DNA from: Tridacna crocea
Taxonomy: Eukaryota > Mollusca > Bivalvia > Cardiida > Cardiidae
Direction: 5' to 3'
Length of the DNA stretch: 64,000 nt
Assembly: GCA_943736015.1 (NCBI GenBank)
Contig: OX031065.1
Span: 36,346,427-36,410,426 of the forward strand
Shown piece by piece: positions 1 to 64,000 of the stretch. The notes under the pieces are model-generated. The model was not told the DNA's origin and ran no database searches. It worked only from the letters and a program-made list of their open reading frames with translations. Both the position numbers and the translations under genes were made by a program. Every line of letters begins with the position of its first letter. Position 1 is the stretch's first letter.

Positions 1-716
1 TTTATTTGCTTATTGAAAAATTTCAATTTTTTGAGGGGTCATTTGTAGAAATGGCAAATTGATTTAACAAATATTTTTTCTTATATTCGTCATATAAAGA
101 TAATCCAGGCCTATTTCCTATTTCGGTTTTTTTTATTTCGTTTTATTTACAAAACCATGACAAAACAGACTGTGTATCTGTAGAAAATGCCACGCTAACC
201 ATTTTAATTTAGTTCGCAGTTTAAATGAAGGTGGTACTAAAATCAAAGTTGCAAAAGTACTCATAGACTAAGGTAACATTAAAGTTAGTTTTGGTTTCTT
301 TCCTTTTTAAGTTTTTTGTAATTTTTCTAGTAAGGTCTATGTAACGTCGAATGATTGCCTGTATCGACAGCAAAGGTGGCAATACAAGATACAATGCAAC
401 ACGGAGATACGTTAAACCCTCTTTTGTCAGAGCATGGCTCATTACCTTTCTGTAGGGTCATGCGGAAGATAATATGATGTATGACCAATCAAAATTTCTT
501 TCGTTTTTTTTTTGTTGTTGTAAAGACAGTTCTGTAACATTGGAATTATGGCATTTTGAATCATCGAAATTTCCTTTCCTGCGTTGTAATTTGTTTCTCG
601 AACCATTTGATTATTTGTCTGCGTTATTGTTTAAAAAAATAACCACTTTCGCAAATAAATTACAGATAAGAATGCCAATTCTTCGTGATATTTGAGAGAC
701 CGACAGTTATCTGTAT
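1..716. other. AT-rich stretch, nothing recognised
   Basis: Short open frames on both strands have no recognisable motif and look like chance. No terminal repeats or hairpins seen. Confidence 0.5.
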
Positions 717-954
717 TTAATTCTTTACCAACCTGCAAAAATTTTGACCCGTCCAAATTTAAAGCATTTGCAGGCCCAAAAAAATTAATTATGGTTCCTA
801 AAATGTCCTTTTGTCCTACGAAAATGTATTAATAAAAAGAGGGAAAAGAATAGAATGCTGGAAACTAGCATTTTTCTTCCTTTTCCAACAATATTTTCAG
901 AGCCTTTTTCAATCAAAGTCTTTTAAACTCGGGTTTGCGTTGGAAAAAGTTTGA
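717..954 (+). mobile_element. Family A hairpin MITE, degenerate
   Basis: Begins TTAA-TTCTTTACCA and carries the family-A left arm (GTCCAAATTTAAAGCATTTG) followed by an eroded hairpin around ATGCTGGAAACTAGCAT (about 836-896). The right end is worn. Clearly an old copy. Confidence 0.7.
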
Positions 955-1014
955 ATACTGCCTTATATTATGGCGGTCGTTATGTACACGTAATTCAGCC
1001 TTGCTTTGGAAAAA

Positions 1015-1492
1015 AAAAACTCAGTGCATCTCCGTGATACGTGATACGTGATACCAGCTAAAGTCATCACATAATTTGGGATCCATAACAGCTATTTCTT
1101 TTATCCCTTTACCCCATAAGGTATTTCTATGGTATCTGTACCTGACCCTAAATAACAGCAAAGATGAAGCAGTTTCTTAAATGTGTATGGCACCTTTTGA
1201 CAGCATAGAGAACATTGTGACAAAAGGTGAAAGTGCTCGTCAAGAGTAATTTCACCCTTTGACACAATGTTTTCGAAAGGCTCGTACAAGCAATGTGTAG
1301 AAATGAGTACCAATGGAGTAAAGGGTTAAATAACCGACTAAATCATGAGGTACACCGGTCCCTTGACAAACAGAAACTTGACCATAGCGAAAAGTTTCGG
1401 CTCAAGTCAGCCTGCGCAGACTACGCAAACTGACCTGGGCCGATACTTATCGCAGATGCATTCAACTCTTTCTCATGGTACATGGCTCGTAT
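1015..1492 (-). mobile_element. Family G element split by a family B insertion
   Basis: Reverse-orientation G: the TGCATCTCCGTGATAC end at about 1023, the GGATCCATAACAG segment at 1080, then a B element at 1101-1329, then the continuation CTAAATCATGAGGTA and the core hairpin (about 1395-1450, around AGCCTGCGCAG). Other G copies (7297, 54730) are continuous here through TTTAAC, which identifies the TTAA target used by B. Confidence 0.75.
1101..1329 (+). mobile_element. Family B hairpin MITE inserted in G
   Basis: Ends TTAT-CCCTTTACCCCATAA and GTAAAGGG-TTAA; the hairpin is at 1209-1277. The left TTAA has one substitution (TTAT). The outer stem matches family A (AACATTGTG / CACAATGTT) but the inner stem is AGGTGAAA...TTTCACC with a GCTCGTC apex. 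Confidence 0.85.
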
Positions 1493-1542
1493 GTGAAGCT
1501 AATTCTTGCTATTTGGCGATGAACTGTCGGGAAAAAAAATCA

Positions 1543-1621
1543 ACGTCGGTTTACTTCGAAAAGCTCGTAGCTACAGCTTGTTACAAGCTGTAGTTACGCG
1601 GTTTTTGAAGTAAACCGATGT
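1543..1621. repeat. Family I palindrome, copy 1
   Basis: About 77-bp near-perfect inverted repeat centred on ACAGCTTGTTACAAGCTGT, with outer arms CGTCGGTTTACTTC / GAAGTAAACCGATG. Related palindromes lie at 25424 and 54344. Confidence 0.85.
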
Positions 1622-2325
1622 TATGTTCTTTTCTGTTCTGTGATTTGATTTTTGCTGTTTCCCCTCAGCTTCTCATTACCGATATTCAGTCATTGATTGG
1701 TTAATTGCTATCAGGGGTTAATTAACTCAGAATGTTCTCGTGTTCAACTTCTGTTTACAGTCTAATTTACGCACGTTCGTAAATATTTGTTGAGTTAATT
1801 CAACGAGGTTTTTTCCCCTGGTTGTAACTCCTTATGATTCCATTTCTCGAGCATAGTGAGGGGCAGGGTGATAGTGTCTCGAACGTAAGAGAAAATGGGT
1901 TTGCGAGCCAGATCAAAGCCAATCTAAACAGTACAAGAAATGTCTTCCGCTCAAAGAAGCTGAAGCTGCAAAAAAAAAGATGAAATCGACTTAAACTACA
2001 CGTTCGATCCGGACCGCAGCCCGAGTTAGTGATGCTAACATTCCTGTACGTTCATGTCCTACACGGACGGAGATATAAACAATAAATGTATTAATAGACG
2101 GTCAGGCTGATTCTAGTGCCTTCAAGTTTAAGCATATAGTTGAATGGGGGTATAATTAAAAAGAATTCTTTTAGATGCCTTACTACCTGATTCGAGAAAA
2201 GAAAAAAGAAAACAAAGAAAAATATAATAGCTTAATTCTAAGTAATAGATTCACATTTGAACCTACATCGCACAATCTCTGGAGGAAAACGGTTTTGAAA
2301 ACATGACAGGAAAAGGAGAAAAAGG
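1622..2325. other. No recognised feature
   Basis: About 700 bp with AT-rich text and a purine-rich patch at 2190-2235. No hairpin element or coding signal recognised. Confidence 0.45.
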
Positions 2326-2327
2326 TA

Positions 2328-2604
2328 GTACCATGTGCTAAAAAGCCGAGAAAATGCTGGTATCATTTGCTAAAGAGCCGAAAAATGCTGGTACCATGTT
2401 GTAAAGAGCCGAAAAATGCTGATACCATGTGCTAAAGAGCCGAAAAATGCTGAAACCATGTGCTAAAGAACCGAAAAATGCTGGAACCATGTGCTAAAGA
2501 GCCGAAAAATGCTGGCACCATGTGCTAAAGAGCCGAAGAAATGTCGGTACCATGTGCTAAAGAGCCCAAAAATGAGGGTACCATGTGCTAAAGAGCCGGA
2601 AGAA
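2328..2604 (+). repeat. 31-bp minisatellite, about nine units
   Basis: Units starting ACCATGTGCTAAAGAGCCG recur at 2330, 2362, 2393, 2424, 2455, 2486, 2517, 2549 and 2580. The spacing is 31 bp with two 32-bp steps. It creates long open frames on both strands (141 and 147 codons), which are not evidence of a gene. Confidence 0.95.
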
Positions 2605-2655
2605 ACTAAATCGCAATTTTCAGTTGGGGGAAAAACAATAAAATGCCTTTTCAAC

Positions 2656-2681
2656 GTTGTTGTTGTTGTTGTTGTTGTTGT
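2656..2681. repeat. (GTT)n microsatellite
   Basis: About eight GTT triplets directly downstream of the minisatellite, partly responsible for a valine run in the overlapping spurious frame. Confidence 0.95.
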
Positions 2682-2883
2682 TTTGTCAGAATGTCTCCGC
2701 ATAAACAGAGGAAAAAGTAAAATCGAAATCAGACAGCTGTTAGGCTGCAATGTTGACAATAGCTGTGAAAGGCACCCAGGAACATTATTTGTACTTTTTT
2801 CTCTATTATTTGGCTTTTTTTTCAAAACTCTTTTCCAGATGACAAAATTATGCACGTGTCCAGAATCTGTTGCAAACCATAGA

Positions 2884-3061
2884 TTAACCCCTAGACTGCC
2901 TAGCACGACTTACTGACCTTTTGCAGACAGTCTAGATCAAGATCTAGAATCTACACTGTCCGATAAGGAGATCTTATTCCTCAAATCATGTCTTTGAAAT
3001 AGCAATATTTGGATTTGAACTATCGAAATTGATTTTAGTTATTCAGCAGTATAAGGGCTAA
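2884..3061 (-). mobile_element. Family C hairpin MITE, short-loop copy
   Basis: TTAA-CCCCTAGACTGCC at the left and CAGCAGTATAAGGGC-TAA at the right. The central palindrome is shortened to AGTCTAGATCAAGATCTAGA (about 2926-2950), lacking the usual GACTGCACG apex. Confidence 0.75.
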
Positions 3062-3090
3062 ATTTGGCCAAAACGATTAGTCATGACTTT

Positions 3091-3215
3091 AAAAAGGGCA
3101 AAAAAAGCTTTTAGGGAAAAGAACAAAGTACTGGTTACCAGCATTTTCTCTTATTACTGACATTTTTTCAAACGTTTTCTTTCTCAGGGATGTTAGAAGT
3201 CGGAAATGGTTGAAA
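3091..3215 (+). mobile_element. Family A fragment, eroded
   Basis: Contains TACTGGTTACCAGCATTTTC and the family-A right arm (TTTCTCAGGGATGTTAGAAG). The left hairpin arm is heavily mutated and the TTAA ends are lost. Confidence 0.55.
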
Positions 3216-3656
3216 AAGAGGTTTCGAGTAAAACTAAATGTTTCGATTTTTGTTTCAAACTCATTATTAAACAGCGAAATGGATTTTATAATTTCTGTAT
3301 TTGAGAGTTTCTGTAATGTGTTTAAGACAAAAATATTGTTCTTGTCACGTTGTCTAAAATATTTCATTTGTAAAGTATAAGAGATACCGTGAGGGAATTA
3401 AGATTGACTTGCGGTAGCATCATTCCATATTAACGAAACCTAAAATTTTCCAACTCTTTTTTTGTTGGAATGCTTGCTATTTCAAGTGGTAACCTTTTAC
3501 TGATAAAACTAGAAGAAGAAAATGGAAATTTGAAGGTAGTAACAGAAAACGCAGATTTTGCAATTATAGTACCTTTCACGGAAAGAATCACCTTAATTCC
3601 GTACGGCACAAGAAAACTTAAGACTTGTCGAAAATTGTACGCATTTAAAGACATCA
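3216..3656. other. No recognised feature
   Basis: Overlapping short frames on both strands (about 3430-3661) reflect low stop density only. No family ends seen. Confidence 0.4.
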
Positions 3657-3770
3657 ACTAGATGTCTAAATCGGCTAACATAAAAGTTTGTCTTTGATAG
3701 GGTAGAAACTAAAGTTGATTACCGGCATTTTCAATTTTTCCGACAATTTTCAAAAACCGTCTTCATTCAT
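3657..3770 (+). mobile_element. Family A relic
   Basis: TTTGATAGGGTAGAAAC, TTACCGGCATTTTC and ATTTTCAAAAACCGTCTTC align to the A interior. The stem is no longer self-complementary. Confidence 0.4.
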
Positions 3771-3879
3771 TAAGGTTGCTAAAACGACTTTTCAGAAAAG
3801 GAGATTTACATGGGACAGTATGATTTCAAGATCAGACTGCATGATTTTTTGTAGTCCACTCTCGATCTTCATCACCCGT

Positions 3880-4117
3880 TTAACCTTTCTTAAATAATCC
3901 CCAATTTTTAACTCCCTGACAACGAAGATTTTGGAAAAAATTGTGGGAAAAAGGAGAAAATGCTGGTAACAAGCATTTTCTCCTTTTCCCCACAATGTTT
4001 TCTATCCTTTTTAATACAAACTCATTTGAAACACTTGAAATTCGTCGTCTGCAAGTGCTTTCAGTTTTGGACAAGCCCAAAACTTTATCGCATTGTAAAG
4101 AGTCAAAACTATTAAAG
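3880..4117 (-). mobile_element. Family A hairpin MITE
   Basis: Starts TTAA-CCTTTCTTAAA and ends TTGTAAAGAG-TCAA. The hairpin at about 3932-3993 has apex GCTGGTAACAAGC. The GGTAAC apex agrees with its reverse orientation. Confidence 0.85.
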
Positions 4118-4342
4118 TTGTATCAGACTAAGGGTTAATGGCTGATTGGACTGTCAAATAATGACATGTTCCTAATGTAATCGATGAGTTTCCCTATTTT
4201 AAAATTCCGTGGGAATTTGAGAGGGTTTTTTTTTTATGTTGTGTTGCATTTTCGGAGATAAGTTTTTTTTCATGTGCTGCATGCAAGTTTTGCTTTTTAA
4301 TTATAAATGATAACAATAACCCGTTGACAAATAACAATGTGA

Positions 4343-4940
4343 ATGATAAAATAACTACACTGAAATGAACTTATAAACGGCCACTTTTAAGCTGTCATTT
4401 CCCTTTGATGTTTTCCCGCGTCCGCTACCCATAAAAGGGACAGCTTATTTGGTTTCGTCTTTTGCAGAATAAATGACCGGTCTGAAAACATACCTGAGCC
4501 AAATTCTTAAGAGAACGTATTCAATTTTATTGCGGAAGAAACTTATTTGTCGTTCATTCACACAACATGGTAAAATGAAATATCAAGTTTTTGAAAACTT
4601 CATCCTTGTTTTTTCGGATAACACTCTTTCACAAAAAATAATTTTCATGTTTTTTCTGTCTGCTTACAAAAGTTCGGTATTTTAAGCTTCTTTTTTTAAA
4701 CTGGTTTCACTGGTAGACATCACGCATGCGCAAACAACTAGTTTTCCTTTTTCTTTAAAAAAAAAAAGAAGAATCATTCTGTTGGCAAAATCGAGAATCT
4801 CTTCATCACAATACCATGGTTAACGTCCAGATATATCTGTCACAATTTATTTTTATTAACATTTCTTTTATTTGCTCCAATTTATAGGAGAAACAAAAGT
4901 GGCTGTTTAATAGTTCGTTTCAGTGTAGTTGTCATATCAT
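4343..4940. mobile_element. 598-bp non-autonomous element with ~45-bp TIRs
   Basis: The left end ATGATAAAATAACTACACTG and the right end (reverse complement ATGATATGACAACTACACTG) form an imperfect inverted repeat that continues through GAAAYGAACT...CCACTTTT. The interior is AT-rich; a 70-codon frame at 4473-4685 resembles nothing known. TSD and superfamily not determined. Only copy in the window. Confidence 0.65.
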
Positions 4941-5137
4941 AAAAAAATCAGAAGTTAATGAACTATGGTCATAGACAAGAGGGGTTTATGAATCTGGAAA
5001 AAAAGTATCGACTCGTCACAGCCTGTGCAACCAGCACATACTGTCATGGGTCGAAACTGTTTGCTATAGGTGAATTTTCCGCATATCCAAGAACTATTCT
5101 ACCTATTGGTTTGGTGGATTATTAGACAAAATGGGTT

Positions 5138-5366
5138 TTAAACCTTTCCCAAACGACAAACTCTTGGACTAGACCAAATTGAAAGCATTTGCAGACTACT
5201 ATTGAACTCATGCTGAAAAGATGATTTTTGTCTATGATAGGGTAGAAAACATTGTGGGAGAAGGAGAAAATGCTGGTTACCAGCATTTTCTCCTTTTCCC
5301 ACAATGTTTTCAAAAGGCTACTATTCCAGACCCGTAAAAACCAGGGATTGTTTGGGAAAGGGTTAA
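5138..5366 (+). mobile_element. Family A hairpin MITE (CCTTTCCCAAAC subtype)
   Basis: TTAA at both ends (5138-5141, 5363-5366), hairpin 5245-5311, apex GGTTACC. The CTATGATAGGGTAGAAAAC and ATTCCAGACCCGTAAAAACC flanks and the GGGAAAGGG end match the copy at 43623, defining a subtype. Confidence 0.92.
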
Positions 5367-5782
5367 AATTAAGGGAACACAGTTATATGATGACCTGCTT
5401 GGTATGAATTAAACCTACCCCCACCCCCTTGTGCCGAAACACCACTCAATTGATAAATAAGTACATAAATGATTTTATTTATGAGAAGATCAGGTCTTAT
5501 TACAAAAAATGAGTTTAACACTGACTGCTTTGAAAGTTCAGATCAAATTTAGACTGCATTTTACCGCTGACAGTTTATATTCAGATCAAATTGCATGAGA
5601 CATACATGGCTTGTGTCGCCAATGGCATTCATTGTGAGATATATCCTTGCAAAGAGAAATCTTGTATTGCAAAATTTAAGGCTACTCATTAGGCTGATAA
5701 ATATCTGTATTATATAATCGACTGAGTACAGAGCTTATCTTTTACCAAAATTTCACAGATGTTATGCGATCCCTGGGTAGAC
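5367..5782. other. No recognised feature
   Basis: AT-rich. GATCAAATTTAGACTGCATT (about 5541) faintly recalls the family C hairpin but has no paired arm. Confidence 0.4.
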
Positions 5783-6184
5783 CATCTTCGCAAGCCAAGG
5801 CTGACGATTCACTACGTTACTCTACCCTTGGCTGATCGAGCTTGATTTTTACATTCCCCCGATACGCTTTTTCATTGGATGCAGCCAGCTCTACCTGCAA
5901 CGAATGAAATCGCTCGTGGCATTTCATCTTTGATAAAAATAGAATAAGTTCGCTACATTTAGAATAAAAGGTAAACATGGAAACCCACGTGGATTTCTGC
6001 TTATCGCTTCATGTGTATTTGTAAGCGGTTTGTAAAACGATATTTCATTGGCTTTTAGAAATATGATGTAAAGTGGGGTAATAACCAGCATCCAATAGAG
6101 GGCACATAGCAGGAATCTCGAAATCGGGCTCAATCAGCCAAGGTAAGACCCACGTAGTGATCGTAACCTTGGCTGGCGAAGATG
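5783..6184 (-). mobile_element. Family D Mutator-like MITE with perfect 9-bp TSD
   Basis: 402 bp bounded by CATCTTCGC and GCGAAGATG, flanked by TGGGTAGAC at 5774-5782 and 6185-6193. The long TIRs contain GCCAAGG, and the interior includes CGCTTATCGCTTCATGTG in reverse orientation (AAGCGATAAGCAG). No coding capacity. Confidence 0.92.
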
Positions 6185-6210
6185 TGGGTAGACCAGATCA
6201 TAGATGGCTT

Positions 6211-6445
6211 TTAACCGTTTACTGTTCGACAAGATTTTAGACCTGTCGGTTTTGAAAGCATTTGCTAATGACAGTTTCAATGAGATTCATATGAAATGAT
6301 TTTCCTTTGATATGATAGATCTTGAAAATGTTGTGGGAAAAGGAGAAAATGCTGGTGACCAGCATTTTCTTCTTTTCCCACAATGTTTTCGAACTCTTTC
6401 TCTTTCAGGGGCGTTAAAAGTCGTCATTGTGTGGTAAAGGGTTAA
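6211..6445 (+). mobile_element. Family A hairpin MITE
   Basis: TTAA-CCGTTTACTGTTCGAC to GTGTGGTAAAGGG-TTAA. The hairpin is at 6324-6390 with a symmetric apex GGTGACC instead of GGTTACC. A second A copy in the opposite orientation lies 27 bp downstream. Confidence 0.92.
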
Positions 6446-6472
6446 AAACATAGTGCGAAAAGGACAACACGT

Positions 6473-6701
6473 TTAAACCCTTTCTCAAACAATCCCTAGT
6501 TTTCACGACCCTGAGAGAGAAGCTTTTTGAAAACACTGTGGGAAAAAAGGAGAAAATGCTGGTAACCAGCATTTTCTCCTTACCAATGTTTTCTACCCTG
6601 CTAGAAAATTTCAAACTGTTTTGAGTTACGTTTATTTTTGTCATCTGCTAGCGCTTTCATTTTGGACCAGTTTAAAATTTTGTCGTTTGGTAAAGAGTTA
6701 A
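6473..6701 (-). mobile_element. Family A hairpin MITE
   Basis: TTAA-ACCCTTTCTCAAACAA to GTTTGGTAAAGAG-TTAA. The hairpin is at about 6527-6596; the right arm has lost several bases (CTCCTTACCAATGTTTTC), leaving a bulged stem. Confidence 0.9.
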
Positions 6702-7290
6702 ACCACATATTTCAAGATAAAACTTCGATACACTTTTACCTTCTCGTCTAAAAATTCTTTCAATATTGACGAATCCAAACTTTTCTGGCCCGAGTGAAGA
6801 GTCAAATGAAAGTTTCAGACATCTATCATGCGAGGAAACCTCCAGTGCCACCTCGTTTTCTAAAGAATTGATTCGTAACTTGCCGTACTTCAGCGAAAAA
6901 GTAGGTCATTTGTCAAAGCGGAAGAATTCAATTGTCGCTTGATAGAGAAACGATTCCAGCGTATCGATATTCATATTTCCAATTCCGGAAATTGAAAACT
7001 GATTCTGGGTAAACATGAATTCGGATGTGGCATGCCAATTTATGAAATTGCTACAGACTCTAAATACAAGGCAATATAACAATTTTTCTTCTTTTCTTTG
7101 AGACAATGACAAATGCTTCTTTTGTGAAAAGAATGAGGGCTGTTTTGTTAAATTTAAAGAAATAGGCGGAGCGAAACATCTATGTTGAACTCAAAATCTT
7201 ATTCATAATCTAATGTAAAATTCTTTTGTTAGGCATTACACTGCATTATGGGAACAGAGTGTTGAGTACAGCGACCAATAAGCAGGGTTT
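6702..7290. other. No recognised feature
   Basis: About 590 bp of unique-looking AT-rich sequence; weak frames only. Confidence 0.4.
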
Positions 7291-7309
7291 ATTATTTACC
7301 CAGCATCCG

Positions 7310-7595
7310 TAGCTCATATTCATATGAGTCATGCTCCGACAAAAGGGGCTTAAGGCATCTCCGTGATCCATGGTACCAAGTAAACCATCGCATGTCCACG
7401 GATCCATAGCATCCGCTTCTTTTAACGAACAACTCATCAATGAGATAGACTGGTTACTTAGGTATAGAGGAGAAAATTGACCAATGGCGAAAAGTTTCGG
7501 CCCAGGTCAGCCTGCGCGGATTGCGCAGGCTGACCTGGGTCGATAGTTTTCGCAGATGCATTAAGCCCCCTTTTCCTAGAGCATAACTCCTATGT
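7310..7595 (-). mobile_element. Family G element, near complete
   Basis: The left end CATATGAGTCATGCTCC pairs with the right end CTAGAGCATAACTCCTATG. Subterminal GGGGCTTAAGGCATCT pairs with AGATGCATTAAGCCCCC. The core hairpin at about 7495-7552 is CCCAGGTCAGCCTGCGCGG with its complement. It retains the unoccupied TTTAAC site at 7421 that carries an insertion in the copy at 1015. Confidence 0.8.
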
Positions 7596-7600
7596 TTTTT

Positions 7601-8159
7601 TTTATAATGTCAAAGCTTGTAGTGCAAAGTTGGAATGGACAGTGGTTTTTTCTTTTTTCAATTGTTTTGGAGCCTAGACTTTTAAACAATACTAATACAT
7701 TTGTAATATAAGAGTGAGTAGTTTTGCTTGTAACTAATCGCTTATCCCGGGAAAAACAATCAGGAATTCCTACAAATGCTCTTTCATTCCATATCTTGTT
7801 CCAGTCTTCGTTTCCGATTTTTTTTTTTTTGTACAAAAATATTCAAGGAATTGAAACTATTTGGCTCAGGTTGGATCGGCGTTGTGGTGTCTTCTTTTTA
7901 ACACTTTAAAAACAAAGAACGACTTTGAAAAAACACCTGCGTACAGTTAAGAGCCAAGATCAAGCCGAAGTAAAAATGCAGTCTGATCTTGGATTTACAC
8001 TGTCCCCATCATATTCTGATCATATTCTGGTAAAAAGAAATCTTTTGTGATCGCAAACTCTAAGTAATTTACACTGGTTAAATATATACGTTCCAATTGT
8101 TTAGGGGTCTAGGGGTTCGCCTCTTTGGCAGTTGGCACCCTGGAAGAAATAATATATAT
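7601..8159. other. Mostly unrecognised; contains a family C hairpin
   Basis: Unremarkable except for the C-type hairpin at 7945-8008 (AGCCAAGATCAAGC...GCAGTCTGATCTTGG...ACACTGTC), whose left arm is eroded. Confidence 0.4.
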
Positions 8160-8189
8160 CGGTCATGCTTTGTGAAAAAAAGGGTTTAA

Positions 8190-8414
8190 TTAACCCTTTA
8201 CCACACAATGACTACTTTACCCCTGAAAGAGAAGGCGTTGGAAAACATTGCAGGAAAAGGAGAAAATGCTGGTCACCAGAATTTTCTCCTTTTCTCACAA
8301 TGTTTTCTACCCTATCAAAGAAAAATCAATTCATATGAGGCACGTCAAAACTGTTAGCTACAAATGCTTTTGATTTCGACAGGTATAAAATTTTGTCGTG
8401 TGGTAAAGGGTGAA
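8190..8414 (-). mobile_element. Family A hairpin MITE, first of a TTAA-sharing pair
   Basis: TTAA-CCCTTTACCACACAATG; hairpin 8241-8307 with apex GGTCACC. The right end GGTAAAGGG-TGAA runs straight into the next copy. The left flank TCATGCTTTGTGAAAAAAAG resembles the end of a G element, a recurrent TTAA target in this window. Confidence 0.9.
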
Positions 8415-8690
8415 CTCTTTACCAAACGACAAAATTCTAGACTGGTCCAAATTGAAAACATTTGCAGATGACAAACTTAATGTGACTCAAAAATTGTTAT
8501 TTGTTCTGAGAGGGTAGAAAACATTGAGGGGAAAGGAGAAAATGCTGGTTACCAGCATTTTCTCCTTTTTCTACAATGTTTCCGAACCTATCAAGGGCAA
8601 ATTTCATCAAGAGGGCTACCTTTAATTTGTCGTCTGCAAATGCTTTCAATTTCGACTGGTCTGATATTTTGTCGTTCGGTAAAGAGTTAA
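8411..8690 (+). mobile_element. Family A hairpin MITE, second of pair
   Basis: Starts at the shared TGAA (a mutated TTAA) with CTCTTTACCAAACGAC; hairpin 8517-8583; ends TTCGGTAAAGAG-TTAA. It joins the previous copy without a single intervening base. Confidence 0.92.
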
Positions 8691-8726
8691 TAAATTCAGT
8701 CAGCGATAATAACAGAGCGTTAGGTG

Positions 8727-9283
8727 TTTAAAGGTGGGTATTTAGAATTTTCACATCACACCAAATTAAAATATATATATATTACTGAAATTTATATGAA
8801 AAACAATACAAATCATTAATAATTAAGAATCATGTAACTACAATTTTTTTTTTTTTTTTTTTTTTTTATGGTATTCCCTTAAAAGGCTACGTAGCCTCTT
8901 AAGCTATTTTTAGATATCGCACCAAAGATTTTAAAAAAGCAGTGGGAATGCTAAGTAACTGGCACGTGACTAATGACTCTTAAATTCCGTGTCATAACAA
9001 ACATGTAATTATCATTTCATATTATCTTCTTCGGACGCTGTGTTTGAAGCTTCGTCTGTGTATTTCTGGTACGTAAATGAACGAGTTTCTCATGTAAAAC
9101 TAGAACGTGTTTCCTGTCGGTGTTGACCTGGACTGTAGTAAATCTCTAGTTTCTCTTGTTGTCGGATGGTTTTCGACTACTGGGGTTTTATAAATGAAAA
9201 TTGTCAGACTTTGGGGTATAAGGATGATATTTTTGTATTTTTTGTAAAATTTTAGCCTCAAAATCTGAAGGGCCACCTTTAAA
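8727..9283 (+). mobile_element. Family K element
   Basis: About 557 bp with ends TTTAAAGGTGGGTATTTAG and GGGCCACCTTTAAA. It contains GGCTACGTAGCCTCTTAAGC and GGCACGTGACTAATG. Aligns over its full length with 32107-32661 (+) and 45755-46306 (-). Contains an unusual T24 tract near 8843. No ORF worth naming. Confidence 0.85.
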
Positions 9284-9867
9284 TTCGCCATAGTGCGTCA
9301 AAAAATCTCGGAATCTGTAGTTTGATTTTGATCTACAGTACTTGGAAATGCAACTAAAATAGACTTCTGACGAAGAAGGGTCCGGGCATTAGATGTTTCT
9401 TTTAAAAATCTTTTGATTTGATTCACAGATCTCTCTGGCATTTTAACAGAGAAAAAAAAAATCTACAATAATGACTCCATAGAAAATGGTTACCATGAGT
9501 GTTTTTTTCCCGAGTAAAGTTCAATAAATCCTTGGTTAAGTAATTGAATGACAGATATGCACCTGCCTAATGTCTGTAGAAAAAAATACACGTCTTGGGA
9601 TTTTGTCTGGACCATAAATTTGCTCCCGATTTAAAAGAAAGTTTATTTGATGTTTTCTTGGTTTAAGTGAAGACTGTCTATTAATTTTCGATACGTATTT
9701 GTCTCTTGCTTTTGCCAAACATTCGACATCCTGACAGCAGGAATTTAGAAGAGAAACATGTTTTTTTTTTTTTGAAAGATTTTTCAGTTTTGGCTTCTTG
9801 TTGCTTTAACATCTACAGATTTAATACTACTAGTTATAGCTGTGAACCTGGCTCTGATTTCTTCTGT
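9284..9867. other. No recognised feature
   Basis: AT-rich with a T13 tract near 9761. A 60-codon minus-strand frame at 9536-9718 has no recognisable motif. Confidence 0.4.
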
Positions 9868-9930
9868 GTACAATGAAGATCAAGATCAGGCTGCAAAGAA
9901 AGTGTAGTCTGATCTTGGACCTACACTGTT
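9868..9930. repeat. Family C hairpin without flanks
   Basis: GATCAAGATCAGGCTGCAAAG...TAGTCTGATCTTGGACCTACACTG: both arms recognisable, ends of the element not found. Confidence 0.6.
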
Positions 9931-10016
9931 CGCTACTTTGTTACAAAGTCTGACCAAAAAACATTGTAATAGTAGTATTTTGCCTGTTTTTCTCCCACAT
10001 GGAACTAGTTTATTTC

Positions 10017-10362
10017 CGTTGTCTGCGCATGTCATATTCTTCGAAGATTCGACTGTCTGAATGACGCATCACTAGCCCCGAAAGCGGGCTGACTGTAATA
10101 TTACGCTCTATAAAGTAGCAATGTAGAAAATAGCTTTTATCAATACGTTTGAGGAGAAATGAGACCTGCTTTAGCTCCAGATTTCTCTAAACTGCTGATC
10201 ATAGCTGAGTGAATTGCACGAGGTAGCGTTTTATTGAGTAAACGGTTATTTTAGTTTGAAATTCAAAGTAACGGTTGTCGCATAGGAAAGTGGTTCGGTT
10301 CTGTACCCAGGATGCCCAAATTGGATGAGTATTTATGGAATGCCATCTAGCGGGAGATAATG
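10017..10362 (+). mobile_element. Family F Mutator-like element with perfect 10-bp TSD
   Basis: 346 bp, starts CGTTGTCTGCGCATG, ends CTAGCGGGAGATAATG, flanked by AGTTTATTTC at 10007-10016 and 10363-10372. Near-identical to 14228-14563. Short terminal inverted similarity (TTRTCTGCGC versus TTATCTCCCGC). Non-coding. Confidence 0.92.
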
Positions 10363-10504
10363 AGTTTATTTCATCAATGCATCCCGCTAGCGGTCTAAGT
10401 GTTAGGCTACCGGGGTGCATATGCCCCGCTTCGACCCTTTTCCAGACGACAAAATTCATGACAATATCCTTGAAAAAACACGGACATGCGTTTTACTACG
10501 CATT

Positions 10505-10600
10505 CAATTCTTTACCAAACGACAAAATTTTAGACTGGTCCAAATTGAAAGCACTTGCAGACGACAAAATAAGTTTAACTCAAACAAGCAATTTCGTTGA
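10505..10600 (+). mobile_element. Family A left-end fragment
   Basis: ATTCTTTACCAAACGAC, the GACTGGTCCAAATTGAAAGC segment and the GCAGACGACAAAAT segment are well preserved, then the copy stops before its hairpin. Confidence 0.75.
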
Positions 10601-10823
10601 AATGACATCCCCCGCCGAAAAAGACCTTTTTTGATACAAACGTATAAGAGGTATTGTTTTTTGCATGTACATGTGGCCTTTTTGTTATTGGTCCATGATG
10701 AAATTATACATTAAGCTCCCTTGTTCCATGGCACAAGATTTCATTACATAAAAAAAATATAAAAGAGGTCCATTATTGGATTATACATTAAGTACCCTTT
10801 TTGCAGAACTTGGCATTTCATAA

Positions 10824-10940
10824 AATGAAAACAAACAAAGGAAATATACATAAAAACCCCTTTTCCATGACATGTCATATATAATGACATGTCATGGAAA
10901 GAGGGGGTTTTATTTATATTTCCTTTATTTGTTTTCATTC
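10824..10940. repeat. 117-bp palindrome built from satellite monomer sequence
   Basis: Arms ATGAAAACAAACAAAGGAAA... and their complement meet at CATGACATGTCATATATAATG. The CCCCTTTTCCATGAC segment is the conserved start of the ~155-bp monomer, so the palindrome is probably two monomers head to head. Confidence 0.85.
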
Positions 10941-11279
10941 AGGATTTCATATATGTGGTGGAAAAAAAAAATGTATCAACAGACTATGTAATGGAAAAGA
11001 AAACATGCATGAAGTTTCATCAATTTTTGTCAAGGACTTTAGAAGATATCCCTCTCACAATATAAGCCGCCACACTGCTGCCATTTCAAGCAGGTAGCTA
11101 GAGACTAAAGTGTTGAAATTTGTCGCACCTGCCTGGATTATGGTATTACTTGTGATCTAAAAGGTTTACGAACAGACAGATGCATGGAGAGACAAATGCA
11201 CAATTGACTCATTGGTCACTGGCTTTGATAAACCAATAAAAATATTAAGTTCTATGAAAATAATGTGCAAAAGTTGGAG

Positions 11280-12170
11280 ATACACTGATAAAAAATTAAA
11301 TTTGACATGAAGTCCCCTTTTTCCATGATACAGTGATAAATTGCAAAACCCTGACAACATGTGCTAGGTTGCATGATCTGTGAAAATCTCGTCCAAATCT
11401 GTTGAGATATGTCCAGTAATTAAAGAGATACAGGTGAAAAATTAAATTATAACATGAAGCTCCCTTATTCCATGATGCTACTACAAATCCCAAAACCTTG
11501 ACAATATGCCGTAGGTCACATGATCATGAGAGAATTCCATCCAAATCTGCCAAGAAATGTGGGAGGCATTGTGTTAGGTCACACGATAATGTAAAAATTC
11601 CATTCAAATCTGCCAAATGTGGGAGGAGTTGCCTTCACAAGAAATAAAATGAAATAAAACATGAAGCCCCCTTTTTTCATGACGCAGCCACAAACTGCAA
11701 AACGTTGAGAATATGTGATAGGTCAGATGATAAGAAACATTCTGTGAAAATTCTATTCATTTCTGTCAAGAAATATGGGACGAGTTGCATTCACAAGATA
11801 TAAAATGATATAAAACATGAAGCCCCCTTTTTTATGACGCAGTTACAAATAGTAAAACCTTGAGAATATGCGATAGGTCAAATGATGAGAAGCAATCTGT
11901 GAAAATTCATTTCAATTCTGTCAAGAAATATAGGACGAGTTGCATTCACAAGAAATGAAATGAAATAAAACATGAAGCCCCCTTTTTTCATGACGCAGCT
12001 ACAAATCGCAAAATGTTGACAATATGCAATAGGTCACATGACAAAAAATATTCTGTCAAAATTGCATTCAATTCCTTCAAGAAATGTGGAAGGAGTTGCC
12101 TTCACAAGAAATGGAATGAAATATAACATGAAACCCCATTTTTCCATGACACCTTATTACAAAAACAAGG
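11280..12170 (+). repeat. ~155-bp tandem satellite core
   Basis: Six recognisable monomers; measured steps are 147, 207, 156, 155 and 156 bp. The 207-bp step contains an internal ~50-bp duplication (AGGTCACACGATAATG... repeating AGGTCACATGATCATG...). Confidence 0.9.
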
Positions 12171-12235
12171 GCAAATAACTGTGGTATTGCACGGTCAACG
12201 TAGGTGAAACTTCTTTTCCTACATTTCCTAATGGA

Positions 12236-12533
12236 GGTTGACAGATGTGACAAGTTCAATGTAAAAACTTTGTATAGTTTTGAAGAGAAGACTCCAAACA
12301 TCAAAAGTGTACTTAAGTGTTACTTAAGTGAAACTTAAGGTTGACAGATGTGACAAGTTCAATGTAAAAACTTTGTATAGTTTTGAAGAGAAGACTCCAA
12401 ACATCAAAAGTGTACTTAAGTGTTACTTAAGTGAAACTTAAGGTTGACAGATGTGACAAGTTCAATGTAAAAACTTTGTATAGTTTTGAAGAGAAGACTC
12501 CAAACATCAAAAGTGTACTTAAGTGAAACTTAA
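12236..12533 (+). repeat. 103-bp tandem repeat, three near-identical units
   Basis: GGTTGACAGATGTGACAAG starts at 12236, 12339 and 12442. The units are almost identical, the third lacking the 11-bp GTGTTACTTAA step near its end. The low divergence against the older satellite next to it suggests recent amplification. Confidence 0.95.
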
Positions 12534-12754
12534 AATCGCTCTCAGTCGGCCATTTTGCATCGAATAAAAAAAAACAAAAAAAGTGTCTCGGGAGAATGGG
12601 TCATTGTACATGTGTATAAAGTTTCACGAAATTCCGTCCAATGGTATTGGAGATATTTGCCGGGACGGACACACGGACGGACGGACGGACAGACGGAAGG
12701 ACGGACGGACGGACAACGCTAAAATTATATCCCTCCGCCTACGGCGGGGGATAA

Positions 12755-12902
12755 AAATGAAATTTGTTTCCAGCAGGGTAGAAAACATTGTGGGAAAAGG
12801 AGAAAATGCTGGTTACCAGCATTTTCTCCTTTTCCCACAATGTTTTCAAAAGCTTTCTCCTTCAGGGGTGTTAAAAGTCCTCATTTTGTGGTGAAAGCTT
12901 AA
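12755..12902 (+). mobile_element. Family A, right part only
   Basis: Joins the ACGG-element 3' end directly at AAATTTGTTTCCAGCAGGG. The intact hairpin is at 12781-12847 and the right arm ends GTGGTGAAAGC-TTAA. The left ~95 bp is missing, so the satellite element terminates inside, or was joined to, this copy. Confidence 0.85.
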
Positions 12903-13107
12903 AAGAGATTCTCCTAAGGCCCTGTTAAGTAAATATTTGACCAAATGACCTTTATTGAAATAAGAAGTTTCTCAGTGTCTACCATCAATTTGTCCTAATT
13001 CAAGACAGAATAATGACGAAGCTGGAATTCTTAGCCATTTGATATCTTCAGTTCTCCATTTCTTGCGTCCGCTTGTCTTCCGAATACAGAGGGTAACCTA
13101 CCGCAAA

Positions 13108-13275
13108 TTTTGGCTCGTATTCACCAACCATTCTTACGAACGTCCTTTGTCGTATTCTCCAGAATTTTCTATATTCAAAAGTAACACAACTTTTCGGTTT
13201 AGCCAATCAGAAGTTGTGCCACTAACAAATATAGAAAATCTTGGAGAATAAGACTAAGAATAATCACAAGAATGG
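13108..13275. mobile_element. Family H foldback, partial copy
   Basis: GTATTCACCAACCATTCTTA at the left and ATAAGACTAAG...AAGAATGG at the right. The centre has lost the left GATTGGCTAAACC segment, so the palindrome is broken. Confidence 0.75.
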
Positions 13276-13279
13276 ACCA

Positions 13280-13490
13280 TGGGCCTGTATTCACCAACCA
13301 TTCTTAAGAACAGTCTCTGTCTTATTCTCAAGAATTTCCTACATCTGTAAGTAACACAACTTCTGATTGGCTAAACCATTCGGTTTAGCCAATCAGAAGT
13401 TGTGTTACTTGCACATTCAGAAAACCTTGGAGAATAAGACTAAGAGCATTCTCAAGAATGGTTGGCGAATACGGGCCCTGGTTTCAATCA
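13280..13490. mobile_element. Family H foldback, full palindrome
   Basis: About 210-bp inverted repeat: ends GGGCCTGTATTCACCAACCA / GGTTGGCGAATACGGGCCC, centre GGCTAAACCATTCGGTTTAGCC. It sits in tandem with the partial copy, as also happens at 26801-27155. Confidence 0.88.
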
Positions 13491-14112
13491 ATGTTGACAT
13501 ACACATTTATTTACATAATTTCTACAGCCATGCATTCAGACGTGGAAAATATTACAAAAAACGAGCATTTGAGGATTCAGACAAAATACGTTTGAATCAT
13601 TTGAATATCGTTTTCTTTTGAGTCTACAAGTGATTAAATTAACAACTTTGTCACCATTAAGAATTTTGACCACTAATTTACATATGGAACCTTGGTCAGT
13701 AATGCTTTAAAATGAAGCGTATAATTTCAGAATGTTGACCAAATACAGCACTACTGTCTTATCTCACACATGTCTGAGACAAGAAAATTAGTAATGGCTG
13801 TATTACATTGAAAACAAGGAGAGTTATGTGATAAAGCGATTTTCTATTTACTATGGTTCTGATGCAAAATATAACTATCTTCACTGTTGTTACATCTCCG
13901 TGACAATGGTTTTAAATGTAGACGACAATGGAAAGAATCGCCCTGTATTCTATTCTTTTTGCAAAGGTGAGGGGAATGTCTCCTTGACTAATATGTCTGG
14001 CATGCTGGCATATGGGATTAAATCCTTGATAAATGACAGCATTTGAAAAGCTTTAGGATGTCGATTTAATAAAAACAGTATATAAAACGGTATAATATAT
14101 ATAATTGGTCAT
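13491..14112. other. No recognised feature
   Basis: AT-rich. The 72-codon frame at 13828-14046 has no domain signature and no supporting context. Confidence 0.4.
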
Positions 14113-14114
14113 TA

Positions 14115-14740
14115 GACCAGCCTGTATAGCTCATTTGGTAGAGCGTAGGACTCGTGGTCATGATGATGTGGGTTTGATCCACACGGCTAGCCATCTAACA
14201 TTACTAATAGCCTATCGGATGAGAAGTCGTTATCTGCGCATGTCATATTCTTCGAAGATTCGACCTGTCTTATATGACGCATCACTAGCCCCGGAAGCGG
14301 GCAGACTGTAATATTACGCTCTATAAAGTAGCAATGTAGAAAATAGCTTTTATCAATACGTTTGAGGAGAAATGAGACCTGCTTTAGCTCCAGATTTCTC
14401 TAAACTGTTGATCATAGCTGGCTGAATTGCATGAGGTAGGTTTCATTGAGTAAACCGTTTTATTTCAGTTTTAAATTCAAAGTAACGGATGTCGCGTAGG
14501 AAAGTGGTTCGGTTCTGTACCCAGGATGAGTATTTATAGAATACCATCTAGCGGGAGATAATGGATGAGAAGTTAAACTGGGGTCCCGTGTGAAGGTGCT
14601 CTACGCAGAGCACGCTAAAGAACCAGGCGAAACTGATGATGGGTTTCGTCCTGTATCTGCACTATCCCCCGTAACAATACGAACAGCCTCCAGGGGAGGG
14701 GACGTCGTCCATATGGAAAACTGGCGACGACGATAAATTA
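14115..14740 (+). mobile_element. tRNA-derived SINE interrupted by family F
   Basis: The tRNA-like head (about 14118-14192) has an A box near TAGCTCATTTGGTAGAGCG and a B box GGTTTGATCC. The SINE body stops at 14227 and resumes at 14564/14574 with AACTGGGGTCCCGTGTGAAG, ending near CTGGCGACGACGATAA. It aligns across the break to the uninterrupted copy at 23456-23768. Not a functional tRNA: the stems are mismatched and the anticodon position would read CGT. Confidence 0.85.
14228..14563 (+). mobile_element. Family F element nested in SINE, 10-bp TSD
   Basis: 336 bp, CGTTATCTGCGCATG to GCGGGAGATAATG, flanked by GATGAGAAGT at 14218-14227 and 14564-14573. The insertion postdates the SINE. Confidence 0.95.
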
Positions 14741-14766
14741 ACGATAATTCATCGAGAAGATGTTCT

Positions 14767-15035
14767 TTAACTCTTCGCCAAACATCCCGAGTTTACGGCC
14801 GCAAGATTAGCACTATACAACACAATGCCGACTTTTTACGACACTTAGGAAGAAGTCTTTTGAAAACATTGTGGGAAAAAGAGAAAATCCTGGTTACCAG
14901 CATTTTCTCCTTTTCCCACAATGTTTTCTTCCCCATCCAAAACGAAAATCATCATTTCAGTTACATTTAATTTGTCGTCTGTAAAACCTTTCAATTTGGA
15001 ACAGTCCATTTTTTTGTCGTTTGGTAAAGAGTCAA
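14767..15035 (-). mobile_element. Family A hairpin MITE with inverted apex
   Basis: TTAA-CTCTTCGCCAAACATCC to GTTTGGTAAAGAG-TCAA in reverse orientation, but the apex reads GGTTACC, the opposite of every other reverse copy with an asymmetric apex. The left arm also holds a partial duplication (ACACAATGCCGACTTTTTAC). Hairpin about 14862-14927. Confidence 0.88.
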
Positions 15036-15041
15036 ACGCTT

Positions 15042-15256
15042 TTTATCCTTATCCTGCTAAAAAACTAAAACGAAATGTTCGATTAGATAGTAAAAACCCA
15101 ACGTGTTGCTATTTCAAAAGTATGTTTTGGGGAACAAAAATCTCTTTATCGGAAAGTGCAGATCCAAGATCAGACTGCACGTTCTGTGCAGTCTGATCTT
15201 GATCTACACTGTCCGCAAAAGGTCAGTGAGTCGCGCTTAGCAAGCCCAAGGGTTAA
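15042..15256 (+). mobile_element. Family C hairpin MITE
   Basis: Starts close to the end of the preceding A copy with TTATCCTTATCCTGCTAA and ends GCCCAAGGG-TTAA. The hairpin at 15150-15215 has apex GACTGCACGTTCTGTGCAGTC. The right arm carries CCGCAAAAGGTCAGTGAGTC. Confidence 0.85.
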
Positions 15257-15410
15257 AAGCGTTAAGGTACAAAGAGTCAATGTTTTTTGTAGCTAGCATA
15301 TTCTCATTCTTTACCCTTTCAAAGATATACTCCATCAGTTTAGATGAATAATTTGTCGTCTGCGGATGCCATCAATTTGGACAAGTCGTTTGGTACAGAA
15401 ATTTAAAGTC
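15257..15410 (-). mobile_element. Family A relic
   Basis: CTTTACCCTTTCAAAG and TTGTCGTCTGCGGATGCC followed by TTTGGACAAGTCGTTTGGTA. The hairpin is gone. Confidence 0.5.
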
Positions 15411-15545
15411 CTGGAACATAATTATTGGATAAATCTGGACATGTCCCGTACAGTGTTAATGTTTCGCAGGTTTCTGCTGTATTATTGATTTTCATGCCAT
15501 AACGAGGCTTCCTGTTTACCCAGCATCAGTTTTCAATTTCCGGTA

Positions 15546-15776
15546 TTACGCTTTACCAGACCATCCTAACTTTTTTCGCGACCGAAAGAAAGAGAGTCTT
15601 TTGAAAACATCTTGGGAAAAGGAGAAAATGCTGGAACCAGCATTTTCTCCTTTTCCCAAGATGTTTTCCACACTTTCAAAATCAAATCGTATATTTTGAG
15701 CCCGTTTGATTTGTCGTCTGCGACTGTCTTCAAATTTGGGCGAGTATTAACTGCTTTTCGTCCAGTAAAGAGTTAA
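15546..15776 (-). mobile_element. Family A hairpin MITE with matched arm changes
   Basis: Ends TTAC-GCTTTACCAG and CCAGTAAAGAG-TTAA; hairpin about 15601-15667. Both arms carry the same change relative to the family: AACATCTTGGG pairs with CCCAAGATGTT instead of AACATTGTGGG with CCCACAATGTT. The apex is shortened to GCTGGAACCAGC. Confidence 0.9.
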
Positions 15777-16011
15777 GGATATGAATATTGACTTGATGGT
15801 GTGTACGGAATTATTTTCTACCAGACGACAATTGAATTCTCCCGCTTTGACAAATGACCCATTTATACATTAAAGAAAGGGCTGCCAATAGCAAACGGCT
15901 TGGCTTTGTCTTGAATGGAGTTCTAGCGTTAGATGTCTATTATCATAGAAAAAAGTCCCAGGAACTAAGTGATTAGATTCATTCATGTGTTTTGTAATTG
16001 GTTTTATGATC

Positions 16012-16249
16012 CTAACTCTTAACCAAACGACAAAATATTTAGACTGGTCCAAATTGAAAGCATTTGCAGACGACAATATGAAATGTAACTCAAAAATTTA
16101 TTTTTTTTTTTTTACGAAGGGAAGAAAATATTTTGGGAAAAGGAGAAAATGCTGGTTACCAGCATTTTCTCCTTTTCCCACAACGTTTTCAAAATGTTTT
16201 TTTTTTTCACAGAGTTGTTAAAAGTCTGGATTATGTGGTAAAGGGTTAA
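16012..16249 (+). mobile_element. Family A hairpin MITE
   Basis: CTAA-CTCTTAACCAAACGAC to TATGTGGTAAAGGG-TTAA; hairpin 16124-16190, apex GGTTACC; T-rich slippage tracts on both sides (about 16100 and 16197). Confidence 0.9.
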
Positions 16250-16409
16250 ATAAAATATCTACATAGCTAATTGTTTGAATTTATCCCCCGAATGAAAATA
16301 TTTCTTAAATACATTTGTTGTGTAGGTCCTAGATTGATAAATATATGAATAATGACCGGCGCTGGAAAACTATTTTTTTTTTTCATGTACCTTGTTTTGG
16401 ATCATTTAA

Positions 16410-16636
16410 TCAACCCTTTATCACACATTCCCGAGTTTAACGACCTTTATCGAAAGGTTTTTCGTTTTTCAAAATATTGTGGGAGCTAAGAAAATGCTGT
16501 TTTTCAGCATTTTGTCCTTTTCCAACAATGTTTCTACCTTTCGAAAGACAAATTTTACTATTTGAATCATTTTTTATTTTAATGTCTGAAAATGCTTTCG
16601 ATTTACATGTAGACTAGTCAGTCTAAAGTCTTACTA
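16410..16636 (-). mobile_element. Family A MITE, eroded
   Basis: Left end TCAA-CCCTTTATCACACATTC. The hairpin at about 16467-16535 has a simplified apex ATGCTGTTTTTCAGCAT. The right end is worn and abuts LINE-derived sequence. Confidence 0.7.
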
Positions 16637-16964
16637 TGATTCTCGTTTGAAAACGAGTAAAATAGAAGAGTGGTTTTGGAATTGGACCGTACTCGCAAGT
16701 TATGAAAATGTCATATTATGTGACCTCATCGACAAAGCGAATGTACCCCGCTTTAATTCATTGTTTCATTTTCTTCTGGTTTGCCCGTTTTACGAAGAAT
16801 TAAGAGAAATTTACATTAAAATATATTTTCACAAAAAACCGAACGTGTTTAAATTAGTAGAACTTTTTAACTCTACAAACATTAGAATCCTTAATGGAAT
16901 TGGTATATTCTACAAAAAAGTTAACATAAAAAGAAAAAGTGAAGGAAATAATGTTGGGAATTAA
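16632..16964 (+). pseudogene. LINE reverse-transcriptase C-terminal remnant
   Basis: An open frame ending at 16964 encodes a C-terminal region typical of non-LTR retrotransposon ORF2 in invertebrates: HFLLVCPFYEELR from 16765, preceded by a cysteine region (VILCDLIDKANV) and followed by KPNVFKLVELFNSTN and a basic tail. In intact elements a C-x-x-C and an EDE.HF context lie here; one cysteine and the acidic residues are missing. No RT catalytic core is present, since the 5' part is absent, as expected of a 5'-truncated LINE. No methionine start is claimed. Confidence 0.7.
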
Positions 16965-17718
16965 AACACATTTCCCACAGTAACACTATTTCCGCATTTT
17001 AGTTTAATTTTGATTTTTTTTTTTTTCAACCACTTTTTGTTGTTGATATATTTTATATTGTTGTTATATTTCAATACGCATTGTCAAGAAAAACTATGTT
17101 TGTAACGATGAACCGTATGTGTTCAATTTTAAATGATAACATCGTCATTTTCGCCATTAGTGGGCGAAATATTACTTTTATCCTCATCATCAGAAACTTA
17201 TTAAGTTTCAATGAAAATTTGGTGGTACATGTACGGCCTTACCGGCCTAGAATCGTGTATTTCTTCGTCTTAAATATCGCTCATTTCACTATCTTAAACA
17301 AGGTCCATATTGAAACAAACGCTCCTATGACGTCACAGATCAAGGTGAGCTACAATAAGTAAGGGAGGTAAGCGATGCAAGAAAAACAAATAAGCAAAAA
17401 TATGAATTGAAAAAAAGTACTTTTACTAATTTTTTTTTTCAAATTACAACATCACCAGGTTGCCATTTGATAGATGTAGATTTGAAAATTAATCATATCA
17501 GAAACTTGCTGATTTGCCCTTTAAACATATTCTTTAGATATCGATAAGTTCGTCGTTTCATTTTGCTCATAACAATTAAAATCAGCCTATAAAATACTGT
17601 ACGAATAATATGAGATTAAGATAATGTTTAGTTTATAATCACTAAAGTTAAATATTTTCCCTGCGGGGATTTTTTTTATTGTTCAGTGATTTAAAAAAAA
17701 TTAAGCTGTTCTCCTGCC
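16965..17718. other. Possible LINE 3' flank; otherwise unrecognised
   Basis: T-rich tracts and short frames. A 93-codon frame at 17081-17362 has no recognisable motif. No element ends seen. Confidence 0.35.
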
Positions 17719-17946
17719 TATCTCTCTACCAAACGACAATACTTTAGACTGGTTCAAATTGAAAGCATATGCAGACGACAAAATTAAAGTGACTGAAAAT
17801 TTGAAATTTTTTTTGTGAAGGGTAGAAAACATCGTGGGAAAAGGAGAAAATGCTGGTTACCAGCATTTTCTCCTTTTCCCACAATGTTTTCTAAAGGCTT
17901 CTTTCTCAGGGGCGTCAAAAGCAGGGATTGTGTGGTAATGAGTTAT
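17719..17946 (+). mobile_element. Family A hairpin MITE
   Basis: CTCTCTACCAAACGAC to GTGTGGTAATGAG-TTAT; near-perfect hairpin 17825-17891; apex GGTTACC. Confidence 0.9.
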
Positions 17947-17989
17947 TCTGTATGTTGATTATAAAACCCTTTGGCTTCAAAACGCGACC

Positions 17990-18178
17990 CAATATATATA
18001 GGCTTTTGCTGCCTGTGAAGATCAAGATCAGACGGCACAGAACTGCAATCTGATCTTCATCTACACAGTCCGATATGGAGATACTTTTCCTCGATTAATA
18101 ACTCTGAAATTGCAATATTTATTTTTTTACTGGAAGCGCGAAAGTTTCATTTTAGTTATTCAGCAGGTTAGGGGTGGA
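17990..18178 (-). mobile_element. Family C copy, left end eroded
   Basis: The hairpin at about 18016-18071 (GATCAAGATCAGACGGCACAG...TGCAATCTGATCTTCATCTAC) is followed by CCGATATGGAGATAC and TTCAGCAGGTTAGGGG. Confidence 0.65.
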
Positions 18179-18296
18179 TAAGCTTGTTTTTTTTATTTCA
18201 CGAAGAACAGAATTAATTCTGGAACACAAAAGCAAGATGTAATGAATTATTCAGATATCGAAAACTTTGTATGGAAAATTCACGATAAGACCCAAA

Positions 18297-18542
18297 TTAA
18301 CCCCCATTACCTCTCACATACAAATCTTTACGTCCAGCATACAATCGCTTTTGAAAACATTGAAGGGAAAAAGAAACAATTGCTTGGTACAAGCAATTGT
18401 TTCTTTTTTCCCTCAATGTTTTCTGCGTCAATAAAAACTGGTATTTTTTTTTCCTATAATTTTCTATTTTTGAATGACTCTGTACATTTGTATATGAAGT
18501 TTCTGGATGATTCAAGAACTCTTCCGCACAGTGATGGGTTAT
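18297..18542 (-). mobile_element. Family A variant with a different inner stem
   Basis: TTAA-CCCCCATTACC to AGTGATGGG-TTAT. The hairpin at 18353-18423 keeps the outer GAAAACATTG / CAATGTTTTC stem, but the inner stem is GGGAAAAAGAAACAATTGC with its exact complement and apex TTGGTACAA. It is an intermediate between the A and B designs, with both arms changed together. Confidence 0.9.
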
Positions 18543-18817
18543 TGAGGCTTAGGTTCCAATTATTATTTTTGCGATATTCAATCGGATTGGGAACCATGGC
18601 TGAATAGGATTACGCACAAGACAAATCCTCCGGCTGAATTTTTCATGTTCATTATCGGTAATACATTGTGGGATTGAAATTTTTAACCCATTACTGAACA
18701 TAGGCTACGTAGGTTTTAATCGGACTTGTAACAAGTTTTCCAGGGAACATACAGAGGATAATCAACTGGTTATTTTTTATATGAAAAATATCTCACGAGG
18801 ATGCGTTGTTTGGCGTT

Positions 18818-18854
18818 GAAAAAACGAGTGCGAAGCACGAGTTTTTTTTTTTTT
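18818..18854. repeat. Small hairpin
   Basis: AAAAAACGAGTGCGAAGCAC followed by GAGTTTTTTTT: a short stem-loop with tetraloop-like centre GTGCGAAGCAC. Confidence 0.7.
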
Positions 18855-18906
18855 AACGCCTTACGACGAATCCGAGTTACGACGAATCCTATTTTTATCT
18901 GAAAGG

Positions 18907-19075
18907 TCGCGACCTTTTTCTATTTTTATCAAAGATGAAATGGTACGATTTGATACGGTGCAATTAGAGCTAGCTGCATCCAATGAAAATGCGTATCGAG
19001 GGAATGTCGAAATCAAGCTCGATCCGCCAAGGGTAGAGTAGCGTAGTGGATCGTCACCCTTGGCTTGCGAAGATG
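18907..19075 (+). mobile_element. Family D, right end only
   Basis: Starts inside D at CGACCTTTTTCTATTTTTAT and runs to the GCTTGCGAAGATG terminus; left part absent. Confidence 0.85.
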
Positions 19076-19214
19076 CATTTGAATATGGGTCACTCTCGAT
19101 GGCAAAAGACTATCGTTCGCTGGCTTAAAAGTCTTTCTGCATAAGTGTATTACACTTAGAGCCTTCAAAAGAGGTCCAGTTCGTATTGTTGGCGCTGACA
19201 GAGTTGAAGGTTTT

Positions 19215-19443
19215 AAAACCCATTACCACACAATCCCTACTTTTGACGCCCCTGAGAAAGAAGCCTTTTGAAAACTCTGTGGGAAAAGAAGAAAATGCTG
19301 GTAACCAGCATTTTCTCCTTTTCCCACAGTGTTTTCTACCCTTACCAGAACAAATTTCTATTTTTGAGTAACCTTTATTTTGTCGTCTGCAAATGCTTAC
19401 AATTTGGACCAGTCTAAAATTTTCTCGTGTGGTAAAAAGTTAA
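19215..19443 (-). mobile_element. Family A hairpin MITE joined to family C
   Basis: CCCATTACCACACAATCCC to GTGTGGTAAAAAG-TTAA; hairpin 19270-19336. Its last TTAA (19440-19443) is also the first TTAA of the adjacent C element. Confidence 0.9.
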
Positions 19444-19641
19444 AACCCTTGCGCTACTAAATAAATTAAATTAAAATGTCCACTCAATAGTGAAAACAAA
19501 AAAATATTACGATTTTAATGTTGATTACACCGAAAAGAAAATACCATATCGGACAGTGTAGATCACAGATCAGACTGCACGTTTTGTGCAGTCTGATCTT
19601 GATCTACACTGTCTGCAAAAGTGTCCGTTAGCAGCCTAAGG
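19440..19641 (+). mobile_element. Family C hairpin MITE sharing TTAA with A
   Basis: TTAA-AACCCTTGCGCTACTAA; hairpin 19550-19615, apex ACTGCACGTTTTGTGCAGT; right arm CCGTTAGCAGCCTAAGG. The right TTAA is mutated away. Confidence 0.82.
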
Positions 19642-20035
19642 TAGGAAGGGAAAAAGTCAATATGAAAGCTATCATTAACTGAACCCAAATATTTGAGTTC
19701 CCAAGACATGGCGTGCTGTTTCCAGAAAACCATGAGCATCATTAGTTAATTTAGGAAAATTAATCATCCTTGTATAATTGATTCGGTTATATCGGCCCCC
19801 TACGTCTGTTTATATAAGATGGTTCGTCAAACAGAAAGGCAGACGTCATATGTAATAATAGAGGAATTTAACAAATTAACTTACAGACATTTTTTCGAAG
19901 TAGCTGAATTCGCTGGCTTTTGACCTACTTTTTGACACTGATATCAAATGAATGAATACAAATTTGTGATTAGTCAAAAATGAAAAACGAACAAAAGCTC
20001 ATGGCAAACTACCTTTCGGATAAACAGGGCTGCCG
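19642..20035. other. No recognised feature
   Basis: AT-rich; no repeat family ends. Confidence 0.4.
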
Positions 20036-20043
20036 CGGCTACC

Positions 20044-20444
20044 CATCTTCGCGGGCCAAGGTTACGATCACTACGTGGATCTTACCTTGACTGATTGGGC
20101 CCGATTTCGAGATTCCTGCGATGCGCCCTCTATTGGATGCTGGTTATCACCCCCCTTTACATTATATTTTTAAAGCAAATGAAATACCGTTTTACAAACC
20201 GCTTACGAATACACATGAAGCGATAAGCAGACATCCACGTGGGTTTCCATGTTTACCTTCTGTTCGAAAGGTAGCAACCTTGTTCTATTTTTATCAAAAA
20301 TGAAATGCTACGAGTGATTTCATTCGTTGCAGTTAGAGCTGGCTGCATCAAATGAAGAAGGGAATCGGGGTAATGTAAAAATCAAGCTTGATCCGCCAAG
20401 GGTAGAGTAGCGTAGTTAATCGTCAGCCTTGGCTTGCGAAGATG
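20044..20444 (+). mobile_element. Family D Mutator-like MITE
   Basis: 401 bp, CATCTTCGCGGGCCAAGG to GCTTGCGAAGATG. Flanks CGGCTACC (20036-20043) and CGGCTGCC (20445-20452) are an imperfect duplication. An internal frame is a fortuitous reading of the element and recurs in its other copies. Confidence 0.9.
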
Positions 20445-20519
20445 CGGCTGCCAGGAACATGGCGTAAACGTAGGGCTACCAAAGTCACAAATAACCTATG
20501 ATTTTACACTCCTCCCACC

Positions 20520-20660
20520 ACCTACATCACCCCTTTCATCAAAAAAGAAAAGAAATTTATGAAGAAGGCTTGTGTTGCTGGTCTAACAATTTCAATAATA
20601 AAAAAAATTGAGAAAATGTAAAAGGTGCTCCAATCTCTGGTTGACTTAACTGAACTTTCT
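20520..20660. repeat. Dispersed repeat shared with 58235-58407
   Basis: TTCAATAATAAAAAAAATTG and TCTCTGGTTGACTTAACTGA align with the 58.3 kb copy. The 58.3 kb copy has a perfect palindrome here (ACCAGAGGTTGGATTCCAAC), which is reduced to one arm in this copy. Confidence 0.55.
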
Positions 20661-20773
20661 TGGTATTTTTTTTTCCTTTTTAAATATTGTTGCCAAAGTA
20701 ACAAGAGTCCCCACTGAGTTTGTTTTGTGTTTTTGTTGTTGCAACATGTGGTTCACGTGACACTGTTTTAATA

Positions 20774-20979
20774 CATTAAACAGAGTTCCAGATAAGAGGG
20801 AGTGATCGTACTCTAAATCCATTATTTCTCTTTCAAACTCTATGTTGTGGGTACTCATTAGAATCGTCTCAATGAGACAATTCTAATGAGTACCCATAAC
20901 ATAGGCTTTAATTGAGAATAATTTATATTTTCAATTTTGAAATCTAAATCACTCCCTCTATCTGGAACTCTGATTAAAT
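20774..20979. repeat. 206-bp imperfect palindrome
   Basis: Outer arms CAGAGTTCCAGATAAGAGGG / CCCTCTATCTGGAACTCTG, inner arms GGGTACTCATTAGAATCGTC / GACAATTCTAATGAGTACCC, apex AATGAGAC. No flanking duplication recognised; probably a foldback transposon. Confidence 0.85.
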
Positions 20980-21834
20980 GTATAGTTTCGTAAAGTATAG
21001 CGATTAATCAACCGTCTTTTGAAGCTGCACTGTAATTTATACGATAGAGCACAAGAATGATGCTGTTTTTAAAGGTACTTTTTGTCTCATTTATGACTGA
21101 TAATGCACTTATACACATATAAGCACTGGCGCCGTTGATGAAATAGGGCTCCTATACGTACAGTAGTTCAACCCAATTATACAGAAGAGTATAGCGTCGG
21201 TCAGTTTGATTTGAAATATGGTTTGAAATTTGATGCAAAAAAATGTAGTCAATATGAAATACTTTAGGTGTTTTCATGATTTCCCTTAGTTAATTAGCAT
21301 GAAGGGAAACCACGTTAATTTCGCTTCCTGTCATTCAACAAACAGCCGACAAAACCTTTGATTTCAATTTACTGCTAATCTAGAGGGAAAAATACGCACT
21401 CTTTTATCAACGAAACTGCCAGGATATTTTTTATTTTCGCAGCAGAAATTCAAATTAAAATTTCCCAAATTCCAAGCTGAAAATAATAGTGAATAGTTCC
21501 TGTATTTTCTTTGGCACTTTCATTGGTGTAATAAAGCAACTAGAATACTTACACAGCCTTCTGATCAACAGGAGGTGTATAGTAATTAAACGACATAGCT
21601 CATCGATAGTTAAAATGAATACATCAAAATCTCGTTTTTTCGAAGAAGCCATTGCTCAAGAAAGTTCCTAAATTCCAAATAGTAAAGGAGTGCTGGCTCC
21701 TCAAACGAGCAATCAGATATTTTGTCGCATTATCTAGTATTTGGAGCCTTCCAGGGCAGTTCAGTTTGTATACTTTGCACTGAAAATGACCTATTTGGTA
21801 AATTTCGTCCGTAGTAGTCCAGTTATTACTCGGG
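20980..21834. other. No recognised feature
   Basis: About 850 bp with overlapping 60- and 65-codon frames on opposite strands at 21455-21671; no motif in either. Confidence 0.4.
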
Positions 21835-22000
21835 ATATTAGAAAATCAAAGCGTTGAGAACGCTGAAGTGATAATTGTCAAGGAAGCCGTTGTGTGGCAT
21901 TAGTAATTTGAAAGACTGAGAAACATTATTCAAATTAAGTCTGAAATGTCTCTGGCCGTTAAAATTCAATTCCCAACTTTACAATTAATTATTTATTTCG
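21835..22000. repeat. Dispersed repeat shared with 59265-59620
   Basis: AATCAAAGCGTTGAGAACGC, TGTCAAGGAAGCC and TTTGAAAGACTGAGAAA recur at 59.27 kb. The 59 kb copy has an extra ~200 bp before the shared TTCAATTCCCAACTTTACAA. Confidence 0.6.
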
Positions 22001-22954
22001 ACCTATAGATTTCCATGTCCAATCAAATGGAGTAGCTCGCAATCATGGAATGAAAAGTCATAGGACGAACTGGTTCTGGAACGAAAAGGCCCAGAACCAA
22101 GCGATCGCTAGACAAATTATGTATCATTGCGCCAAGGGAGGCTATGAACGAGTGAAGCTATTTTCAAAAAAAAAAAAGTATTTCCACGATCGCCAGTGTA
22201 TTTTTACATGCCACTGCTAATAACATATCTGAGTGCTACCGAAAAAAACTATTTGCCAATGAAAAAAATAGCTTAATTGGGTTTATTTCCTTCGGCTTTG
22301 CATAAAATACAATACATGGTCTTCAAAATTCAGTATTGAACACCTAGTGGTATTGTCTTCGACAAACACCATAAAAAGTATTTCGAGTTTACCGTACCCA
22401 GACCTAAGTTCTTCACGGCAATTATAGCGACGGGATTCATTTCTTTTTTACTTTTTGCTGGTTTTTATTTCGTAGAAAAGCCACCAAGCAGTTTACAATT
22501 TAGTTTTATGTAGAGCTGTCGAAAAGTTGAAACTTCGTTCACTGGCCTGTACGTGAGAGAGAAAGACAATACTGTTGTGTAACAAATAGCAATATGGAAT
22601 TGATAACCACACTATCACAAACTCCTTGGAATGGCGGTCTCTTCCTTGAAATTGATTAATTCTTCATTATTCATGAATTCTCTTTTTCAGAAAAATACAT
22701 CAAGTCACGAGACAAACTGATTAATGAATACCGAAGTTTCTTATTTAAAATTTAACTTGCCTCTGTTAAAGTATAAATGTTTACGCCCTGTCACCTTTGT
22801 AAATAGTCTCAGAAAAGGAACAACCACATTTAATATAGTTATCAGTATGTTCAAATTATAGATAGCTCACCATGTGTAGACTACAACATAAAAGAATGCG
22901 AAACTTTGTGGCAGTTACTACCATATACTTACTCATACATGTCTCTTTCACATC
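22001..22954. other. No recognised feature
   Basis: Nearly 1 kb of unique-looking AT-rich DNA; no hairpin element, coding signature or tandem repeat found. Confidence 0.4.
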
Positions 22955-22971
22955 TAAAAAGATAAGTCATG

Positions 22972-23160
22972 CCCTGTGACAAGGGGGTTTAATCCATCTG
23001 AAGGCTCACATGAGTTGCTATTTGTAAATTAAGATTATTCTACCTCATGATTCAGATTGATGTTGGAAAAACTGAATTTCACGGATCCACAATCATGTGA
23101 TGACTAGGTAGGTATCATGCATCATAAAGATGCTGTAAACTCCATATTGTCAGCAAACTG
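22972..23160 (+). mobile_element. Family G fragment
   Basis: Left end AGTCATGCCCTGTGACAAGG and internal CTACCTCATGATTCAG, GGATCCACAATCATGTGATG and TATCATGCATCATAAAGATG. The AGCCTGCGCAG core hairpin is missing. Confidence 0.65.
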
Positions 23161-23164
23161 CTCA

Positions 23165-23394
23165 TTAACCCTTTACCCCATAAGGGATTTCTATGGTATC
23201 TCTAACTGACCCTAAATAACAGCAAGGATGAAGCAATTTCTTATGTGTATATGACACCTTTTGATAGCATAGAAAACATTGTGACTAAAAAGGTGAAATT
23301 GCTCGTCACGAGCAATTTCACCTTTTGCCACAATGTTTTCCAAAGGCTCTTACAAGCAATGCGTAGAAATGAGTACCTGTGAAGTAAAGGGTTA
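23165..23394 (+). mobile_element. Family B hairpin MITE, intact
   Basis: TTAA-CCCTTTACCCCATAAGG to AAGTAAAGGG-TTAA with both TTAA perfect; hairpin 23272-23340, apex GCTCGTCACGAGC. Confidence 0.93.
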
Positions 23395-23455
23395 ATGAAT
23401 TACACTTTTTCAACGGCTATAATAACGAGTAGTGCCTCTGCAAGCTGGAGAGACA

Positions 23456-23768
23456 AAATGAATGAATGATGAATGAATGAATTTGCGTATATTTAGCGTC
23501 GCCACCGGTTTCCCATATGGGCAACACCCCCTAAAGTCTGTTAGAATTGTTACGTACGGGGGATAGTGTAGATACGGGACAAAATCCATCCTAAGTTTCT
23601 CCTGGCTTTTTTACGTGCTCGTTGTATAGCACCGTCACACGGGACCTCGGTATAACGTCTCATCCGAAAGACTATTAGTAATGTTAGATGGCCAGCCGTG
23701 GGGATCGAACCCATACCCTCATGATCACGAGTTTTACGCTCTACCAACTGAGCTATGCGGGCTGGTCA
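23456..23768 (-). mobile_element. Complete tRNA-derived SINE with AATG tail
   Basis: Minus-strand copy: the tRNA head at about 23690-23768 has an A box TAGCTCAGTTGGTAGAGCG and a B box GGTTCGATCCC; the body contains GTGTTGCCCATATGGG; the tail is (ATTC)n, seen as GAATGAATG at 23457-23482. Flanked by AGAGACA (23449-23455 and 23769-23775, allowing for the start). Uninterrupted counterpart of the copy at 14115. Confidence 0.88.
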
Positions 23769-23802
23769 AGAGACAGTTCAGTCATCTTTCAAAATAAAAC
23801 GG

Positions 23803-23872
23803 CAGATAGCGTAGATCAGAGGTTTTTGTGCCTTTTGTGCAGGCTGATCCTAATCTAAAGTGTCTACAATAA
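23803..23872. repeat. Eroded family C hairpin
   Basis: GCGTAGATCAGAGG...TGTGCAGGCTGATCCTAATC...AGTGTCTAC: arms only partly complementary. Confidence 0.4.
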
Positions 23873-24402
23873 GCTTCTTGTGATGGCTATGGTAAGGAAA
23901 GTTAAGGTAAGACCAGTGTAATGAAAGACAGCTGTTTCCACTAAAATATCATCCTGCAAAATTAGCTATAATTATGAGTATTATTGAACTACTTTCACTG
24001 ATTCATTTTTTCCTTCTTTGAATTATTATTTATAAATCTAAAACCACCATATTCTCAATTCAAAAAGAGATAATAATTACCTCCCTTTTCAGAAAACTAA
24101 CCAAAGTATCAAAAAATAATTTCAAGACAGACATAAACGGAATTTCTGATCCGTTAGAAATGTGCGAAAATATTATTTCTGCATATATCCTTATTTATCC
24201 TCATTTATCAACCATTTAGAATTTTCACCGCAAGTGCATTACACAGGTCTTACCTTAAGAAACTACCCGTAATTCATTTTGAAAGAAAATAAAACGTTGC
24301 CTTATGTAATGTATGCTGAAACTCGAAGTATGTGAAAAGCCTGCCTCAAATGACTTATATGTTAAGTTTCATCCTGTAGTTCGCCATCATAGCTAAGTCT
24401 AC
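23873..24402. other. No recognised feature
   Basis: Very AT-rich; nothing supportable. Confidence 0.4.
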
Positions 24403-24469
24403 CGACAGTGTAAAGCAAGATCAGGCTACACACACACATGCAGTCTGATCTTGTTTTACACTCCCTGCT
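24403..24469. repeat. Family C hairpin variant
   Basis: CAGTGTAAAGCAAGATCAGG...CAGTCTGATCTTGTTTTACACT: the outer stem GTAAA/TTTAC replaces the family GTAGATC/GATCTAC in both arms; loop (AC)n. Confidence 0.65.
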
Positions 24470-24548
24470 AATCCATCTGATGAACAAGACAGTCGAATAA
24501 ACACCATTCAACCTCGATTAATTTAGCACATATATTTTGGTCAACAAT

Positions 24549-24756
24549 TTAACTCTTTGTCTGCTAGGTGCGATTCATTGACCTTTTGCGGACAGTGTAG
24601 ATCCAAGATCAGACTGCACAGAATGTGCAGTCTGATCTTGGTTCTACACTCTCCGGTAAGAAGATATTATTCCCCAAAACATAATTTTGAAATGGCAACA
24701 TTCGGGTTTTTGCCATCAAAAATTTCATTTTAATGATTTAGCAGGACGGGGGTTTA
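24549..24756 (-). mobile_element. Family C hairpin MITE
   Basis: TTAA-CTCTTTGTCTGCTAGG, hairpin about 24590-24657 (ACTGCACAGAATGTGCAGT apex), then CCGGTAAGAAGATATTATTC and GATTTAGCAGGACGGGGG-TTTA. Nearly full length, about 208 bp. Confidence 0.82.
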
Positions 24757-24977
24757 GTTCGGTAGGTTAAGGCGTAACCCTTGTGTGCTTGTATACAACG
24801 TGCAGATTTTCACTTGGCATTGAAGATACGTACAATACATGCGATTTTTAGTACAATCAGCTGAGAAAAGCAGGCAGTGTGGATTCAATATCAGACACCA
24901 CCTTCTGTGCAGTCTAATCTTGATCCACACTATCTGCATAAACAGTTAAATTTGTATTCATTGCTATAAGGATTAAC
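24757..24977 (-). mobile_element. Second, degenerate family C copy
   Basis: Hairpin about 24872-24938 (CAGTGTGGATTCAATATCAG...GCAGTCTAATCTTGATCCAC); closes with CTATAAGGATTAAC. Confidence 0.5.
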
Positions 24978-25423
24978 TTGAAAAGCTCGTTCTACTGATA
25001 AGCCATACACTCAATATCCGCTTCCAGGTATGATTATCGACTGTACGGCTACACAGGATGATAAATGAACATTAGGTTTGAAATAAAACACACTGCGTTA
25101 TCATGGGAGATATTAAATACATCAGAAACATTTTGGGATGATCTTTACAAAGCTTCCTTAATGCTTTTATCCAATTATTAAACACTGGCGATTTTTTTAC
25201 GCCTCTGCAGTAAATATATGTATCTCTTGAAATAACTGCAAGGATTCAGTAATTGCTTGCACCTTCTTTCGAAATGTTTCCAATACTAAATTCACATTTT
25301 TGAGTTCAAATTACTTTATTTAGCTCAGATCTAAGGATTACAAGATATATGAGGATTTCCAACAATTTAAATAATAATTTAGTGTGAAAATAGTAGGGGA
25401 GTCTGAATATGCAAACAATATAG
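24978..25423. other. No recognised feature
   Basis: AT-rich, no repeats recognised. Confidence 0.4.
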
Positions 25424-25502
25424 CATCGGTGTACTTCCAAAACCTCGTAACTACAGCTTGTAACAAGCTGTAGTTACGAGGTTTTGGAAGTACACCGACG
25501 AT
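25424..25502. repeat. Family I palindrome, copy 2 (near perfect)
   Basis: Arms TCGGTGTACTTCCAAAACC / GGTTTTGGAAGTACACCGA meet at ACAGCTTGTAACAAGCTGT. The most regular of the three copies. Confidence 0.92.
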
Positions 25503-26800
25503 AGATTTCTACCAATACCATTTGTAGGATAATTATATTCAATACGTCAAAAATATTTTGGGTTTTACTTCACAGGGCTTCCTGATCAATCGCAATTAAT
25601 AAACCACGCATAAAAAAAAAACTGAATGTGCGAACTGTTTGTCAACTGAAATATGGTAAGATTTCCATAGAAAATTGAGACTCAAGTTTTCTTTTTCATG
25701 AGAAGCCTTGCAATTTTCAGAATGGTAAATCGGCGTATTTCCGGCGATGAAATGTGCCGTGTAGGTATATATCAAGCTACAAGATACAGCTGAGGGATCT
25801 GATGGCTCCCATCACCCGAGTAATGCCGAATGTGGCTTTAGTTGGATAATAGTCATTCATCTAATTGACTGTTTATTTCCGTTTCCTGTTTTATCGAACC
25901 TGCAGTGATAAGATGGATGAAAATTTTTTTATTGACACGAATCTGCAATTGTGAAAGGTAGATATTGTCTTTTACAAAAATTTACAAGGGTTCGACTAGG
26001 AAAGTATCTCTTCGACATCATATACACCTCGTTGCAGAGGGAAATTATTTCTTTGCTGTGGTTTTGCAGGGGTCAGAGGTGGAAATAATCTGTTTGACAT
26101 GAGTTCATTCATTGTTCTACATCGTCATTTCTATACTTGAACTCCAATCAATTATAAAGTTACGATTTTATTACATAAGCCTACATTATTATCGTTAATG
26201 CGGAGGTGCACGTTTAGGGTTTGCGTTACTGTTATTTAAATACGACATTCCGCATCAACTGTTCACGGCAAATTCCGTATATGATCGTCGTGGTCGATAA
26301 AAGAGATTTAGACAAAAAGAGACAAGTGATTGTTAGGTAGACCTTCCAAAACACAGTGATTGAAACTCAACAAGGGATTCTGTTGTAGTTATCCGTCGAC
26401 AAAAAATCGAGCAAACCGGGCATTCGTGTATCTCTTGTACGATGTTTTGATACACTGGGAAAGAGATAAGGAGCGGATAGACGTGCGTTTTGGCGGCCTT
26501 TATCAGTCTCGTGCCAGAGGTTACATTTTTACCTGGAATTGATTTTGACATGTGTTCTACAGGTTCTAAAAATACCCTTTATTGGCTTAAACGGGATCTA
26601 TCTGGGTAAAAAATACTCTGGGTGCTGGTAAAATGCTGGCATGATAGAGCAATGAAGCACCTATCAACTGTTCGGAGGGTTTTTAGGTAAGCAAGATATT
26701 TCCGTAGTCAAAGCAACACTCAATTAAATTTTAATTCCAGATTTTAAGATAAACCTTCCGAATGATTTAGACAGAACTTCCCATCTGTCACAGTGTAATC
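25503..26800. other. No recognised feature (1.3 kb)
   Basis: Longest stretch here free of hairpin families. Overlapping 72- and 60-codon frames at 26333-26551 share the same DNA on opposite strands and have no known motif. Confidence 0.4.
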
Positions 26801-26999
26801 AGGTCCTGTATTCACCAACCATTCATCAGAACGTTCTTAGTCTCATTCTTCAGAATTTCATCAATGTGAAAGTAACAGAACTTCTGATTGGCTAAACCAT
26901 TTGGTTTAGCCAATCAGAAGTTCTGTTACTTTCACAGTCAGAAAATCTTGAAGAATAAGACTAAAACGTCCTTAAGAATGGTTAGTGAAGACGGACCTT
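26801..26999. mobile_element. Family H foldback, full palindrome
   Basis: 199 bp: AGGTCCTGTATTCACCAACC / GGTTAGTGAAGACGGACCT, centre GGCTAAACCATTTGGTTTAGCC. Confidence 0.9.
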
Positions 27000-27155
27000 G
27001 GTATCCAACCATTTAGTCTAATTCTACAAGATTTTCTCAATTGATTGGCTTAACAAAATTTTTCAGCTAATCAGCAGTTGCGGCACTTTCAAACGTAGAA
27101 AATTCTGGAGAATAAGACGGAAAACGTTCTTAAGAATAGAGGGTGAATACGGACC
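27000..27155. mobile_element. Family H, adjacent degenerate copy
   Basis: CCAACCATTTAGTCTAATTC to TTCTTAAGAATAGAGGGTGA; centre imperfect. Tandem arrangement as at 13.1-13.5 kb. Confidence 0.7.
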
Positions 27156-27164
27156 AAAGGCCAC

Positions 27165-27300
27165 TATTTTACACTGTATGCTTAGCATAATTCTAGACAT
27201 AGAAAGTAACACAATTTTCTAATTGGCTCAATCACTTGGGTAAGCAAATAAGAAATTGTGTTACTTTAAATGAAGAAAAGTGTAAAGAGTTAGAACCAAA
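27165..27300. repeat. H-like third palindrome
   Basis: AGTAACACAATTTTCTAATTGGC and AATTGTGTTACTTT form an inverted repeat similar in design to the H centre, but more diverged; termini GGCCACTATTTTACACT / AGTGTAAAGAG. Confidence 0.5.
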
Positions 27301-27365
27301 ATGCATGGTAAGTGAGTTGCCCCTGGACAGTGTAGACCATTTTCATGTTCTTTTTTCTTTGCTTC

Positions 27366-27480
27366 GCTACTGATGGTTTCAGTCATATGATACTGTATGC
27401 CACACACCCACCACCCACCCCCTACCCCCAAAAATGCCAATAAACTTTACAAAATCCATTATATGAGAGTTATCTACATC
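27366..27480. repeat. Local duplicate of 27820-27920
   Basis: CTACTGATGGTTTCAGTCAT, ATACTGTATG and AAATGCCA recur 450 bp downstream inside the interrupted C element. Confidence 0.6.
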
Positions 27481-27532
27481 AGTATGGCAGGATAGGAGAT
27501 AAATCTGTTGTCGTCTGTCACCTAACGGCTCT

Positions 27533-27762
27533 TGAATTCTTTATCAAACGAAAAAATTTTAGACATGTCCAAATTGAAAAAAATTGCAAATGACAAAATA
27601 AATAAGACTCAAACTTTGAAACTTGACTTAAGAAAGAGTAGAAAACATTGTGGTAAAAGGAGAAAATGCTGGTTACCAGCATTTTCTCCTTTTTCCACAA
27701 TGTTTTCAGAAGGCTTCTTCCTCTTAATTGTAAAAACCAGGGATTGTTTGGTAAAGGGTTAA
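27533..27762 (+). mobile_element. Family A hairpin MITE joined to C
   Basis: TGAA-TTCTTTATCAAACG to TTTGGTAAAGGG-TTAA; hairpin 27641-27707. The last TTAA (27759-27762) is the first TTAA of the following C element. Confidence 0.9.
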
Positions 27763-28163
27763 CCCTCATCCTACTAAATAAGTGAAATAAAATGTTCAAG
27801 CCGATAGTATGATCCCACTACTGATGGTTTCAGTCATGATTGTGATACTGTATGGCACATCATGTATGGCCCCCATAAAATGCCAGTAAGTGAAAGATGT
27901 AGTATATACTTGTAGATAGGGGGCATTGTCTACTTCATTTAACCTGATCCTAACGTTTATGCTGAATATCATCTTCGCGAGCAAAGGCTACGATCCCAAA
28001 GTTTGCTATTTCATAGTTACTCTTTCGGGAGAATATTGCCTTTTTTCGGACAGTTGCATCCAAGATCAGACTGCACTGAACGTACAGTCTGATCTACAGT
28101 CTAATCTAGATCTACACTGGCCGCAAAAGGTTTGCGAGTCGCGCTTAACAGCCTATATAAGGG
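27759..28163 (+). mobile_element. Family C element with internal insertion
   Basis: TTAA-CCCTCATCCTACTAAATA; the C body breaks off after GCCGATAGT (27807) and resumes near 28000 at TTTGCTATTTC. The ~190-bp insert carries the CTACTGATGGTTTC segment also found at 27366 and is bounded by ATGATCCCA/ACGATCCCA. The hairpin is at 28045-28122, with the GTCTGATCTACAGTCTAATC segment partly duplicated; ends ATATAAGGG-TTAA. Confidence 0.75.
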
Positions 28164-28359
28164 TTAAAATAAGATCCAGTTTTTTTCACTTTGAATGACA
28201 AACTTTCTGATCAGTTTTTTAACATGTTGTCTACAGCCAGTCTAAATGTTTCTCCTTGAATTATAGTATCATATTTTTCTTTACAGTTTTTGAAAATGTT
28301 GTAAAGAAAAGGATTCGTTGTTAGGTTACTATTAATAACTCCTATTTCCTCGATGCTTA

Positions 28360-28589
28360 TTAACTCATTACCAAACGACAAAATTTTAGGCTTGTCCAAA
28401 TCGAAAGCATTTGCAGACGACAAACTAAAAGAGGCTGAACATTTGAAATTTGTTTTGTGAACGGTAGAAAACGTTGTGGGGAAAAGGAGAAAATGCTGGT
28501 TACCAGCATTTTCTCCTTTTCCCACGATGTTTTCTAAAGGCTTCTTTCTCATGGTCGTCAAAAGTAGGGATAGTGTGGTAGTGGGTTAA
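28360..28589 (+). mobile_element. Family A hairpin MITE
   Basis: TTAA-CTCATTACCAAACGAC to GTGTGGTAGTGGG-TTAA, both TTAA perfect; hairpin 28467-28534. Confidence 0.93.
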
Positions 28590-28702
28590 TCACAGAGAGA
28601 GACAGAGAGACAGAGAGACAGAGACAGAGACAGAGAGACAGAGATAGACAGAGACAGAGAGACAGAGACAGAGAGACAGAGAGACAGTGACGGAGAGACA
28701 GA
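28590..28702. repeat. (CAGAGA)n/(CAGA)n microsatellite
   Basis: About 113 bp of mixed GACAGAGA units starting immediately after the A element's TTAA. A Leu/Ser-rich minus-strand frame here is an artefact. Confidence 0.95.
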
Positions 28703-28879
28703 GCAATACAATATGTTACAGAACGATTATGTGTAGAAATACACATTGATTCTCAGATTCCCAGACAGATAGATGAGAAGGAAAAAAGAGAATGCAAATC
28801 TAAAATCTAGCCAAACTCATCTTAGCATTAACCCTGATAATGACTGATCTCGGCTTTCTGCTCTTTTGAAGAACGTGTC

Positions 28880-28940
28880 GGGCAACCTCAGATTTCACAG
28901 ATTGTGTCTATAGTTCGATCTTGACCTACACTGTTGAGAT
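28880..28940. repeat. Family C hairpin relic
   Basis: CCTCAGATTTCACAGATTGTG...GTTCGATCTTGACCTACACTG; only the right arm is well kept. Confidence 0.4.
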
Positions 28941-29184
28941 GATTCCCGGAGGAAGAATTTTGTCAATCGGATTGTCGGATTGTCAATTGGATTTTCATAT
29001 TTTTGACTATTGGCTTGAAATTTCCATTTGTTTTACAAAGAAGCTGAAAGGTTAATTGTGAAAAAAAAAATGAATAATTCAGTCGAAATTGAAATGATTC
29101 AGACTGATGTAAAAGAGCAAATAAACAGATTTGTAACAACATGAATTGCGTGTAAAAAGTAAACAACTGAGTCATGTGTAAGGC

Positions 29185-29414
29185 TGAAATCTTTACTAAA
29201 CAACAAAAGAATTAGACTGGTCAAAATTGAAAAGATTTGCAGATGACAAATTAAATGTAACTGAAATAATGACTTTTGTTTTGGATGGGGAAGGAAACAG
29301 TGTGGGAAAAGGAGAAAATGTTGGTTACCACCAATTTCTCCTTTACCAACAATAATTTCAAAAGGCCTCTTATACCGGGGTGCTAAAAGTCGTAATCGTG
29401 TAGTAAAGAGTTGG
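29185..29414 (+). mobile_element. Family A MITE
   Basis: TGAA-ATCTTTACTAAACAAC to CGTGTAGTAAAGAG-TTGG; hairpin 29292-29352 has several mismatches (ATGTTGGTTACCACCAAT). Confidence 0.82.
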
Positions 29415-29637
29415 GATAGGGCACCCAAGTGGGCACCGCAATGGGATTCGTGTAACATCGCCTTTCGTCGTAGAAATTCGTACGGATTCGTCTAAGACTC
29501 GGTTTATTCGTAATCAATGCGGGGAACCAGGGCCTATCGGCCGATCGATTACGTATTACCAAAGTCTTAGCCGAATGCGTACGTTTTTCGACGATGAAAA
29601 ACGATGTTACACGAATCCCATTTGGATCACCTATCCT
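29413..29637. mobile_element. 225-bp element P inserted between two A copies
   Basis: Ends GGGATAGGGCACCC and GGATCACCTATCC; both TIRs contain GGGATTCGTGTAACATCG (about 50-bp inverted repeat with one indel). GC-richer than its surroundings, with many TCG/CGA steps. It lies exactly where two A copies would share a TTAA: AAAGAGTT before and TAAACCCTTTACC after. Confidence 0.8.
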
Positions 29638-29786
29638 AAACCCTTTACCAGACGATAAAATTGCACAGTCCAAATTGAGAGCATTTGCAGGCGACAATTT
29701 CAGTGTGGCTCAAATGGTGCATTTTCTTTTTTTTTGTAGGAAACATTGCGGGAAAAGGAGAAAAATATTGTGTGATAAAGGGTTAA
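29637..29786 (+). mobile_element. Family A with the hairpin right arm deleted
   Basis: TAAA-CCCTTTACCAGACG; the left arm GGAAACATTGCGGGAAAAGG is present, then the copy jumps from GGAGAAA to ATATTGTGTGATAAAGGG-TTAA. The deletion starts inside the palindrome. Confidence 0.85.
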
Positions 29787-30424
29787 ATGAGTGAACTCGT
29801 TACAAGCTCAGCTTAGGATCCCTTTATTCAGTTTTCACTTTGAGTCCCCTACTAGTACATCCTGTCTCCTTTTTGGATGGCCATCAAACCATTGGCAATA
29901 TTAAAGGGTAATATTAGATACAAATATAAGTTATGCAATAATGATGCTGCAATGACCTTCTCTAGCACGAAACTCGATATGAATCAGATTATGTGAATAT
30001 TTGTAAACTGATATTCGTTAAATTAATTTTGCCGTCAGTATTGGAGACATTAGAGAGAATGGAAATACAGACCCCGGTGCAAACAACGACACGTACTTGT
30101 AATATATGTATCAAATAATCAACTTTATTTCATGGTTTCCGGTAGGATATCGAGAAATAACAGTGAAAATATTTTTCGATATTACACTGGTACCACCTGT
30201 GAAAATACCGATTATCATGTTCTTGTTGCCTAGGTTAATTAATTGCGCGTGCCTCACAACCAGATGGAAATATGACGTCATTTGCCTTACATTTCTGGCG
30301 CTTGACGTAATATTGTAATGCGTTGCTATGCGTGAGGGGTACGCCACAGGGAATAACGGAAAAGAACTGTACTGGATTTTGATAAAGCTCCTCCCAGGAA
30401 AGGGTTAAAAGCATGAAATGGATA
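29787..30424. other. No recognised feature
   Basis: About 640 bp. Overlapping frames at 30106-30347 on opposite strands lack known motifs. Confidence 0.4.
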
Positions 30425-30595
30425 GAATATCTGTTTTTCTTTTTTTCGGTGGAAAATCGAAAGTTATTTCATCTCGTAAACACCATCGGTAATATTTTCA
30501 CTCGTGGCTGCCCCACTCGTGAAAATATTACCGATGGTGTCCACTCGAAATAAAGTTCGACCTTTCACCGAAAAAAAAGACAAATATCCTCTAAA
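30425..30595. repeat. ~170-bp foldback palindrome
   Basis: Inner arms ACACCATCGGTAATATTTTC / GAAAATATTACCGATGGTGT (perfect) around GTGGCTGCCCCAC; outer arms TTTTTTTCGGTGG / CACCGAAAAAAA. The outer stem is looser. Confidence 0.88.
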
Positions 30596-30718
30596 TCTAG
30601 CAGTGTACATCCAAAATTCCAATAAGACAGGCGAATTCGGGTCTATAAACACAGTGCAAGGAAGACATGGTAAAATCTGCGACATACCATGCAGAATGAC
30701 GTCATTCTGTATAAAGTA

Positions 30719-31107
30719 CAGGGTGACCCAAAAAAAATGAGACCTGAACCCTCCGGATTTCTACCTATGGGGCTACCTTAAAGACAATGTCTATAGGAAT
30801 AAGTCCCAAAACATTCACGAGTTGAAGGAGGCCATAACTGCTAAGATTCGTGAGATTCCAAAGGAGGAGTGCGTTCAAGTCATTGAGAATTTCGCGTTCG
30901 TGTGTACCGCCAGCGCCGAGGAGCTCATTTTGAGCACATTTTGGAAAGACGTCATTAAACAGAAAGTGATAAGCCCTGACTAATGAAACTTGGTGTGCAG
31001 GCCTTGCGTTAAGTTGAGATAACATGTGTGATGTTTGGTTTCTGTAGCCTGAAAATTAAAGTTTTTATTAACATGTTCATGGGTCTCAATTTTTTTGGGT
31101 CACCCTG
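30719..31107 (+). mobile_element. Mariner/Tc1-family element, internally deleted
   Basis: TIRs CAGGGTGACCCAAAAAAA / TTTTTTTGGGTCACCCTG with TA at 30717-30718 and 31108-31109, the TA duplication of the Tc1/mariner superfamily. 389 bp, so most of a ~1.2-1.3 kb element is gone; the 5' TIR is joined almost directly to the 3' end of the transposase gene. Confidence 0.92.
30747..30983 (+). pseudogene. Mariner-like transposase C-terminal remnant
   Basis: Encodes PPDFYLWGYLKD, the region around the third catalytic acidic residue of DD[D/E] mariner/Tc1 transposases, followed by ELKEAITAKIREIP. The open frame runs to TAA at 30981. Near 30891-30900 the family sequence appears to continue in another frame (motif GAHFEHIL), so a small indel probably shifted it. 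The first two catalytic residues and the DNA-binding domain are absent; it cannot be active. Confidence 0.82.
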
Positions 31108-31212
31108 TAAGTTAGTAAGTTATTCAATGGAACATAATCTTCATCCGCGTTTTTACACTATGGATGAACTTGTTTTCTTTTCATAAAGAATGGGTCATAT
31201 TAGAATCGAAAT

Positions 31213-31373
31213 AATCTTCTTTCTATCGTGGTTTATCGTTCAATAAACCACGTTGTGAATTATGAGGCGCAATTAATAAACCACTCGGGCTATCTCCCTC
31301 GTGGATTATTTATAGTGTCTCATAACTCACAACTATGGTTTATTGAACGATATACCACGATAGAGAGAAGATT
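31213..31373. repeat. 161-bp foldback palindrome
   Basis: Arms TCTATCGTGGTTTATCGTTC / GAACGATATACCACGATAGA continue through CAATAAACCA and TTATGAG...CTCATAA to a centre at TCGGGCTATCTCCCTCG. AT-rich; contains four copies of the AATAAACCA motif in both orientations. Confidence 0.9.
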
Positions 31374-31384
31374 CTTTCTACATT

Positions 31385-31694
31385 AAATTGCACGTTCTGT
31401 GCAGTCAGATCTTGACCCACGCCGTCAGCAAAGGCAACTTGTGTCTGCCATGGCTATCATTGTCCTCGGCCTTATCCTACTAATGAAACGAAATAAAAAA
31501 TAACAATAAATGAAACGAAACTTTCTAGCCGATGGCACAAAACCGAATAACGTTAGTTCAATGTTTTAGAGAAAATCATCTTATCATCGAACAGTGTAGA
31601 TCAAAGATCAGACTTCGCGTTCCGTGCAGTCTGATCTTTGATCTACACTGTCCGCAAAAGGTCAGTAAGTCGCGCTCATTTGCCTAAGGGTTAA
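31385..31694 (+). mobile_element. Family C half-copy followed by a full copy
   Basis: 31385-31465 carries a C right half (GCACGTTCTGTGCAGTCAGATC). A full copy starts at about 31469 (TTATCCTACTAATG); hairpin 31588-31653; ends GCCTAAGGG-TTAA (31691-31694). Both hairpin arms have an extra A/T: ATCAAAGATCAG pairs with CTGATCTTTGAT, where other copies have ATCAAGATCAG/CTGATCTTGAT. Confidence 0.82.
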
Positions 31695-32106
31695 AGAAGG
31701 CGGGAAAAGCTAATCGGATACACGGTAATAACTTTGGAATTGAACAGATCTGTCCAGGATTAACTATACGATCCGTGGATAATACACGACACATCCGTGC
31801 TAAATTGAAACTATCGACCAGGAAAATATTATAACATTACCCAACGAGGTAGGACAGCTAAAACTCGATCAACTGCCATACAATTAGCTTAGAGATCTGA
31901 AATAATTTGTTTGGTTGGTTTGTTTGTTTGTTTGTTTGAACGATGTCTAAGGCACACCAATCGGTATTTATGACATGTCTATCATTCCTAGGTTTAACGT
32001 GACTAGGCTTGGCCCTGTAGTGCTTTGCCGAAGGACACTCTCACATGATCAGAGCAAGGGGATGATAGTTTCTGGATTTCTTGGTTACAGATCTATTTCC
32101 TTTACT
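31695..32106. other. Mostly unrecognised; (TTTG)n tract
   Basis: TTTG repeats at about 31918-31938 and a SINE-like GCCGAAGGACACTCTCACATG near 32028, too short to classify. Confidence 0.4.
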
Positions 32107-32661
32107 ATTAAGGTGGGTATTTAGATTTTTCACATCTCATCAAATTAAAAAAAAATATGTATATCACTGAAATTTATATGACAAAAACAATACAAATCAC
32201 CAATAATTAAGAATCATAAAATTTCAAAACAAAAAAATAAATGATGGTGTTCCATAAAAGGGCTACGAAGCCTCTTGAGCTATTTTTAGATTTCGCCCCA
32301 GAAATAAAAAAAAAATATTGTGGGAATGTCCAGTAAGTAGCACGTGACTAATGGTGCTGAAATTCCATAACATAACAAACAGGTAGTTATTTTACATAAT
32401 GTTTTCTTCGAACGCTATGTTTGAAGCTTTGTCTGTGTATTTCCGGTTTGTAAATGAGCGAGTTGCTCATGTAATAATAGACTGTGTTTCCCGTCGATGT
32501 CGACCTGAGCCGTAATAAATTTCTAATTTCTCTTGTTGTTGGATGGTTTTAGGCTACTAGAGTTAAATGAATGAAAATTAAAAGGCTTTGGGATTATAAC
32601 GATGATTTTTTTTTGTATTTTTATAAAATTATCGCCCTAAGATCAAAAGGGCCACCTTGAA
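32107..32661 (+). mobile_element. Family K element, copy 2
   Basis: TTAAGGTGGGTATTTAGATT to AAAAGGGCCACCTTGAA. Shares GCTACGAAGCCTCTTGAGC and AGCACGTGACTAATGGTGC with copy 1 at matching positions. Confidence 0.85.
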
Positions 32662-32696
32662 AGGGCCATGCTTATATATTTTTAGAAAGGAGCTCT

Positions 32697-32815
32697 ATCC
32701 GTAGGCTGCTAAGCATGTCTCACACACCTTTTGCAGACAGTGTAGATCAAGATCAGATTGCACCGAACGCGCAGTCTGATCTTGGATCTACATATCGGAT
32801 AAGGAATTTGGCATA
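32697..32815 (-). mobile_element. Family C, left part
   Basis: GTAGGCTGCTAAGCATG end, then CACCTTTTGCAGACAGTG and the hairpin to CGGATAAGG. The apex GATTGCACCGAACGCGCAGTC has diverged; the distal half is missing. Confidence 0.7.
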
Positions 32816-33324
32816 AAACACCTTTTTATGTACTTGAAAAAAAAACTGTATTTTTTTAATTACGGGGCCTATCCTTCTTAAAAAGGCAGAAAATAAATAA
32901 TGTGGTACTCATAGCAATTTTACACGTAGCAGACGATTATTCATTCCAGGAAAAAGTAGCGGAAGGATTCCATCAGAGACGTAATTACATTTAAAACTAA
33001 CGGAAAGGAATACTTAAGAGAGCTGAACTTTACTCGGAGACATTTAAATGATAGATCAGGTCACAAAATGATTGACGAGTACGTCAATAGAGGGCAGACT
33101 TAAACCTTTGGTCTGGTTGATACAACTTCCGGTTCCTGTACGGACAGTGTAAACAAAGATAAGTCTTTACAGAAGATGTATATATTCTGATCTGATCTAC
33201 AAAGCTCGATTTGTTGTTGAATTTAAAAAAAAAACAATCAACCTTGAAAATGTAATATTTTGAACTTTCATTTCTAACTGACGCCGTCTGTACCATTCAT
33301 TTCATCCAGTAAGCTTGAAATTCC
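32816..33324. other. Unrecognised apart from a C-like hairpin relic
   Basis: 33138-33201 (GGACAGTGTAAACAAAGATA...CTGATCTGATCTAC) is a worn C hairpin. The rest is AT-rich unique sequence. Confidence 0.4.
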
Positions 33325-33541
33325 TTGGCAAACACTACCATGTTTTTATAACCCTCAGGATTAACCTCGCTTGAAAACATTATGGGAAAAGAAGAAAATG
33401 CTGGTAACCAGCATTTTCTTCTTTTCCCACAACGTTTTCATCTTCATCAAGGAACGTCAGTCCATTTGGACCAATCTGTCGTCCGCTAATACTTTCGAAA
33501 TTCGAAAAGAGTTTTAAATTTGTGGTTTAGAGAAGGGTTAA
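33325..33541 (-). mobile_element. Family A hairpin MITE
   Basis: Hairpin 33373-33439, with GAAGAAAATG in one arm matched by CATTTTCTTC in the other (family: GGAGAAAATG / CATTTTCTCC). The right end AGAAGGG-TTAA is kept; the left end is worn (about TTGGCAAACAC). Confidence 0.82.
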
Positions 33542-33701
33542 CGAGATAGGGAAATGAGCTCGACTATTGAGCCGGGAAAAGGTTACAGGGTTACAGGCTA
33601 AATAGGGAAAGCAAAGATTCTGAATAGAATTGTTTTTCGGTGCCCTTTCATATTGCTTGGAAACTTTGACTTACACACATGAATAAAGAGCACTGTTTAT
33701 T

Positions 33702-35042
33702 TTTAGCTCAAATGAGCACAACGTGCTCAAGGGGAGCTTTTAGGATCACTGGATGTCCGTCGTCCGTCGTGCGTCGTCAACAATTCTTTAAACATCAACT
33801 CCTCCTAAACCGCTGGGCCAATTTGGACCAAACTTGGCTGGAATGTTCCTTGGGAGGTCCTCTTTAAAAACTGTTCACAGAATTTGATTCCGTCAAAAAC
33901 TCTGGTTGCCATGACAACCAAATGGAATTTTCTAGGAAATTCTTTAAAAATCTTCTCCTCTGAAACCGCTGGTCAGATTTTAAAATAATTCCACAGAGAT
34001 GTTCCTTGGGTGACTCTTTTCAAAAAACTGTTCGTGAAATTTTGATCCGTCAAGAAACATGGCTCTGGTGAATGGGGGCTTCTTGCACTATACAGAAATA
34101 AAGGAATTCTAAAAAATTCTTCTTCTCTGAAACGGCTGGTCAGATTTTGAAATAATTTCACAGAGATGTTCCTTGGGTGACCATTTTCAAAATTTGTTCG
34201 CGAAATTTTGATCCGTCAAGAATCATGGCTCTGGTGAATGGGGGCTACTTGCACTATACAGAAATGAAGAAATTCTTTAAAATTCTTCTTCTCTGAAACC
34301 GCTGATCAGAATTTGAAATCATTTCAGAGATGTTCCTTGGATGACCCTTTTAAAAAATTGTTCGTGAAATTTTGATCCGTCAAGAATCATGGCTCTGGTG
34401 AATGGGGGCTACTTGCACTGTACAGAAATGAAGAAATTCTTTAAAATTCTTCTTCTCTGAAACCGCTGGTCAGAATTTGAAATAATGTCACAGAGATGTT
34501 CCTTGGATGACCCTTATCAAAAATTGTTCACGAAATTTTGATCCGTCAAAAAATGTGGCTCTGGTGAATGGGGGCTACTTGCACTATAGGGAAATGAAGA
34601 AATTCTTAAAAACTCTTCTTCTCCGAAACCGCTGGTCAGACTTTGAAATTATTTCACAGAAATGTTCCTTGGGTGACCCTTTTCAAAAGGTGTTCATGAA
34701 AGTTTGATTCGTCAATAAACATGGCTCTGGTGAATGGGGGCTACTTGCACTATATGGCCATGAAGGAATTTTTTTAAAATTCTTCTCTGAAACTGCAGAT
34801 CAGGTTCTGAAATAATTTCACAGAGATATATCTTAGTTGACCCTTTTCAAAAATTGCTCGAAATATTTTGATCCATCAAGAAACATGGCTCTGATGGCTG
34901 TGGGCTATTTACACTATACAGACATGAAGAAATTCTTAAAAATTCTTCTTCTCTGAAATGGCTGTTTAGATTTTGAAAAAATTGGCCATGGTCCTCTCAA
35001 AAACTCTGGTGAGAGAACCAGGGCCATCTTGGCCCTCTTGTT
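33702..35042 (+). mobile_element. 165-bp-satellite element (pearl/Helentron-like), 5' and 3' hairpins
   Basis: Starts TTAGCTCAAATGAGCACAAC with an inverted repeat (GAGCACAACGTGCTC nested in AGCTC...GAGCTT), then GTCCGTCGTCCGTCGTGCGT, then tandem monomers, and ends with the hairpin AGGGCCATCTTGGCCCTC followed by TTGTTT. This layout is widespread in bivalves and matches Helentron-associated satellite carriers; assignment by design, not by a rolling-circle protein. Non-coding. Confidence 0.7.
33804..34985 (+). repeat. ~165-bp tandem satellite, about eight monomers
   Basis: TGAAACCGCTGGTCAG (or variant) recurs at 33804, 33961, 34128, 34293, 34458, 34624, 34788 and 34953, with steps of 157, 167, 165, 165, 166, 164 and 165 bp. 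Conserved blocks include AGAGATGTTCCTTGGGTGAC and ATGGCTCTGGTGAATGGGGG. Confidence 0.93.
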
Positions 35043-35279
35043 TTTTTTTTCTTGTTTTTTTTTTTTCAGGACGATATAGGATTAAAAAAAAAAATTATGC
35101 AGTTGTGAACCTGAAAATTGCTCGAAATTTCTATACATGCATCGCAACTAAAAGTCACAAACTTGACGTTACAAAGATCATTTAAACGCTTTTTGAAGAA
35201 TTTTTAGAAAAAAAAGCTTTTAACGGGAATAGTATATATCTTATTAAAAGTACCTACCTATGGAGGCAGCCATATTGTT

Positions 35280-35480
35280 TACTCGACTCGACTCGACTTC
35301 ACTCGACTGCAAGTAATTTCGTAACTAGGTCATTTCGTACCTATATAGGCAATTTCGTACAATTTTCTGTCTTTCCGTATCCACCTATTGTTTATATTTT
35401 GGTCATTTTGTACTCAATTCGATCAGTTTGTAACCGCTTTGGTCAATTTATATCCAGTTTTTAATATCAATTTGGTAATT
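35280..35480. repeat. TCGAC repeats and degenerate ~22-bp repeats
   Basis: ACTCGACTCGACTCGACTTC at 35280, then loosely repeated units of the type GGTCATTTCGTACC / GGCAATTTCGTAC / GGTCATTTTGTACTC to about 35470. Confidence 0.65.
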
Positions 35481-35884
35481 TGGAACCTATTTTTAATACT
35501 ATTTTCTTGAGTTGTTTCTCGAATGACAACTACTTTTGTACATAGCTCCAAATGAAAATTTGTTAAAATTTCGCCGAAGAACGGCTATGATTATGCCTTA
35601 CCATTATTGGTTCTTTTTTTTTTAAGTTTCAGTTTGCAGTCCAAGAACTGTTTAGGACTTCTTAGTTAATTTCTCACCTAGTTGTGCATAAATTTACTTT
35701 GCTTAATTTGAAATGCAGTAATATGACTTATTTCAGAAACAACTGATTTGCGGCGCCATTGATGTTATGCATCAATATTTTCTTGTTGTGTATATTGGTT
35801 GCTTTCGAGCAAATAGTGTTGGTATGGTCAAGGTGAAACGTAGTTCATAAATACCAACTTGAAAGATAACAGCTTTTAGGCGCT
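35481..35884. other. No recognised feature
   Basis: AT-rich; nothing supportable. Confidence 0.4.
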
Positions 35885-36115
35885 TGCCAAACCGTACCGA
35901 ATTTAAATATTTAGAAAGAGTGCATTTGAAAATTTATGGAAAAAAAAAAAGGAAAATGCTGGTAAACTGCGTTTTTTTCGTTTCTTATAATATTTTATAC
36001 CCCTTACAGACAAATGCTATCATCGAAGGTCGAAGGAAAAATTTTGAATCGTTGTCTGCCATGATTTTAAATTGGAAAGGTCTAAAATTTTGTCGCTATG
36101 GTAAAAAAAATGAAG
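35885..36115 (-). mobile_element. Family A relic
   Basis: GCTTGCCAAACCGTACCG at the left, AAATGCTGGTAAACTGCGTT at the eroded hairpin (about 35930-35996), and GTCTAAAATTTTGTCGCTAT at the right. Confidence 0.6.
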
Positions 36116-36375
36116 AGACGAATTTAATTCCGTCTGCCAACTGCCAAAAAAAGCGAGAACAAAACATATTTTGGGACTTCCCTGTCGATCAATTTTGAAA
36201 ATTATATGGAGCAGATGGCTTTGAGTGTCGTCTGCATTAGAAAAGCGCAAAAAAATCAATATGGTGGAACGCTGCGCCTTGGTTTCGATTACAGAATCAA
36301 AAGTTGTGAAAACAGATCAGCTGTCATAGGAGTAATTTGAATATCGGGCGACACTATCCCTTCTCTCGGTTACTC

Positions 36376-36454
36376 CATTATCTCCCGCTAGATGGCATTC
36401 TACAAATACTCAAATACTTCGAATCTTCGAAGAATATGACATGCGCAGACAACG
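36376..36454 (-). mobile_element. Family F 79-bp mini-derivative, perfect 10-bp TSD
   Basis: Only the two ends remain (CATTATCTCCCGCTAG and CATGCGCAGACAACG), with about 265 bp of interior lost, yet it is flanked by perfect TCGGTTACTC at 36366-36375 and 36455-36464. The interior junction is near TACTTCGAATCTTCG. Confidence 0.93.
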
Positions 36455-36671
36455 TCGGTTACTCTAAATGCCAAAACCATGTTTGACTCACATCATATAT
36501 TGATTGATTGACTGATTGTTGATTGATATTAAATGCTGTTTAAACACTATTCAAGTTATATCACGGCGGCCTATTGTGAAGTGCAACTGCCTGGTCGCCC
36601 ATTCAAGCACTAACCTAACGCACGTTGCTCAACTATCACAGAGAAAAATACACCAAACCGCATCACTGTAA

Positions 36672-37072
36672 CATCTTCGCGAGCCAAGGTTACGATCACT
36701 ACGTGGATCTTACCTTGGCTGATTGAGCCCGATTTCGAGATTCCTGCGATGCGCCCTCTATTGGATGCTGGTTATTACCCCCTTTACATCATATTTCTAA
36801 AAGCCAATGAAATACCGTTTTACAAACCGCTTACGAATACACATGAAGCGATAAGCAGACATCCACGTGGGTTTCCATGTTTACCTTCTATTCGAAAGGT
36901 AGCGACCTTGTTCTATTTTTATCAAAGATGAAAAGCTACGAGCGATTTCATTCGTTGCAGTTAGAGCTGGCTGCATCCACTGAAAAGGCGTATCGGGGGA
37001 ATGTAAAAATCAAGCTCGATCCGCCAAGGGTAGAGTAGCGTAGTGAATCGTCAGCCATGGCTTGCGAAGATG
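36672..37072 (+). mobile_element. Family D Mutator-like MITE
   Basis: 401 bp, CATCTTCGCGAGCCAAGG to GCTTGCGAAGATG. Flanks CACTGTAA (36664-36671) and CCCTGTAA (37073-37080) match at 7 of 8. Confidence 0.9.
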
Positions 37073-37154
37073 CCCTGTAAAGGCTAACTCAACGGCAATG
37101 AAAGGCTTATATAACTGGCCTGCAACACGTGAAAGGGTCATTGGGGCATTAGCT

Positions 37155-37216
37155 TAAAGTGTCGTCTCGGATCAGCCTGCGCAGTCTGCGCAGGCTAATC
37201 CCAGACGACACTTTAC
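37155..37216. repeat. Hairpin related to family G core
   Basis: AAAGTGTCGTCTCGGATCAG / CTAATCCCAGACGACACTTT round AGCCTGCGCAGTCTGCGCAGGCT; stands alone without G ends. Confidence 0.85.
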
Positions 37217-37444
37217 GACTTCACTAGATTTTGGGATACAGAAGACTTGTGCAAAACAGAGTCGGGCCAGGTTATAGTCGCTAGCCGAAAAAAAAATATA
37301 ATTCAGGCAAAAAATAAACAAAAGACACCGCTACCTGGCAGGTTTTAACCTAGTTTTGAAATTAATTTCTCTTCAGCGACTAAAAGTTGGACCGACCAAA
37401 CTATGACAGGTAAGATTGTGATGTTCACAATAGTCACCTTACTT

Positions 37445-37653
37445 TTAACCCTTTCCCAAACAATCCCTGGTTTTTACGACCCTGAAATAGAAGTATTTTG
37501 AAAACATTATGGTAACCAGCATTTTCTCCTTTTCCCACGATGTTTTCTACCCTGCTAGAAACAAATTTCAGTTTTAAGTTACGGTTATTTTGTCGTCTGC
37601 AAGCGTTTTCAATTTTGACCGGTGTAAAATTTTGTAGTTTGGTAAAGGGTTAA
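37445..37653 (-). mobile_element. Family A with left arm half deleted
   Basis: TTAA-CCCTTTCCCAAACAATC to GTTTGGTAAAGGG-TTAA, both perfect. GAAAACATTATGG is fused to TAACCAGCATTTTCTCC: about 20 bp of the left arm up to the apex has gone. Confidence 0.9.
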
Positions 37654-38097
37654 ATAGTATGATATTAATTTGAATGCATTTTAACAACCGCCTTGTTTAC
37701 TTTTGGGCTTTATTGTCACTTTAAAGAATTTACTTTAATTGCACGTTGCAAAACATTTTTGTTCCCAAGAAACTGACTGCTCTTTTACACAGTTGTTCAG
37801 CACTAGAGAAGAATGAATTCTGTTGCAATGATTATCGTCAATTCTCAGAAAAAAATTGAACGAACTAGGAGTTGACCCCTGGAGCCATTGGTTTCAAGCC
37901 ATCTACGATACCAACACACATATCAACCTGATGATCATGTTAAAGGCCCTTCGTGACTATCATGTATGGAACAACACTGAGAAGTTGACAAAAAATGCCG
38001 AATTTAATTTTTAAATCCAATTATACCAACAAAACCTTGTGCATTCCTGGCATTCTATGCTTAATGATAGACAATTCTTTCCTTTCTTTCAGCTTCA
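37654..38097. other. No recognised feature
   Basis: AT-rich unique sequence. Confidence 0.4.
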
Positions 38098-38101
38098 AAT
38101 A

Positions 38102-38395
38102 CTTATGAGCCTTGCACTGTGAAAAGGGGGCTCACATGCAGCATCTGCAAAAAGTATCGACCCAGGTCAGCCTGTTTGGTCTGCACAGGCTGACCTGCGC
38201 TGAAACATTTTGCTCTTGGTTCCCCTTTATTTTATTTCATTTTTTTTTTGCTTGTCCAAAGACCATTTTACCTCTTGCATTTGTCGGTTGTTACATAAAC
38301 CGGACTTTTTGGATCCATGATCACGTGATGACTGGCTCGGTATAATGCATCACGTAGATGCATTAAGCCCCTTTTTGCCATAGCATGGCCCATAT
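38102..38395 (+). mobile_element. Family G element
   Basis: TTATGAGCCTTGCACTGTG end, core CCCAGGTCAGCCTGTTTGGT...GCACAGGCTGACCTG at about 38161-38205, GGATCCATGATCACGTGATG, and the right end ATGCATTAAGCCCCTTTTTG with CATAGCATGGCCCATA. Confidence 0.8.
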
Positions 38396-38462
38396 AAAGT
38401 CGGCCTCTTTCGACAGCTGAAAAAAAAAATTAACCGCAAAAAAAAAATTAACCGAAACGAGA

Positions 38463-38955
38463 CCATCTTCGCAAGCCAAGGGTTACGATCCACTGCGCTA
38501 CTCTATCCTTGGCGGATTGAGCTTGATTTTGACAATCACCCGATACGCATTTTCATTGGTTGCAGCTAGCTCTAACTGCATCAAATCAAATCGCTCGTAG
38601 AATTTCATATTTGATAAAAATAGAACAGGGTCGCGATAAAAATAGAAGGTAAGAATGAATTGCTCCATGGGTGTGTGCAGGATCTGTAATGATTTATTAC
38701 CGAAGAAAACAGATACGAACAATATTTACATAAAGTTTCAATGTGACCAATCAATTATCAGATGTTTAGGCTATATCCCAGCACCTGACCATGGAATGTC
38801 GAAGTAAGTTTGTGGTTATTGCTTCATGTTGAATTATTGTATTCGTAAGTGGTTTGTTAAACGACATTTCATTGGCTATAAGAAATATGATGTAAAGGGA
38901 GATAATAGCAGCATCCAATAGGGGGCGTGTTGCGGGAATCCCGAAGTAAGAAAAA
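38463..38955 (-). mobile_element. Family D long variant, right end lost
   Basis: Starts CATCTTCGCAAGCCAAGG. After TAAAAATAGAAGGTAAG it carries about 150 bp absent from the 402-bp copies (including ATAAAGTTTCAATGTGACCA at 38728), then rejoins D at GTATTCGTAAGTGGTTTG and ATAAGAAATATGATGTAAAG. The terminus is truncated at about 38955. Confidence 0.78.
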
Positions 38956-39568
38956 GTAAGAACGAAATTTCGACAGCAAAGTGATTCAACCTGAACTTAG
39001 GCTACACATTGTTTTTAAATTTGACTTAAATTGTTTAAAAAAAATGACAGAGTTGAGGATATTCATCTATCTATTGATACAATGCAATTGTGCAGTTTTA
39101 GATGAAAGTACGCCTTGGGGCGTTTACTAGTATCGTAAAACTGTCTTGCGATTACCAATAAAACTTGGACATAAAAATGAACAAGCGAGGAAGAAAAGAC
39201 TGTAAAATACATAATAGAAGCTATCTTAAAACTGTGAAAGTCGTCTGCATCCGAAATAATTTTCGGCAAATCTCACAAACTCTCGTCTAAAGCGAGAACT
39301 CATCAGAATTGGACAATATTGTTTGCGTGAGTACCTAATTCCGAGGGGAAAAAGTAATTTTAGATAAGCAAACACTATACAATAAAAACGTCCTATTTCC
39401 TTCTCCTCCAGAGACAAACGCATAAATATCTTTTCCGGGGACAGTTTGAATTGCTTGATAATGCAGGCCAATTTACGACAAGTCAGATCGCAACACAAGA
39501 AGTCTTAGAGCCAATGAAAACTATGTGTGACTGTCATAGACTTTACTCTTCCCGTCTTTGTGTCCGTT
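38956..39568. other. No recognised feature
   Basis: Weak frames on the minus strand at 39063-39498, no motif recognised. Confidence 0.4.
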
Positions 39569-39790
39569 GCTATACAATCCCGACTTTTAACGAGTCTGAA
39601 GGAGAAGAATTTTATAAAACATTGTTAAGAAGAGGAGAAAATGCTGGTAACCAGCATTTTCTCCTTTTCTTAACAATGTTTTCTACTATTTCTAGTCCAT
39701 TTTCCAACATTTAAGTTACAGTCAATCTTTTCTCCGCGAATGATTCGAAATAGGATAAGTCTACATTTGTGAAAACTGCTTTGGAGTTAA
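39569..39790 (-). mobile_element. Family A hairpin MITE with matched arm changes
   Basis: CTATACAATCCCGAC to CTTTGGAG-TTAA. Hairpin about 39615-39683: ACATTGTTAAGAAGAGGAG pairs with CTCCTTTTCTTAACAATGT, where the family has GTGGGAAAAGG/CCTTTTCCCAC. The same change in both arms keeps the stem. Confidence 0.85.
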
Positions 39791-40354
39791 CCCTTATCTG
39801 GAGCATCAGAAAGGCAAGTACTTTCCTTGGTCAACGTAAATTATCCGTAATTCACACAAGAATTCGTAACAAATGCAGTGATCTGAAGTATGAAAGAAAG
39901 ATTCTCCTGAAATAATTTTACTACTCTAAAGTGCAGAAAATAAGTAAGTATAGATCTAGCACTGTATATAAATTTTCGGATATGTCTTTTTATTATACTG
40001 CAAAAAGAATTCTCGTGATCTGATTGGTTAACATGTCGGGAACATATATATATATCATGTACCCTGGCAAAAACCACGTAAAGCCAGTTACCCTTTTGTG
40101 TGCCCCGTAAACATCACTACACGTGCAACACAACATCCAAAATGGCGACGTCGATTGATCACCAGACTGCACGTTTATGCACCAAACTGCACGTTTTTGT
40201 GACATCAGTTCCCGGTGACGTCAGTTTTCATTGAATTGGGGCACTCAGACGAGAATTTCTATTTTGTCAGCATTCTCGCTTCGTGAGACTATAAGACAGG
40301 AAAATTTCGCTTATCGCGCTTTGAAAGGGTAAAACTTGGCAGTATAATAAATTC
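39791..40354. other. No recognised gene; short direct repeat
   Basis: ACTGCACGTTTATGCACCAA / ACTGCACGTTTTTGTG at 40163-40200 is a 22-bp direct repeat. Weak frames on the minus strand only. Confidence 0.4.
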
Positions 40355-40498
40355 GTTGTACGGTCAGGTGGTAGGGAACTTGGAAACTTGTTCACGGCTG
40401 TAGTGAATCATGTCGCCACCTCGCCCTCGGCTCGGGGCGACATGATTAACCACAGCCGTGAACAAGTTTCCAAGTCCCCTGCCACCTGACCGTACAAC
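40355..40498. repeat. 144-bp near-perfect GC-rich palindrome
   Basis: Arms GTTGTACGGTCAGGTGGTAG and its complement at the right end, continuing through AACTTGGAAACTTGTTCACG and AATCATGTCGCC to a loop near CTCGCCCTCGGCTCGG. Arms of about 68 bp differ at a handful of positions. Both sides carry TAATAA. Confidence 0.93.
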
Positions 40499-41198
40499 TA
40501 ATAATGTATTAATACCAGTGCTTCATTGATGATGTTCAACAACTATACCTGAAAGAGTTGTTTATAATCCCGGCCGCAGCATGGTTGTTGCGGAGGGAAA
40601 CAGACCAAATATCACCATGTCGAAGACATGTACCTCATAAAGCGTTACACGAAATAGACCGCCGCTCCGTGCAAAAATATTGTTTATTCCATCCCATCGA
40701 TTTTTCAACAATTCCGTTCAACTCGCGTCTTATTTCTATTACAGCAGTATCTTCTCATTTTCTCGTTGGTATTCCGTGCCTAACTTCACGGATGCTGTAC
40801 ACTGATAACCAGCATGGCGAGAAATAAATACATGTAAAACATACATTTTCTGAAACAAGGACCAAAGCGTGTCTATCTGTTTGAACTCCAAAGGCGATTG
40901 AAAACTGTTTTCTTGGACACAGGTATATAGTCTGTTTTACTTTTGTATGGAATGTTGCAGTGAAGTCCTTTGTGGTTGTTGGATTACGAATATAGCGCTG
41001 AAGACAGCCGGATTTCTTCTGTGGTCAGCCTCATCGGATGTATAAACTTCGGTATGTTTTTATTTTTTATTTGACAAAGTCATGTATCCAATTTACTGGC
41101 TATTAAATAGCTGAATTTCTGTCTCGTGCAAACCGAAAGTATATGCGGCGAGGATTCGAATACAGCTCAGATTATGCGTAAAATGTTTTTCGATTGAT
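40499..41198. other. No recognised feature
   Basis: An 89-codon plus-strand frame ending at 40827 lacks an ATG start at its left end and has no domain motif; not called as a gene. Confidence 0.4.
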
Positions 41199-41297
41199 GA
41201 AAAACGTTGTTAGAAAAGGTGAAAATATTGCTCGACAGTATTTGCTCTTTTTTCCCACGATGTTTTAAAATCCTCCTCGTCATGCAGGGCCATTTAA
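41199..41297 (+). mobile_element. Family A/B-like relic
   Basis: AAACGTTGTTAGAAAAGGTG...GCTCGACAGTATTTGCTC...CCCACGATGTTT: outer stem of A/B with a GCTCG apex like B. It ends where the next A copy starts. Confidence 0.5.
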
Positions 41298-41521
41298 CCC
41301 ATCACCACACAATCCCTACTTTTGACGCCCCTAAGAAAGAGGCCTTTTGAAAACACTATGGAAAAAGGAGAAAATGCTGGTAACCAGCATTTTCTCCTTT
41401 TCCCAAAGTGTTTTCTACCCTTCCCAGAACAAATTTCTATTTTTTAGTCACCTTTATTTTGTCGTCTGCAAATGTTTGCAATTTGGACCAGTTTAAATTT
41501 TCTTGTGTGGTAAAGATTTAA
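41294..41521 (-). mobile_element. Family A hairpin MITE
   Basis: TTAA-CCCATCACCACACAATC to GTGTGGTAAAGAT-TTAA; hairpin 41349-41415 with ACACTATGG against CCAAAGTGT. Confidence 0.9.
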
Positions 41522-41689
41522 ACACGGGATCGTATGGAAAAATGCGGGTTCTCTACAGATTCTGATTTTTTCTCTCCTAGCTTCCAGTCTCTTTTGTAGC
41601 TTTGTACATTTTTTTTACATAACCATATTTCATACACAGTCTTTCGAGTCAGAGATCAGTTTGAACAGATTTAAACACTGTGTTCAGAC

Positions 41690-41760
41690 AAATTTCGACC
41701 CATTTCCCTTTCAATTTCGACCCATTTCTCTTTCAATTTCGACCCATTTTATCCAACCTT
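41690..41760 (+). repeat. Short tandem repeat of ~22-27 bp, three units
   Basis: TTTCGACCCATTTCCCTTTCAA occurs three times with minor variation. Confidence 0.9.
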
Positions 41761-42358
41761 TGGCACAGATGCACAAAAAGTACTATTAAACATAGAAACT
41801 GGGCAATCACATACTGTGATTTCTCAGAACATTCTCCTTTCCATCAATGTTTGACATGAAATCAAAAACTTCTTTCGGCCACTTAGGTTCAACTTACTTT
41901 GCTTTTAGTTTTAGCTATACTACGCCATGTACACTTGGCAAAACTTGTACAACGCGCATGCATTTTGCAAAATAACGGTAAAACCGATAGGCTACTGTTA
42001 TGCAATAGGTTACGCCATTTGATGTCGGTAACATTTCAGATTTTCAGAAAGGAGTATGTGAAAAGCATGTAAGGTAAATCTTTGATATTGGTTCGAGGAA
42101 GTGTCAAGAAATCATATTTATTAAAGTATCAGGTTATAAGCTCCGTCAAGTGTATTTGGCAGTTAGAAAGGATTAACTGCTATCAGAAAATAATAACTTG
42201 CTCCTCGATATATTTAGATTCCTTTTTTCTCCCTATCTCTCTGTAAAAGTAAATAGGAGAATGTTGTAATTACAGTCATAAATATTATACTTCTTTTAAT
42301 TAGTAGCTATTAAAAAAATAATTATACTAGAGCCATTAGAGCCATGCTTTGGCATTGG
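41761..42358. other. No recognised feature
   Basis: AT-rich. A G-rich run GGGGTGGGGGGGGGGAGGG lies at 42358-42376. Confidence 0.4.
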
Positions 42359-42379
42359 GGGTGGGGGGGGGGAGGGAAG

Positions 42380-42790
42380 ACTTGATGCAGCTCTGTGATG
42401 CATTATACTACCAAGCAGGTTATCACATAGCTATGGATTTTTAAAATTAAAGTTGTATGATGACTGACTAAATCATGAGGTAGAAATGGCGTTTGACATG
42501 GAAATGAAACATGTCAGTCTGCATGGTATATTATGAGTCCTGCTCTGTGAGAAGGGTGCTTAATGCATCTGCGAAAAGTATCGATTCAGGTCAGCCTGCG
42601 CAGTCCGCGCAGGCTGACCTGAGCCAAAACTTTTCGCTATTTGGTAAATTGTCTGCGTGTTCAAGGACCAACCTATCTTGTGATTATATCGGTTATTTAA
42701 AAAAGCAGATATTATTGATCCATAAATGTAGGATGGTTGTCGCAATACCATGGATCACGATAATTTATTAACCCCTTTTTGTCAGAGTGT
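42380..42790 (+). mobile_element. Family G half-copy plus full G element
   Basis: 42380-42490 holds G right-half text (TTGATGCAGCTCTGTGATGC, CTAAATCATGAGGTAG). 42527-42790 is a near-full copy: ATTATGAGTCCTGCTCTGTG, core hairpin about 42570-42632 (CAGGTCAGCCTGCGCAGTCC), and right end TATTAACCCCTTTTTGTCAG. Its TTAATGCAT site at 42560 is empty. Confidence 0.75.
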
Positions 42791-42896
42791 TTCTCAGCTA
42801 TTTTCAACTTACGAAATTGTGCAAACTGAAGCAGTTTTGATTATCGCATAGTCCTGCTCTTCACTGGTTTTCCGAAAGCATGTTCCATGCTTCGAT

Positions 42897-43128
42897 CTAA
42901 CCCTTTACTCCATAGATACTCGATCATTTCTACTTATTGCTTGTAGGAGCCTTTGGAAAACATTGTGGCAAAAAGTGAAATTGCTCGTGACGAGCAATTT
43001 CCCCTTTTGTCACAATGTTTCTATGCTATCAAAAGGTGTAATATACGCATAAGAAATGGCTTCATCCTTGCAGTTATTTAGTGTCCATTAGAGATACTAT
43101 AGAAGTACTTTATGGGGTAAAGGGTTAA
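42897..43128 (-). mobile_element. Family B hairpin MITE
   Basis: CTAA-CCCTTTACTCCATAG to TATGGGGTAAAGGG-TTAA; hairpin about 42956-43026, apex GCTCGTGACGAGC (centre flipped relative to the forward copies, consistent with reverse orientation). Confidence 0.9.
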
Positions 43129-43622
43129 CGGGTGTGTTCGAATTATCTGAAAGACTTTGATTTCGAACATGTATTTCAAACTCACGTCGTTATGTGCTTT
43201 AACTTTCTCCAGGCAACGATAATTATCAGATTGCTGAAATCAAACACTGGTATCGCGCCAATTTTCTTGCTGTCTGTCTAATTCCGTAAAATTTAAGGGC
43301 GTATTATATAAGTACAACGAACATTTCATTAAGGTTTTCTCGTGTTAATTCGCGACTTAATTGAACCTTACATCAGTAAGAAAATTGCATGTATGCGTTC
43401 TCTATGACGCGAGAAAAAACAGGTCCAACACTTAACTTTAGACTGAAAAATATATGAAACTGATATTAATGTCAAATATGTGGAATATGCCCAATTAATC
43501 TAATTTTCACTTTCCTTACAATAAATGATCTCACAATGGGTCCAAGATAATACACCTCCTTACGCACCGTCTGATATTAATCCGCACTGCCTACTAAAAC
43601 TTTAGAAGCAGTGTACATTACT
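43129..43622. other. No recognised feature
   Basis: AT-rich unique sequence. Confidence 0.4.
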
Positions 43623-43863
43623 TAACCCTTTTCCAAACGACAAACTTTTGGACCTAGACCAAATTGAAAGCATTTGCAGACGACAATTCAACTCTTGCTG
43701 AAAAGATGATTTCTGTCTATGATAGGGTAGAAAACATTGTGGGAAAAGGAGAAAATGCTGGTTTCTCTGGTTACCAGCATTTTCTCCTTTTTCCACAATG
43801 TTTTCAAAAGGCTACAATTCCAGACCCGTAAAAAACCAGGGATTGTTTTGGGAAAGGGTTAAA
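43623..43863 (+). mobile_element. Family A hairpin MITE with enlarged apex
   Basis: TTAA-CCCTTTTCCAAACGAC to TTGGGAAAGGG-TTAA; hairpin 43730-43805. The apex reads GCTGGTTTCTCTGGTTACCAGC: a 9-bp addition including a repeat of CTGGTT at the exact centre. Same subtype as 5138. Confidence 0.92.
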
Positions 43864-44260
43864 GAACTGAGTTCTGTAGTATGTTTATTTCTCTCGTTTG
43901 TCTGCTCCATTGTTGCAAGTTTAACGGTTTCAGCCGGAAATAAAGGACACATTATCACCAACTCTATATCCTGCATCGGTGAAATGTAGATCTTCAGGAG
44001 CTATTATAGAATTCATCTAACCCGTACATAGAGTGCCAAATAAGTGAAATGGGTTTATAAAATTCGTTCTATAGGAAAAGCATTGATATTGCAATTCCAA
44101 GGGTGATGTTGGTAGAATATATCACAGAGTGTCACCGGTTAGATCCTACTACATGCTTATGAGTCCAGTCCGTTGCAGTCTTTCCAAGCGACCAAAGTTA
44201 TATTTGGGATTCTACGAGTCAGTCGTAGTATGTAATTCAAGGGTTATGATCATCTATAAT
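43864..44260. other. No recognised feature
   Basis: A hydrophobic short frame ends at 43989, but it begins inside the A element; not called. Confidence 0.4.
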
Positions 44261-44487
44261 TTAATCCATTACCAAACGACAATATTTTAGACTTGTCCAA
44301 ATTGAAAGCATTTGCAGACGACAAAATAAACGTGTCCGAAAATTTGAGATTTGTTTGTGAAGGGTAGAAAACATTGTGGGAAAAGGAGAAAATGCTGGTT
44401 ACCAGCATTTTCTCCTTTTCCCACAATGTTTTCTAAAGGCTTCTTTCTCAGGGGCGTCAACAGTAGGGATTGTGTGGTAATGGGTTT
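44261..44487 (+). mobile_element. Family A hairpin MITE, well preserved
   Basis: TTAA-TCCATTACCAAACGAC to GTGTGGTAATGGG-TTTA; hairpin 44367-44433, effectively perfect. Confidence 0.93.
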
Positions 44488-44589
44488 ATGACCTATCGAT
44501 AGATTTTTTATAGAACAGAAACAGACATGTGACGTCACCAATTAGATTTGAGTTAAAATGCTAAGAATTTTGTTTTTGCATATCTTATC

Positions 44590-44818
44590 TTAACTCTTTA
44601 CCCCATAAGGCATTTCTATGGTATCTCTAATTGACCCTAAATAACAGCAACGATGAAGTCGTTTCTTATGCGTATACGACATCTTTTGATAGCATAGAAA
44701 ACATTGTGACTAAAGGTGAAATTGCTCGTCACGAGCAATTTCACCTTTTGCCACAATGTTTTCCAAAGGCTCCTACAAGCATTGCGTAGAAATGAGTATC
44801 TATGGAGTAAAGGGTAAA
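44590..44818 (+). mobile_element. Family B hairpin MITE
   Basis: TTAA-CTCTTTACCCCATAAGG to GGAGTAAAGGG-TAAA; hairpin 44696-44762 with GCTCGTCACGAGC apex. Confidence 0.92.
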
Positions 44819-44999
44819 GACACCTCTACCTCTCTCTTTCCGTGTTGTGAATTGAAGGCAGCAGAAACCTCTCTTGCACACCAACCATTTTAGTTTGAAT
44901 GACATTGCTCTTAAAATCCGACGAGTCCCTTAAACTTTATTGGGGTCGGGGAGGCGTGACACTCAATGTTTTTGGATTTTTACAAAATGCTGCATTTCG

Positions 45000-45110
45000 A
45001 TTATTATTATTAGTAGTAGTATCATCATCATCAACAACATCATCATCATTGACATTATTGCCAAATCGAGTGTTGAATGTGTTTGTGTGTGTTTGTGTGT
45101 GGTTTTTTTT
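45000..45110. repeat. ATT/AGT/ATC trinucleotide and GTGTGTTT microsatellites
   Basis: TTATTATTATTAGTAGTAGT, then ATCATCATCATCAACAACAT, then GTGTTTGTGTGTGTTTGTG and a T run. Confidence 0.93.
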
Positions 45111-45393
45111 TTTGTAATTCTATATAAACTTAAAGAACTAGATCTATGAATAGTTTCGGGGGAAATTTTACCTAAACAGGTCTACCATGTTATTTTCTTG
45201 AGATGAAAAATGAGATTTCTTGATGATATACAGCGAGGGAGCGTTTTCGTATATAATTTATAGAGTCGTTTATATTGATTCAGAATACCTCTTTTTTAAG
45301 AAATATGGTAAAGACATAAATTTGAGCAAACGGATAGACTGGTATGTTTAATATTGAAAGCATTATAAATAGGAGGCAAAATTATGGTCTTTT

Positions 45394-45460
45394 GCAGACG
45401 GCAGAAATCAAAATCAGACTGCAAAGGAAGTGCGGTCTGATCTTGATCTTTGCCGTGTGC
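45394..45460. repeat. Family C hairpin variant
   Basis: CGGCAGAAATCAAAATCAGACTGC / GCGGTCTGATCTTGATCTTTGCCG. The outer stem CGGCA/TGCCG replaces CAGTGTAG/CTACACTG in both arms. Its end abuts the following A element. Confidence 0.7.
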
Positions 45461-45464
45461 TAGT

Positions 45465-45690
45465 TTAACCCTTTGCCAAATAATCCCTGGTTTTTACGAC
45501 CCTGACATAAAAAGCCTTTTGCAAACATTATGGGAAAAGGAGAAAATGCTGTTAACCAGCATTTTCTCCTTTTCTTTTTTACACTCTTCTGGAAAAAAAA
45601 TCATTTTTTTGAACATTACCTTTATTTTGTCGTCTGCAATTGCTTTCAATTTGGACCAGTGTAAAATTTTGTCGTTTGGTAATGAGTTAA
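45465..45690 (-). mobile_element. Family A hairpin MITE
   Basis: TTAA-CCCTTTGCCAAATAATC to GTTTGGTAATGAG-TTAA. Hairpin about 45517-45576; the right outer arm is lost after CTCCTTTTC. Confidence 0.87.
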
Positions 45691-45754
45691 CCAAGACTAT
45701 AAGACAAATATTTGTTAGAGTTTGATGTTTGTAGGTACATCTCTACTCGCAGAC

Positions 45755-46306
45755 TTTAAAGGTGGCCCTTCAGATTTTGGGACGAAAATTTTACAAAAGT
45801 GCAAAAAAATCACCCTTATACTCCCAAAGCCTTTTAATTTTCATTCATAAAACCCCAGTAGTCGAAAACCGTCCGACAACACGAGAAATTAGAGATTTAC
45901 TACGGCCCAGGTTGACACCAACGGGAGACACATTCATTTTTAGATGATCAATTCGCTGATTTACTTACAGGAATATACACAGAAGAAACTTCAAACATAG
46001 CGTCCGAAGAAGACATTATGGAAAATAATTATTACATGTTTATTATGATAGGGAATTTAAGCGTTATGAATCACGTGCCAGTCACTTGACATTCCCACAA
46101 TGCTTTATTGATTTTTGGCGCGAAATCTAAAAAAAGCTTAAGAGGCTACGTAGCCTTTTAAGGGAATACCATCAAAAAATTTTTTTTTTTTATTATTTTA
46201 TGAATCTTGATTATTGATGATTTGTATTATTTTTTCATATGAATTTCAGCGATATATATATTTTTTAATTTGGTGAGATGTAAAAATTCTAAATACCCAC
46301 CTTTAA
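45755..46306 (-). mobile_element. Family K element, copy 3
   Basis: TTTAAAGGTGGCCCTTCAGA to CTAAATACCCACCTTTAA. Contains GGCTACGTAGCCTTTTAAGG and the CACGTGCCAGTCACTTGAC block. Orientation opposite to copies 1 and 2. Confidence 0.88.
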
Positions 46307-46523
46307 TCCATTTCGTCGTTATTTGGTCCAACTATAATTATTGTATATTTATTTCAGATATTGCCCATGAATGTAGAGCTAAGATTACGACTGATAGAAA
46401 ATGCATTTTATTTTCTTGGATGTTATTAAAAACCCCTGTATTACGTATCGATTTTTCTCGAAGATTTTAGACATAAAATACCGTATGCAATGATTAAATC
46501 ACTAAATGTCGAATAGAGTTTGC

Positions 46524-46592
46524 TGAGCTGGGATTCGAACTCACGAATTATTTTTTCTGATCGTGCGATTTCGATTTTGCTATATTATTTTT
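46524..46592 (-). repeat. tRNA-like fragment (SINE head or tRNA relic)
   Basis: Minus strand carries a B-box match GAGTTCGAATCCCAGCTC preceded by CACGATCAGAAAA; the A-box region is poor. Not a functional tRNA. Confidence 0.4.
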
Positions 46593-46615
46593 GAACGAGA
46601 GACGGTTTCGATCTA

Positions 46616-47410
46616 ACACCCCGGTTACACAGACTGTCGGGCTTACATCCATTTCAAATCGGTGTCATTATTTCTAATTTTTTCGCTTTTTTATCGGTTG
46701 TCATAGGTGACCTTATTTCAACCTGTTTGTGTAAACGGCGATAAACAGGGGTTCAATCGGTCTTAAAAATATTCCGTCTTGCCCTGGTAGAGGCCCAATC
46801 GGGATCTGACCAGTGATTAAAGATATATACGGCCACAACATCTTTCCTTCACAATGGAGTCTTCTTGGACTTTCAAGACTTCGTTGGAAACAAACATAAC
46901 AGTTTTGCCTTGGTCGACGGATTTCTGAGAGTTCCCTTTGACCGACATACCAAGACAAATCGAAACTTGTCACAGAATTGTTACAGAATCAATCAGATAT
47001 GGCGCCGGTGAATTTTTGTGGAAACTGAATTAAAATGCCTGTCGCGCATTAATAATGTGTCTCATGGATTCCATATTTTGATTCTTAGCTTTTTTTCACC
47101 GGTGATTAGTATCAATTCATCGGTGGCTCTTCGGTGGCTTGTCGATGGCCTAGGTGATATCGGTGGTAGATAAGTTGTCAATCGGTTATTTTGTAATATT
47201 TTCACCGATCGAGAATTTTAAGCATGTTTAAAAATCTAAATCGGTAACTTTTCATCGACGAAATTCATCTTTTCCCGGTAGCTTTTGATAGGTTGGGAAT
47301 AGGTGACCAATATGTGACATCGGAGGCAAGTAGGTTTTCGTCGGTTTCCTCCCTACTTCGGTTAAAAAGACCACCGATTTATCAGCGATAGCTCTGTGTA
47401 ACCGGGGTGT
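46616..47410. mobile_element. 795-bp element L with 18-bp perfect TIRs
   Basis: ACACCCCGGTTACACAGA at 46616 and its exact complement TCTGTGTAACCGGGGTGT ending at 47410. The interior is rich in TCGGTGG/ATCGGT motifs, densest at about 47100-47180. No convincing TSD (flanks CTA and AAG). A minus-strand 86-codon frame at 46713-46973 is not recognised. Single copy in this window. Confidence 0.85.
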
Positions 47411-47934
47411 AAGGCACATTGGCATAATTTATTATGATTACCAACTGTTTGTTTTTGATCCACAGTAAGGACGAATAATCTGTAATTCTAGCTGTAGAAT
47501 GGCAGATAAGAATACGAGAAATCTTTCGATTGGTACCGCGAATTCCAGGGAAATTCGTTTTTGAACATTTATGACTTTCTCCTTTGTAGAGAGTACACGT
47601 TATTTTCCGGCTTGTAAATGATGCAATACATGAAACCGGAGCCAGCGAATATAACACTTCTCTTTCCTGCGTTGTCTTTCAATGGCTGATGTGTTAAGTT
47701 TGAAAGTTGGCCAGTGTTGGGCTTAAAGGTAGGTCACAGACACAAATTCTTTTAAAAGCATAAATATGCAATCTAGATCCACCATTTTTAGTCCGATACT
47801 CTCGAACGTTTGGTAGAACGTTTGTCATAATATCTAGGCAATTGGAGTGAGACACTTAGACCCCCGTCCCCTGACCATTTAGAACCCTTAAAATTTCCAT
47901 CCCTAGGAAATCGGTCATGTTGGCCATTAAAACT
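47411..47934. other. Unclassified; possible K-like end
   Basis: TTAAAGGTAGGTCACAGACAC at 47724 resembles a family-K-type TIR, but no matching right end was found. Confidence 0.35.
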
Positions 47935-48043
47935 GCTTAGTTGAGAGACATAATAGCTATCGTTGCATTTTTTTCTCTTTTTGACACAAGGTTTTCAAAA
48001 ACCCTCTTCCTCGGGGTTGTTCAGATGTTTGGTTACCTGGTTA
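47935..48043 (+). mobile_element. Family A relic, right half
   Basis: TTGACACAAGGTTTTCAAAAACC, CCTCGGGGTTGTTCAGATG and GTTACCTGG-TTAA. Confidence 0.5.
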
Positions 48044-48129
48044 AGGTTTTTACGCCAATAGAAAAGCAGCTAGCTCACATAGGAAAATACATTCAAGTTC
48101 TGAAGAGGCAAAAAAATCTGGACATCATG

Positions 48130-48358
48130 TTAACCCATTACCACTCAATGACACCTTTTGACGCCCCTGGGGAAGAAGCCTTTTGAAAACATTGTGGGAA
48201 AAGGAGAAAATGCTGGTAACCAGCATTTTCTCCTTTTCCCACAATGTTTTCTACCCTATCAAAGCAAAATTGCACCATTTGACCCACTTTGAAATTGTCG
48301 TCTGCAAATGCTTTCAATTTGGATAGGTCTTAAATTTTGCTGTGTGGTAATGGGTTAA
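48130..48358 (-). mobile_element. Family A hairpin MITE (array member 1)
   Basis: TTAA-CCCATTACCACTCAATG to GTGTGGTAATGGG-TTAA; perfect hairpin 48185-48251. The final TTAA is shared with the next copy. Confidence 0.93.
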
Positions 48359-48574
48359 ATCTTTACCAAACGCCAAAACTTTAGTCTGGTCCACTTACAG
48401 ATGACAAAATAAACATAAATCACAAATTTAAATTTGTTTCCAGTAGGATACAAAAACATTGTAGGATACAGATGAAATGCAGGTTACCAGCATTTTTTCT
48501 CTTTTTCCCACAATGTTTTCAAAAGGCTTCTATCTCAGGGTCATAAAAACCAGGCATTGTGTGGTTAAGGGTTT
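48355..48574 (+). mobile_element. Family A MITE (array member 2)
   Basis: TTAA-ATCTTTACCAAACGCC to GTGTGGTTAAGGG-TTTA; hairpin eroded in its left arm (CATTGTAGGATACAGATG). Confidence 0.88.
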
Positions 48575-48738
48575 ATTGAAAAGTTGTCCAAATCATGACA
48601 ATAAGCTAGGGGGCAAGATGGATATCTTGAAATTAGGTTTGCGTCTGTTCGTTCCTAAAGGTAGATTTCTGGGTGATTCCTTTCTCTTTAAATCATTAAT
48701 TTTTGTTTGCAAAAAAGACATTATAGATGTAATTAAGC

Positions 48739-48971
48739 TTAACCCCTTATGAAACGACAAAGTGTTAGACTGGTACAAACTGAAAGCACTTGCAGACGAT
48801 AAAATAAATAATTCAATGATTGAAATTTGTTTCCAGCTGGGTAGAAAACATTGTGGGAAAAAGGAGAAATGCTGGTTAGTGGTTACCAGCATTTCCCCTT
48901 TTCCCACAATGTTTTCAAAAGGCTTCTTTATCAGGGTCGTAAAAACCAGGGATTGTTTGGAAAAGGCTTAA
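48739..48971 (+). mobile_element. Family A MITE with enlarged apex (array member 3)
   Basis: TTAA-CCCCTTATGAAACGAC to TTTGGAAAAGGC-TTAA; hairpin about 48846-48914; apex GCTGGTTAGTGGTTACCAGC, a 7-bp addition containing a repeated TGGTTA. The last TTAA is shared with the next copy. Confidence 0.92.
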
Positions 48972-49196
48972 CCCATTATCACATAATTCCAACTTTTGAC
49001 GACCCTGAGAATGAATCCTTTAGAAAACATTGTGGGAAAAGGAGAAAATGCTGGTAACCAGCATTTTCTCATTTTCCCACAATGTTTTCCACCCTTTACA
49101 AAACAAATTTCAAATTTTCAGTCACTTTTATTTTGTCCCCTGCAAATGCTTTTGATTTGGACAATCCTAAAATATTGTTGTTTGGTAATGAGTTAC
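48968..49196 (-). mobile_element. Family A hairpin MITE (array member 4)
   Basis: TTAA-CCCATTATCACATAATTCC to GTTTGGTAATGAG-TTAC; apex GGTAACC as expected for its orientation. Confidence 0.92.
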
Positions 49197-49209
49197 GGTA
49201 AGTGATTGA

Positions 49210-49350
49210 TTAAAGGTGATGGCTTTTACCACCTGATTGAACCAGCAACTCTTGTTCTCAAAACTTGCATGCTACTGACCGAACTACTGAGGCTTGGCAC
49301 TCAGAGCCTGAAACTAGGGGTTGCTGGTTCAAATCTCAAGATAGACCAAT
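49210..49350. repeat. tRNA-like inverted repeat
   Basis: ATTGAACCAGCAACTCTTG at 49237 and its near-complement GGGGTTGCTGGTTCAAATC at 49317 flank CTGAGGCTTGGCACTCAGAG. The right half resembles a tRNA B box (GGTTCAAATC). Could be two head-to-head tRNA-SINE ends. Confidence 0.45.
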
Positions 49351-49364
49351 TTCTTTCCATTGAT

Positions 49365-49554
49365 TCAACTCATTACCACACATTCCCCACTTTTGACCCC
49401 CCCCCCCGCTGGTAACCAGCATTTTCTTCTTTTTCCACAATGTTTTCAACTCTTAACAACACAGATATGAAATTTTCAGACACTTTTATTTTGGTGTCTG
49501 CAAATGTTTCCGATTTGGACAAGCCTAAAATATTACCGTTTGGTAATGAGTTAA
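49365..49554 (-). mobile_element. Family A with left arm replaced by a C tract
   Basis: TCAA-CTCATTACCACACATTC; TTTTGA then CCCCCCCCCCC joins straight to GCTGGTAACCAGCATTTTC. The right half is intact to GTTTGGTAATGAG-TTAA. The left hairpin arm is missing. Confidence 0.9.
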
Positions 49555-49753
49555 GGGGTCGTGTAAGGATTCATTTGTCCAGGGCTACACTTGGTCATTG
49601 TTTTGACTATGTTGATGTGAGAAAGCAACCAGTGATGTCACTTGAAAAGACTATGTACATGTACATGATGTCCTTTACTAATATAAGAACCTGGAAATCG
49701 TTCATAGGTACTGTAACAACACTAATGTTAGTGAAAAAATGTTTAAAAAGGAG

Positions 49754-49966
49754 TTAACTCTTTACCAAACAACAAAATGTTAGACTGGCCCAAATTGAAA
49801 TAATAAATGTGACTTAAGAATTGAAATTTGTTTTAGGAAGGGAAGAAAACATTGTGGGAAGAGGAGGAAATGCTGGTTACCAGCACTTTCTCCTTTTCCC
49901 ACAATGTTTTCAAAAGGCTTCTTTCACAGGGGTGTTAAAAGTCTGGATTGTGTGGTAAAGGGTTAA
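49754..49966 (+). mobile_element. Family A hairpin MITE (array member 6)
   Basis: TTAA-CTCTTTACCAAACAAC to GTGTGGTAAAGGG-TTAA; hairpin 49846-49912; the GCATTTGCAGACGAC segment is deleted. Confidence 0.92.
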
Positions 49967-49994
49967 GCAAATTACATGAACAAGCAGATCAAGC

Positions 49995-50030
49995 ATTCTG
50001 TGCAGTCTGATCTTTAAACTGTCCAGAGAA
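49995..50030. repeat. Family C hairpin, right arm only
   Basis: TTCTGTGCAGTCTGATC followed by AAACTGTCC; the left arm is absent. Confidence 0.6.
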
Positions 50031-50395
50031 ACAGATGGACTCGATACCAAACACTGAAATTGTCGACTTTCCAACTTTGTAAGAATTTGCAGTTGTCAGA
50101 TGTGGTAAAAATACCATATGAATGTCTATCAAACGGTTGAAAACTTTATGGGTAAAAGGAAAAATATATTTAATAAACCTGTGTTCAATTCATTGCATTT
50201 TCAAAATTGATAATCAAGATTTACTGTATAAATTTCCTTTCATTGTGTTGGATAATGAATTCCCAGTTTTCTATGGTTATTGTATTAAGCTGTAGCAGTG
50301 TAACAGAGCGCCTGATTTATGATAATGTACAATCACTGGCAGTTTCCAATTCAATAATTCTATAATAAAATCATAGCCAGTCTACAGGGAGATGA
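50031..50395. other. No recognised feature
   Basis: AT-rich spacer inside the A array. Confidence 0.4.
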
Positions 50396-50635
50396 TTCAC
50401 CCTTTACCACACACAATCCTGAGTTTTAAAGGCCGAAAGGATTATCCTGACCCATTGAAAACTTTGAGGGAAAAGGAGAAAATGCTGTCACCAGGATTTT
50501 CTCCTTTTCCCACAATGTTTTCTCCACTTCAAAGAGTAAATTTCCCTTTTTGAGTCACATTATTGTAATATCTTTTGTTTAAATGCTTTCAATTTTGACA
50601 TATCTAAAAGTTTGTTGTTTGATAAAGAGGGTTAA
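50396..50635 (-). mobile_element. Family A MITE (chain member a)
   Basis: TTCA-CCCTTTACCACACAC to TTTGATAAAGAGGG-TTAA; hairpin about 50458-50522 with apex ATGCTGTCACCAGGAT. Shares the TTAA at 50632 with the next copy. Confidence 0.87.
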
Positions 50636-51012
50636 TCCACTACCAAATAGTAGTGTGGAATTTTCCTACAAGGTATCCTATCCTTTCAAGGTGAAAACCC
50701 AACAGTTTGAGCCACATTACAGGTAATTTTGTTGTTTGCAGACGCTTTAACTCTTTACAACACAATCCGACTTTAAACGACCCTTAGGAAAAAGCCTTTT
50801 GAAACCATCAGAACAGGACAAAATGCTGGTAACCAGCAATTTTTTACTTTTCCAACAGTGTTTTCTACCCTGCCTAAAACAAATTTCCATAATGAGCAAC
50901 ATAATTTTTTTGTCTGGAAATGCCTTCCATTTAGACCAGTCTAAAATTTTCTAGTTTGGTAAAGAGTTAAGTTTAGATGGGTCTAAAATTTTGTTGTCTG
51001 GTCAAGGATTAA
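50632..51012 (-). mobile_element. Family A copy split by a nested A copy (chain member b)
   Basis: TTAA-TCCACTACCAAATAG at the left; hairpin deleted; reads TTTGCAGACGCTTTAA to 50750 and resumes after the nested copy at 50971 with GTTTAGATGGGTCTAAAATT, ending TGGTCAAGGA-TTAA. The broken block corresponds to AATGCTTTCAATTTGG of intact copies. Confidence 0.85.
50747..50970 (-). mobile_element. Family A copy nested in another A copy, TTAA duplicated
   Basis: TTAA at 50747-50750 and 50967-50970; CTCTTTACAACACAATCC to GTTTGGTAAAGAG; hairpin about 50801-50862, moderately worn. Confidence 0.9.
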
Positions 51013-51233
51013 CCCTTTACCACACAATCCCAAGTTTTAATGATCACAATGACAGATCTTTGAAAACATTGTGGGAAAAGGAGAAAATGCTGGTAACCAG
51101 CAATTTCTCCTTTTCCCACAATGTTTTTTTTTATCATTGAACAACCGATTTCATAATTTGTGTAACATTTGTCTTTTGCAAATTGTTTTCAATTTGGACC
51201 AGTCTAAAACTCTGTTGTCTGGTAAAGGATTAA
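51009..51233 (-). mobile_element. Family A MITE (chain member c)
   Basis: Starts at the shared TTAA (51009-51012) with CCCTTTACCACACAATCC; hairpin about 51062-51126; ends TCTGGTAAAGGA-TTAA. Confidence 0.9.
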
Positions 51234-51332
51234 TATCAAACAAGACTGATCTAGAAGAGTCAGCTATTCAATATTCAACAGATTATCTGTTAGCTTTTAT
51301 CCTTCATTCTATTCAGCTGAAATGAAAATTTA

Positions 51333-51400
51333 TTCAATCCTTTACCAAACAGTCCAGTATTTTTAATGACTGAGAAAGCGAGCTTTTGAAAATACTGATC
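51333..51400 (-). mobile_element. Family A left-end fragment
   Basis: TTCAATCCTTTACCAAACAG to AGCTTTTGAAAATACTG; cut off at the hairpin's outer stem. Confidence 0.7.
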
Positions 51401-51806
51401 AAGAAGCCCTGAAGGAAAAAGGACTGGGCCAGATATCAAACTTTAAAACTTAATTCCTTGGATAACCCTTATGGGCAAGCCAGTAATGTTGAAAATTTGA
51501 AGCTAATGACAAAAGTCGCAGCCAGGCTTTCATGCTTATATTCCACTATATTGACTACCTTTTGTGTTTAAAGAGTTTCCTTGCAAAAATTATTGGAAAA
51601 AGCAAGATTTTCAAGGCTTCCACTTGGCTTCATATCTATGATGAAGCCAATGATTTGTGATGTTCTCAGAAGTGCCTTAACAAGAACTTTCCAGTGAATA
51701 CGTTCTGCATATTCACAAAACATAAGTATGTTGTCGGCACTCAATGAAAATTATCTAATGTACAATACAAAAGCAATTTTTCTGAGTTTTTAAAACTGTG
51801 GATTGT
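51401..51806. other. No recognised feature
   Basis: Spacer in the array; nothing supportable. Confidence 0.4.
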
Positions 51807-52038
51807 TTAGCCCATGACCACACAATCCCTACTTTGAATGACCCTGAGAAAGAAGCCTTAAGAAAACATTGTGGGAAAAGGAGAAAATGCTGGTAACCAG
51901 CATTTTCTCCTTTTTCCCACAATGTGTTCTACCCTTCACAAAACAAATTTCCAATTTTCAGTCACATTTTTGTTTTGTCCTCTGCAAATGCTTTCAATTT
52001 GGACAAGCCTAAAATATTGTCATTTGGTAATGAGTTAA
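51807..52038 (-). mobile_element. Family A hairpin MITE
   Basis: TTAG-CCCATGACCACACAATC to ATTTGGTAATGAG-TTAA; hairpin 51864-51929. Confidence 0.92.
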
Positions 52039-52109
52039 GTAAAGGCTGAAACCTCTCCTTACATATATCTGTTGACCTACAAAATTATAACAATATCCAA
52101 ACATTTTAT

Positions 52110-52338
52110 AGAACATTACAACATGATCATCCCACATTTCAACAACCCTGAAAAAGACAGCTTTTAAAAAACACTGTGGGAAAAGGAGAAAGTGCTGGTA
52201 ACTAGCGTTATCTTCTTTTCCAACAATGTTTCTACTTTATCAAAACCAATAATCATTATTTGAGCTACATTAATTCTGGTCTCCATGAATGCTTTCATTG
52301 TCGGTGAAGTTCAAATATCGCTCTGTTGTAAATAGTGA
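52110..52338 (-). mobile_element. Family A MITE, degenerate
   Basis: CAACATGATCATCCCAC at the left; hairpin GTGCTGGTAACTAGCG with mismatches; right end CTGTTGTAAATAG-TGAA. Confidence 0.7.
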
Positions 52339-53342
52339 ATCATATTTCTATTCTGCAGTACGCAGTATAGTTAAAAAGCTTTGTCTTATTGATACGCACC
52401 TGCAACAAAGTTGTTATGATACGTTTATGAAGGACTGACCAATCAGATGAGAGCACAAATAAAGTACGGGTAGATAGATCGAGAAGGAGTCAGTTCTAGC
52501 GAGTACGCCTATAACACATGTCTACTTCTTTCAGCTATGTAATAATATTGTTTCTGTTATGGTAGTTCGTATGAAATCCCACTTATGACACGGAGTCATC
52601 CGCTTGACTGTTCTGGGATACATCTTTTACAGAGTAACTTCTCTGTTTTTTGCTGGACATTGCAGTTTTGGCCATGATGTGGATGATATGATTTTTGTTT
52701 TAATAGATTTATATTCATCTTTCTGTTGTTACATTGTAAGAATGAATCAACAATTAAATCCATAGCACTTGCGTCTCGCTATCGGTAGCATTTGCGTCTC
52801 GCTATCAGCAAAAAAGAATCCGAGTCTTTTGCTCTTTATTTATGGTGAAATGTGTGAGTGAGTAAAGAAAATCAGCATTCTTTTCTTTACTTCATCTGGT
52901 ATATATTATTCCTTTAGAGGCAGCTTTAAAAAAGAGTCATCTTTTGGGAAAAAAAAGCTAATGACTTAATGTTACTCTAGAGAATGCAAAAGTTGAAAAA
53001 GCCACTTGTGTGATAAAACACAGTGCGAACCTTCAGAGAAGTCCTGCATGCGTAATTACTGTTGGTGTTGTGTGGCATGAATATTTCATGTCTGCAGTAT
53101 GGTCATACATTATCCCAGCTATGAAGTCAATCATCTAAAAATCAATTATTGAGATAGCTGGAGGGAAAATCACAGAATGAATCTCTGTACATTTTGGAAC
53201 CTTCTCACATCTCTTTCTGGCTAGCTGCTTTTTAATGTTATTGTTGTTATTATACCCATTTAACATAGGCCAAGCTGTCAGTCTGTAAAAATGCACTTCC
53301 CAGAATCAGGGGTGGGGGTGGGGAGGCTTTGGTAAAAAGGGG
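52339..53342. other. No gene recognised; one short duplication
   Basis: AGCACTTGCGTCTCGCTATC / AGCATTTGCGTCTCGCTATC is repeated in tandem at 52765-52807. The remaining ~950 bp has no recognised repeat or coding signal. Confidence 0.45.
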
Positions 53343-53469
53343 GTTTATCTCATTACCAAACATAGTCATGTCCGTCCAATTGAAAGCTATTTGCAGACGA
53401 CAAAATAAATTGAAGTTTCTCTTTTGAATGATGGAAAACAATTTGAGAAAAGGAGAAAATGCTGGTTAC
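53343..53469 (+). mobile_element. Family A left half, broken just past the hairpin apex
   Basis: TTTA-TCTCATTACCAAACAT through the left arm to GCTGGTTACC, where it switches to family D-long sequence (AATATTTCCATAAAG). Confidence 0.85.
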
Positions 53470-53885
53470 CAATATTTCCATAAAGTTTCAATGTGACCAA
53501 TCAATTATCAGATGCTTTAGGCTATATCCCAGCACCTGACCATGGATTGTCAAAGCATGTTTGTGGTCATTGCTTCATGTTGAATTATTGTATTCGTAAG
53601 CAGTTTGAAATATGACATTTTATTTCACACCTACAATTTAATGTCCAATGAAATGACTTTAATACTACCACGTGAGTACAGAATATCTTAGCCTATATTA
53701 GATGCTGTAGAGTCCAATACGGATTTTTCAGAAAGAGGCAAGACTCCAATACGGATTTTCCATTTTTCAAAAGGAGGCTTAGAGTCCCGAATATCGATAT
53801 TGGACAGAAAGAGTATAGTCTACCAAAGTCCGTTGTAAAAAACAACAACTTCGAACCCCTCTTTTGATATGTTTTGATTTTTTTT

Positions 53886-53935
53886 CGGGGAAGGGGGGGG
53901 GGGGGGGGGGGCGGCGGGGGGGAGGGTTTTATTTC
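53886..53935 (+). repeat. Poly-G / G4-prone tract
   Basis: GGGGAA followed by about 20 consecutive G, then GCGGCGGGGGGGAGGG. G-quadruplex forming potential by composition; could also hide assembly error in homopolymer length. Confidence 0.9.
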
Positions 53936-53979
53936 AATTGAAATGACCCTACATGCCTACTTATTGTTTCCTTTAAAGT

Positions 53980-54100
53980 CATACTGAATTCAATCAGATT
54001 CGTACACTGCAGAACCAGTCTAAATTTTGGACTCGGCTATCACCTCGTCCAAAATATACACTGGTTCTGCAGTGTACTCATCCAACAGAATTCAGTATTG
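53980..54100. repeat. 121-bp palindrome
   Basis: Arms ATACTGAATTC...GTACACTGCAGAACCAGT and complement; inner TATTTTGGAC / GTCCAAAATA; loop near TCGGCTATCACCTC. Confidence 0.9.
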
Positions 54101-54343
54101 TACCAAAGCATGTTAAATAACCTCATATTATTGGCTATAAGAAATATGATGTAAAGGGGGATAATAACCAGCATCCGATACGGAGCATATTGCAGGAATC
54201 TCGAAATTCGGTTTGATCCGCCAACGTAAGCTCCACGTAGTGATCATAACCTTGGCTCATGAAGATGCTATCATACTTGCCTCATGCACAGTGGAAAGTT
54301 GTTGGTTTAATCCTCACTCTTTGTACCAATGACATGGATTATA

Positions 54344-54423
54344 TCGTCCATTTACTTCCAAAACCTCATAACTACAGCTTGTAACAAGCTGTAGTTATGA
54401 CGTTTTGGAAGAAAAGCGACGAT
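54344..54423. repeat. Family I palindrome, copy 3
   Basis: CATTTACTTCCAAAACCTCA / TGACGTTTTGGAAGAAAAGC round ACAGCTTGTAACAAGCTGT; outer arms diverged. Confidence 0.88.
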
Positions 54424-54729
54424 TATGAACTGTTGCAGTGATATAAAACATCATTCAAGTCAATCACCACACTGCACAATGCATATTTACAGAAGCTGTG
54501 CATTAGTGTATAAAGTAGTTTTTTTGTTAATAGGTTATTTATTAATAAGAATAGGCACTTAAACATGCAATTACTGTTAAGAATCTCTTTTCAGATGTAA
54601 GATAAATCTTTCATGTTAACTTTGAAATTTTATGTTAGACAAGTTAGATGACGCTTATAGATACTGAGCTTAGATTTACTCTTAAACAGATGAAAATATG
54701 CTTGACTTGTCTTTGCTAAAAACATTTGA
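54424..54729. other. No recognised feature
   Basis: AT-rich, nothing supportable. Confidence 0.4.
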
Positions 54730-55231
54730 GCTGTACTCTGTGAAAAGGAAGTTTAACCCTTAACCACACAATCCCGACTTTTAATGAGAAAGAAGCCTTT
54801 GGAAAAACATTGCGGAAAAAGGAGAAAATGCAGGTAACCAGCATTTTGTCATTATCCCACAATTTTTCCACCCTTTCCAAACCAAATTTCAGTTTTTTTC
54901 AGTCACACTTATTTTGTCATGAAAATGCATTCAGTTTGGACCAGTCTATAATTATGTTGTTTGGTAAAGAGTTAATGCATTTACATAAACATATATAGGA
55001 TACCGATCAATCCATCATAATTATATTCATGGATCCATAACAGCCACTTTTCTTTAACAACAAATTTAATCAAGAGGTAGACCGGTCCTTGGGCATACAG
55101 AAAACTTACCAATAGCCAAAAGTTTTGACCCAAGTCAGCCAGTGCAGACTGTGCAGTGTGTAGGCTGACCAGGGTTGATAGTAAAATTTCACAGATGCAT
55201 TGAGCCCCCCTCTCACAGAGCATGGCTCATT
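54730..55231 (-). mobile_element. Family G element split by a family A insertion
   Basis: Left end GAGCTGTACTCTGTGAAAAG, interrupted at TTTAA by A (54753-54975), resuming TTAATGCAT. The core near 55121-55182 is enlarged (GTGCAGACTGTGCAGTGTGTAGG); right end CACAGAGCATGGCTCAT. Uninterrupted copies read GCTTAATGCATCTG at this point. Confidence 0.83.
54753..54975 (-). mobile_element. Family A MITE nested in G
   Basis: TTAA-CCCTTAACCACACAATC to GTTTGGTAAAGAG-TTAA; hairpin about 54803-54869 with several mismatches (ATGCAGGTAACCAGCAT). Confidence 0.9.
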
Positions 55232-55248
55232 TGTCATTTATATAGGGT

Positions 55249-55477
55249 TTAGCCCTTTACCCCATCAGGCATTTCTATGGTATTTCTAATTTACACTTAA
55301 TAACAGCGAGGATGAAGCCGTTTCTTATGTGTATATGACACCTTTTGATAGCATAGAAAACATTGTGACAAAAGGTGAAATTCCTCGTCACCAGCAATTT
55401 CACCTTTTGCCACAATGTTTTCCAAAGGCTCATACAAGCAATGCATAGAAATGAGTATCTATGGAGTAAAGGGCTAA
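55249..55477 (+). mobile_element. Family B hairpin MITE
   Basis: TTAG-CCCTTTACCCCATCAGG to GGAGTAAAGGG-CTAA; hairpin about 55355-55425, apex CCTCGTCACCAGC. Confidence 0.9.
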
Positions 55478-55502
55478 ATGATTTGCTTTGCCCCTGATTA
55501 GG

Positions 55503-55902
55503 CATCTTCGCGAGCCAAGTTTATGATCACTACGTGGATCTTACCTTGGCGGATTGAGCCCGATTTCGAGATTCCTGTGATGCGCCCTCTATTGGATATT
55601 GGTTATTACTCCCCTTTACATCATGTTTCTAAAAGCAAATGAAATATCGTTTTACAAACCGCTTACGAATACACATGAAGCGATAAGCAGACATGCACGT
55701 GTCTTACATGTTTTACCTATTATTGGAAAGGTAGAGACCGTGTTCTATATTTATCAAAGATGAAATGCTACGACCGATTTTATTCGATGCAGCTAGAGCT
55801 GGCTGCATCCAATGAAAAGGCGTATCGGGGGGTTGTAAAAATCAAGCTCAATCCGCCAAGGTAAGATCCACGTAGTGATCGTAAACTTGGCTGGCGAAGA
55901 TG
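55503..55902 (+). mobile_element. Family D Mutator-like MITE, perfect 9-bp TSD
   Basis: 400 bp, CATCTTCGCGAGCCAAG to CTGGCGAAGATG, flanked by CTGATTAGG at 55494-55502 and 55903-55911. The two termini are unusually alike here: the right end carries GTAAGATCCACGTAGTGATC, the complement of the left. Confidence 0.94.
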
Positions 55903-55919
55903 CTGATTAGGTGGAAAAC

Positions 55920-56031
55920 TGGAAAATAGAGAAAAAACTTATTACCAGCATTTTCTTCGCATCCCACAATGTTTTCAAACGCCTTCTTCCACAGGGTCAT
56001 TAAATCATGGGATTGTTTGATGAAGGGTTAA
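55920..56031 (+). mobile_element. Family A right half
   Basis: TTATTACCAGCATTTTCTTC, CCCACAATGTTTTC and GGGATTGTTTGATGAAGGG-TTAA; the left half is absent, apparently lost near the adjoining D insertion. Confidence 0.75.
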
Positions 56032-56232
56032 CTCATTGCGTCCCTCCTCTCCATTTAGACAAAAACGCTGATTCATAGTCATATTTGAAGATTATAAAAC
56101 ATTGATTATAAGAATTGTCAACATGAATTAAGATTTCATACATAAGTACCTCTGAAAACATTGTGGTATAGCAACAAATTACTTGCTACAAGGTATTACA
56201 TGTTCCTGTAAGACAAAAAGATGTTTAATTGT

Positions 56233-56453
56233 TTAACCCTTTACCAAACAATCCTTGGTTTTTAGAACCCTGAGATAGAAGCCTTTTGAAAATGTTGTGG
56301 GAAAAGGAGAAAATGCTGGAAACCAGCATTTTCTCCTTTTCTCACAATGTTTTCTGCCCTGCTGGATACAAGTTGTAGTTTTTGAATTACGATTAAGTTG
56401 TCGTCTACAAATGCTTTCAATTTCTAAAATTTTGTTGTTTGGTAAAGAGTTAA
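56233..56453 (-). mobile_element. Family A hairpin MITE
   Basis: TTAA-CCCTTTACCAAACAATC to GTTTGGTAAAGAG-TTAA, both perfect; hairpin about 56287-56353, apex GCTGGAAACCAGC. Confidence 0.92.
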
Positions 56454-56497
56454 ACTTTGAAAGCAGTAAATATGTGATGATTTAAGTTGTATGTGCC

Positions 56498-56565
56498 AAA
56501 ATTGTAGATTGTGATCAGACTACACAGAACATACAGTCTGATCTTAGATCTACTCTATCTGATAT
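56498..56565. repeat. Family C hairpin
   Basis: TTGTAGATTGTGATCAGACT...CAGTCTGATCTTAGATCTAC; followed by CTGATATTCCTTGCC; full element ends not found. Confidence 0.6.
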
Positions 56566-56681
56566 TCCTTGCCAAAATAAGCTTGTGAAATGACAATGTA
56601 ACAATAGGATGTGGTTATTACATACTGAGACTTTCCACTTCTTTCATGTAGAGTTCCATGGGTTGATAGACAGAAATCCTG

Positions 56682-56892
56682 AATAACTCTTTATGACACA
56701 AATCCAGACTTTTAACTACCTGAGAAAGAAAGCTATAGAAAACATTGTGGGAAAAGGAGAAAATGCTCGTAACCAGCATTATCTCCTTTTCCCGTAATGT
56801 TTTCTACCCTGCTGGAAACAAGTTTTACTTCTGGAAGCAAGTGCTTCCAATTTGGACCAGTCTAAAACTTTGGATTGTAAAGTACAGGATTC
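56682..56892 (-). mobile_element. Family A MITE
   Basis: ATAA-CTCTTTATGACACAAATC; hairpin about 56737-56803 (ATGCTCGTAACCAGCAT); right end worn (TTGTAAAGTACAGGATTC). Confidence 0.8.
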
Positions 56893-57414
56893 ATTTGATA
56901 ACTTCATTATGATAATTATATCAGTTTTCCTGGTGGGAGTTACTTAATAGAAGAGTTACAACCCTTGTTTACTGCTACAATGCCAGGAATACAATTTGTG
57001 CTAATTCAGAATGATACTAATTTTATCTTTGTTATATCCCATTATTTTTAACTTTCTTCATGCAAAATTTTATGCATATACTTTTCAGCATGTTGAAATG
57101 ACTGCTGCTGTATAAATTTTGCATAGGAAAAGATCGGGGTGACTCGGATATTGGGAATTGGGGGGGAAAGAAGAGTATTCTAGCTTTTCTGTTTTTCCAA
57201 TGCAGAGCCTTATCCCTCAAGCCTACGAAAAACACAAGGATTGTTTAAATTTAAAACAGTTAAAAACACATCCTGATTGATGATCGATAACTTATTACTC
57301 AGGGTTATTCTTTTCACTATTTCATACATTATCAGATGCATTTACTATTATTCATGAATAGCAGAGGCTATCATTTAGAGTATAACCATTTATTAAATAA
57401 TTCCATTGTTTTTG
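56893..57414. other. No recognised feature
   Basis: AT-rich; nothing supportable. Confidence 0.4.
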
Positions 57415-57590
57415 CCATGCTCAGGAAAATGACTCTTGAAAGCAAAGTTGGAAAAGGAGGAAATGCTGTTGACCATCAATTTCATCTCATCTTGAAGTGT
57501 TTCCACCCTTTTTTAATTTCAAATGTTGTCATTTTCTTTATGCCTGCAAATGCCTTCAATATGGGCAAGGCATAGAAATAATTGTCGTTT
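57415..57590 (-). mobile_element. Family A relic
   Basis: GGAAAAGGAGGAAATGCTGTTGACC and CCTGCAAATGCCTTCAATATGG; stem no longer pairs. Confidence 0.5.
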
Positions 57591-57756
57591 AACAGAAAAT
57601 GATACAGTTCATAGAGTTTTCACAAAAAGCCTTTTATCCAGAAATGTATTGAAAATTCAAAAGCCTTTCTGGAATAAATTGGAATCAATATTGTGTACTG
57701 CTTTGTTTTTTGAATATTTATGGCTTTTTTTTTTTTTTCACAATCAAGTTTTAAGC

Positions 57757-57915
57757 TTAACTCTTACCCAAATGACAAAATTTTGCATTTGGTGAAAAAA
57801 TGAAAAGTATTTTTGTACAGACAATGAATCAGAGTCTATGTGGCTTTTAATACTGAATATGCCTATCACAGGGAAGAATACCTAGTGGATAAAGGAGAAA
57901 ATGATTGTTTTCTAC
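57757..57915 (+). mobile_element. Family A relic
   Basis: TTAA-CTCTTACCCAAATGAC and GGATAAAGGAGAAAATGATTG; apex and right arm lost. Confidence 0.5.
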
Positions 57916-58234
57916 CCCCCAAATGTAAAAAAGAGATAGATCTACAAAAGTAAATAAAAAAGATAAATAATAAATATATAGAATAAATAAATTAATTAAA
58001 AAAAAAAAAGGTTCTAAATGTGGAGACTTCCTCGTGGTTAGAACTGGAAACGTTGACTTTGCATGTAAACGGCTAACATCTACTGAAATGCTGAAAGAGT
58101 GCCTACAAGCAGGATGATTCAGGGCCTATACAACATTTTATAGAAGCATTCGTGATTTCCCCTTAAAAGACTGGATTGCTTGGGAAAGGGTTCATTCCTT
58201 ACCAAATTACTAAATAATTCATAATTTTATACAC
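57916..58234. other. AT-rich spacer with A-type end traces
   Basis: AAATAAATAAATT low complexity at about 57960-58010; GACTGGATTGCTTGGGAAAGGG-TTCA near 58190 looks like an isolated A right end followed by a new left end (TTCCTTACCAAATTAC). Confidence 0.4.
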
Positions 58235-58407
58235 CCCCCTCCCTCTTACTCCCCACCCCACCCCTGAAAAAGAAAAGTTACAAAAGAGGGGATTGCGTCT
58301 TTGGTCCAAGAAATTCAATAATAAAGATTTTGAGAAAATTTCTCTAGGTTCAGATAAGTATACCAGAGGTTGGATTCCAACCTCTGGTACACTTAGCTGA
58401 ACCTAAT
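58235..58407. repeat. Dispersed repeat with perfect palindrome
   Basis: AAATTCAATAATAAAGATTTTG then palindrome 58344-58407: TAGGTTCAG...ACCAGAGGTTGGA / TCCAACCTCTGGT...CTGAACCTA. The copy at 20520-20660 keeps one arm. Confidence 0.7.
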
Positions 58408-58600
58408 TGTTTGATGAACCTTTTCATATTATCAGTTTTGTAACCCAAAACTGCAAGAATTATGACAAGAATAAATGTTAATTCTCGTTGTATCATAAAC
58501 CACTTCTAAATAATCTTAGCAGCTTAATGAGCCATAATGATCTGAGAGTTTGTAGCTGTTAGACTTTAAAAAAGCATGAAAAGAATCTACTAAATTCTAT

Positions 58601-58770
58601 ACAATCCTTTACCAAAGTACAAAATTGTCTTTTTAAATTACCCAAAGGATGCAAGCTTTTCAAAACATTCTAGGGAAAAAAGAAAATGATGGTTACTAGC
58701 ATGAACGCTTTTTTCACAACATTTGCCTTTCACGGACAAATCCCATCATCTTATCCAAATTTATAGTCCT
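58601..58770 (-). mobile_element. Family A relic
   Basis: ACAATCCTTTACCAAAGTAC, CAAAACATTCTAGGGAAAAA and ATGATGGTTACTAGCATGAA; right end unrecognisable. Confidence 0.5.
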
Positions 58771-59264
58771 GCAGCCAAGGGCTCGAACCTGGATTTACGG
58801 TATATAGAAAATGTTTTACGTGATGTTGGTAGGTGATTCCTGCCTGATTATGAATCTGCTTAGCGGCACATCGCCACCCTTGGGGAAATCAATATATTCA
58901 AGATGGCTGCCATCATAAACAGAATGTCTATTAGGAGATCACCTTAAAAAATGTGCAAAATATTGCATAAAAGACAATCTTTTCAACTAATTCAACGTCT
59001 CAACATTTCTAGAAAGAATTGTATTTTACTCAAAGTAGGTTTCGACCATCATAAATAAGTTTTTCGAAAGAAAATGGCAGCCAATTTAGAGAAGCCGGGG
59101 AAATAACATAGATATACTTCTAAAATGGATGAATCATTTTAATTTAATCGTCAAAAAAATTCGGGTTTATATTGCTTGAAACGGAGAAAGGAAATTAACA
59201 TGCTTGATTTTGTGACGAAATGGTTACATTATTGTAAATATACCTATATACAATACATGATAAA
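58771..59264. other. No recognised feature
   Basis: GGGCTCGAACCTGGATT near 58789 weakly resembles a tRNA B box; no other support. Confidence 0.35.
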
Positions 59265-59620
59265 ATCAAAGCGTTGAAAATGCTGAAGTGGTATTTGTCA
59301 AGGAAACCCATTGAGTGGAATTAATAGTTTGAAAGAAACAGAGACATATTGTTCAGGTATTGGCTTAAAAGTCAACCCACTAAGCAAATGAATACCTTTT
59401 CGGTTGAAGGAAGAGTATTCATGACAAAGTTTGGTTTATTTTTGAATAAGTGGTCTCCTTTTGATCATGAGGAAGAAGCAGGAGTAACGCCCCTTGACAG
59501 TAGGATGCATGACAAATAGAGAGAAAAATCCTGTTGATATATCGAACAAAATAAAGTTTGTTCCTTAAAAAATATATCTAGCATTTTACATTCAATTTCC
59601 AACATTACAATCAATAGACG
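59265..59620. repeat. Dispersed repeat shared with 21835-22000
   Basis: AATCAAAGCGTTGAAAATGC and TTTGTCAAGGAAACCC correspond to the 21.8 kb copy; about 200 bp of extra sequence lies before the shared TTCAATTTCCAACATTACAA. Confidence 0.55.
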
Positions 59621-60229
59621 ATAAGCAATATTTCCATTTTATCGTTTACAAGCGGCGCACCAGTAGTATCACGTGATACCGGACAATAAAAGCATTATTT
59701 CAGTAACAAATGCTGTATGTCCCGTTCACAAATCCTTTAGAGTTGGACAAATTCATAACTGAAAAGAAAATGACATAGCAGGAAATCTATGGAATCAATT
59801 CTAACACAATTCAAACATATTTCATGATATTGCTTTTTAAAAAGAAAATCACAAACAGACAAAATATGCATTTTATAAAATCGTATTTAAATAAAGAGCA
59901 TGTAGAGACTAAGAATGGAGTTAGCCTTTAAAATTCATAATCCTGACCATTAATGATCACCAAAGGGGTAAATTAATATGAAACAAAAGATAAAAAGAGT
60001 CAATTTAATGTGACACGTGTGTGCTAATCTGTAAGAAGCAAGTACGTAACAGCTGTTCTAAAGGTCACCCACTCTGCAGTGCGATACCGAGATCAAAGGA
60101 ACACCGATTTAACATGACTACTATTTTCAACGAAGGATTCTGTGGTGTGTGGTAATGATGCTAGCTTTGGAGCACATGACAAAGTCTAATACCTACTCTA
60201 TTGCTCCAAACTCTTTGCCTTATTTCTGA
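59621..60229. other. No recognised feature
   Basis: AT-rich; contains TATCACGTGATACC (palindromic E-box, probably chance). Confidence 0.4.
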
Positions 60230-60850
60230 CATCACCACAACACTCTTTCAAAAAGTGAAGAAATTTTTGCCTAGTAAGCATTTCCCAACCTTCTGAAGTA
60301 TAATACTAATTCAGTTCTATAGAGTTTCAAACACATACTGGACTTTTGGTTCTGAATACCACCACATTAGTTCTCAAAGGCAAGGTCAGCTTCTGTATCA
60401 ATTTACTAGCTGAGGAAATTGGTGCTTTAGAAGCTAGACGGACATATTTAGCTGTCATAAACTTTGCTTTACAATCAACATGATAGTGTGCATCTGTTGC
60501 ATGTAGATCACTCACAGCACCAAGCATTCTGATCTTCTCCTGTTCTACCCAGCTATCTTGTCATAAAGAGCATTTCTCAATAATATTTTTTTTTTCAAAT
60601 CAACAACATCACTTACTGATCTGCACAAGAGAGCCTTTCGCCAGGGCCCTTGGTGCTCACAGTCTTTCTGTTCATCGCACCATTCTCCACGAAATATGCA
60701 ATGTTGTCGGAAATCAAAGATTGGTGTGGAAGAAAGGCAACATGTTTTTTTTTTCTACTTTGCATTCTTCCAGATTTTCAGAACTTTCATCACCTTTTCT
60801 TTTCAAAATTCTTTTAGTTGACTTAGGCAATGTGTAACGTTTTAGCAACA
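60230..60850 (-). pseudogene. Frameshifted multicopy-gene fragment (Cys/His-rich, function unknown)
   Basis: Minus strand, reading downward: a basic segment (KSTKRILKRKGDESSE, about 60830-60775), a shift, then FDFRQHCIFRGEWCDEQKD and WRKALLCRS (about 60705-60610), a one-base shift at about 60548-60553, then RMLGAVSDLHATDAHYHVDC and KAKFM. The order CxxC-like / DEQKD / LLCR / AVSDLHA.DA.YH.DCK is one I recognise from repetitive uncharacterised invertebrate proteins, probably carried by a transposon. The second Cys of the CxxC is Arg here. At least two frameshifts and a stop mean it is dead. Confidence 0.6.
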
Positions 60851-61050
60851 CTGTGTGTGGTCAGATGTGATAAAATATCAGCAATTGCTATCTTAAGCTA
60901 ATAATTGCTCAAGTTCTTGATGCAGCCCATCCTCATTATCATCCTTGCTATTTGCTCTGTTTGTTTCATTGTAGGGGAAGGGCTGAATCTAAGTTGGAAG
61001 AACTTGTGGCTCAGATCCCATGCATTTATCAAATAAAATAATTGTATAAA
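60851..61050. other. No recognised feature
   Basis: A minus-strand open stretch (about 60895-60965) carries KDDNEDGLHQELEQLL and could be an upstream part of the neighbouring pseudogene; unproven. Confidence 0.3.
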
Positions 61051-61377
61051 TTAATCCTTCATCTAGGAAAGAAGGTATTCTGAAACCATTTCGAGAATAT
61101 GAGAAAATGCTGGTAATCAGCATTCCCTCTTTTTTCCACAATTTTTTCTGTTCTTTCAAAGGCAAATTTTGTCTTTTGATTAACATTATATTTCGATGGA
61201 TGAGTGCAACACTATTCTAAGTGCCTGTACAATGTACAGGCACTTAGATTAGTGTTGCACTCACTTATCGATTTGTGGTCTGCAAATGCTTTCAGTTTGG
61301 ACGAGTCTAAAATTTTGATGTTTCTGAAAAGGTCAATACGGACCAATCTCAGACTTTGCCATCAGGTAAAGAATTAA
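61051..61377 (-). mobile_element. Family A copy interrupted by a palindrome
   Basis: TTAA-TCCTTCATC; hairpin with apex GCTGGTAATCAGC; interrupted at about 61195-61270 by a 63-bp palindrome, then TGTGGTCTGCAAATGCTTTC and, after a further ~45-bp expansion, CAGGTAAAGAA-TTAA. Confidence 0.75.
61201..61263. repeat. 63-bp near-perfect palindrome inside family A
   Basis: TGAGTGCAACACTATTCTAA / TTAGATTAGTGTTGCACTCA with centre TGTACAATGTACA; a single-base asymmetry in the arms. Recent by its low divergence. Confidence 0.93.
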
Positions 61378-61639
61378 GTTTTGGATTTCCCAAATTTTTG
61401 GAATCTACATTATAACCTCAAGGAATGGATCAAGGGCAAACAGCAATTATTACAGAGATATAAACAGTAATTCTCCTTCTGTATCATAAACCATTCTGGC
61501 TGCAACATTATCTATAGCCCTAATTACCAAAACATCTTAGCTATCTGGTGAACTATGATTATTTGAGAGCTTGGTGTCATAAACAAAGAATTTCCTGTAT
61601 TATAAAGCAGGGGTATAAAATTTCCTACAGAGTTGTCTA

Positions 61640-61768
61640 TTAGCCTTTTTACCAAACAACAGAATTCTAGACTTGTCCATATTGAAAGCCTTTCCAGAAA
61701 CTAATGTGGTTCAAATGGTGATTTGTCTAAGTGAGGGCAGAAAACATTGTGGGAAAAGGAAAAAGAAT
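61640..61768 (+). mobile_element. Family A left half, lost inside the hairpin
   Basis: TTAG-CCTTTTTACCAAACAAC through GAAAACATTGTGGGAAAAGG, then unrelated sequence. Confidence 0.8.
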
Positions 61769-61995
61769 AGTAGCCATGAGTAGGTTGATCAAACAATCAG
61801 ATTCCATTAAGTCTATAAGAAATTTGAAACCCCCTTGATATTTTTGATATTTTTGATAACTGAAATTGGTTAGATCAGAGAGGCAATTATAAGCCTTCTT
61901 TATATAACTTCCTTTTTATATAATAATAAATAATTATAAAATACATTGAGTCCACAAGGTAGTGCTTTCAGGCTGCCCTGATACCAAAAATGCTG

Positions 61996-62199
61996 TTAAC
62001 TATTTACCAGAGGACAAAATTTTAGACTGGTACAAATTGAAAGCATTTGCAGTTGACAGTTTTTCTTTGACAGGGTAGAAAATATTGTGGGAAAAGAAGA
62101 AAATGCTGGTTACCAGCATTTTCTCCTTTTCCCACAATGTTTTCAAAATGCATTTTTCTCAGGAGTGTTGAAAGTCTGGATTGTGTGGTAAAGAGCTGA
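61996..62199 (+). mobile_element. Family A hairpin MITE
   Basis: TTAA-CTATTTACCAGAGGAC to GTGTGGTAAAGAG-CTGA; hairpin 62078-62144; about 25 bp missing between the GCAGTTGACA segment and the stem. Confidence 0.9.
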
Positions 62200-62429
62200 A
62201 AATTGTATGAAATACTGGCCAGACCACAGTATCTCTATTACAGTAACAGCACATCTTGTTCCAAGCTGTGCCTTAAGGTTGCTGAAGGAAACTTGTGTAT
62301 GATTTTCAGAGCTGGAAAGGAATGAACTTGGATTCTGTGGATTACAAATACAGCGCACTTGTAACCTCTGAGTGATTAAACAAAAAACCTCCTAAGCATC
62401 ATTATAAAACTAAAGCTTTAGAAATTTAA

Positions 62430-62640
62430 TGAACCCTTATTCTGCATAGTGAGTGAATTGAAATTGTAAGCTGATAGTAAAAACACAAAATTTGTTAATA
62501 AAAAAGTATCTTTCAGAAGAAAATATGCCCTTACTAGACAGTGCAGATCAAAGATCAGACTTCACATTTTGTGCAATCTGATCTTAATCTACATTGTCTG
62601 CAAAAGGTCAGAGAGTTGCGCTTAGCAGCCTAAGGGTTAA
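62430..62640 (+). mobile_element. Family C hairpin MITE
   Basis: TGAA-CCCTTATTCTGC to GCAGCCTAAGGG-TTAA; hairpin about 62540-62601 (CAGTGCAGATCAAAGATCAG / CTGATCTTAATCTACATTG). Confidence 0.82.
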
Positions 62641-63031
62641 ATGATTTTTGGATTACATGCTAATAAATAAAATTAACTAATCTAGCAGATATAAACCGTC
62701 TGAGAGTAGAGACAGTCAGAGTTTTTGTATCTTTTGAACATTTAATGCTTCTTTGAAAAAGCTCAATGTGAGTTTTCTGATTGAATTCAATATCAGTTTC
62801 AAAAACCACATTTAATGGAATTTACATTGCTTTTACAGTTTCTTGTGTTGGGAGAAACAAGCTTTAAAGTTTGAAAGATTGAGAAATGCAAGCGCTTTGA
62901 GACTGAGAACTTTCACTCTCATCACATCTTAAAGCCAAATTTCAAATTTTCTATCCTTCATTTATTATGAACGTGAACCAAGTTCTGTTTTCTTTAAACT
63001 GTTGCCAATTAATATCATGTTCTATTGACCT
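62641..63031. other. No recognised feature
   Basis: AT-rich; nothing supportable. Confidence 0.4.
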
Positions 63032-63266
63032 TTAACTCATTACCAAAGGACAATGTTTTAGGCTTGTCCAAATCGAAAGCATTTGCAGATGGCAAAATAA
63101 AAGTGATTGAAAACTTGAAATTTGTGTTTGGAAGGGCAGAAAACATTGTGGGAAAAGGAGAAAATGCTGGTTACCAGCATTTTATCCTTTTCCCACAATG
63201 TTTTCTAAAGGCTTTTTTCTCAGGATCGTCAAAAGTAGGGATTGTTTGGTACATGTATTGGGTTAA
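63032..63266 (+). mobile_element. Family A hairpin MITE
   Basis: TTAA-CTCATTACCAAAGGAC to TTTGGTACATGTATTGGG-TTAA; hairpin 63139-63205. The right end has CATGTA inserted between GGTA and TTGGG compared with GGTAATGGG elsewhere. Confidence 0.92.
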
Positions 63267-63526
63267 ATGCTTGACATTTCCATGTAAAAATCTTATGCAG
63301 ATGACATACTATATAAGTGGAAATTTTTGCAACTTGGAAATTTTTGTAATTTCGCGTATTTGAAAAAAAAATCACAGACTTTTCTGTTCGCATATTTAAC
63401 AACAAGTATAACTACAAGTAAGAAGTGTCTTAAAGTCACAAACTTTTCACAACACAAAATGTCAGTTACCATTAATTTGCAAATTTTTTGGCTCACATAA
63501 TTATAATATTCTTGTTTACAAGATGT

Positions 63527-63936
63527 CATCTTCCCGAGCCAAGTTTACGGTCACTACGTGGATCTTACCTTGGCTGATTGAGCCCGATTTCAAGATTCCT
63601 GCCATGCGCCCTCTATTGGATGCTGGTTAGTGGTTATTACCCCCCTTTATATCATACTTCTAAAAGCAAATGAAATATCGTTTTACATACCGCTTACAAA
63701 TACAAATGAAGCGATAAGCAGATGTCCATGTGGGTTTCCATGTTTTACCTTCTATTCGAAAGGTAGAGACCTTGTTCTATTTTTATCAAACATGAAACGC
63801 TATGAGCGATTTCATTCATTGCAGCTAGAGCTGGCTGCATTTATTGAAAAAGCGTAGCAGTTGAACGTAAAAATCAAGCTCGATCTGCCAAGGGTAGAGT
63901 AGCGTAGTGAATTGTCTGCCTTGGCTTGTAAAGATG
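63527..63936 (+). mobile_element. Family D Mutator-like MITE, perfect 9-bp TSD
   Basis: 410 bp, CATCTTCCCGAGCCAAG to GCTTGTAAAGATG, flanked by ACAAGATGT at 63518-63526 and 63937-63945. Contains GGTTAGTGGTTATTACC where other copies have GGTTATTACC, a 7-bp tandem addition. Confidence 0.94.
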
Positions 63937-64000
63937 ACAAGATGTGGGCAGCTCAAGTCATGAAGTTTGCTTTTGAAATGGATAGTAATCATAGCAGGAG

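Follow-up and report, generated by a model that had tools for sequence, protein, structure and literature searches.

The hairpin that recurs along this 64-kb stretch of Tridacna crocea DNA (the window, to which all coordinates refer) forms the core of a very abundant transposable element. Its source copies probably keep the fold while resident copies lose it, with mirrored variants of the two arms being inherited from the sources. Under this scheme, mobile copies would have to carry a largely intact palindrome, which may work at the DNA level, offering the transposase or some host factor a symmetric or cruciform site, or may be transcribed into a hairpin. Sources would then arise from copies whose hairpin is intact or recompensated, and their daughter copies would inherit the mirrored variants. 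After insertion, the hairpin would go without maintenance and lose its pairing one base at a time, and further matched changes would arise where mutation-prone G:C pairs happened to be hit a second time. Since source copies appear to pass on an intact hairpin and landed copies mostly decay in one arm at a time, general arm-to-arm repair would not be needed.

A piggyBac-like element with a palindromic core

On its sequence features, the hairpin-bearing element is a piggyBac-like MITE. It is a non-autonomous DNA transposon of approximately 229 bp without coding sequence of its own, marked by TTAA target sites and the ends CCCTTTACC...GGTAAAG(A/G)G, and no ORF of at least 150 aa lies within the 64-kb window. 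The consensus sequences of the main family (MITE-A, or A) and of a sister family with unlike flanks (A') both show the TTAA target-site duplication at their two termini, together with short inverted termini opening with CCC (CCCTTTACCA...TGGTAAAGAG in MITE-A and CCCTTTACC...AGTAAAGGG in A'). The end motif with the strongest conservation is CCCTT, according to a previous report (PMC10813416). The element model rests on 63 copies selected by their hairpin, so that its flank consensus leans toward copies with an intact hairpin.

The hairpin is a palindrome of 2 x 33 bp inside this TTAA MITE and its sister families, and exact copies of its inner 31-mer occur at 191,599 sites in the 1.05-Gb genome. 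Families A and A' have it in common and differ in their other internal sequence. A hairpin shared by otherwise different MITE families points to a possible function in mobilization.

Foldback and long-inverted-repeat elements consist of palindromic DNA. The present element resembles them in this respect, but its palindrome is internal and its ends are separate short inverted repeats. Similar to other piggyBac-related MITEs, it is non-autonomous and combines a TTAA duplication and CCCTT-type short termini with a very high copy number. However, the 67-nt near-perfect internal palindrome, which is off-centre and conserved across families, sets it apart, and no description of such a palindrome in piggyBac-related MITEs was found in the accessible portions of the open-licence literature. 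Kolobok DNA transposons share the TTAA target, but this identity was rejected, as the termini begin with CCC and not with the 5'-RR and YY-3' given for Kolobok in the available part of PMC9587614. A search of Rfam returned a single tRNA match and nothing else, and searches of prokaryote and viral collections gave no matches.

Hairpins in the window

Perfect consensus hairpins are present in reference copies at 12781..12847 (- strand) and 48185..48251 (+ strand), and a third at 44365..44435 (-) has perfect 35-bp arms, equal to the consensus hairpin plus two more pairs. The sister family, with its different flanks, contributes A' hairpins at 44697..44763 and 55356..55422 (both +). A preliminary description of this DNA had singled out four further cases of matched arm changes. 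The positions it gave are those of element starts, with the hairpins themselves lying at 15603-15668, 18353-18423, 33373-33439 and about 39615-39683. In comparison with shuffled sequences, each of the four has a far better fold (z scores of -10.5 to -15.2); together with the permutation described below, this led to the rejection of pairing by chance alone.

Two of these cases stand as described. The MITE-A copy at 15546..15776 (+), which has diverged flanks (0.73 identity to the consensus) and its right TTAA at 15773-15776, holds hairpin V1 (15603..15668, +) with perfect 32-bp arms. Here, CATCTTGGG/CCCAAGATG is altered on both sides at pairs 9 and 10, the remaining pairs match, and one base is absent from the centre, giving a total of 66 nt. 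V1 is the sole site compensated at both pairs among the 92 genome sites with this arm. Hairpin V2 (the 39616 case; about 39615..39683, +) carries TAA in place of GG on both arms (GTTAAGAA/TTCTTAAC), with one G.T spot, and an exact-pattern search found this two-armed form once in the genome. It lies in a MITE-A copy (39569..39790, +) with its right TTAA at 39787-39790, whose ends fail to align with the element model and whose right flank matches only itself in the genome (E<=0.001). Despite its non-aligning ends, this copy has two one-armed stem changes, compared to 8 and 9 in the two other such copies, which is a point against the scheme above.

The remaining two cases held in part. The copy with diverged flanks at 33325..33541 (+; start from the preliminary description, right TTAA at 33538-33541) falls outside the 119 full-length copies recovered with the masked HMM. 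Its hairpin (33373..33439, +) does show the mirrored G-to-A change at pair 20, but A.C mismatches at pairs 7 and 10 make it less than clean. The mirrored transition is common: the 87 listed sites that carry pair-20 G-to-A include 13 with it. The fourth hairpin (18353..18423, +) had been credited with a wholly different, perfectly paired inner stem. The inner stem is paired, but the hairpin contains one bulge and represents a diverged homologue, with the outer stem GAAAACATTG common to family A. The surrounding sequence is a related TTAA element with a TTAACCCCCATTACC start (18297..18542, +; right end placed by eye).

Mirrored and one-armed changes within copies

Copies were collected with a search model in which the hairpin was masked, yielding 119 full-length copies among 209 HMM hits; removal of identical and tandem-array copies left 115 and then 113. 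The 115 copies contain 366 single-arm, 46 mirrored and 17 double-unpaired changes. A stratified within-column permutation of the 113 copies gives 15.3 mirrored changes, compared to 46 observed. Half of these (23/46) sit at three subfamily pairs (8, 26 and 31), without which 23 are observed and 10.1 expected. None of 300 permutations reached the observed count, with or without these pairs. Matched changes are thus real, as had been claimed, but the named cases were striking picks, given a ratio of single-arm to mirrored changes of about 8 to 1. The covariation analysis called for in the preliminary description therefore has a divided outcome, as mirrored changes exceed permutation but unpaired changes prevail, which is largely the result it had set against its own idea. 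The comparison of stem and flank divergence that it also called for gives a stem identity of 0.93 versus 0.80 to 0.82 for the flanks, with a slight upward bias on stem identity from L001-L008, which were chosen for an intact hairpin core.

At pair 10, 18 of 25 changes are compensated, well above the 26% expected from the mutation spectrum, and compensation at pairs 9, 12, 13 and 20 leans the same way, with p not below 0.05. The variants at pairs 26 and 31 act as subfamily markers, their carriers having flank similarities of 0.87 and 0.86 versus 0.70 overall. To this extent the data agree with a pure founder effect without selection, in which the source of each subfamily was paired by chance and mirrored variants are no more than subfamily markers. 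Copies compensated at pair 10, however, are not clustered by flank: similarity is 0.625 for these and 0.639 for copies compensated at pair 9, versus 0.733 for uncompensated ones (38 of 40 loci, two being without an HMM hit, and including 17 of 56 uncompensated sites). As their flanks are not alike, many source lineages or recurrent compensation are needed. The 15 carriers of T>C at pair 8 have flanks that are only slightly more alike (0.743). A founder effect, named as the alternative in the preliminary description, thus describes pairs 26 and 31 but leaves unexplained the likeness of stems amid diverging flanks and the mirrored differences between families (see below); as the whole account, it is quite improbable.

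The excess over permutation could also reflect arm-to-arm correction in resident copies, with replication template switching or palindrome-primed repair copying one arm onto the other. This is unlikely, as one-armed changes dominate and neighbouring changes are not compensated together. At pairs 9 and 10, one both-compensated site was seen versus 1.96 expected (92 sites). A second doublet test gave two versus 2.78 (98 sites listed, which like the pair-20 set all come from C1 or C1-C3, with partner letters tallied by hand). Pooled over the 92 sites and the 98 listed, three sites are both-compensated, compared to 4.7 expected, and 55 are one-compensated, while copied tracts of at least 2 bp should, by our estimate, give about equal numbers.

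Family differences and the TTAA clock

Stem differences between families are mirrored at seven of eight pairs, a small count to which two comparisons each contribute pairs 26 and 31. Relative to A, the A' consensus has mirrored changes at pairs 14, 21, 26 and 31 and one that is not mirrored, and a third variant differs from A by three mirrored changes. Set against the 23 mirrored and 366 single changes within copies, the exploratory Fisher p is about 5e-8. Selection for the fold, one of the two explanations proposed earlier, therefore fits as selection on source copies, given also that stems are more alike than flanks and that changes in resident copies are mostly one-armed. Perfect pairing is not strictly required: at pair 13 of A', the left arm has A in 10 of 14 copies, opposite C in nine, so that a mismatch has been amplified uncorrected.

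Divergence of the TTAA sites (105 or 79 of 113 copies, those with readable termini) is 0.059 to 0.076, compared to 0.048 to 0.049 for stem A/T and about 0.16 for flank A/T positions. Stem decay is at about the post-insertion (TTAA) rate, and the larger flank differences stem mostly from the divergence of source lineages. Where flanks are most diverged, the copies show a TTAA divergence of 0.10 to 0.13 and a stem A/T divergence of just 0.06 to 0.07, which may indicate some protection of stems. Arm-to-arm correction as a general process, the other explanation proposed earlier, is not supported, in view of this decay, the amplified pair-13 mismatch and the lack of co-correction.

Hairpins that are alike across diverged flank lineages, with a very large donor pool, might suggest that ectopic gene conversion homogenizes the hairpin as palindrome breaks are repaired from other copies. 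The TTAA clock, however, leaves room for little post-insertion refreshing. In addition, 14 A' hairpins lie in A' flanks and 87 A hairpins in A flanks with none swapped (39 A, one A' and four unassigned hairpins have flanks left unclassed by the cut-offs). Hairpin swapping between A and A' was rejected for want of a clear chimaeric case, and ectopic conversion is very improbable.

This MITE family bears on the question of how long stems keep pairing. About 190,000 intact-core palindromes, the TTAA clock and non-compensating double-change controls together allow the rate of arm-to-arm copying to be bounded. This rate appears to be low, and what preserves pairing seems to be the selection of the copies that go on to move.

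Loop base and template switching

Genome-wide, changed loop bases are T in 3861 cases, G in 1590 and C in 641. The T share of 0.63 exceeds the 0.34 to 0.41 expected from stem or flank changes; in a small sample, 13 of 22 changed loops are T (p of 0.07 versus the flank share and 0.015 versus the stem share). Such an A>T excess is expected of loop inversion and favours arm-to-arm correction, as does the complex GG>TAA change at 39616, the sole two-armed site found in the genome, in a copy whose right flank has no other match. However, few copies with consensus-like flanks have a T loop (1/43), and such loops are commoner in other copies (8/70), so that they may be inherited.

Template switching in hairpins is a described mechanism (PMC8794818, PMC8604942), although its maintenance role is called less clear, and the evidence circumstantial, in PMC8794818. 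Under this mechanism, multi-base changes should be mirrored and loops inverted. The present data show signs of both, but adjacent pairs are not co-corrected in the two genome-wide doublet tests, that is, neighbouring mutations are not copied together to the other arm. One multi-base change that is private to a single copy and present in both arms was found, at 39616, and it may predate the insertion. Rare template switching would be in keeping with both this copy and the excess of T loops. It is conceivable, though doubtful, that in so huge a family of perfect palindromes real but rare template switching inverts the loop base and now and then transfers a complex mutation from arm to arm, as at 39616. 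If so, the family would offer a natural means of assaying hairpin-templated mutation in an animal.

Transposase genes

The genome contains at least 118 matches to the piggyBac transposase (PF13843), broken ones included, some of which have open frames. Examination of 8 of the 118 loci revealed no autonomous partner sharing both the termini and the hairpin; family A palindromes in these loci fall outside the delimited elements, and four of the eight yielded no pair of ends. One locus (L069) has CCCATTTATGCC. Three others (L072-L074) are bounded on either side by TTAA and CCCTTTATATAC termini, the first 7 bases of which are as in the MITE.

Hairpin A lies within an abundant TTAA element

Hairpin A consists of GAAAACATTGTGGGAAAAGGAGAAAATGCTGGT, a single loop base (mostly A), and the reverse complement of GAAAACATTGTGGGAAAAGGAGAAAATGCTGGT. 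Flank alignment places it in a 229-bp element, TTAA-CCCTTTACCACACAATCCC...GCCTTTT-hairpin-TACCCT...GTTTGGTAAAGAG-TTAA (MITE-A). The surrounding genome comprises 1.05 Gb in 31 contigs, with C1 to C18 measuring 40 to 77 Mb each and the next two contigs sampled 55 to 57 kb. Some motifs in the flanks have a molluscan appearance. An exact search of this whole genome returned 191,599 sites for the inner 31-mer of the hairpin and none for the reversed control pattern; the 31-mer had no exact match in the prokaryote and viral collections. When 48 or more of 66 bases are required to match, 145 copies occur in 268 kb (the window and comparison loci L001 to L026).

Based on its TTAA target and CCC termini, the element fits a piggyBac-like MITE. 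CCCTT is described in one survey as the most conserved piggyBac end motif (PMC10813416). Kolobok elements share the TTAA target, but their termini are described as 5'-RR and YY-3' (PMC9587614), which rules out this identity for an element whose ends start with CCC. At least 118 matches to piggyBac transposase occur in the genome, with broken as well as intact ones counted. Among eight of these loci examined, both ends carry TTAA and the terminus CCCTTTATATAC in three, and in four no pair of element ends was found. No family-A palindrome was found inside the delimited piggyBac elements; the palindromes in the eight loci fall outside the element ends. Transposase locus L069 has CCCATTTATGCC.

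At locus L073, a piggyBac element whose transposase frame (868 to 3633) is open lies next to or within MITE-A pieces (350 to 574, 776 to 867, and 3632 to 3973), apparently as a nested TTAA insertion. Tandem arrays with periods near 1.63 to 1.64 kb and 1.85 kb hold MITE-A copies at loci L017 (matches 747 to 8928) and L019 (matches 865 to 8278). At window positions 8361 to 8464, two MITE right ends seem to lie head to head, probably reflecting one element adjoining another at a TTAA.

Matched arm changes exceed chance

A hairpin-masked HMM search yielded 209 matches, including 119 full-length copies, in which identity to the consensus equals 0.93 for the stem and 0.80 to 0.82 for the flanks. The preliminary description had attributed matched changes in both arms to arm-to-arm correction or selection for the fold, or to founder effects if genomic copies carried unpaired changes as often as chance predicts. 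Matched changes are real and commoner than chance, yet one-armed changes dominate: over 115 distinct copies, 3,233 pairs are unchanged, 366 changed in one arm, 46 mirrored (both arms changed, pairing kept), and 17 doubly changed and non-complementary. Half of the matched changes fall at three subfamily pairs (15 represent one variant at pair 8, and 8 lie at pairs 26 and 31). With these pairs excluded and the permutations stratified by stem divergence, 113 copies show 23 mirrored cases versus 10.1 (standard deviation, 3.0) by permutation, and 16 non-complementary cases versus 12.0. Many of the remaining matched changes could have been passed on by source copies or have arisen when a pair prone to mutation was hit a second time by chance.

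A single founder group for the compensated copies was rejected, as their flanks are less alike (similarity of 0.625 among 15 copies compensated at pair 10 and 0.639 among 6 compensated at pair 9) than those of uncompensated copies (0.733; 17 of 56 sites). Judging from these flanks, compensated copies stem from many lineages, mostly diverged ones, implying that several source lineages gained or retained the paired state.

Hairpin A' (14 copies used) resides in a separate TTAA element whose termini start as in A and whose internal flanks differ. Its arms carry mirrored differences from A at pairs 14, 21, 26, and 31. At pair 13, the left arm has A in 10 of 14 copies, facing C in nine and A in one; hence, an imperfect hairpin was amplified within A' (e.g., window copy 44697 to 44763). 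A third variant (four copies with similar flanks) differs from A at pairs 8, 26, and 31; all four copies mirror the change at pairs 8 and 26, and three of them do so at pair 31. Taken together, differences from A are mirrored at seven of eight pairs in these two families.

Neighboring pairs are rarely compensated together

If resident hairpins were repaired arm to arm in tracts of at least two bases, evenly timed mutations would, by our estimate, leave sites compensated at both neighboring pairs about as frequent as sites compensated at one. Genome-wide, 92 sites have CATCTTGGG in one arm. The opposite arm is unchanged in 56, changed without compensation in 9, compensated at pair 10 alone in 17 (one having a further change), and compensated at pair 9 alone in 9 (two having a further change). 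The window's own copy (hairpin 15603 to 15668) is the single site compensated at both, versus 1.96 expected under independence. GTAAG in one arm gave 566 strand matches, 100 of which represent 98 sites. Among these matches listed, 60 sites are unchanged, 7 have only non-matching changes, 29 are compensated at one pair (in two of these the other pair has changed without matching), and 2 at both, versus 2.78 expected. The combined count of 3 sites compensated at both pairs against 55 compensated at one, drawn partly from among the matches listed, argues against arm-to-arm correction as a general process. Compensation is clearly in excess at pair 10 (18 of 25 changed partners versus 26% expected), with a tendency in that direction at pairs 9, 12, 13, and 20 (P values of 0.07 to 0.25). 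For pair 20, 87 sites among the matches listed comprise 69 uncompensated, 13 compensated, and 5 otherwise changed, near the mutation spectrum.

The window copy with mirrored GG>TAA (element 39569 to 39790) and the loop base are compatible with rare arm copying. Exact patterns, which worn relatives would escape, place the GTTAAGAA arm at two genome sites: the site on contig C4 has it in one arm, and the window copy has it in both. At an E value of ≤0.001, the right flank of this window copy matches only itself, in a search that skips very common words and may miss a relative. Its ends are unalignable to the model and its stem has two one-armed changes, versus 8 and 9 in the two other copies with unalignable ends; copy L020_5251, with poorly matching ends, has none. 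With the left flank setting the orientation, changed loop bases are T in 3,861 cases, G in 1,590, and C in 641, a T share of 0.63 versus an expected 0.34 (stem) and 0.41 (flank). The two-armed complex change and the T excess resemble signatures described for template switching in hairpins (PMC8604942, PMC8794818). However, inheritance would also explain the T loops, since they occur in 1 of 43 copies whose flanks resemble the consensus and in 8 of the other 70.

Stems decay at about the post-insertion rate

Provided that TTAA is intact at insertion, its decay measures the time since insertion. Depending on the filter, TTAA divergence equals 0.059 to 0.076 (the 95% intervals span 0.035 to 0.099), compared to 0.048 to 0.049 at stem A/T positions (95% interval, 0.039 to 0.059) and about 0.16 at flank A/T positions. 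In copies with flank identity below 0.75, TTAA divergence is 0.10 to 0.13 and stem divergence 0.06 to 0.07. Stem decay thus keeps roughly to the post-insertion rate, if perhaps slightly below it; most of the excess flank divergence must have come from the source lineages. Between copies, the stem-to-flank ratio is 0.5 to 0.6 in close pairs and approximately 0.4 in distant ones. The TTAA clock speaks against a strongly maintained fold in copies that have inserted. We infer selection on mobile copies and a function of the palindrome, whereby the fold would be selected in copies that move on rather than repaired in place.

Other palindromes in the window

Hairpin-bearing repeats seem common in the window. 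Another palindrome family (..CCAAAACCTCGTAACTACAGCTTGT), with arms of 40 to 51 nt around one loop base, lies at 1531 to 1633, 25417 to 25507, and 54343 to 54423; the 268 kb contain eight copies. Unrelated near-perfect palindromes of about 60 to 90 nt, with loops of 1 to 5 nt, are located at 7487 to 7553, 20826 to 20918, 24589 to 24655, 31591 to 31651, 37155 to 37215, 42571 to 42637, 58345 to 58405, and 61193 to 61271. On the minus strand, positions 23690 to 23762 match the tRNA model RF00005 (34.1 bits); ARAGORN predicted no tRNA there, and the match is perhaps a tRNA-derived repeat.
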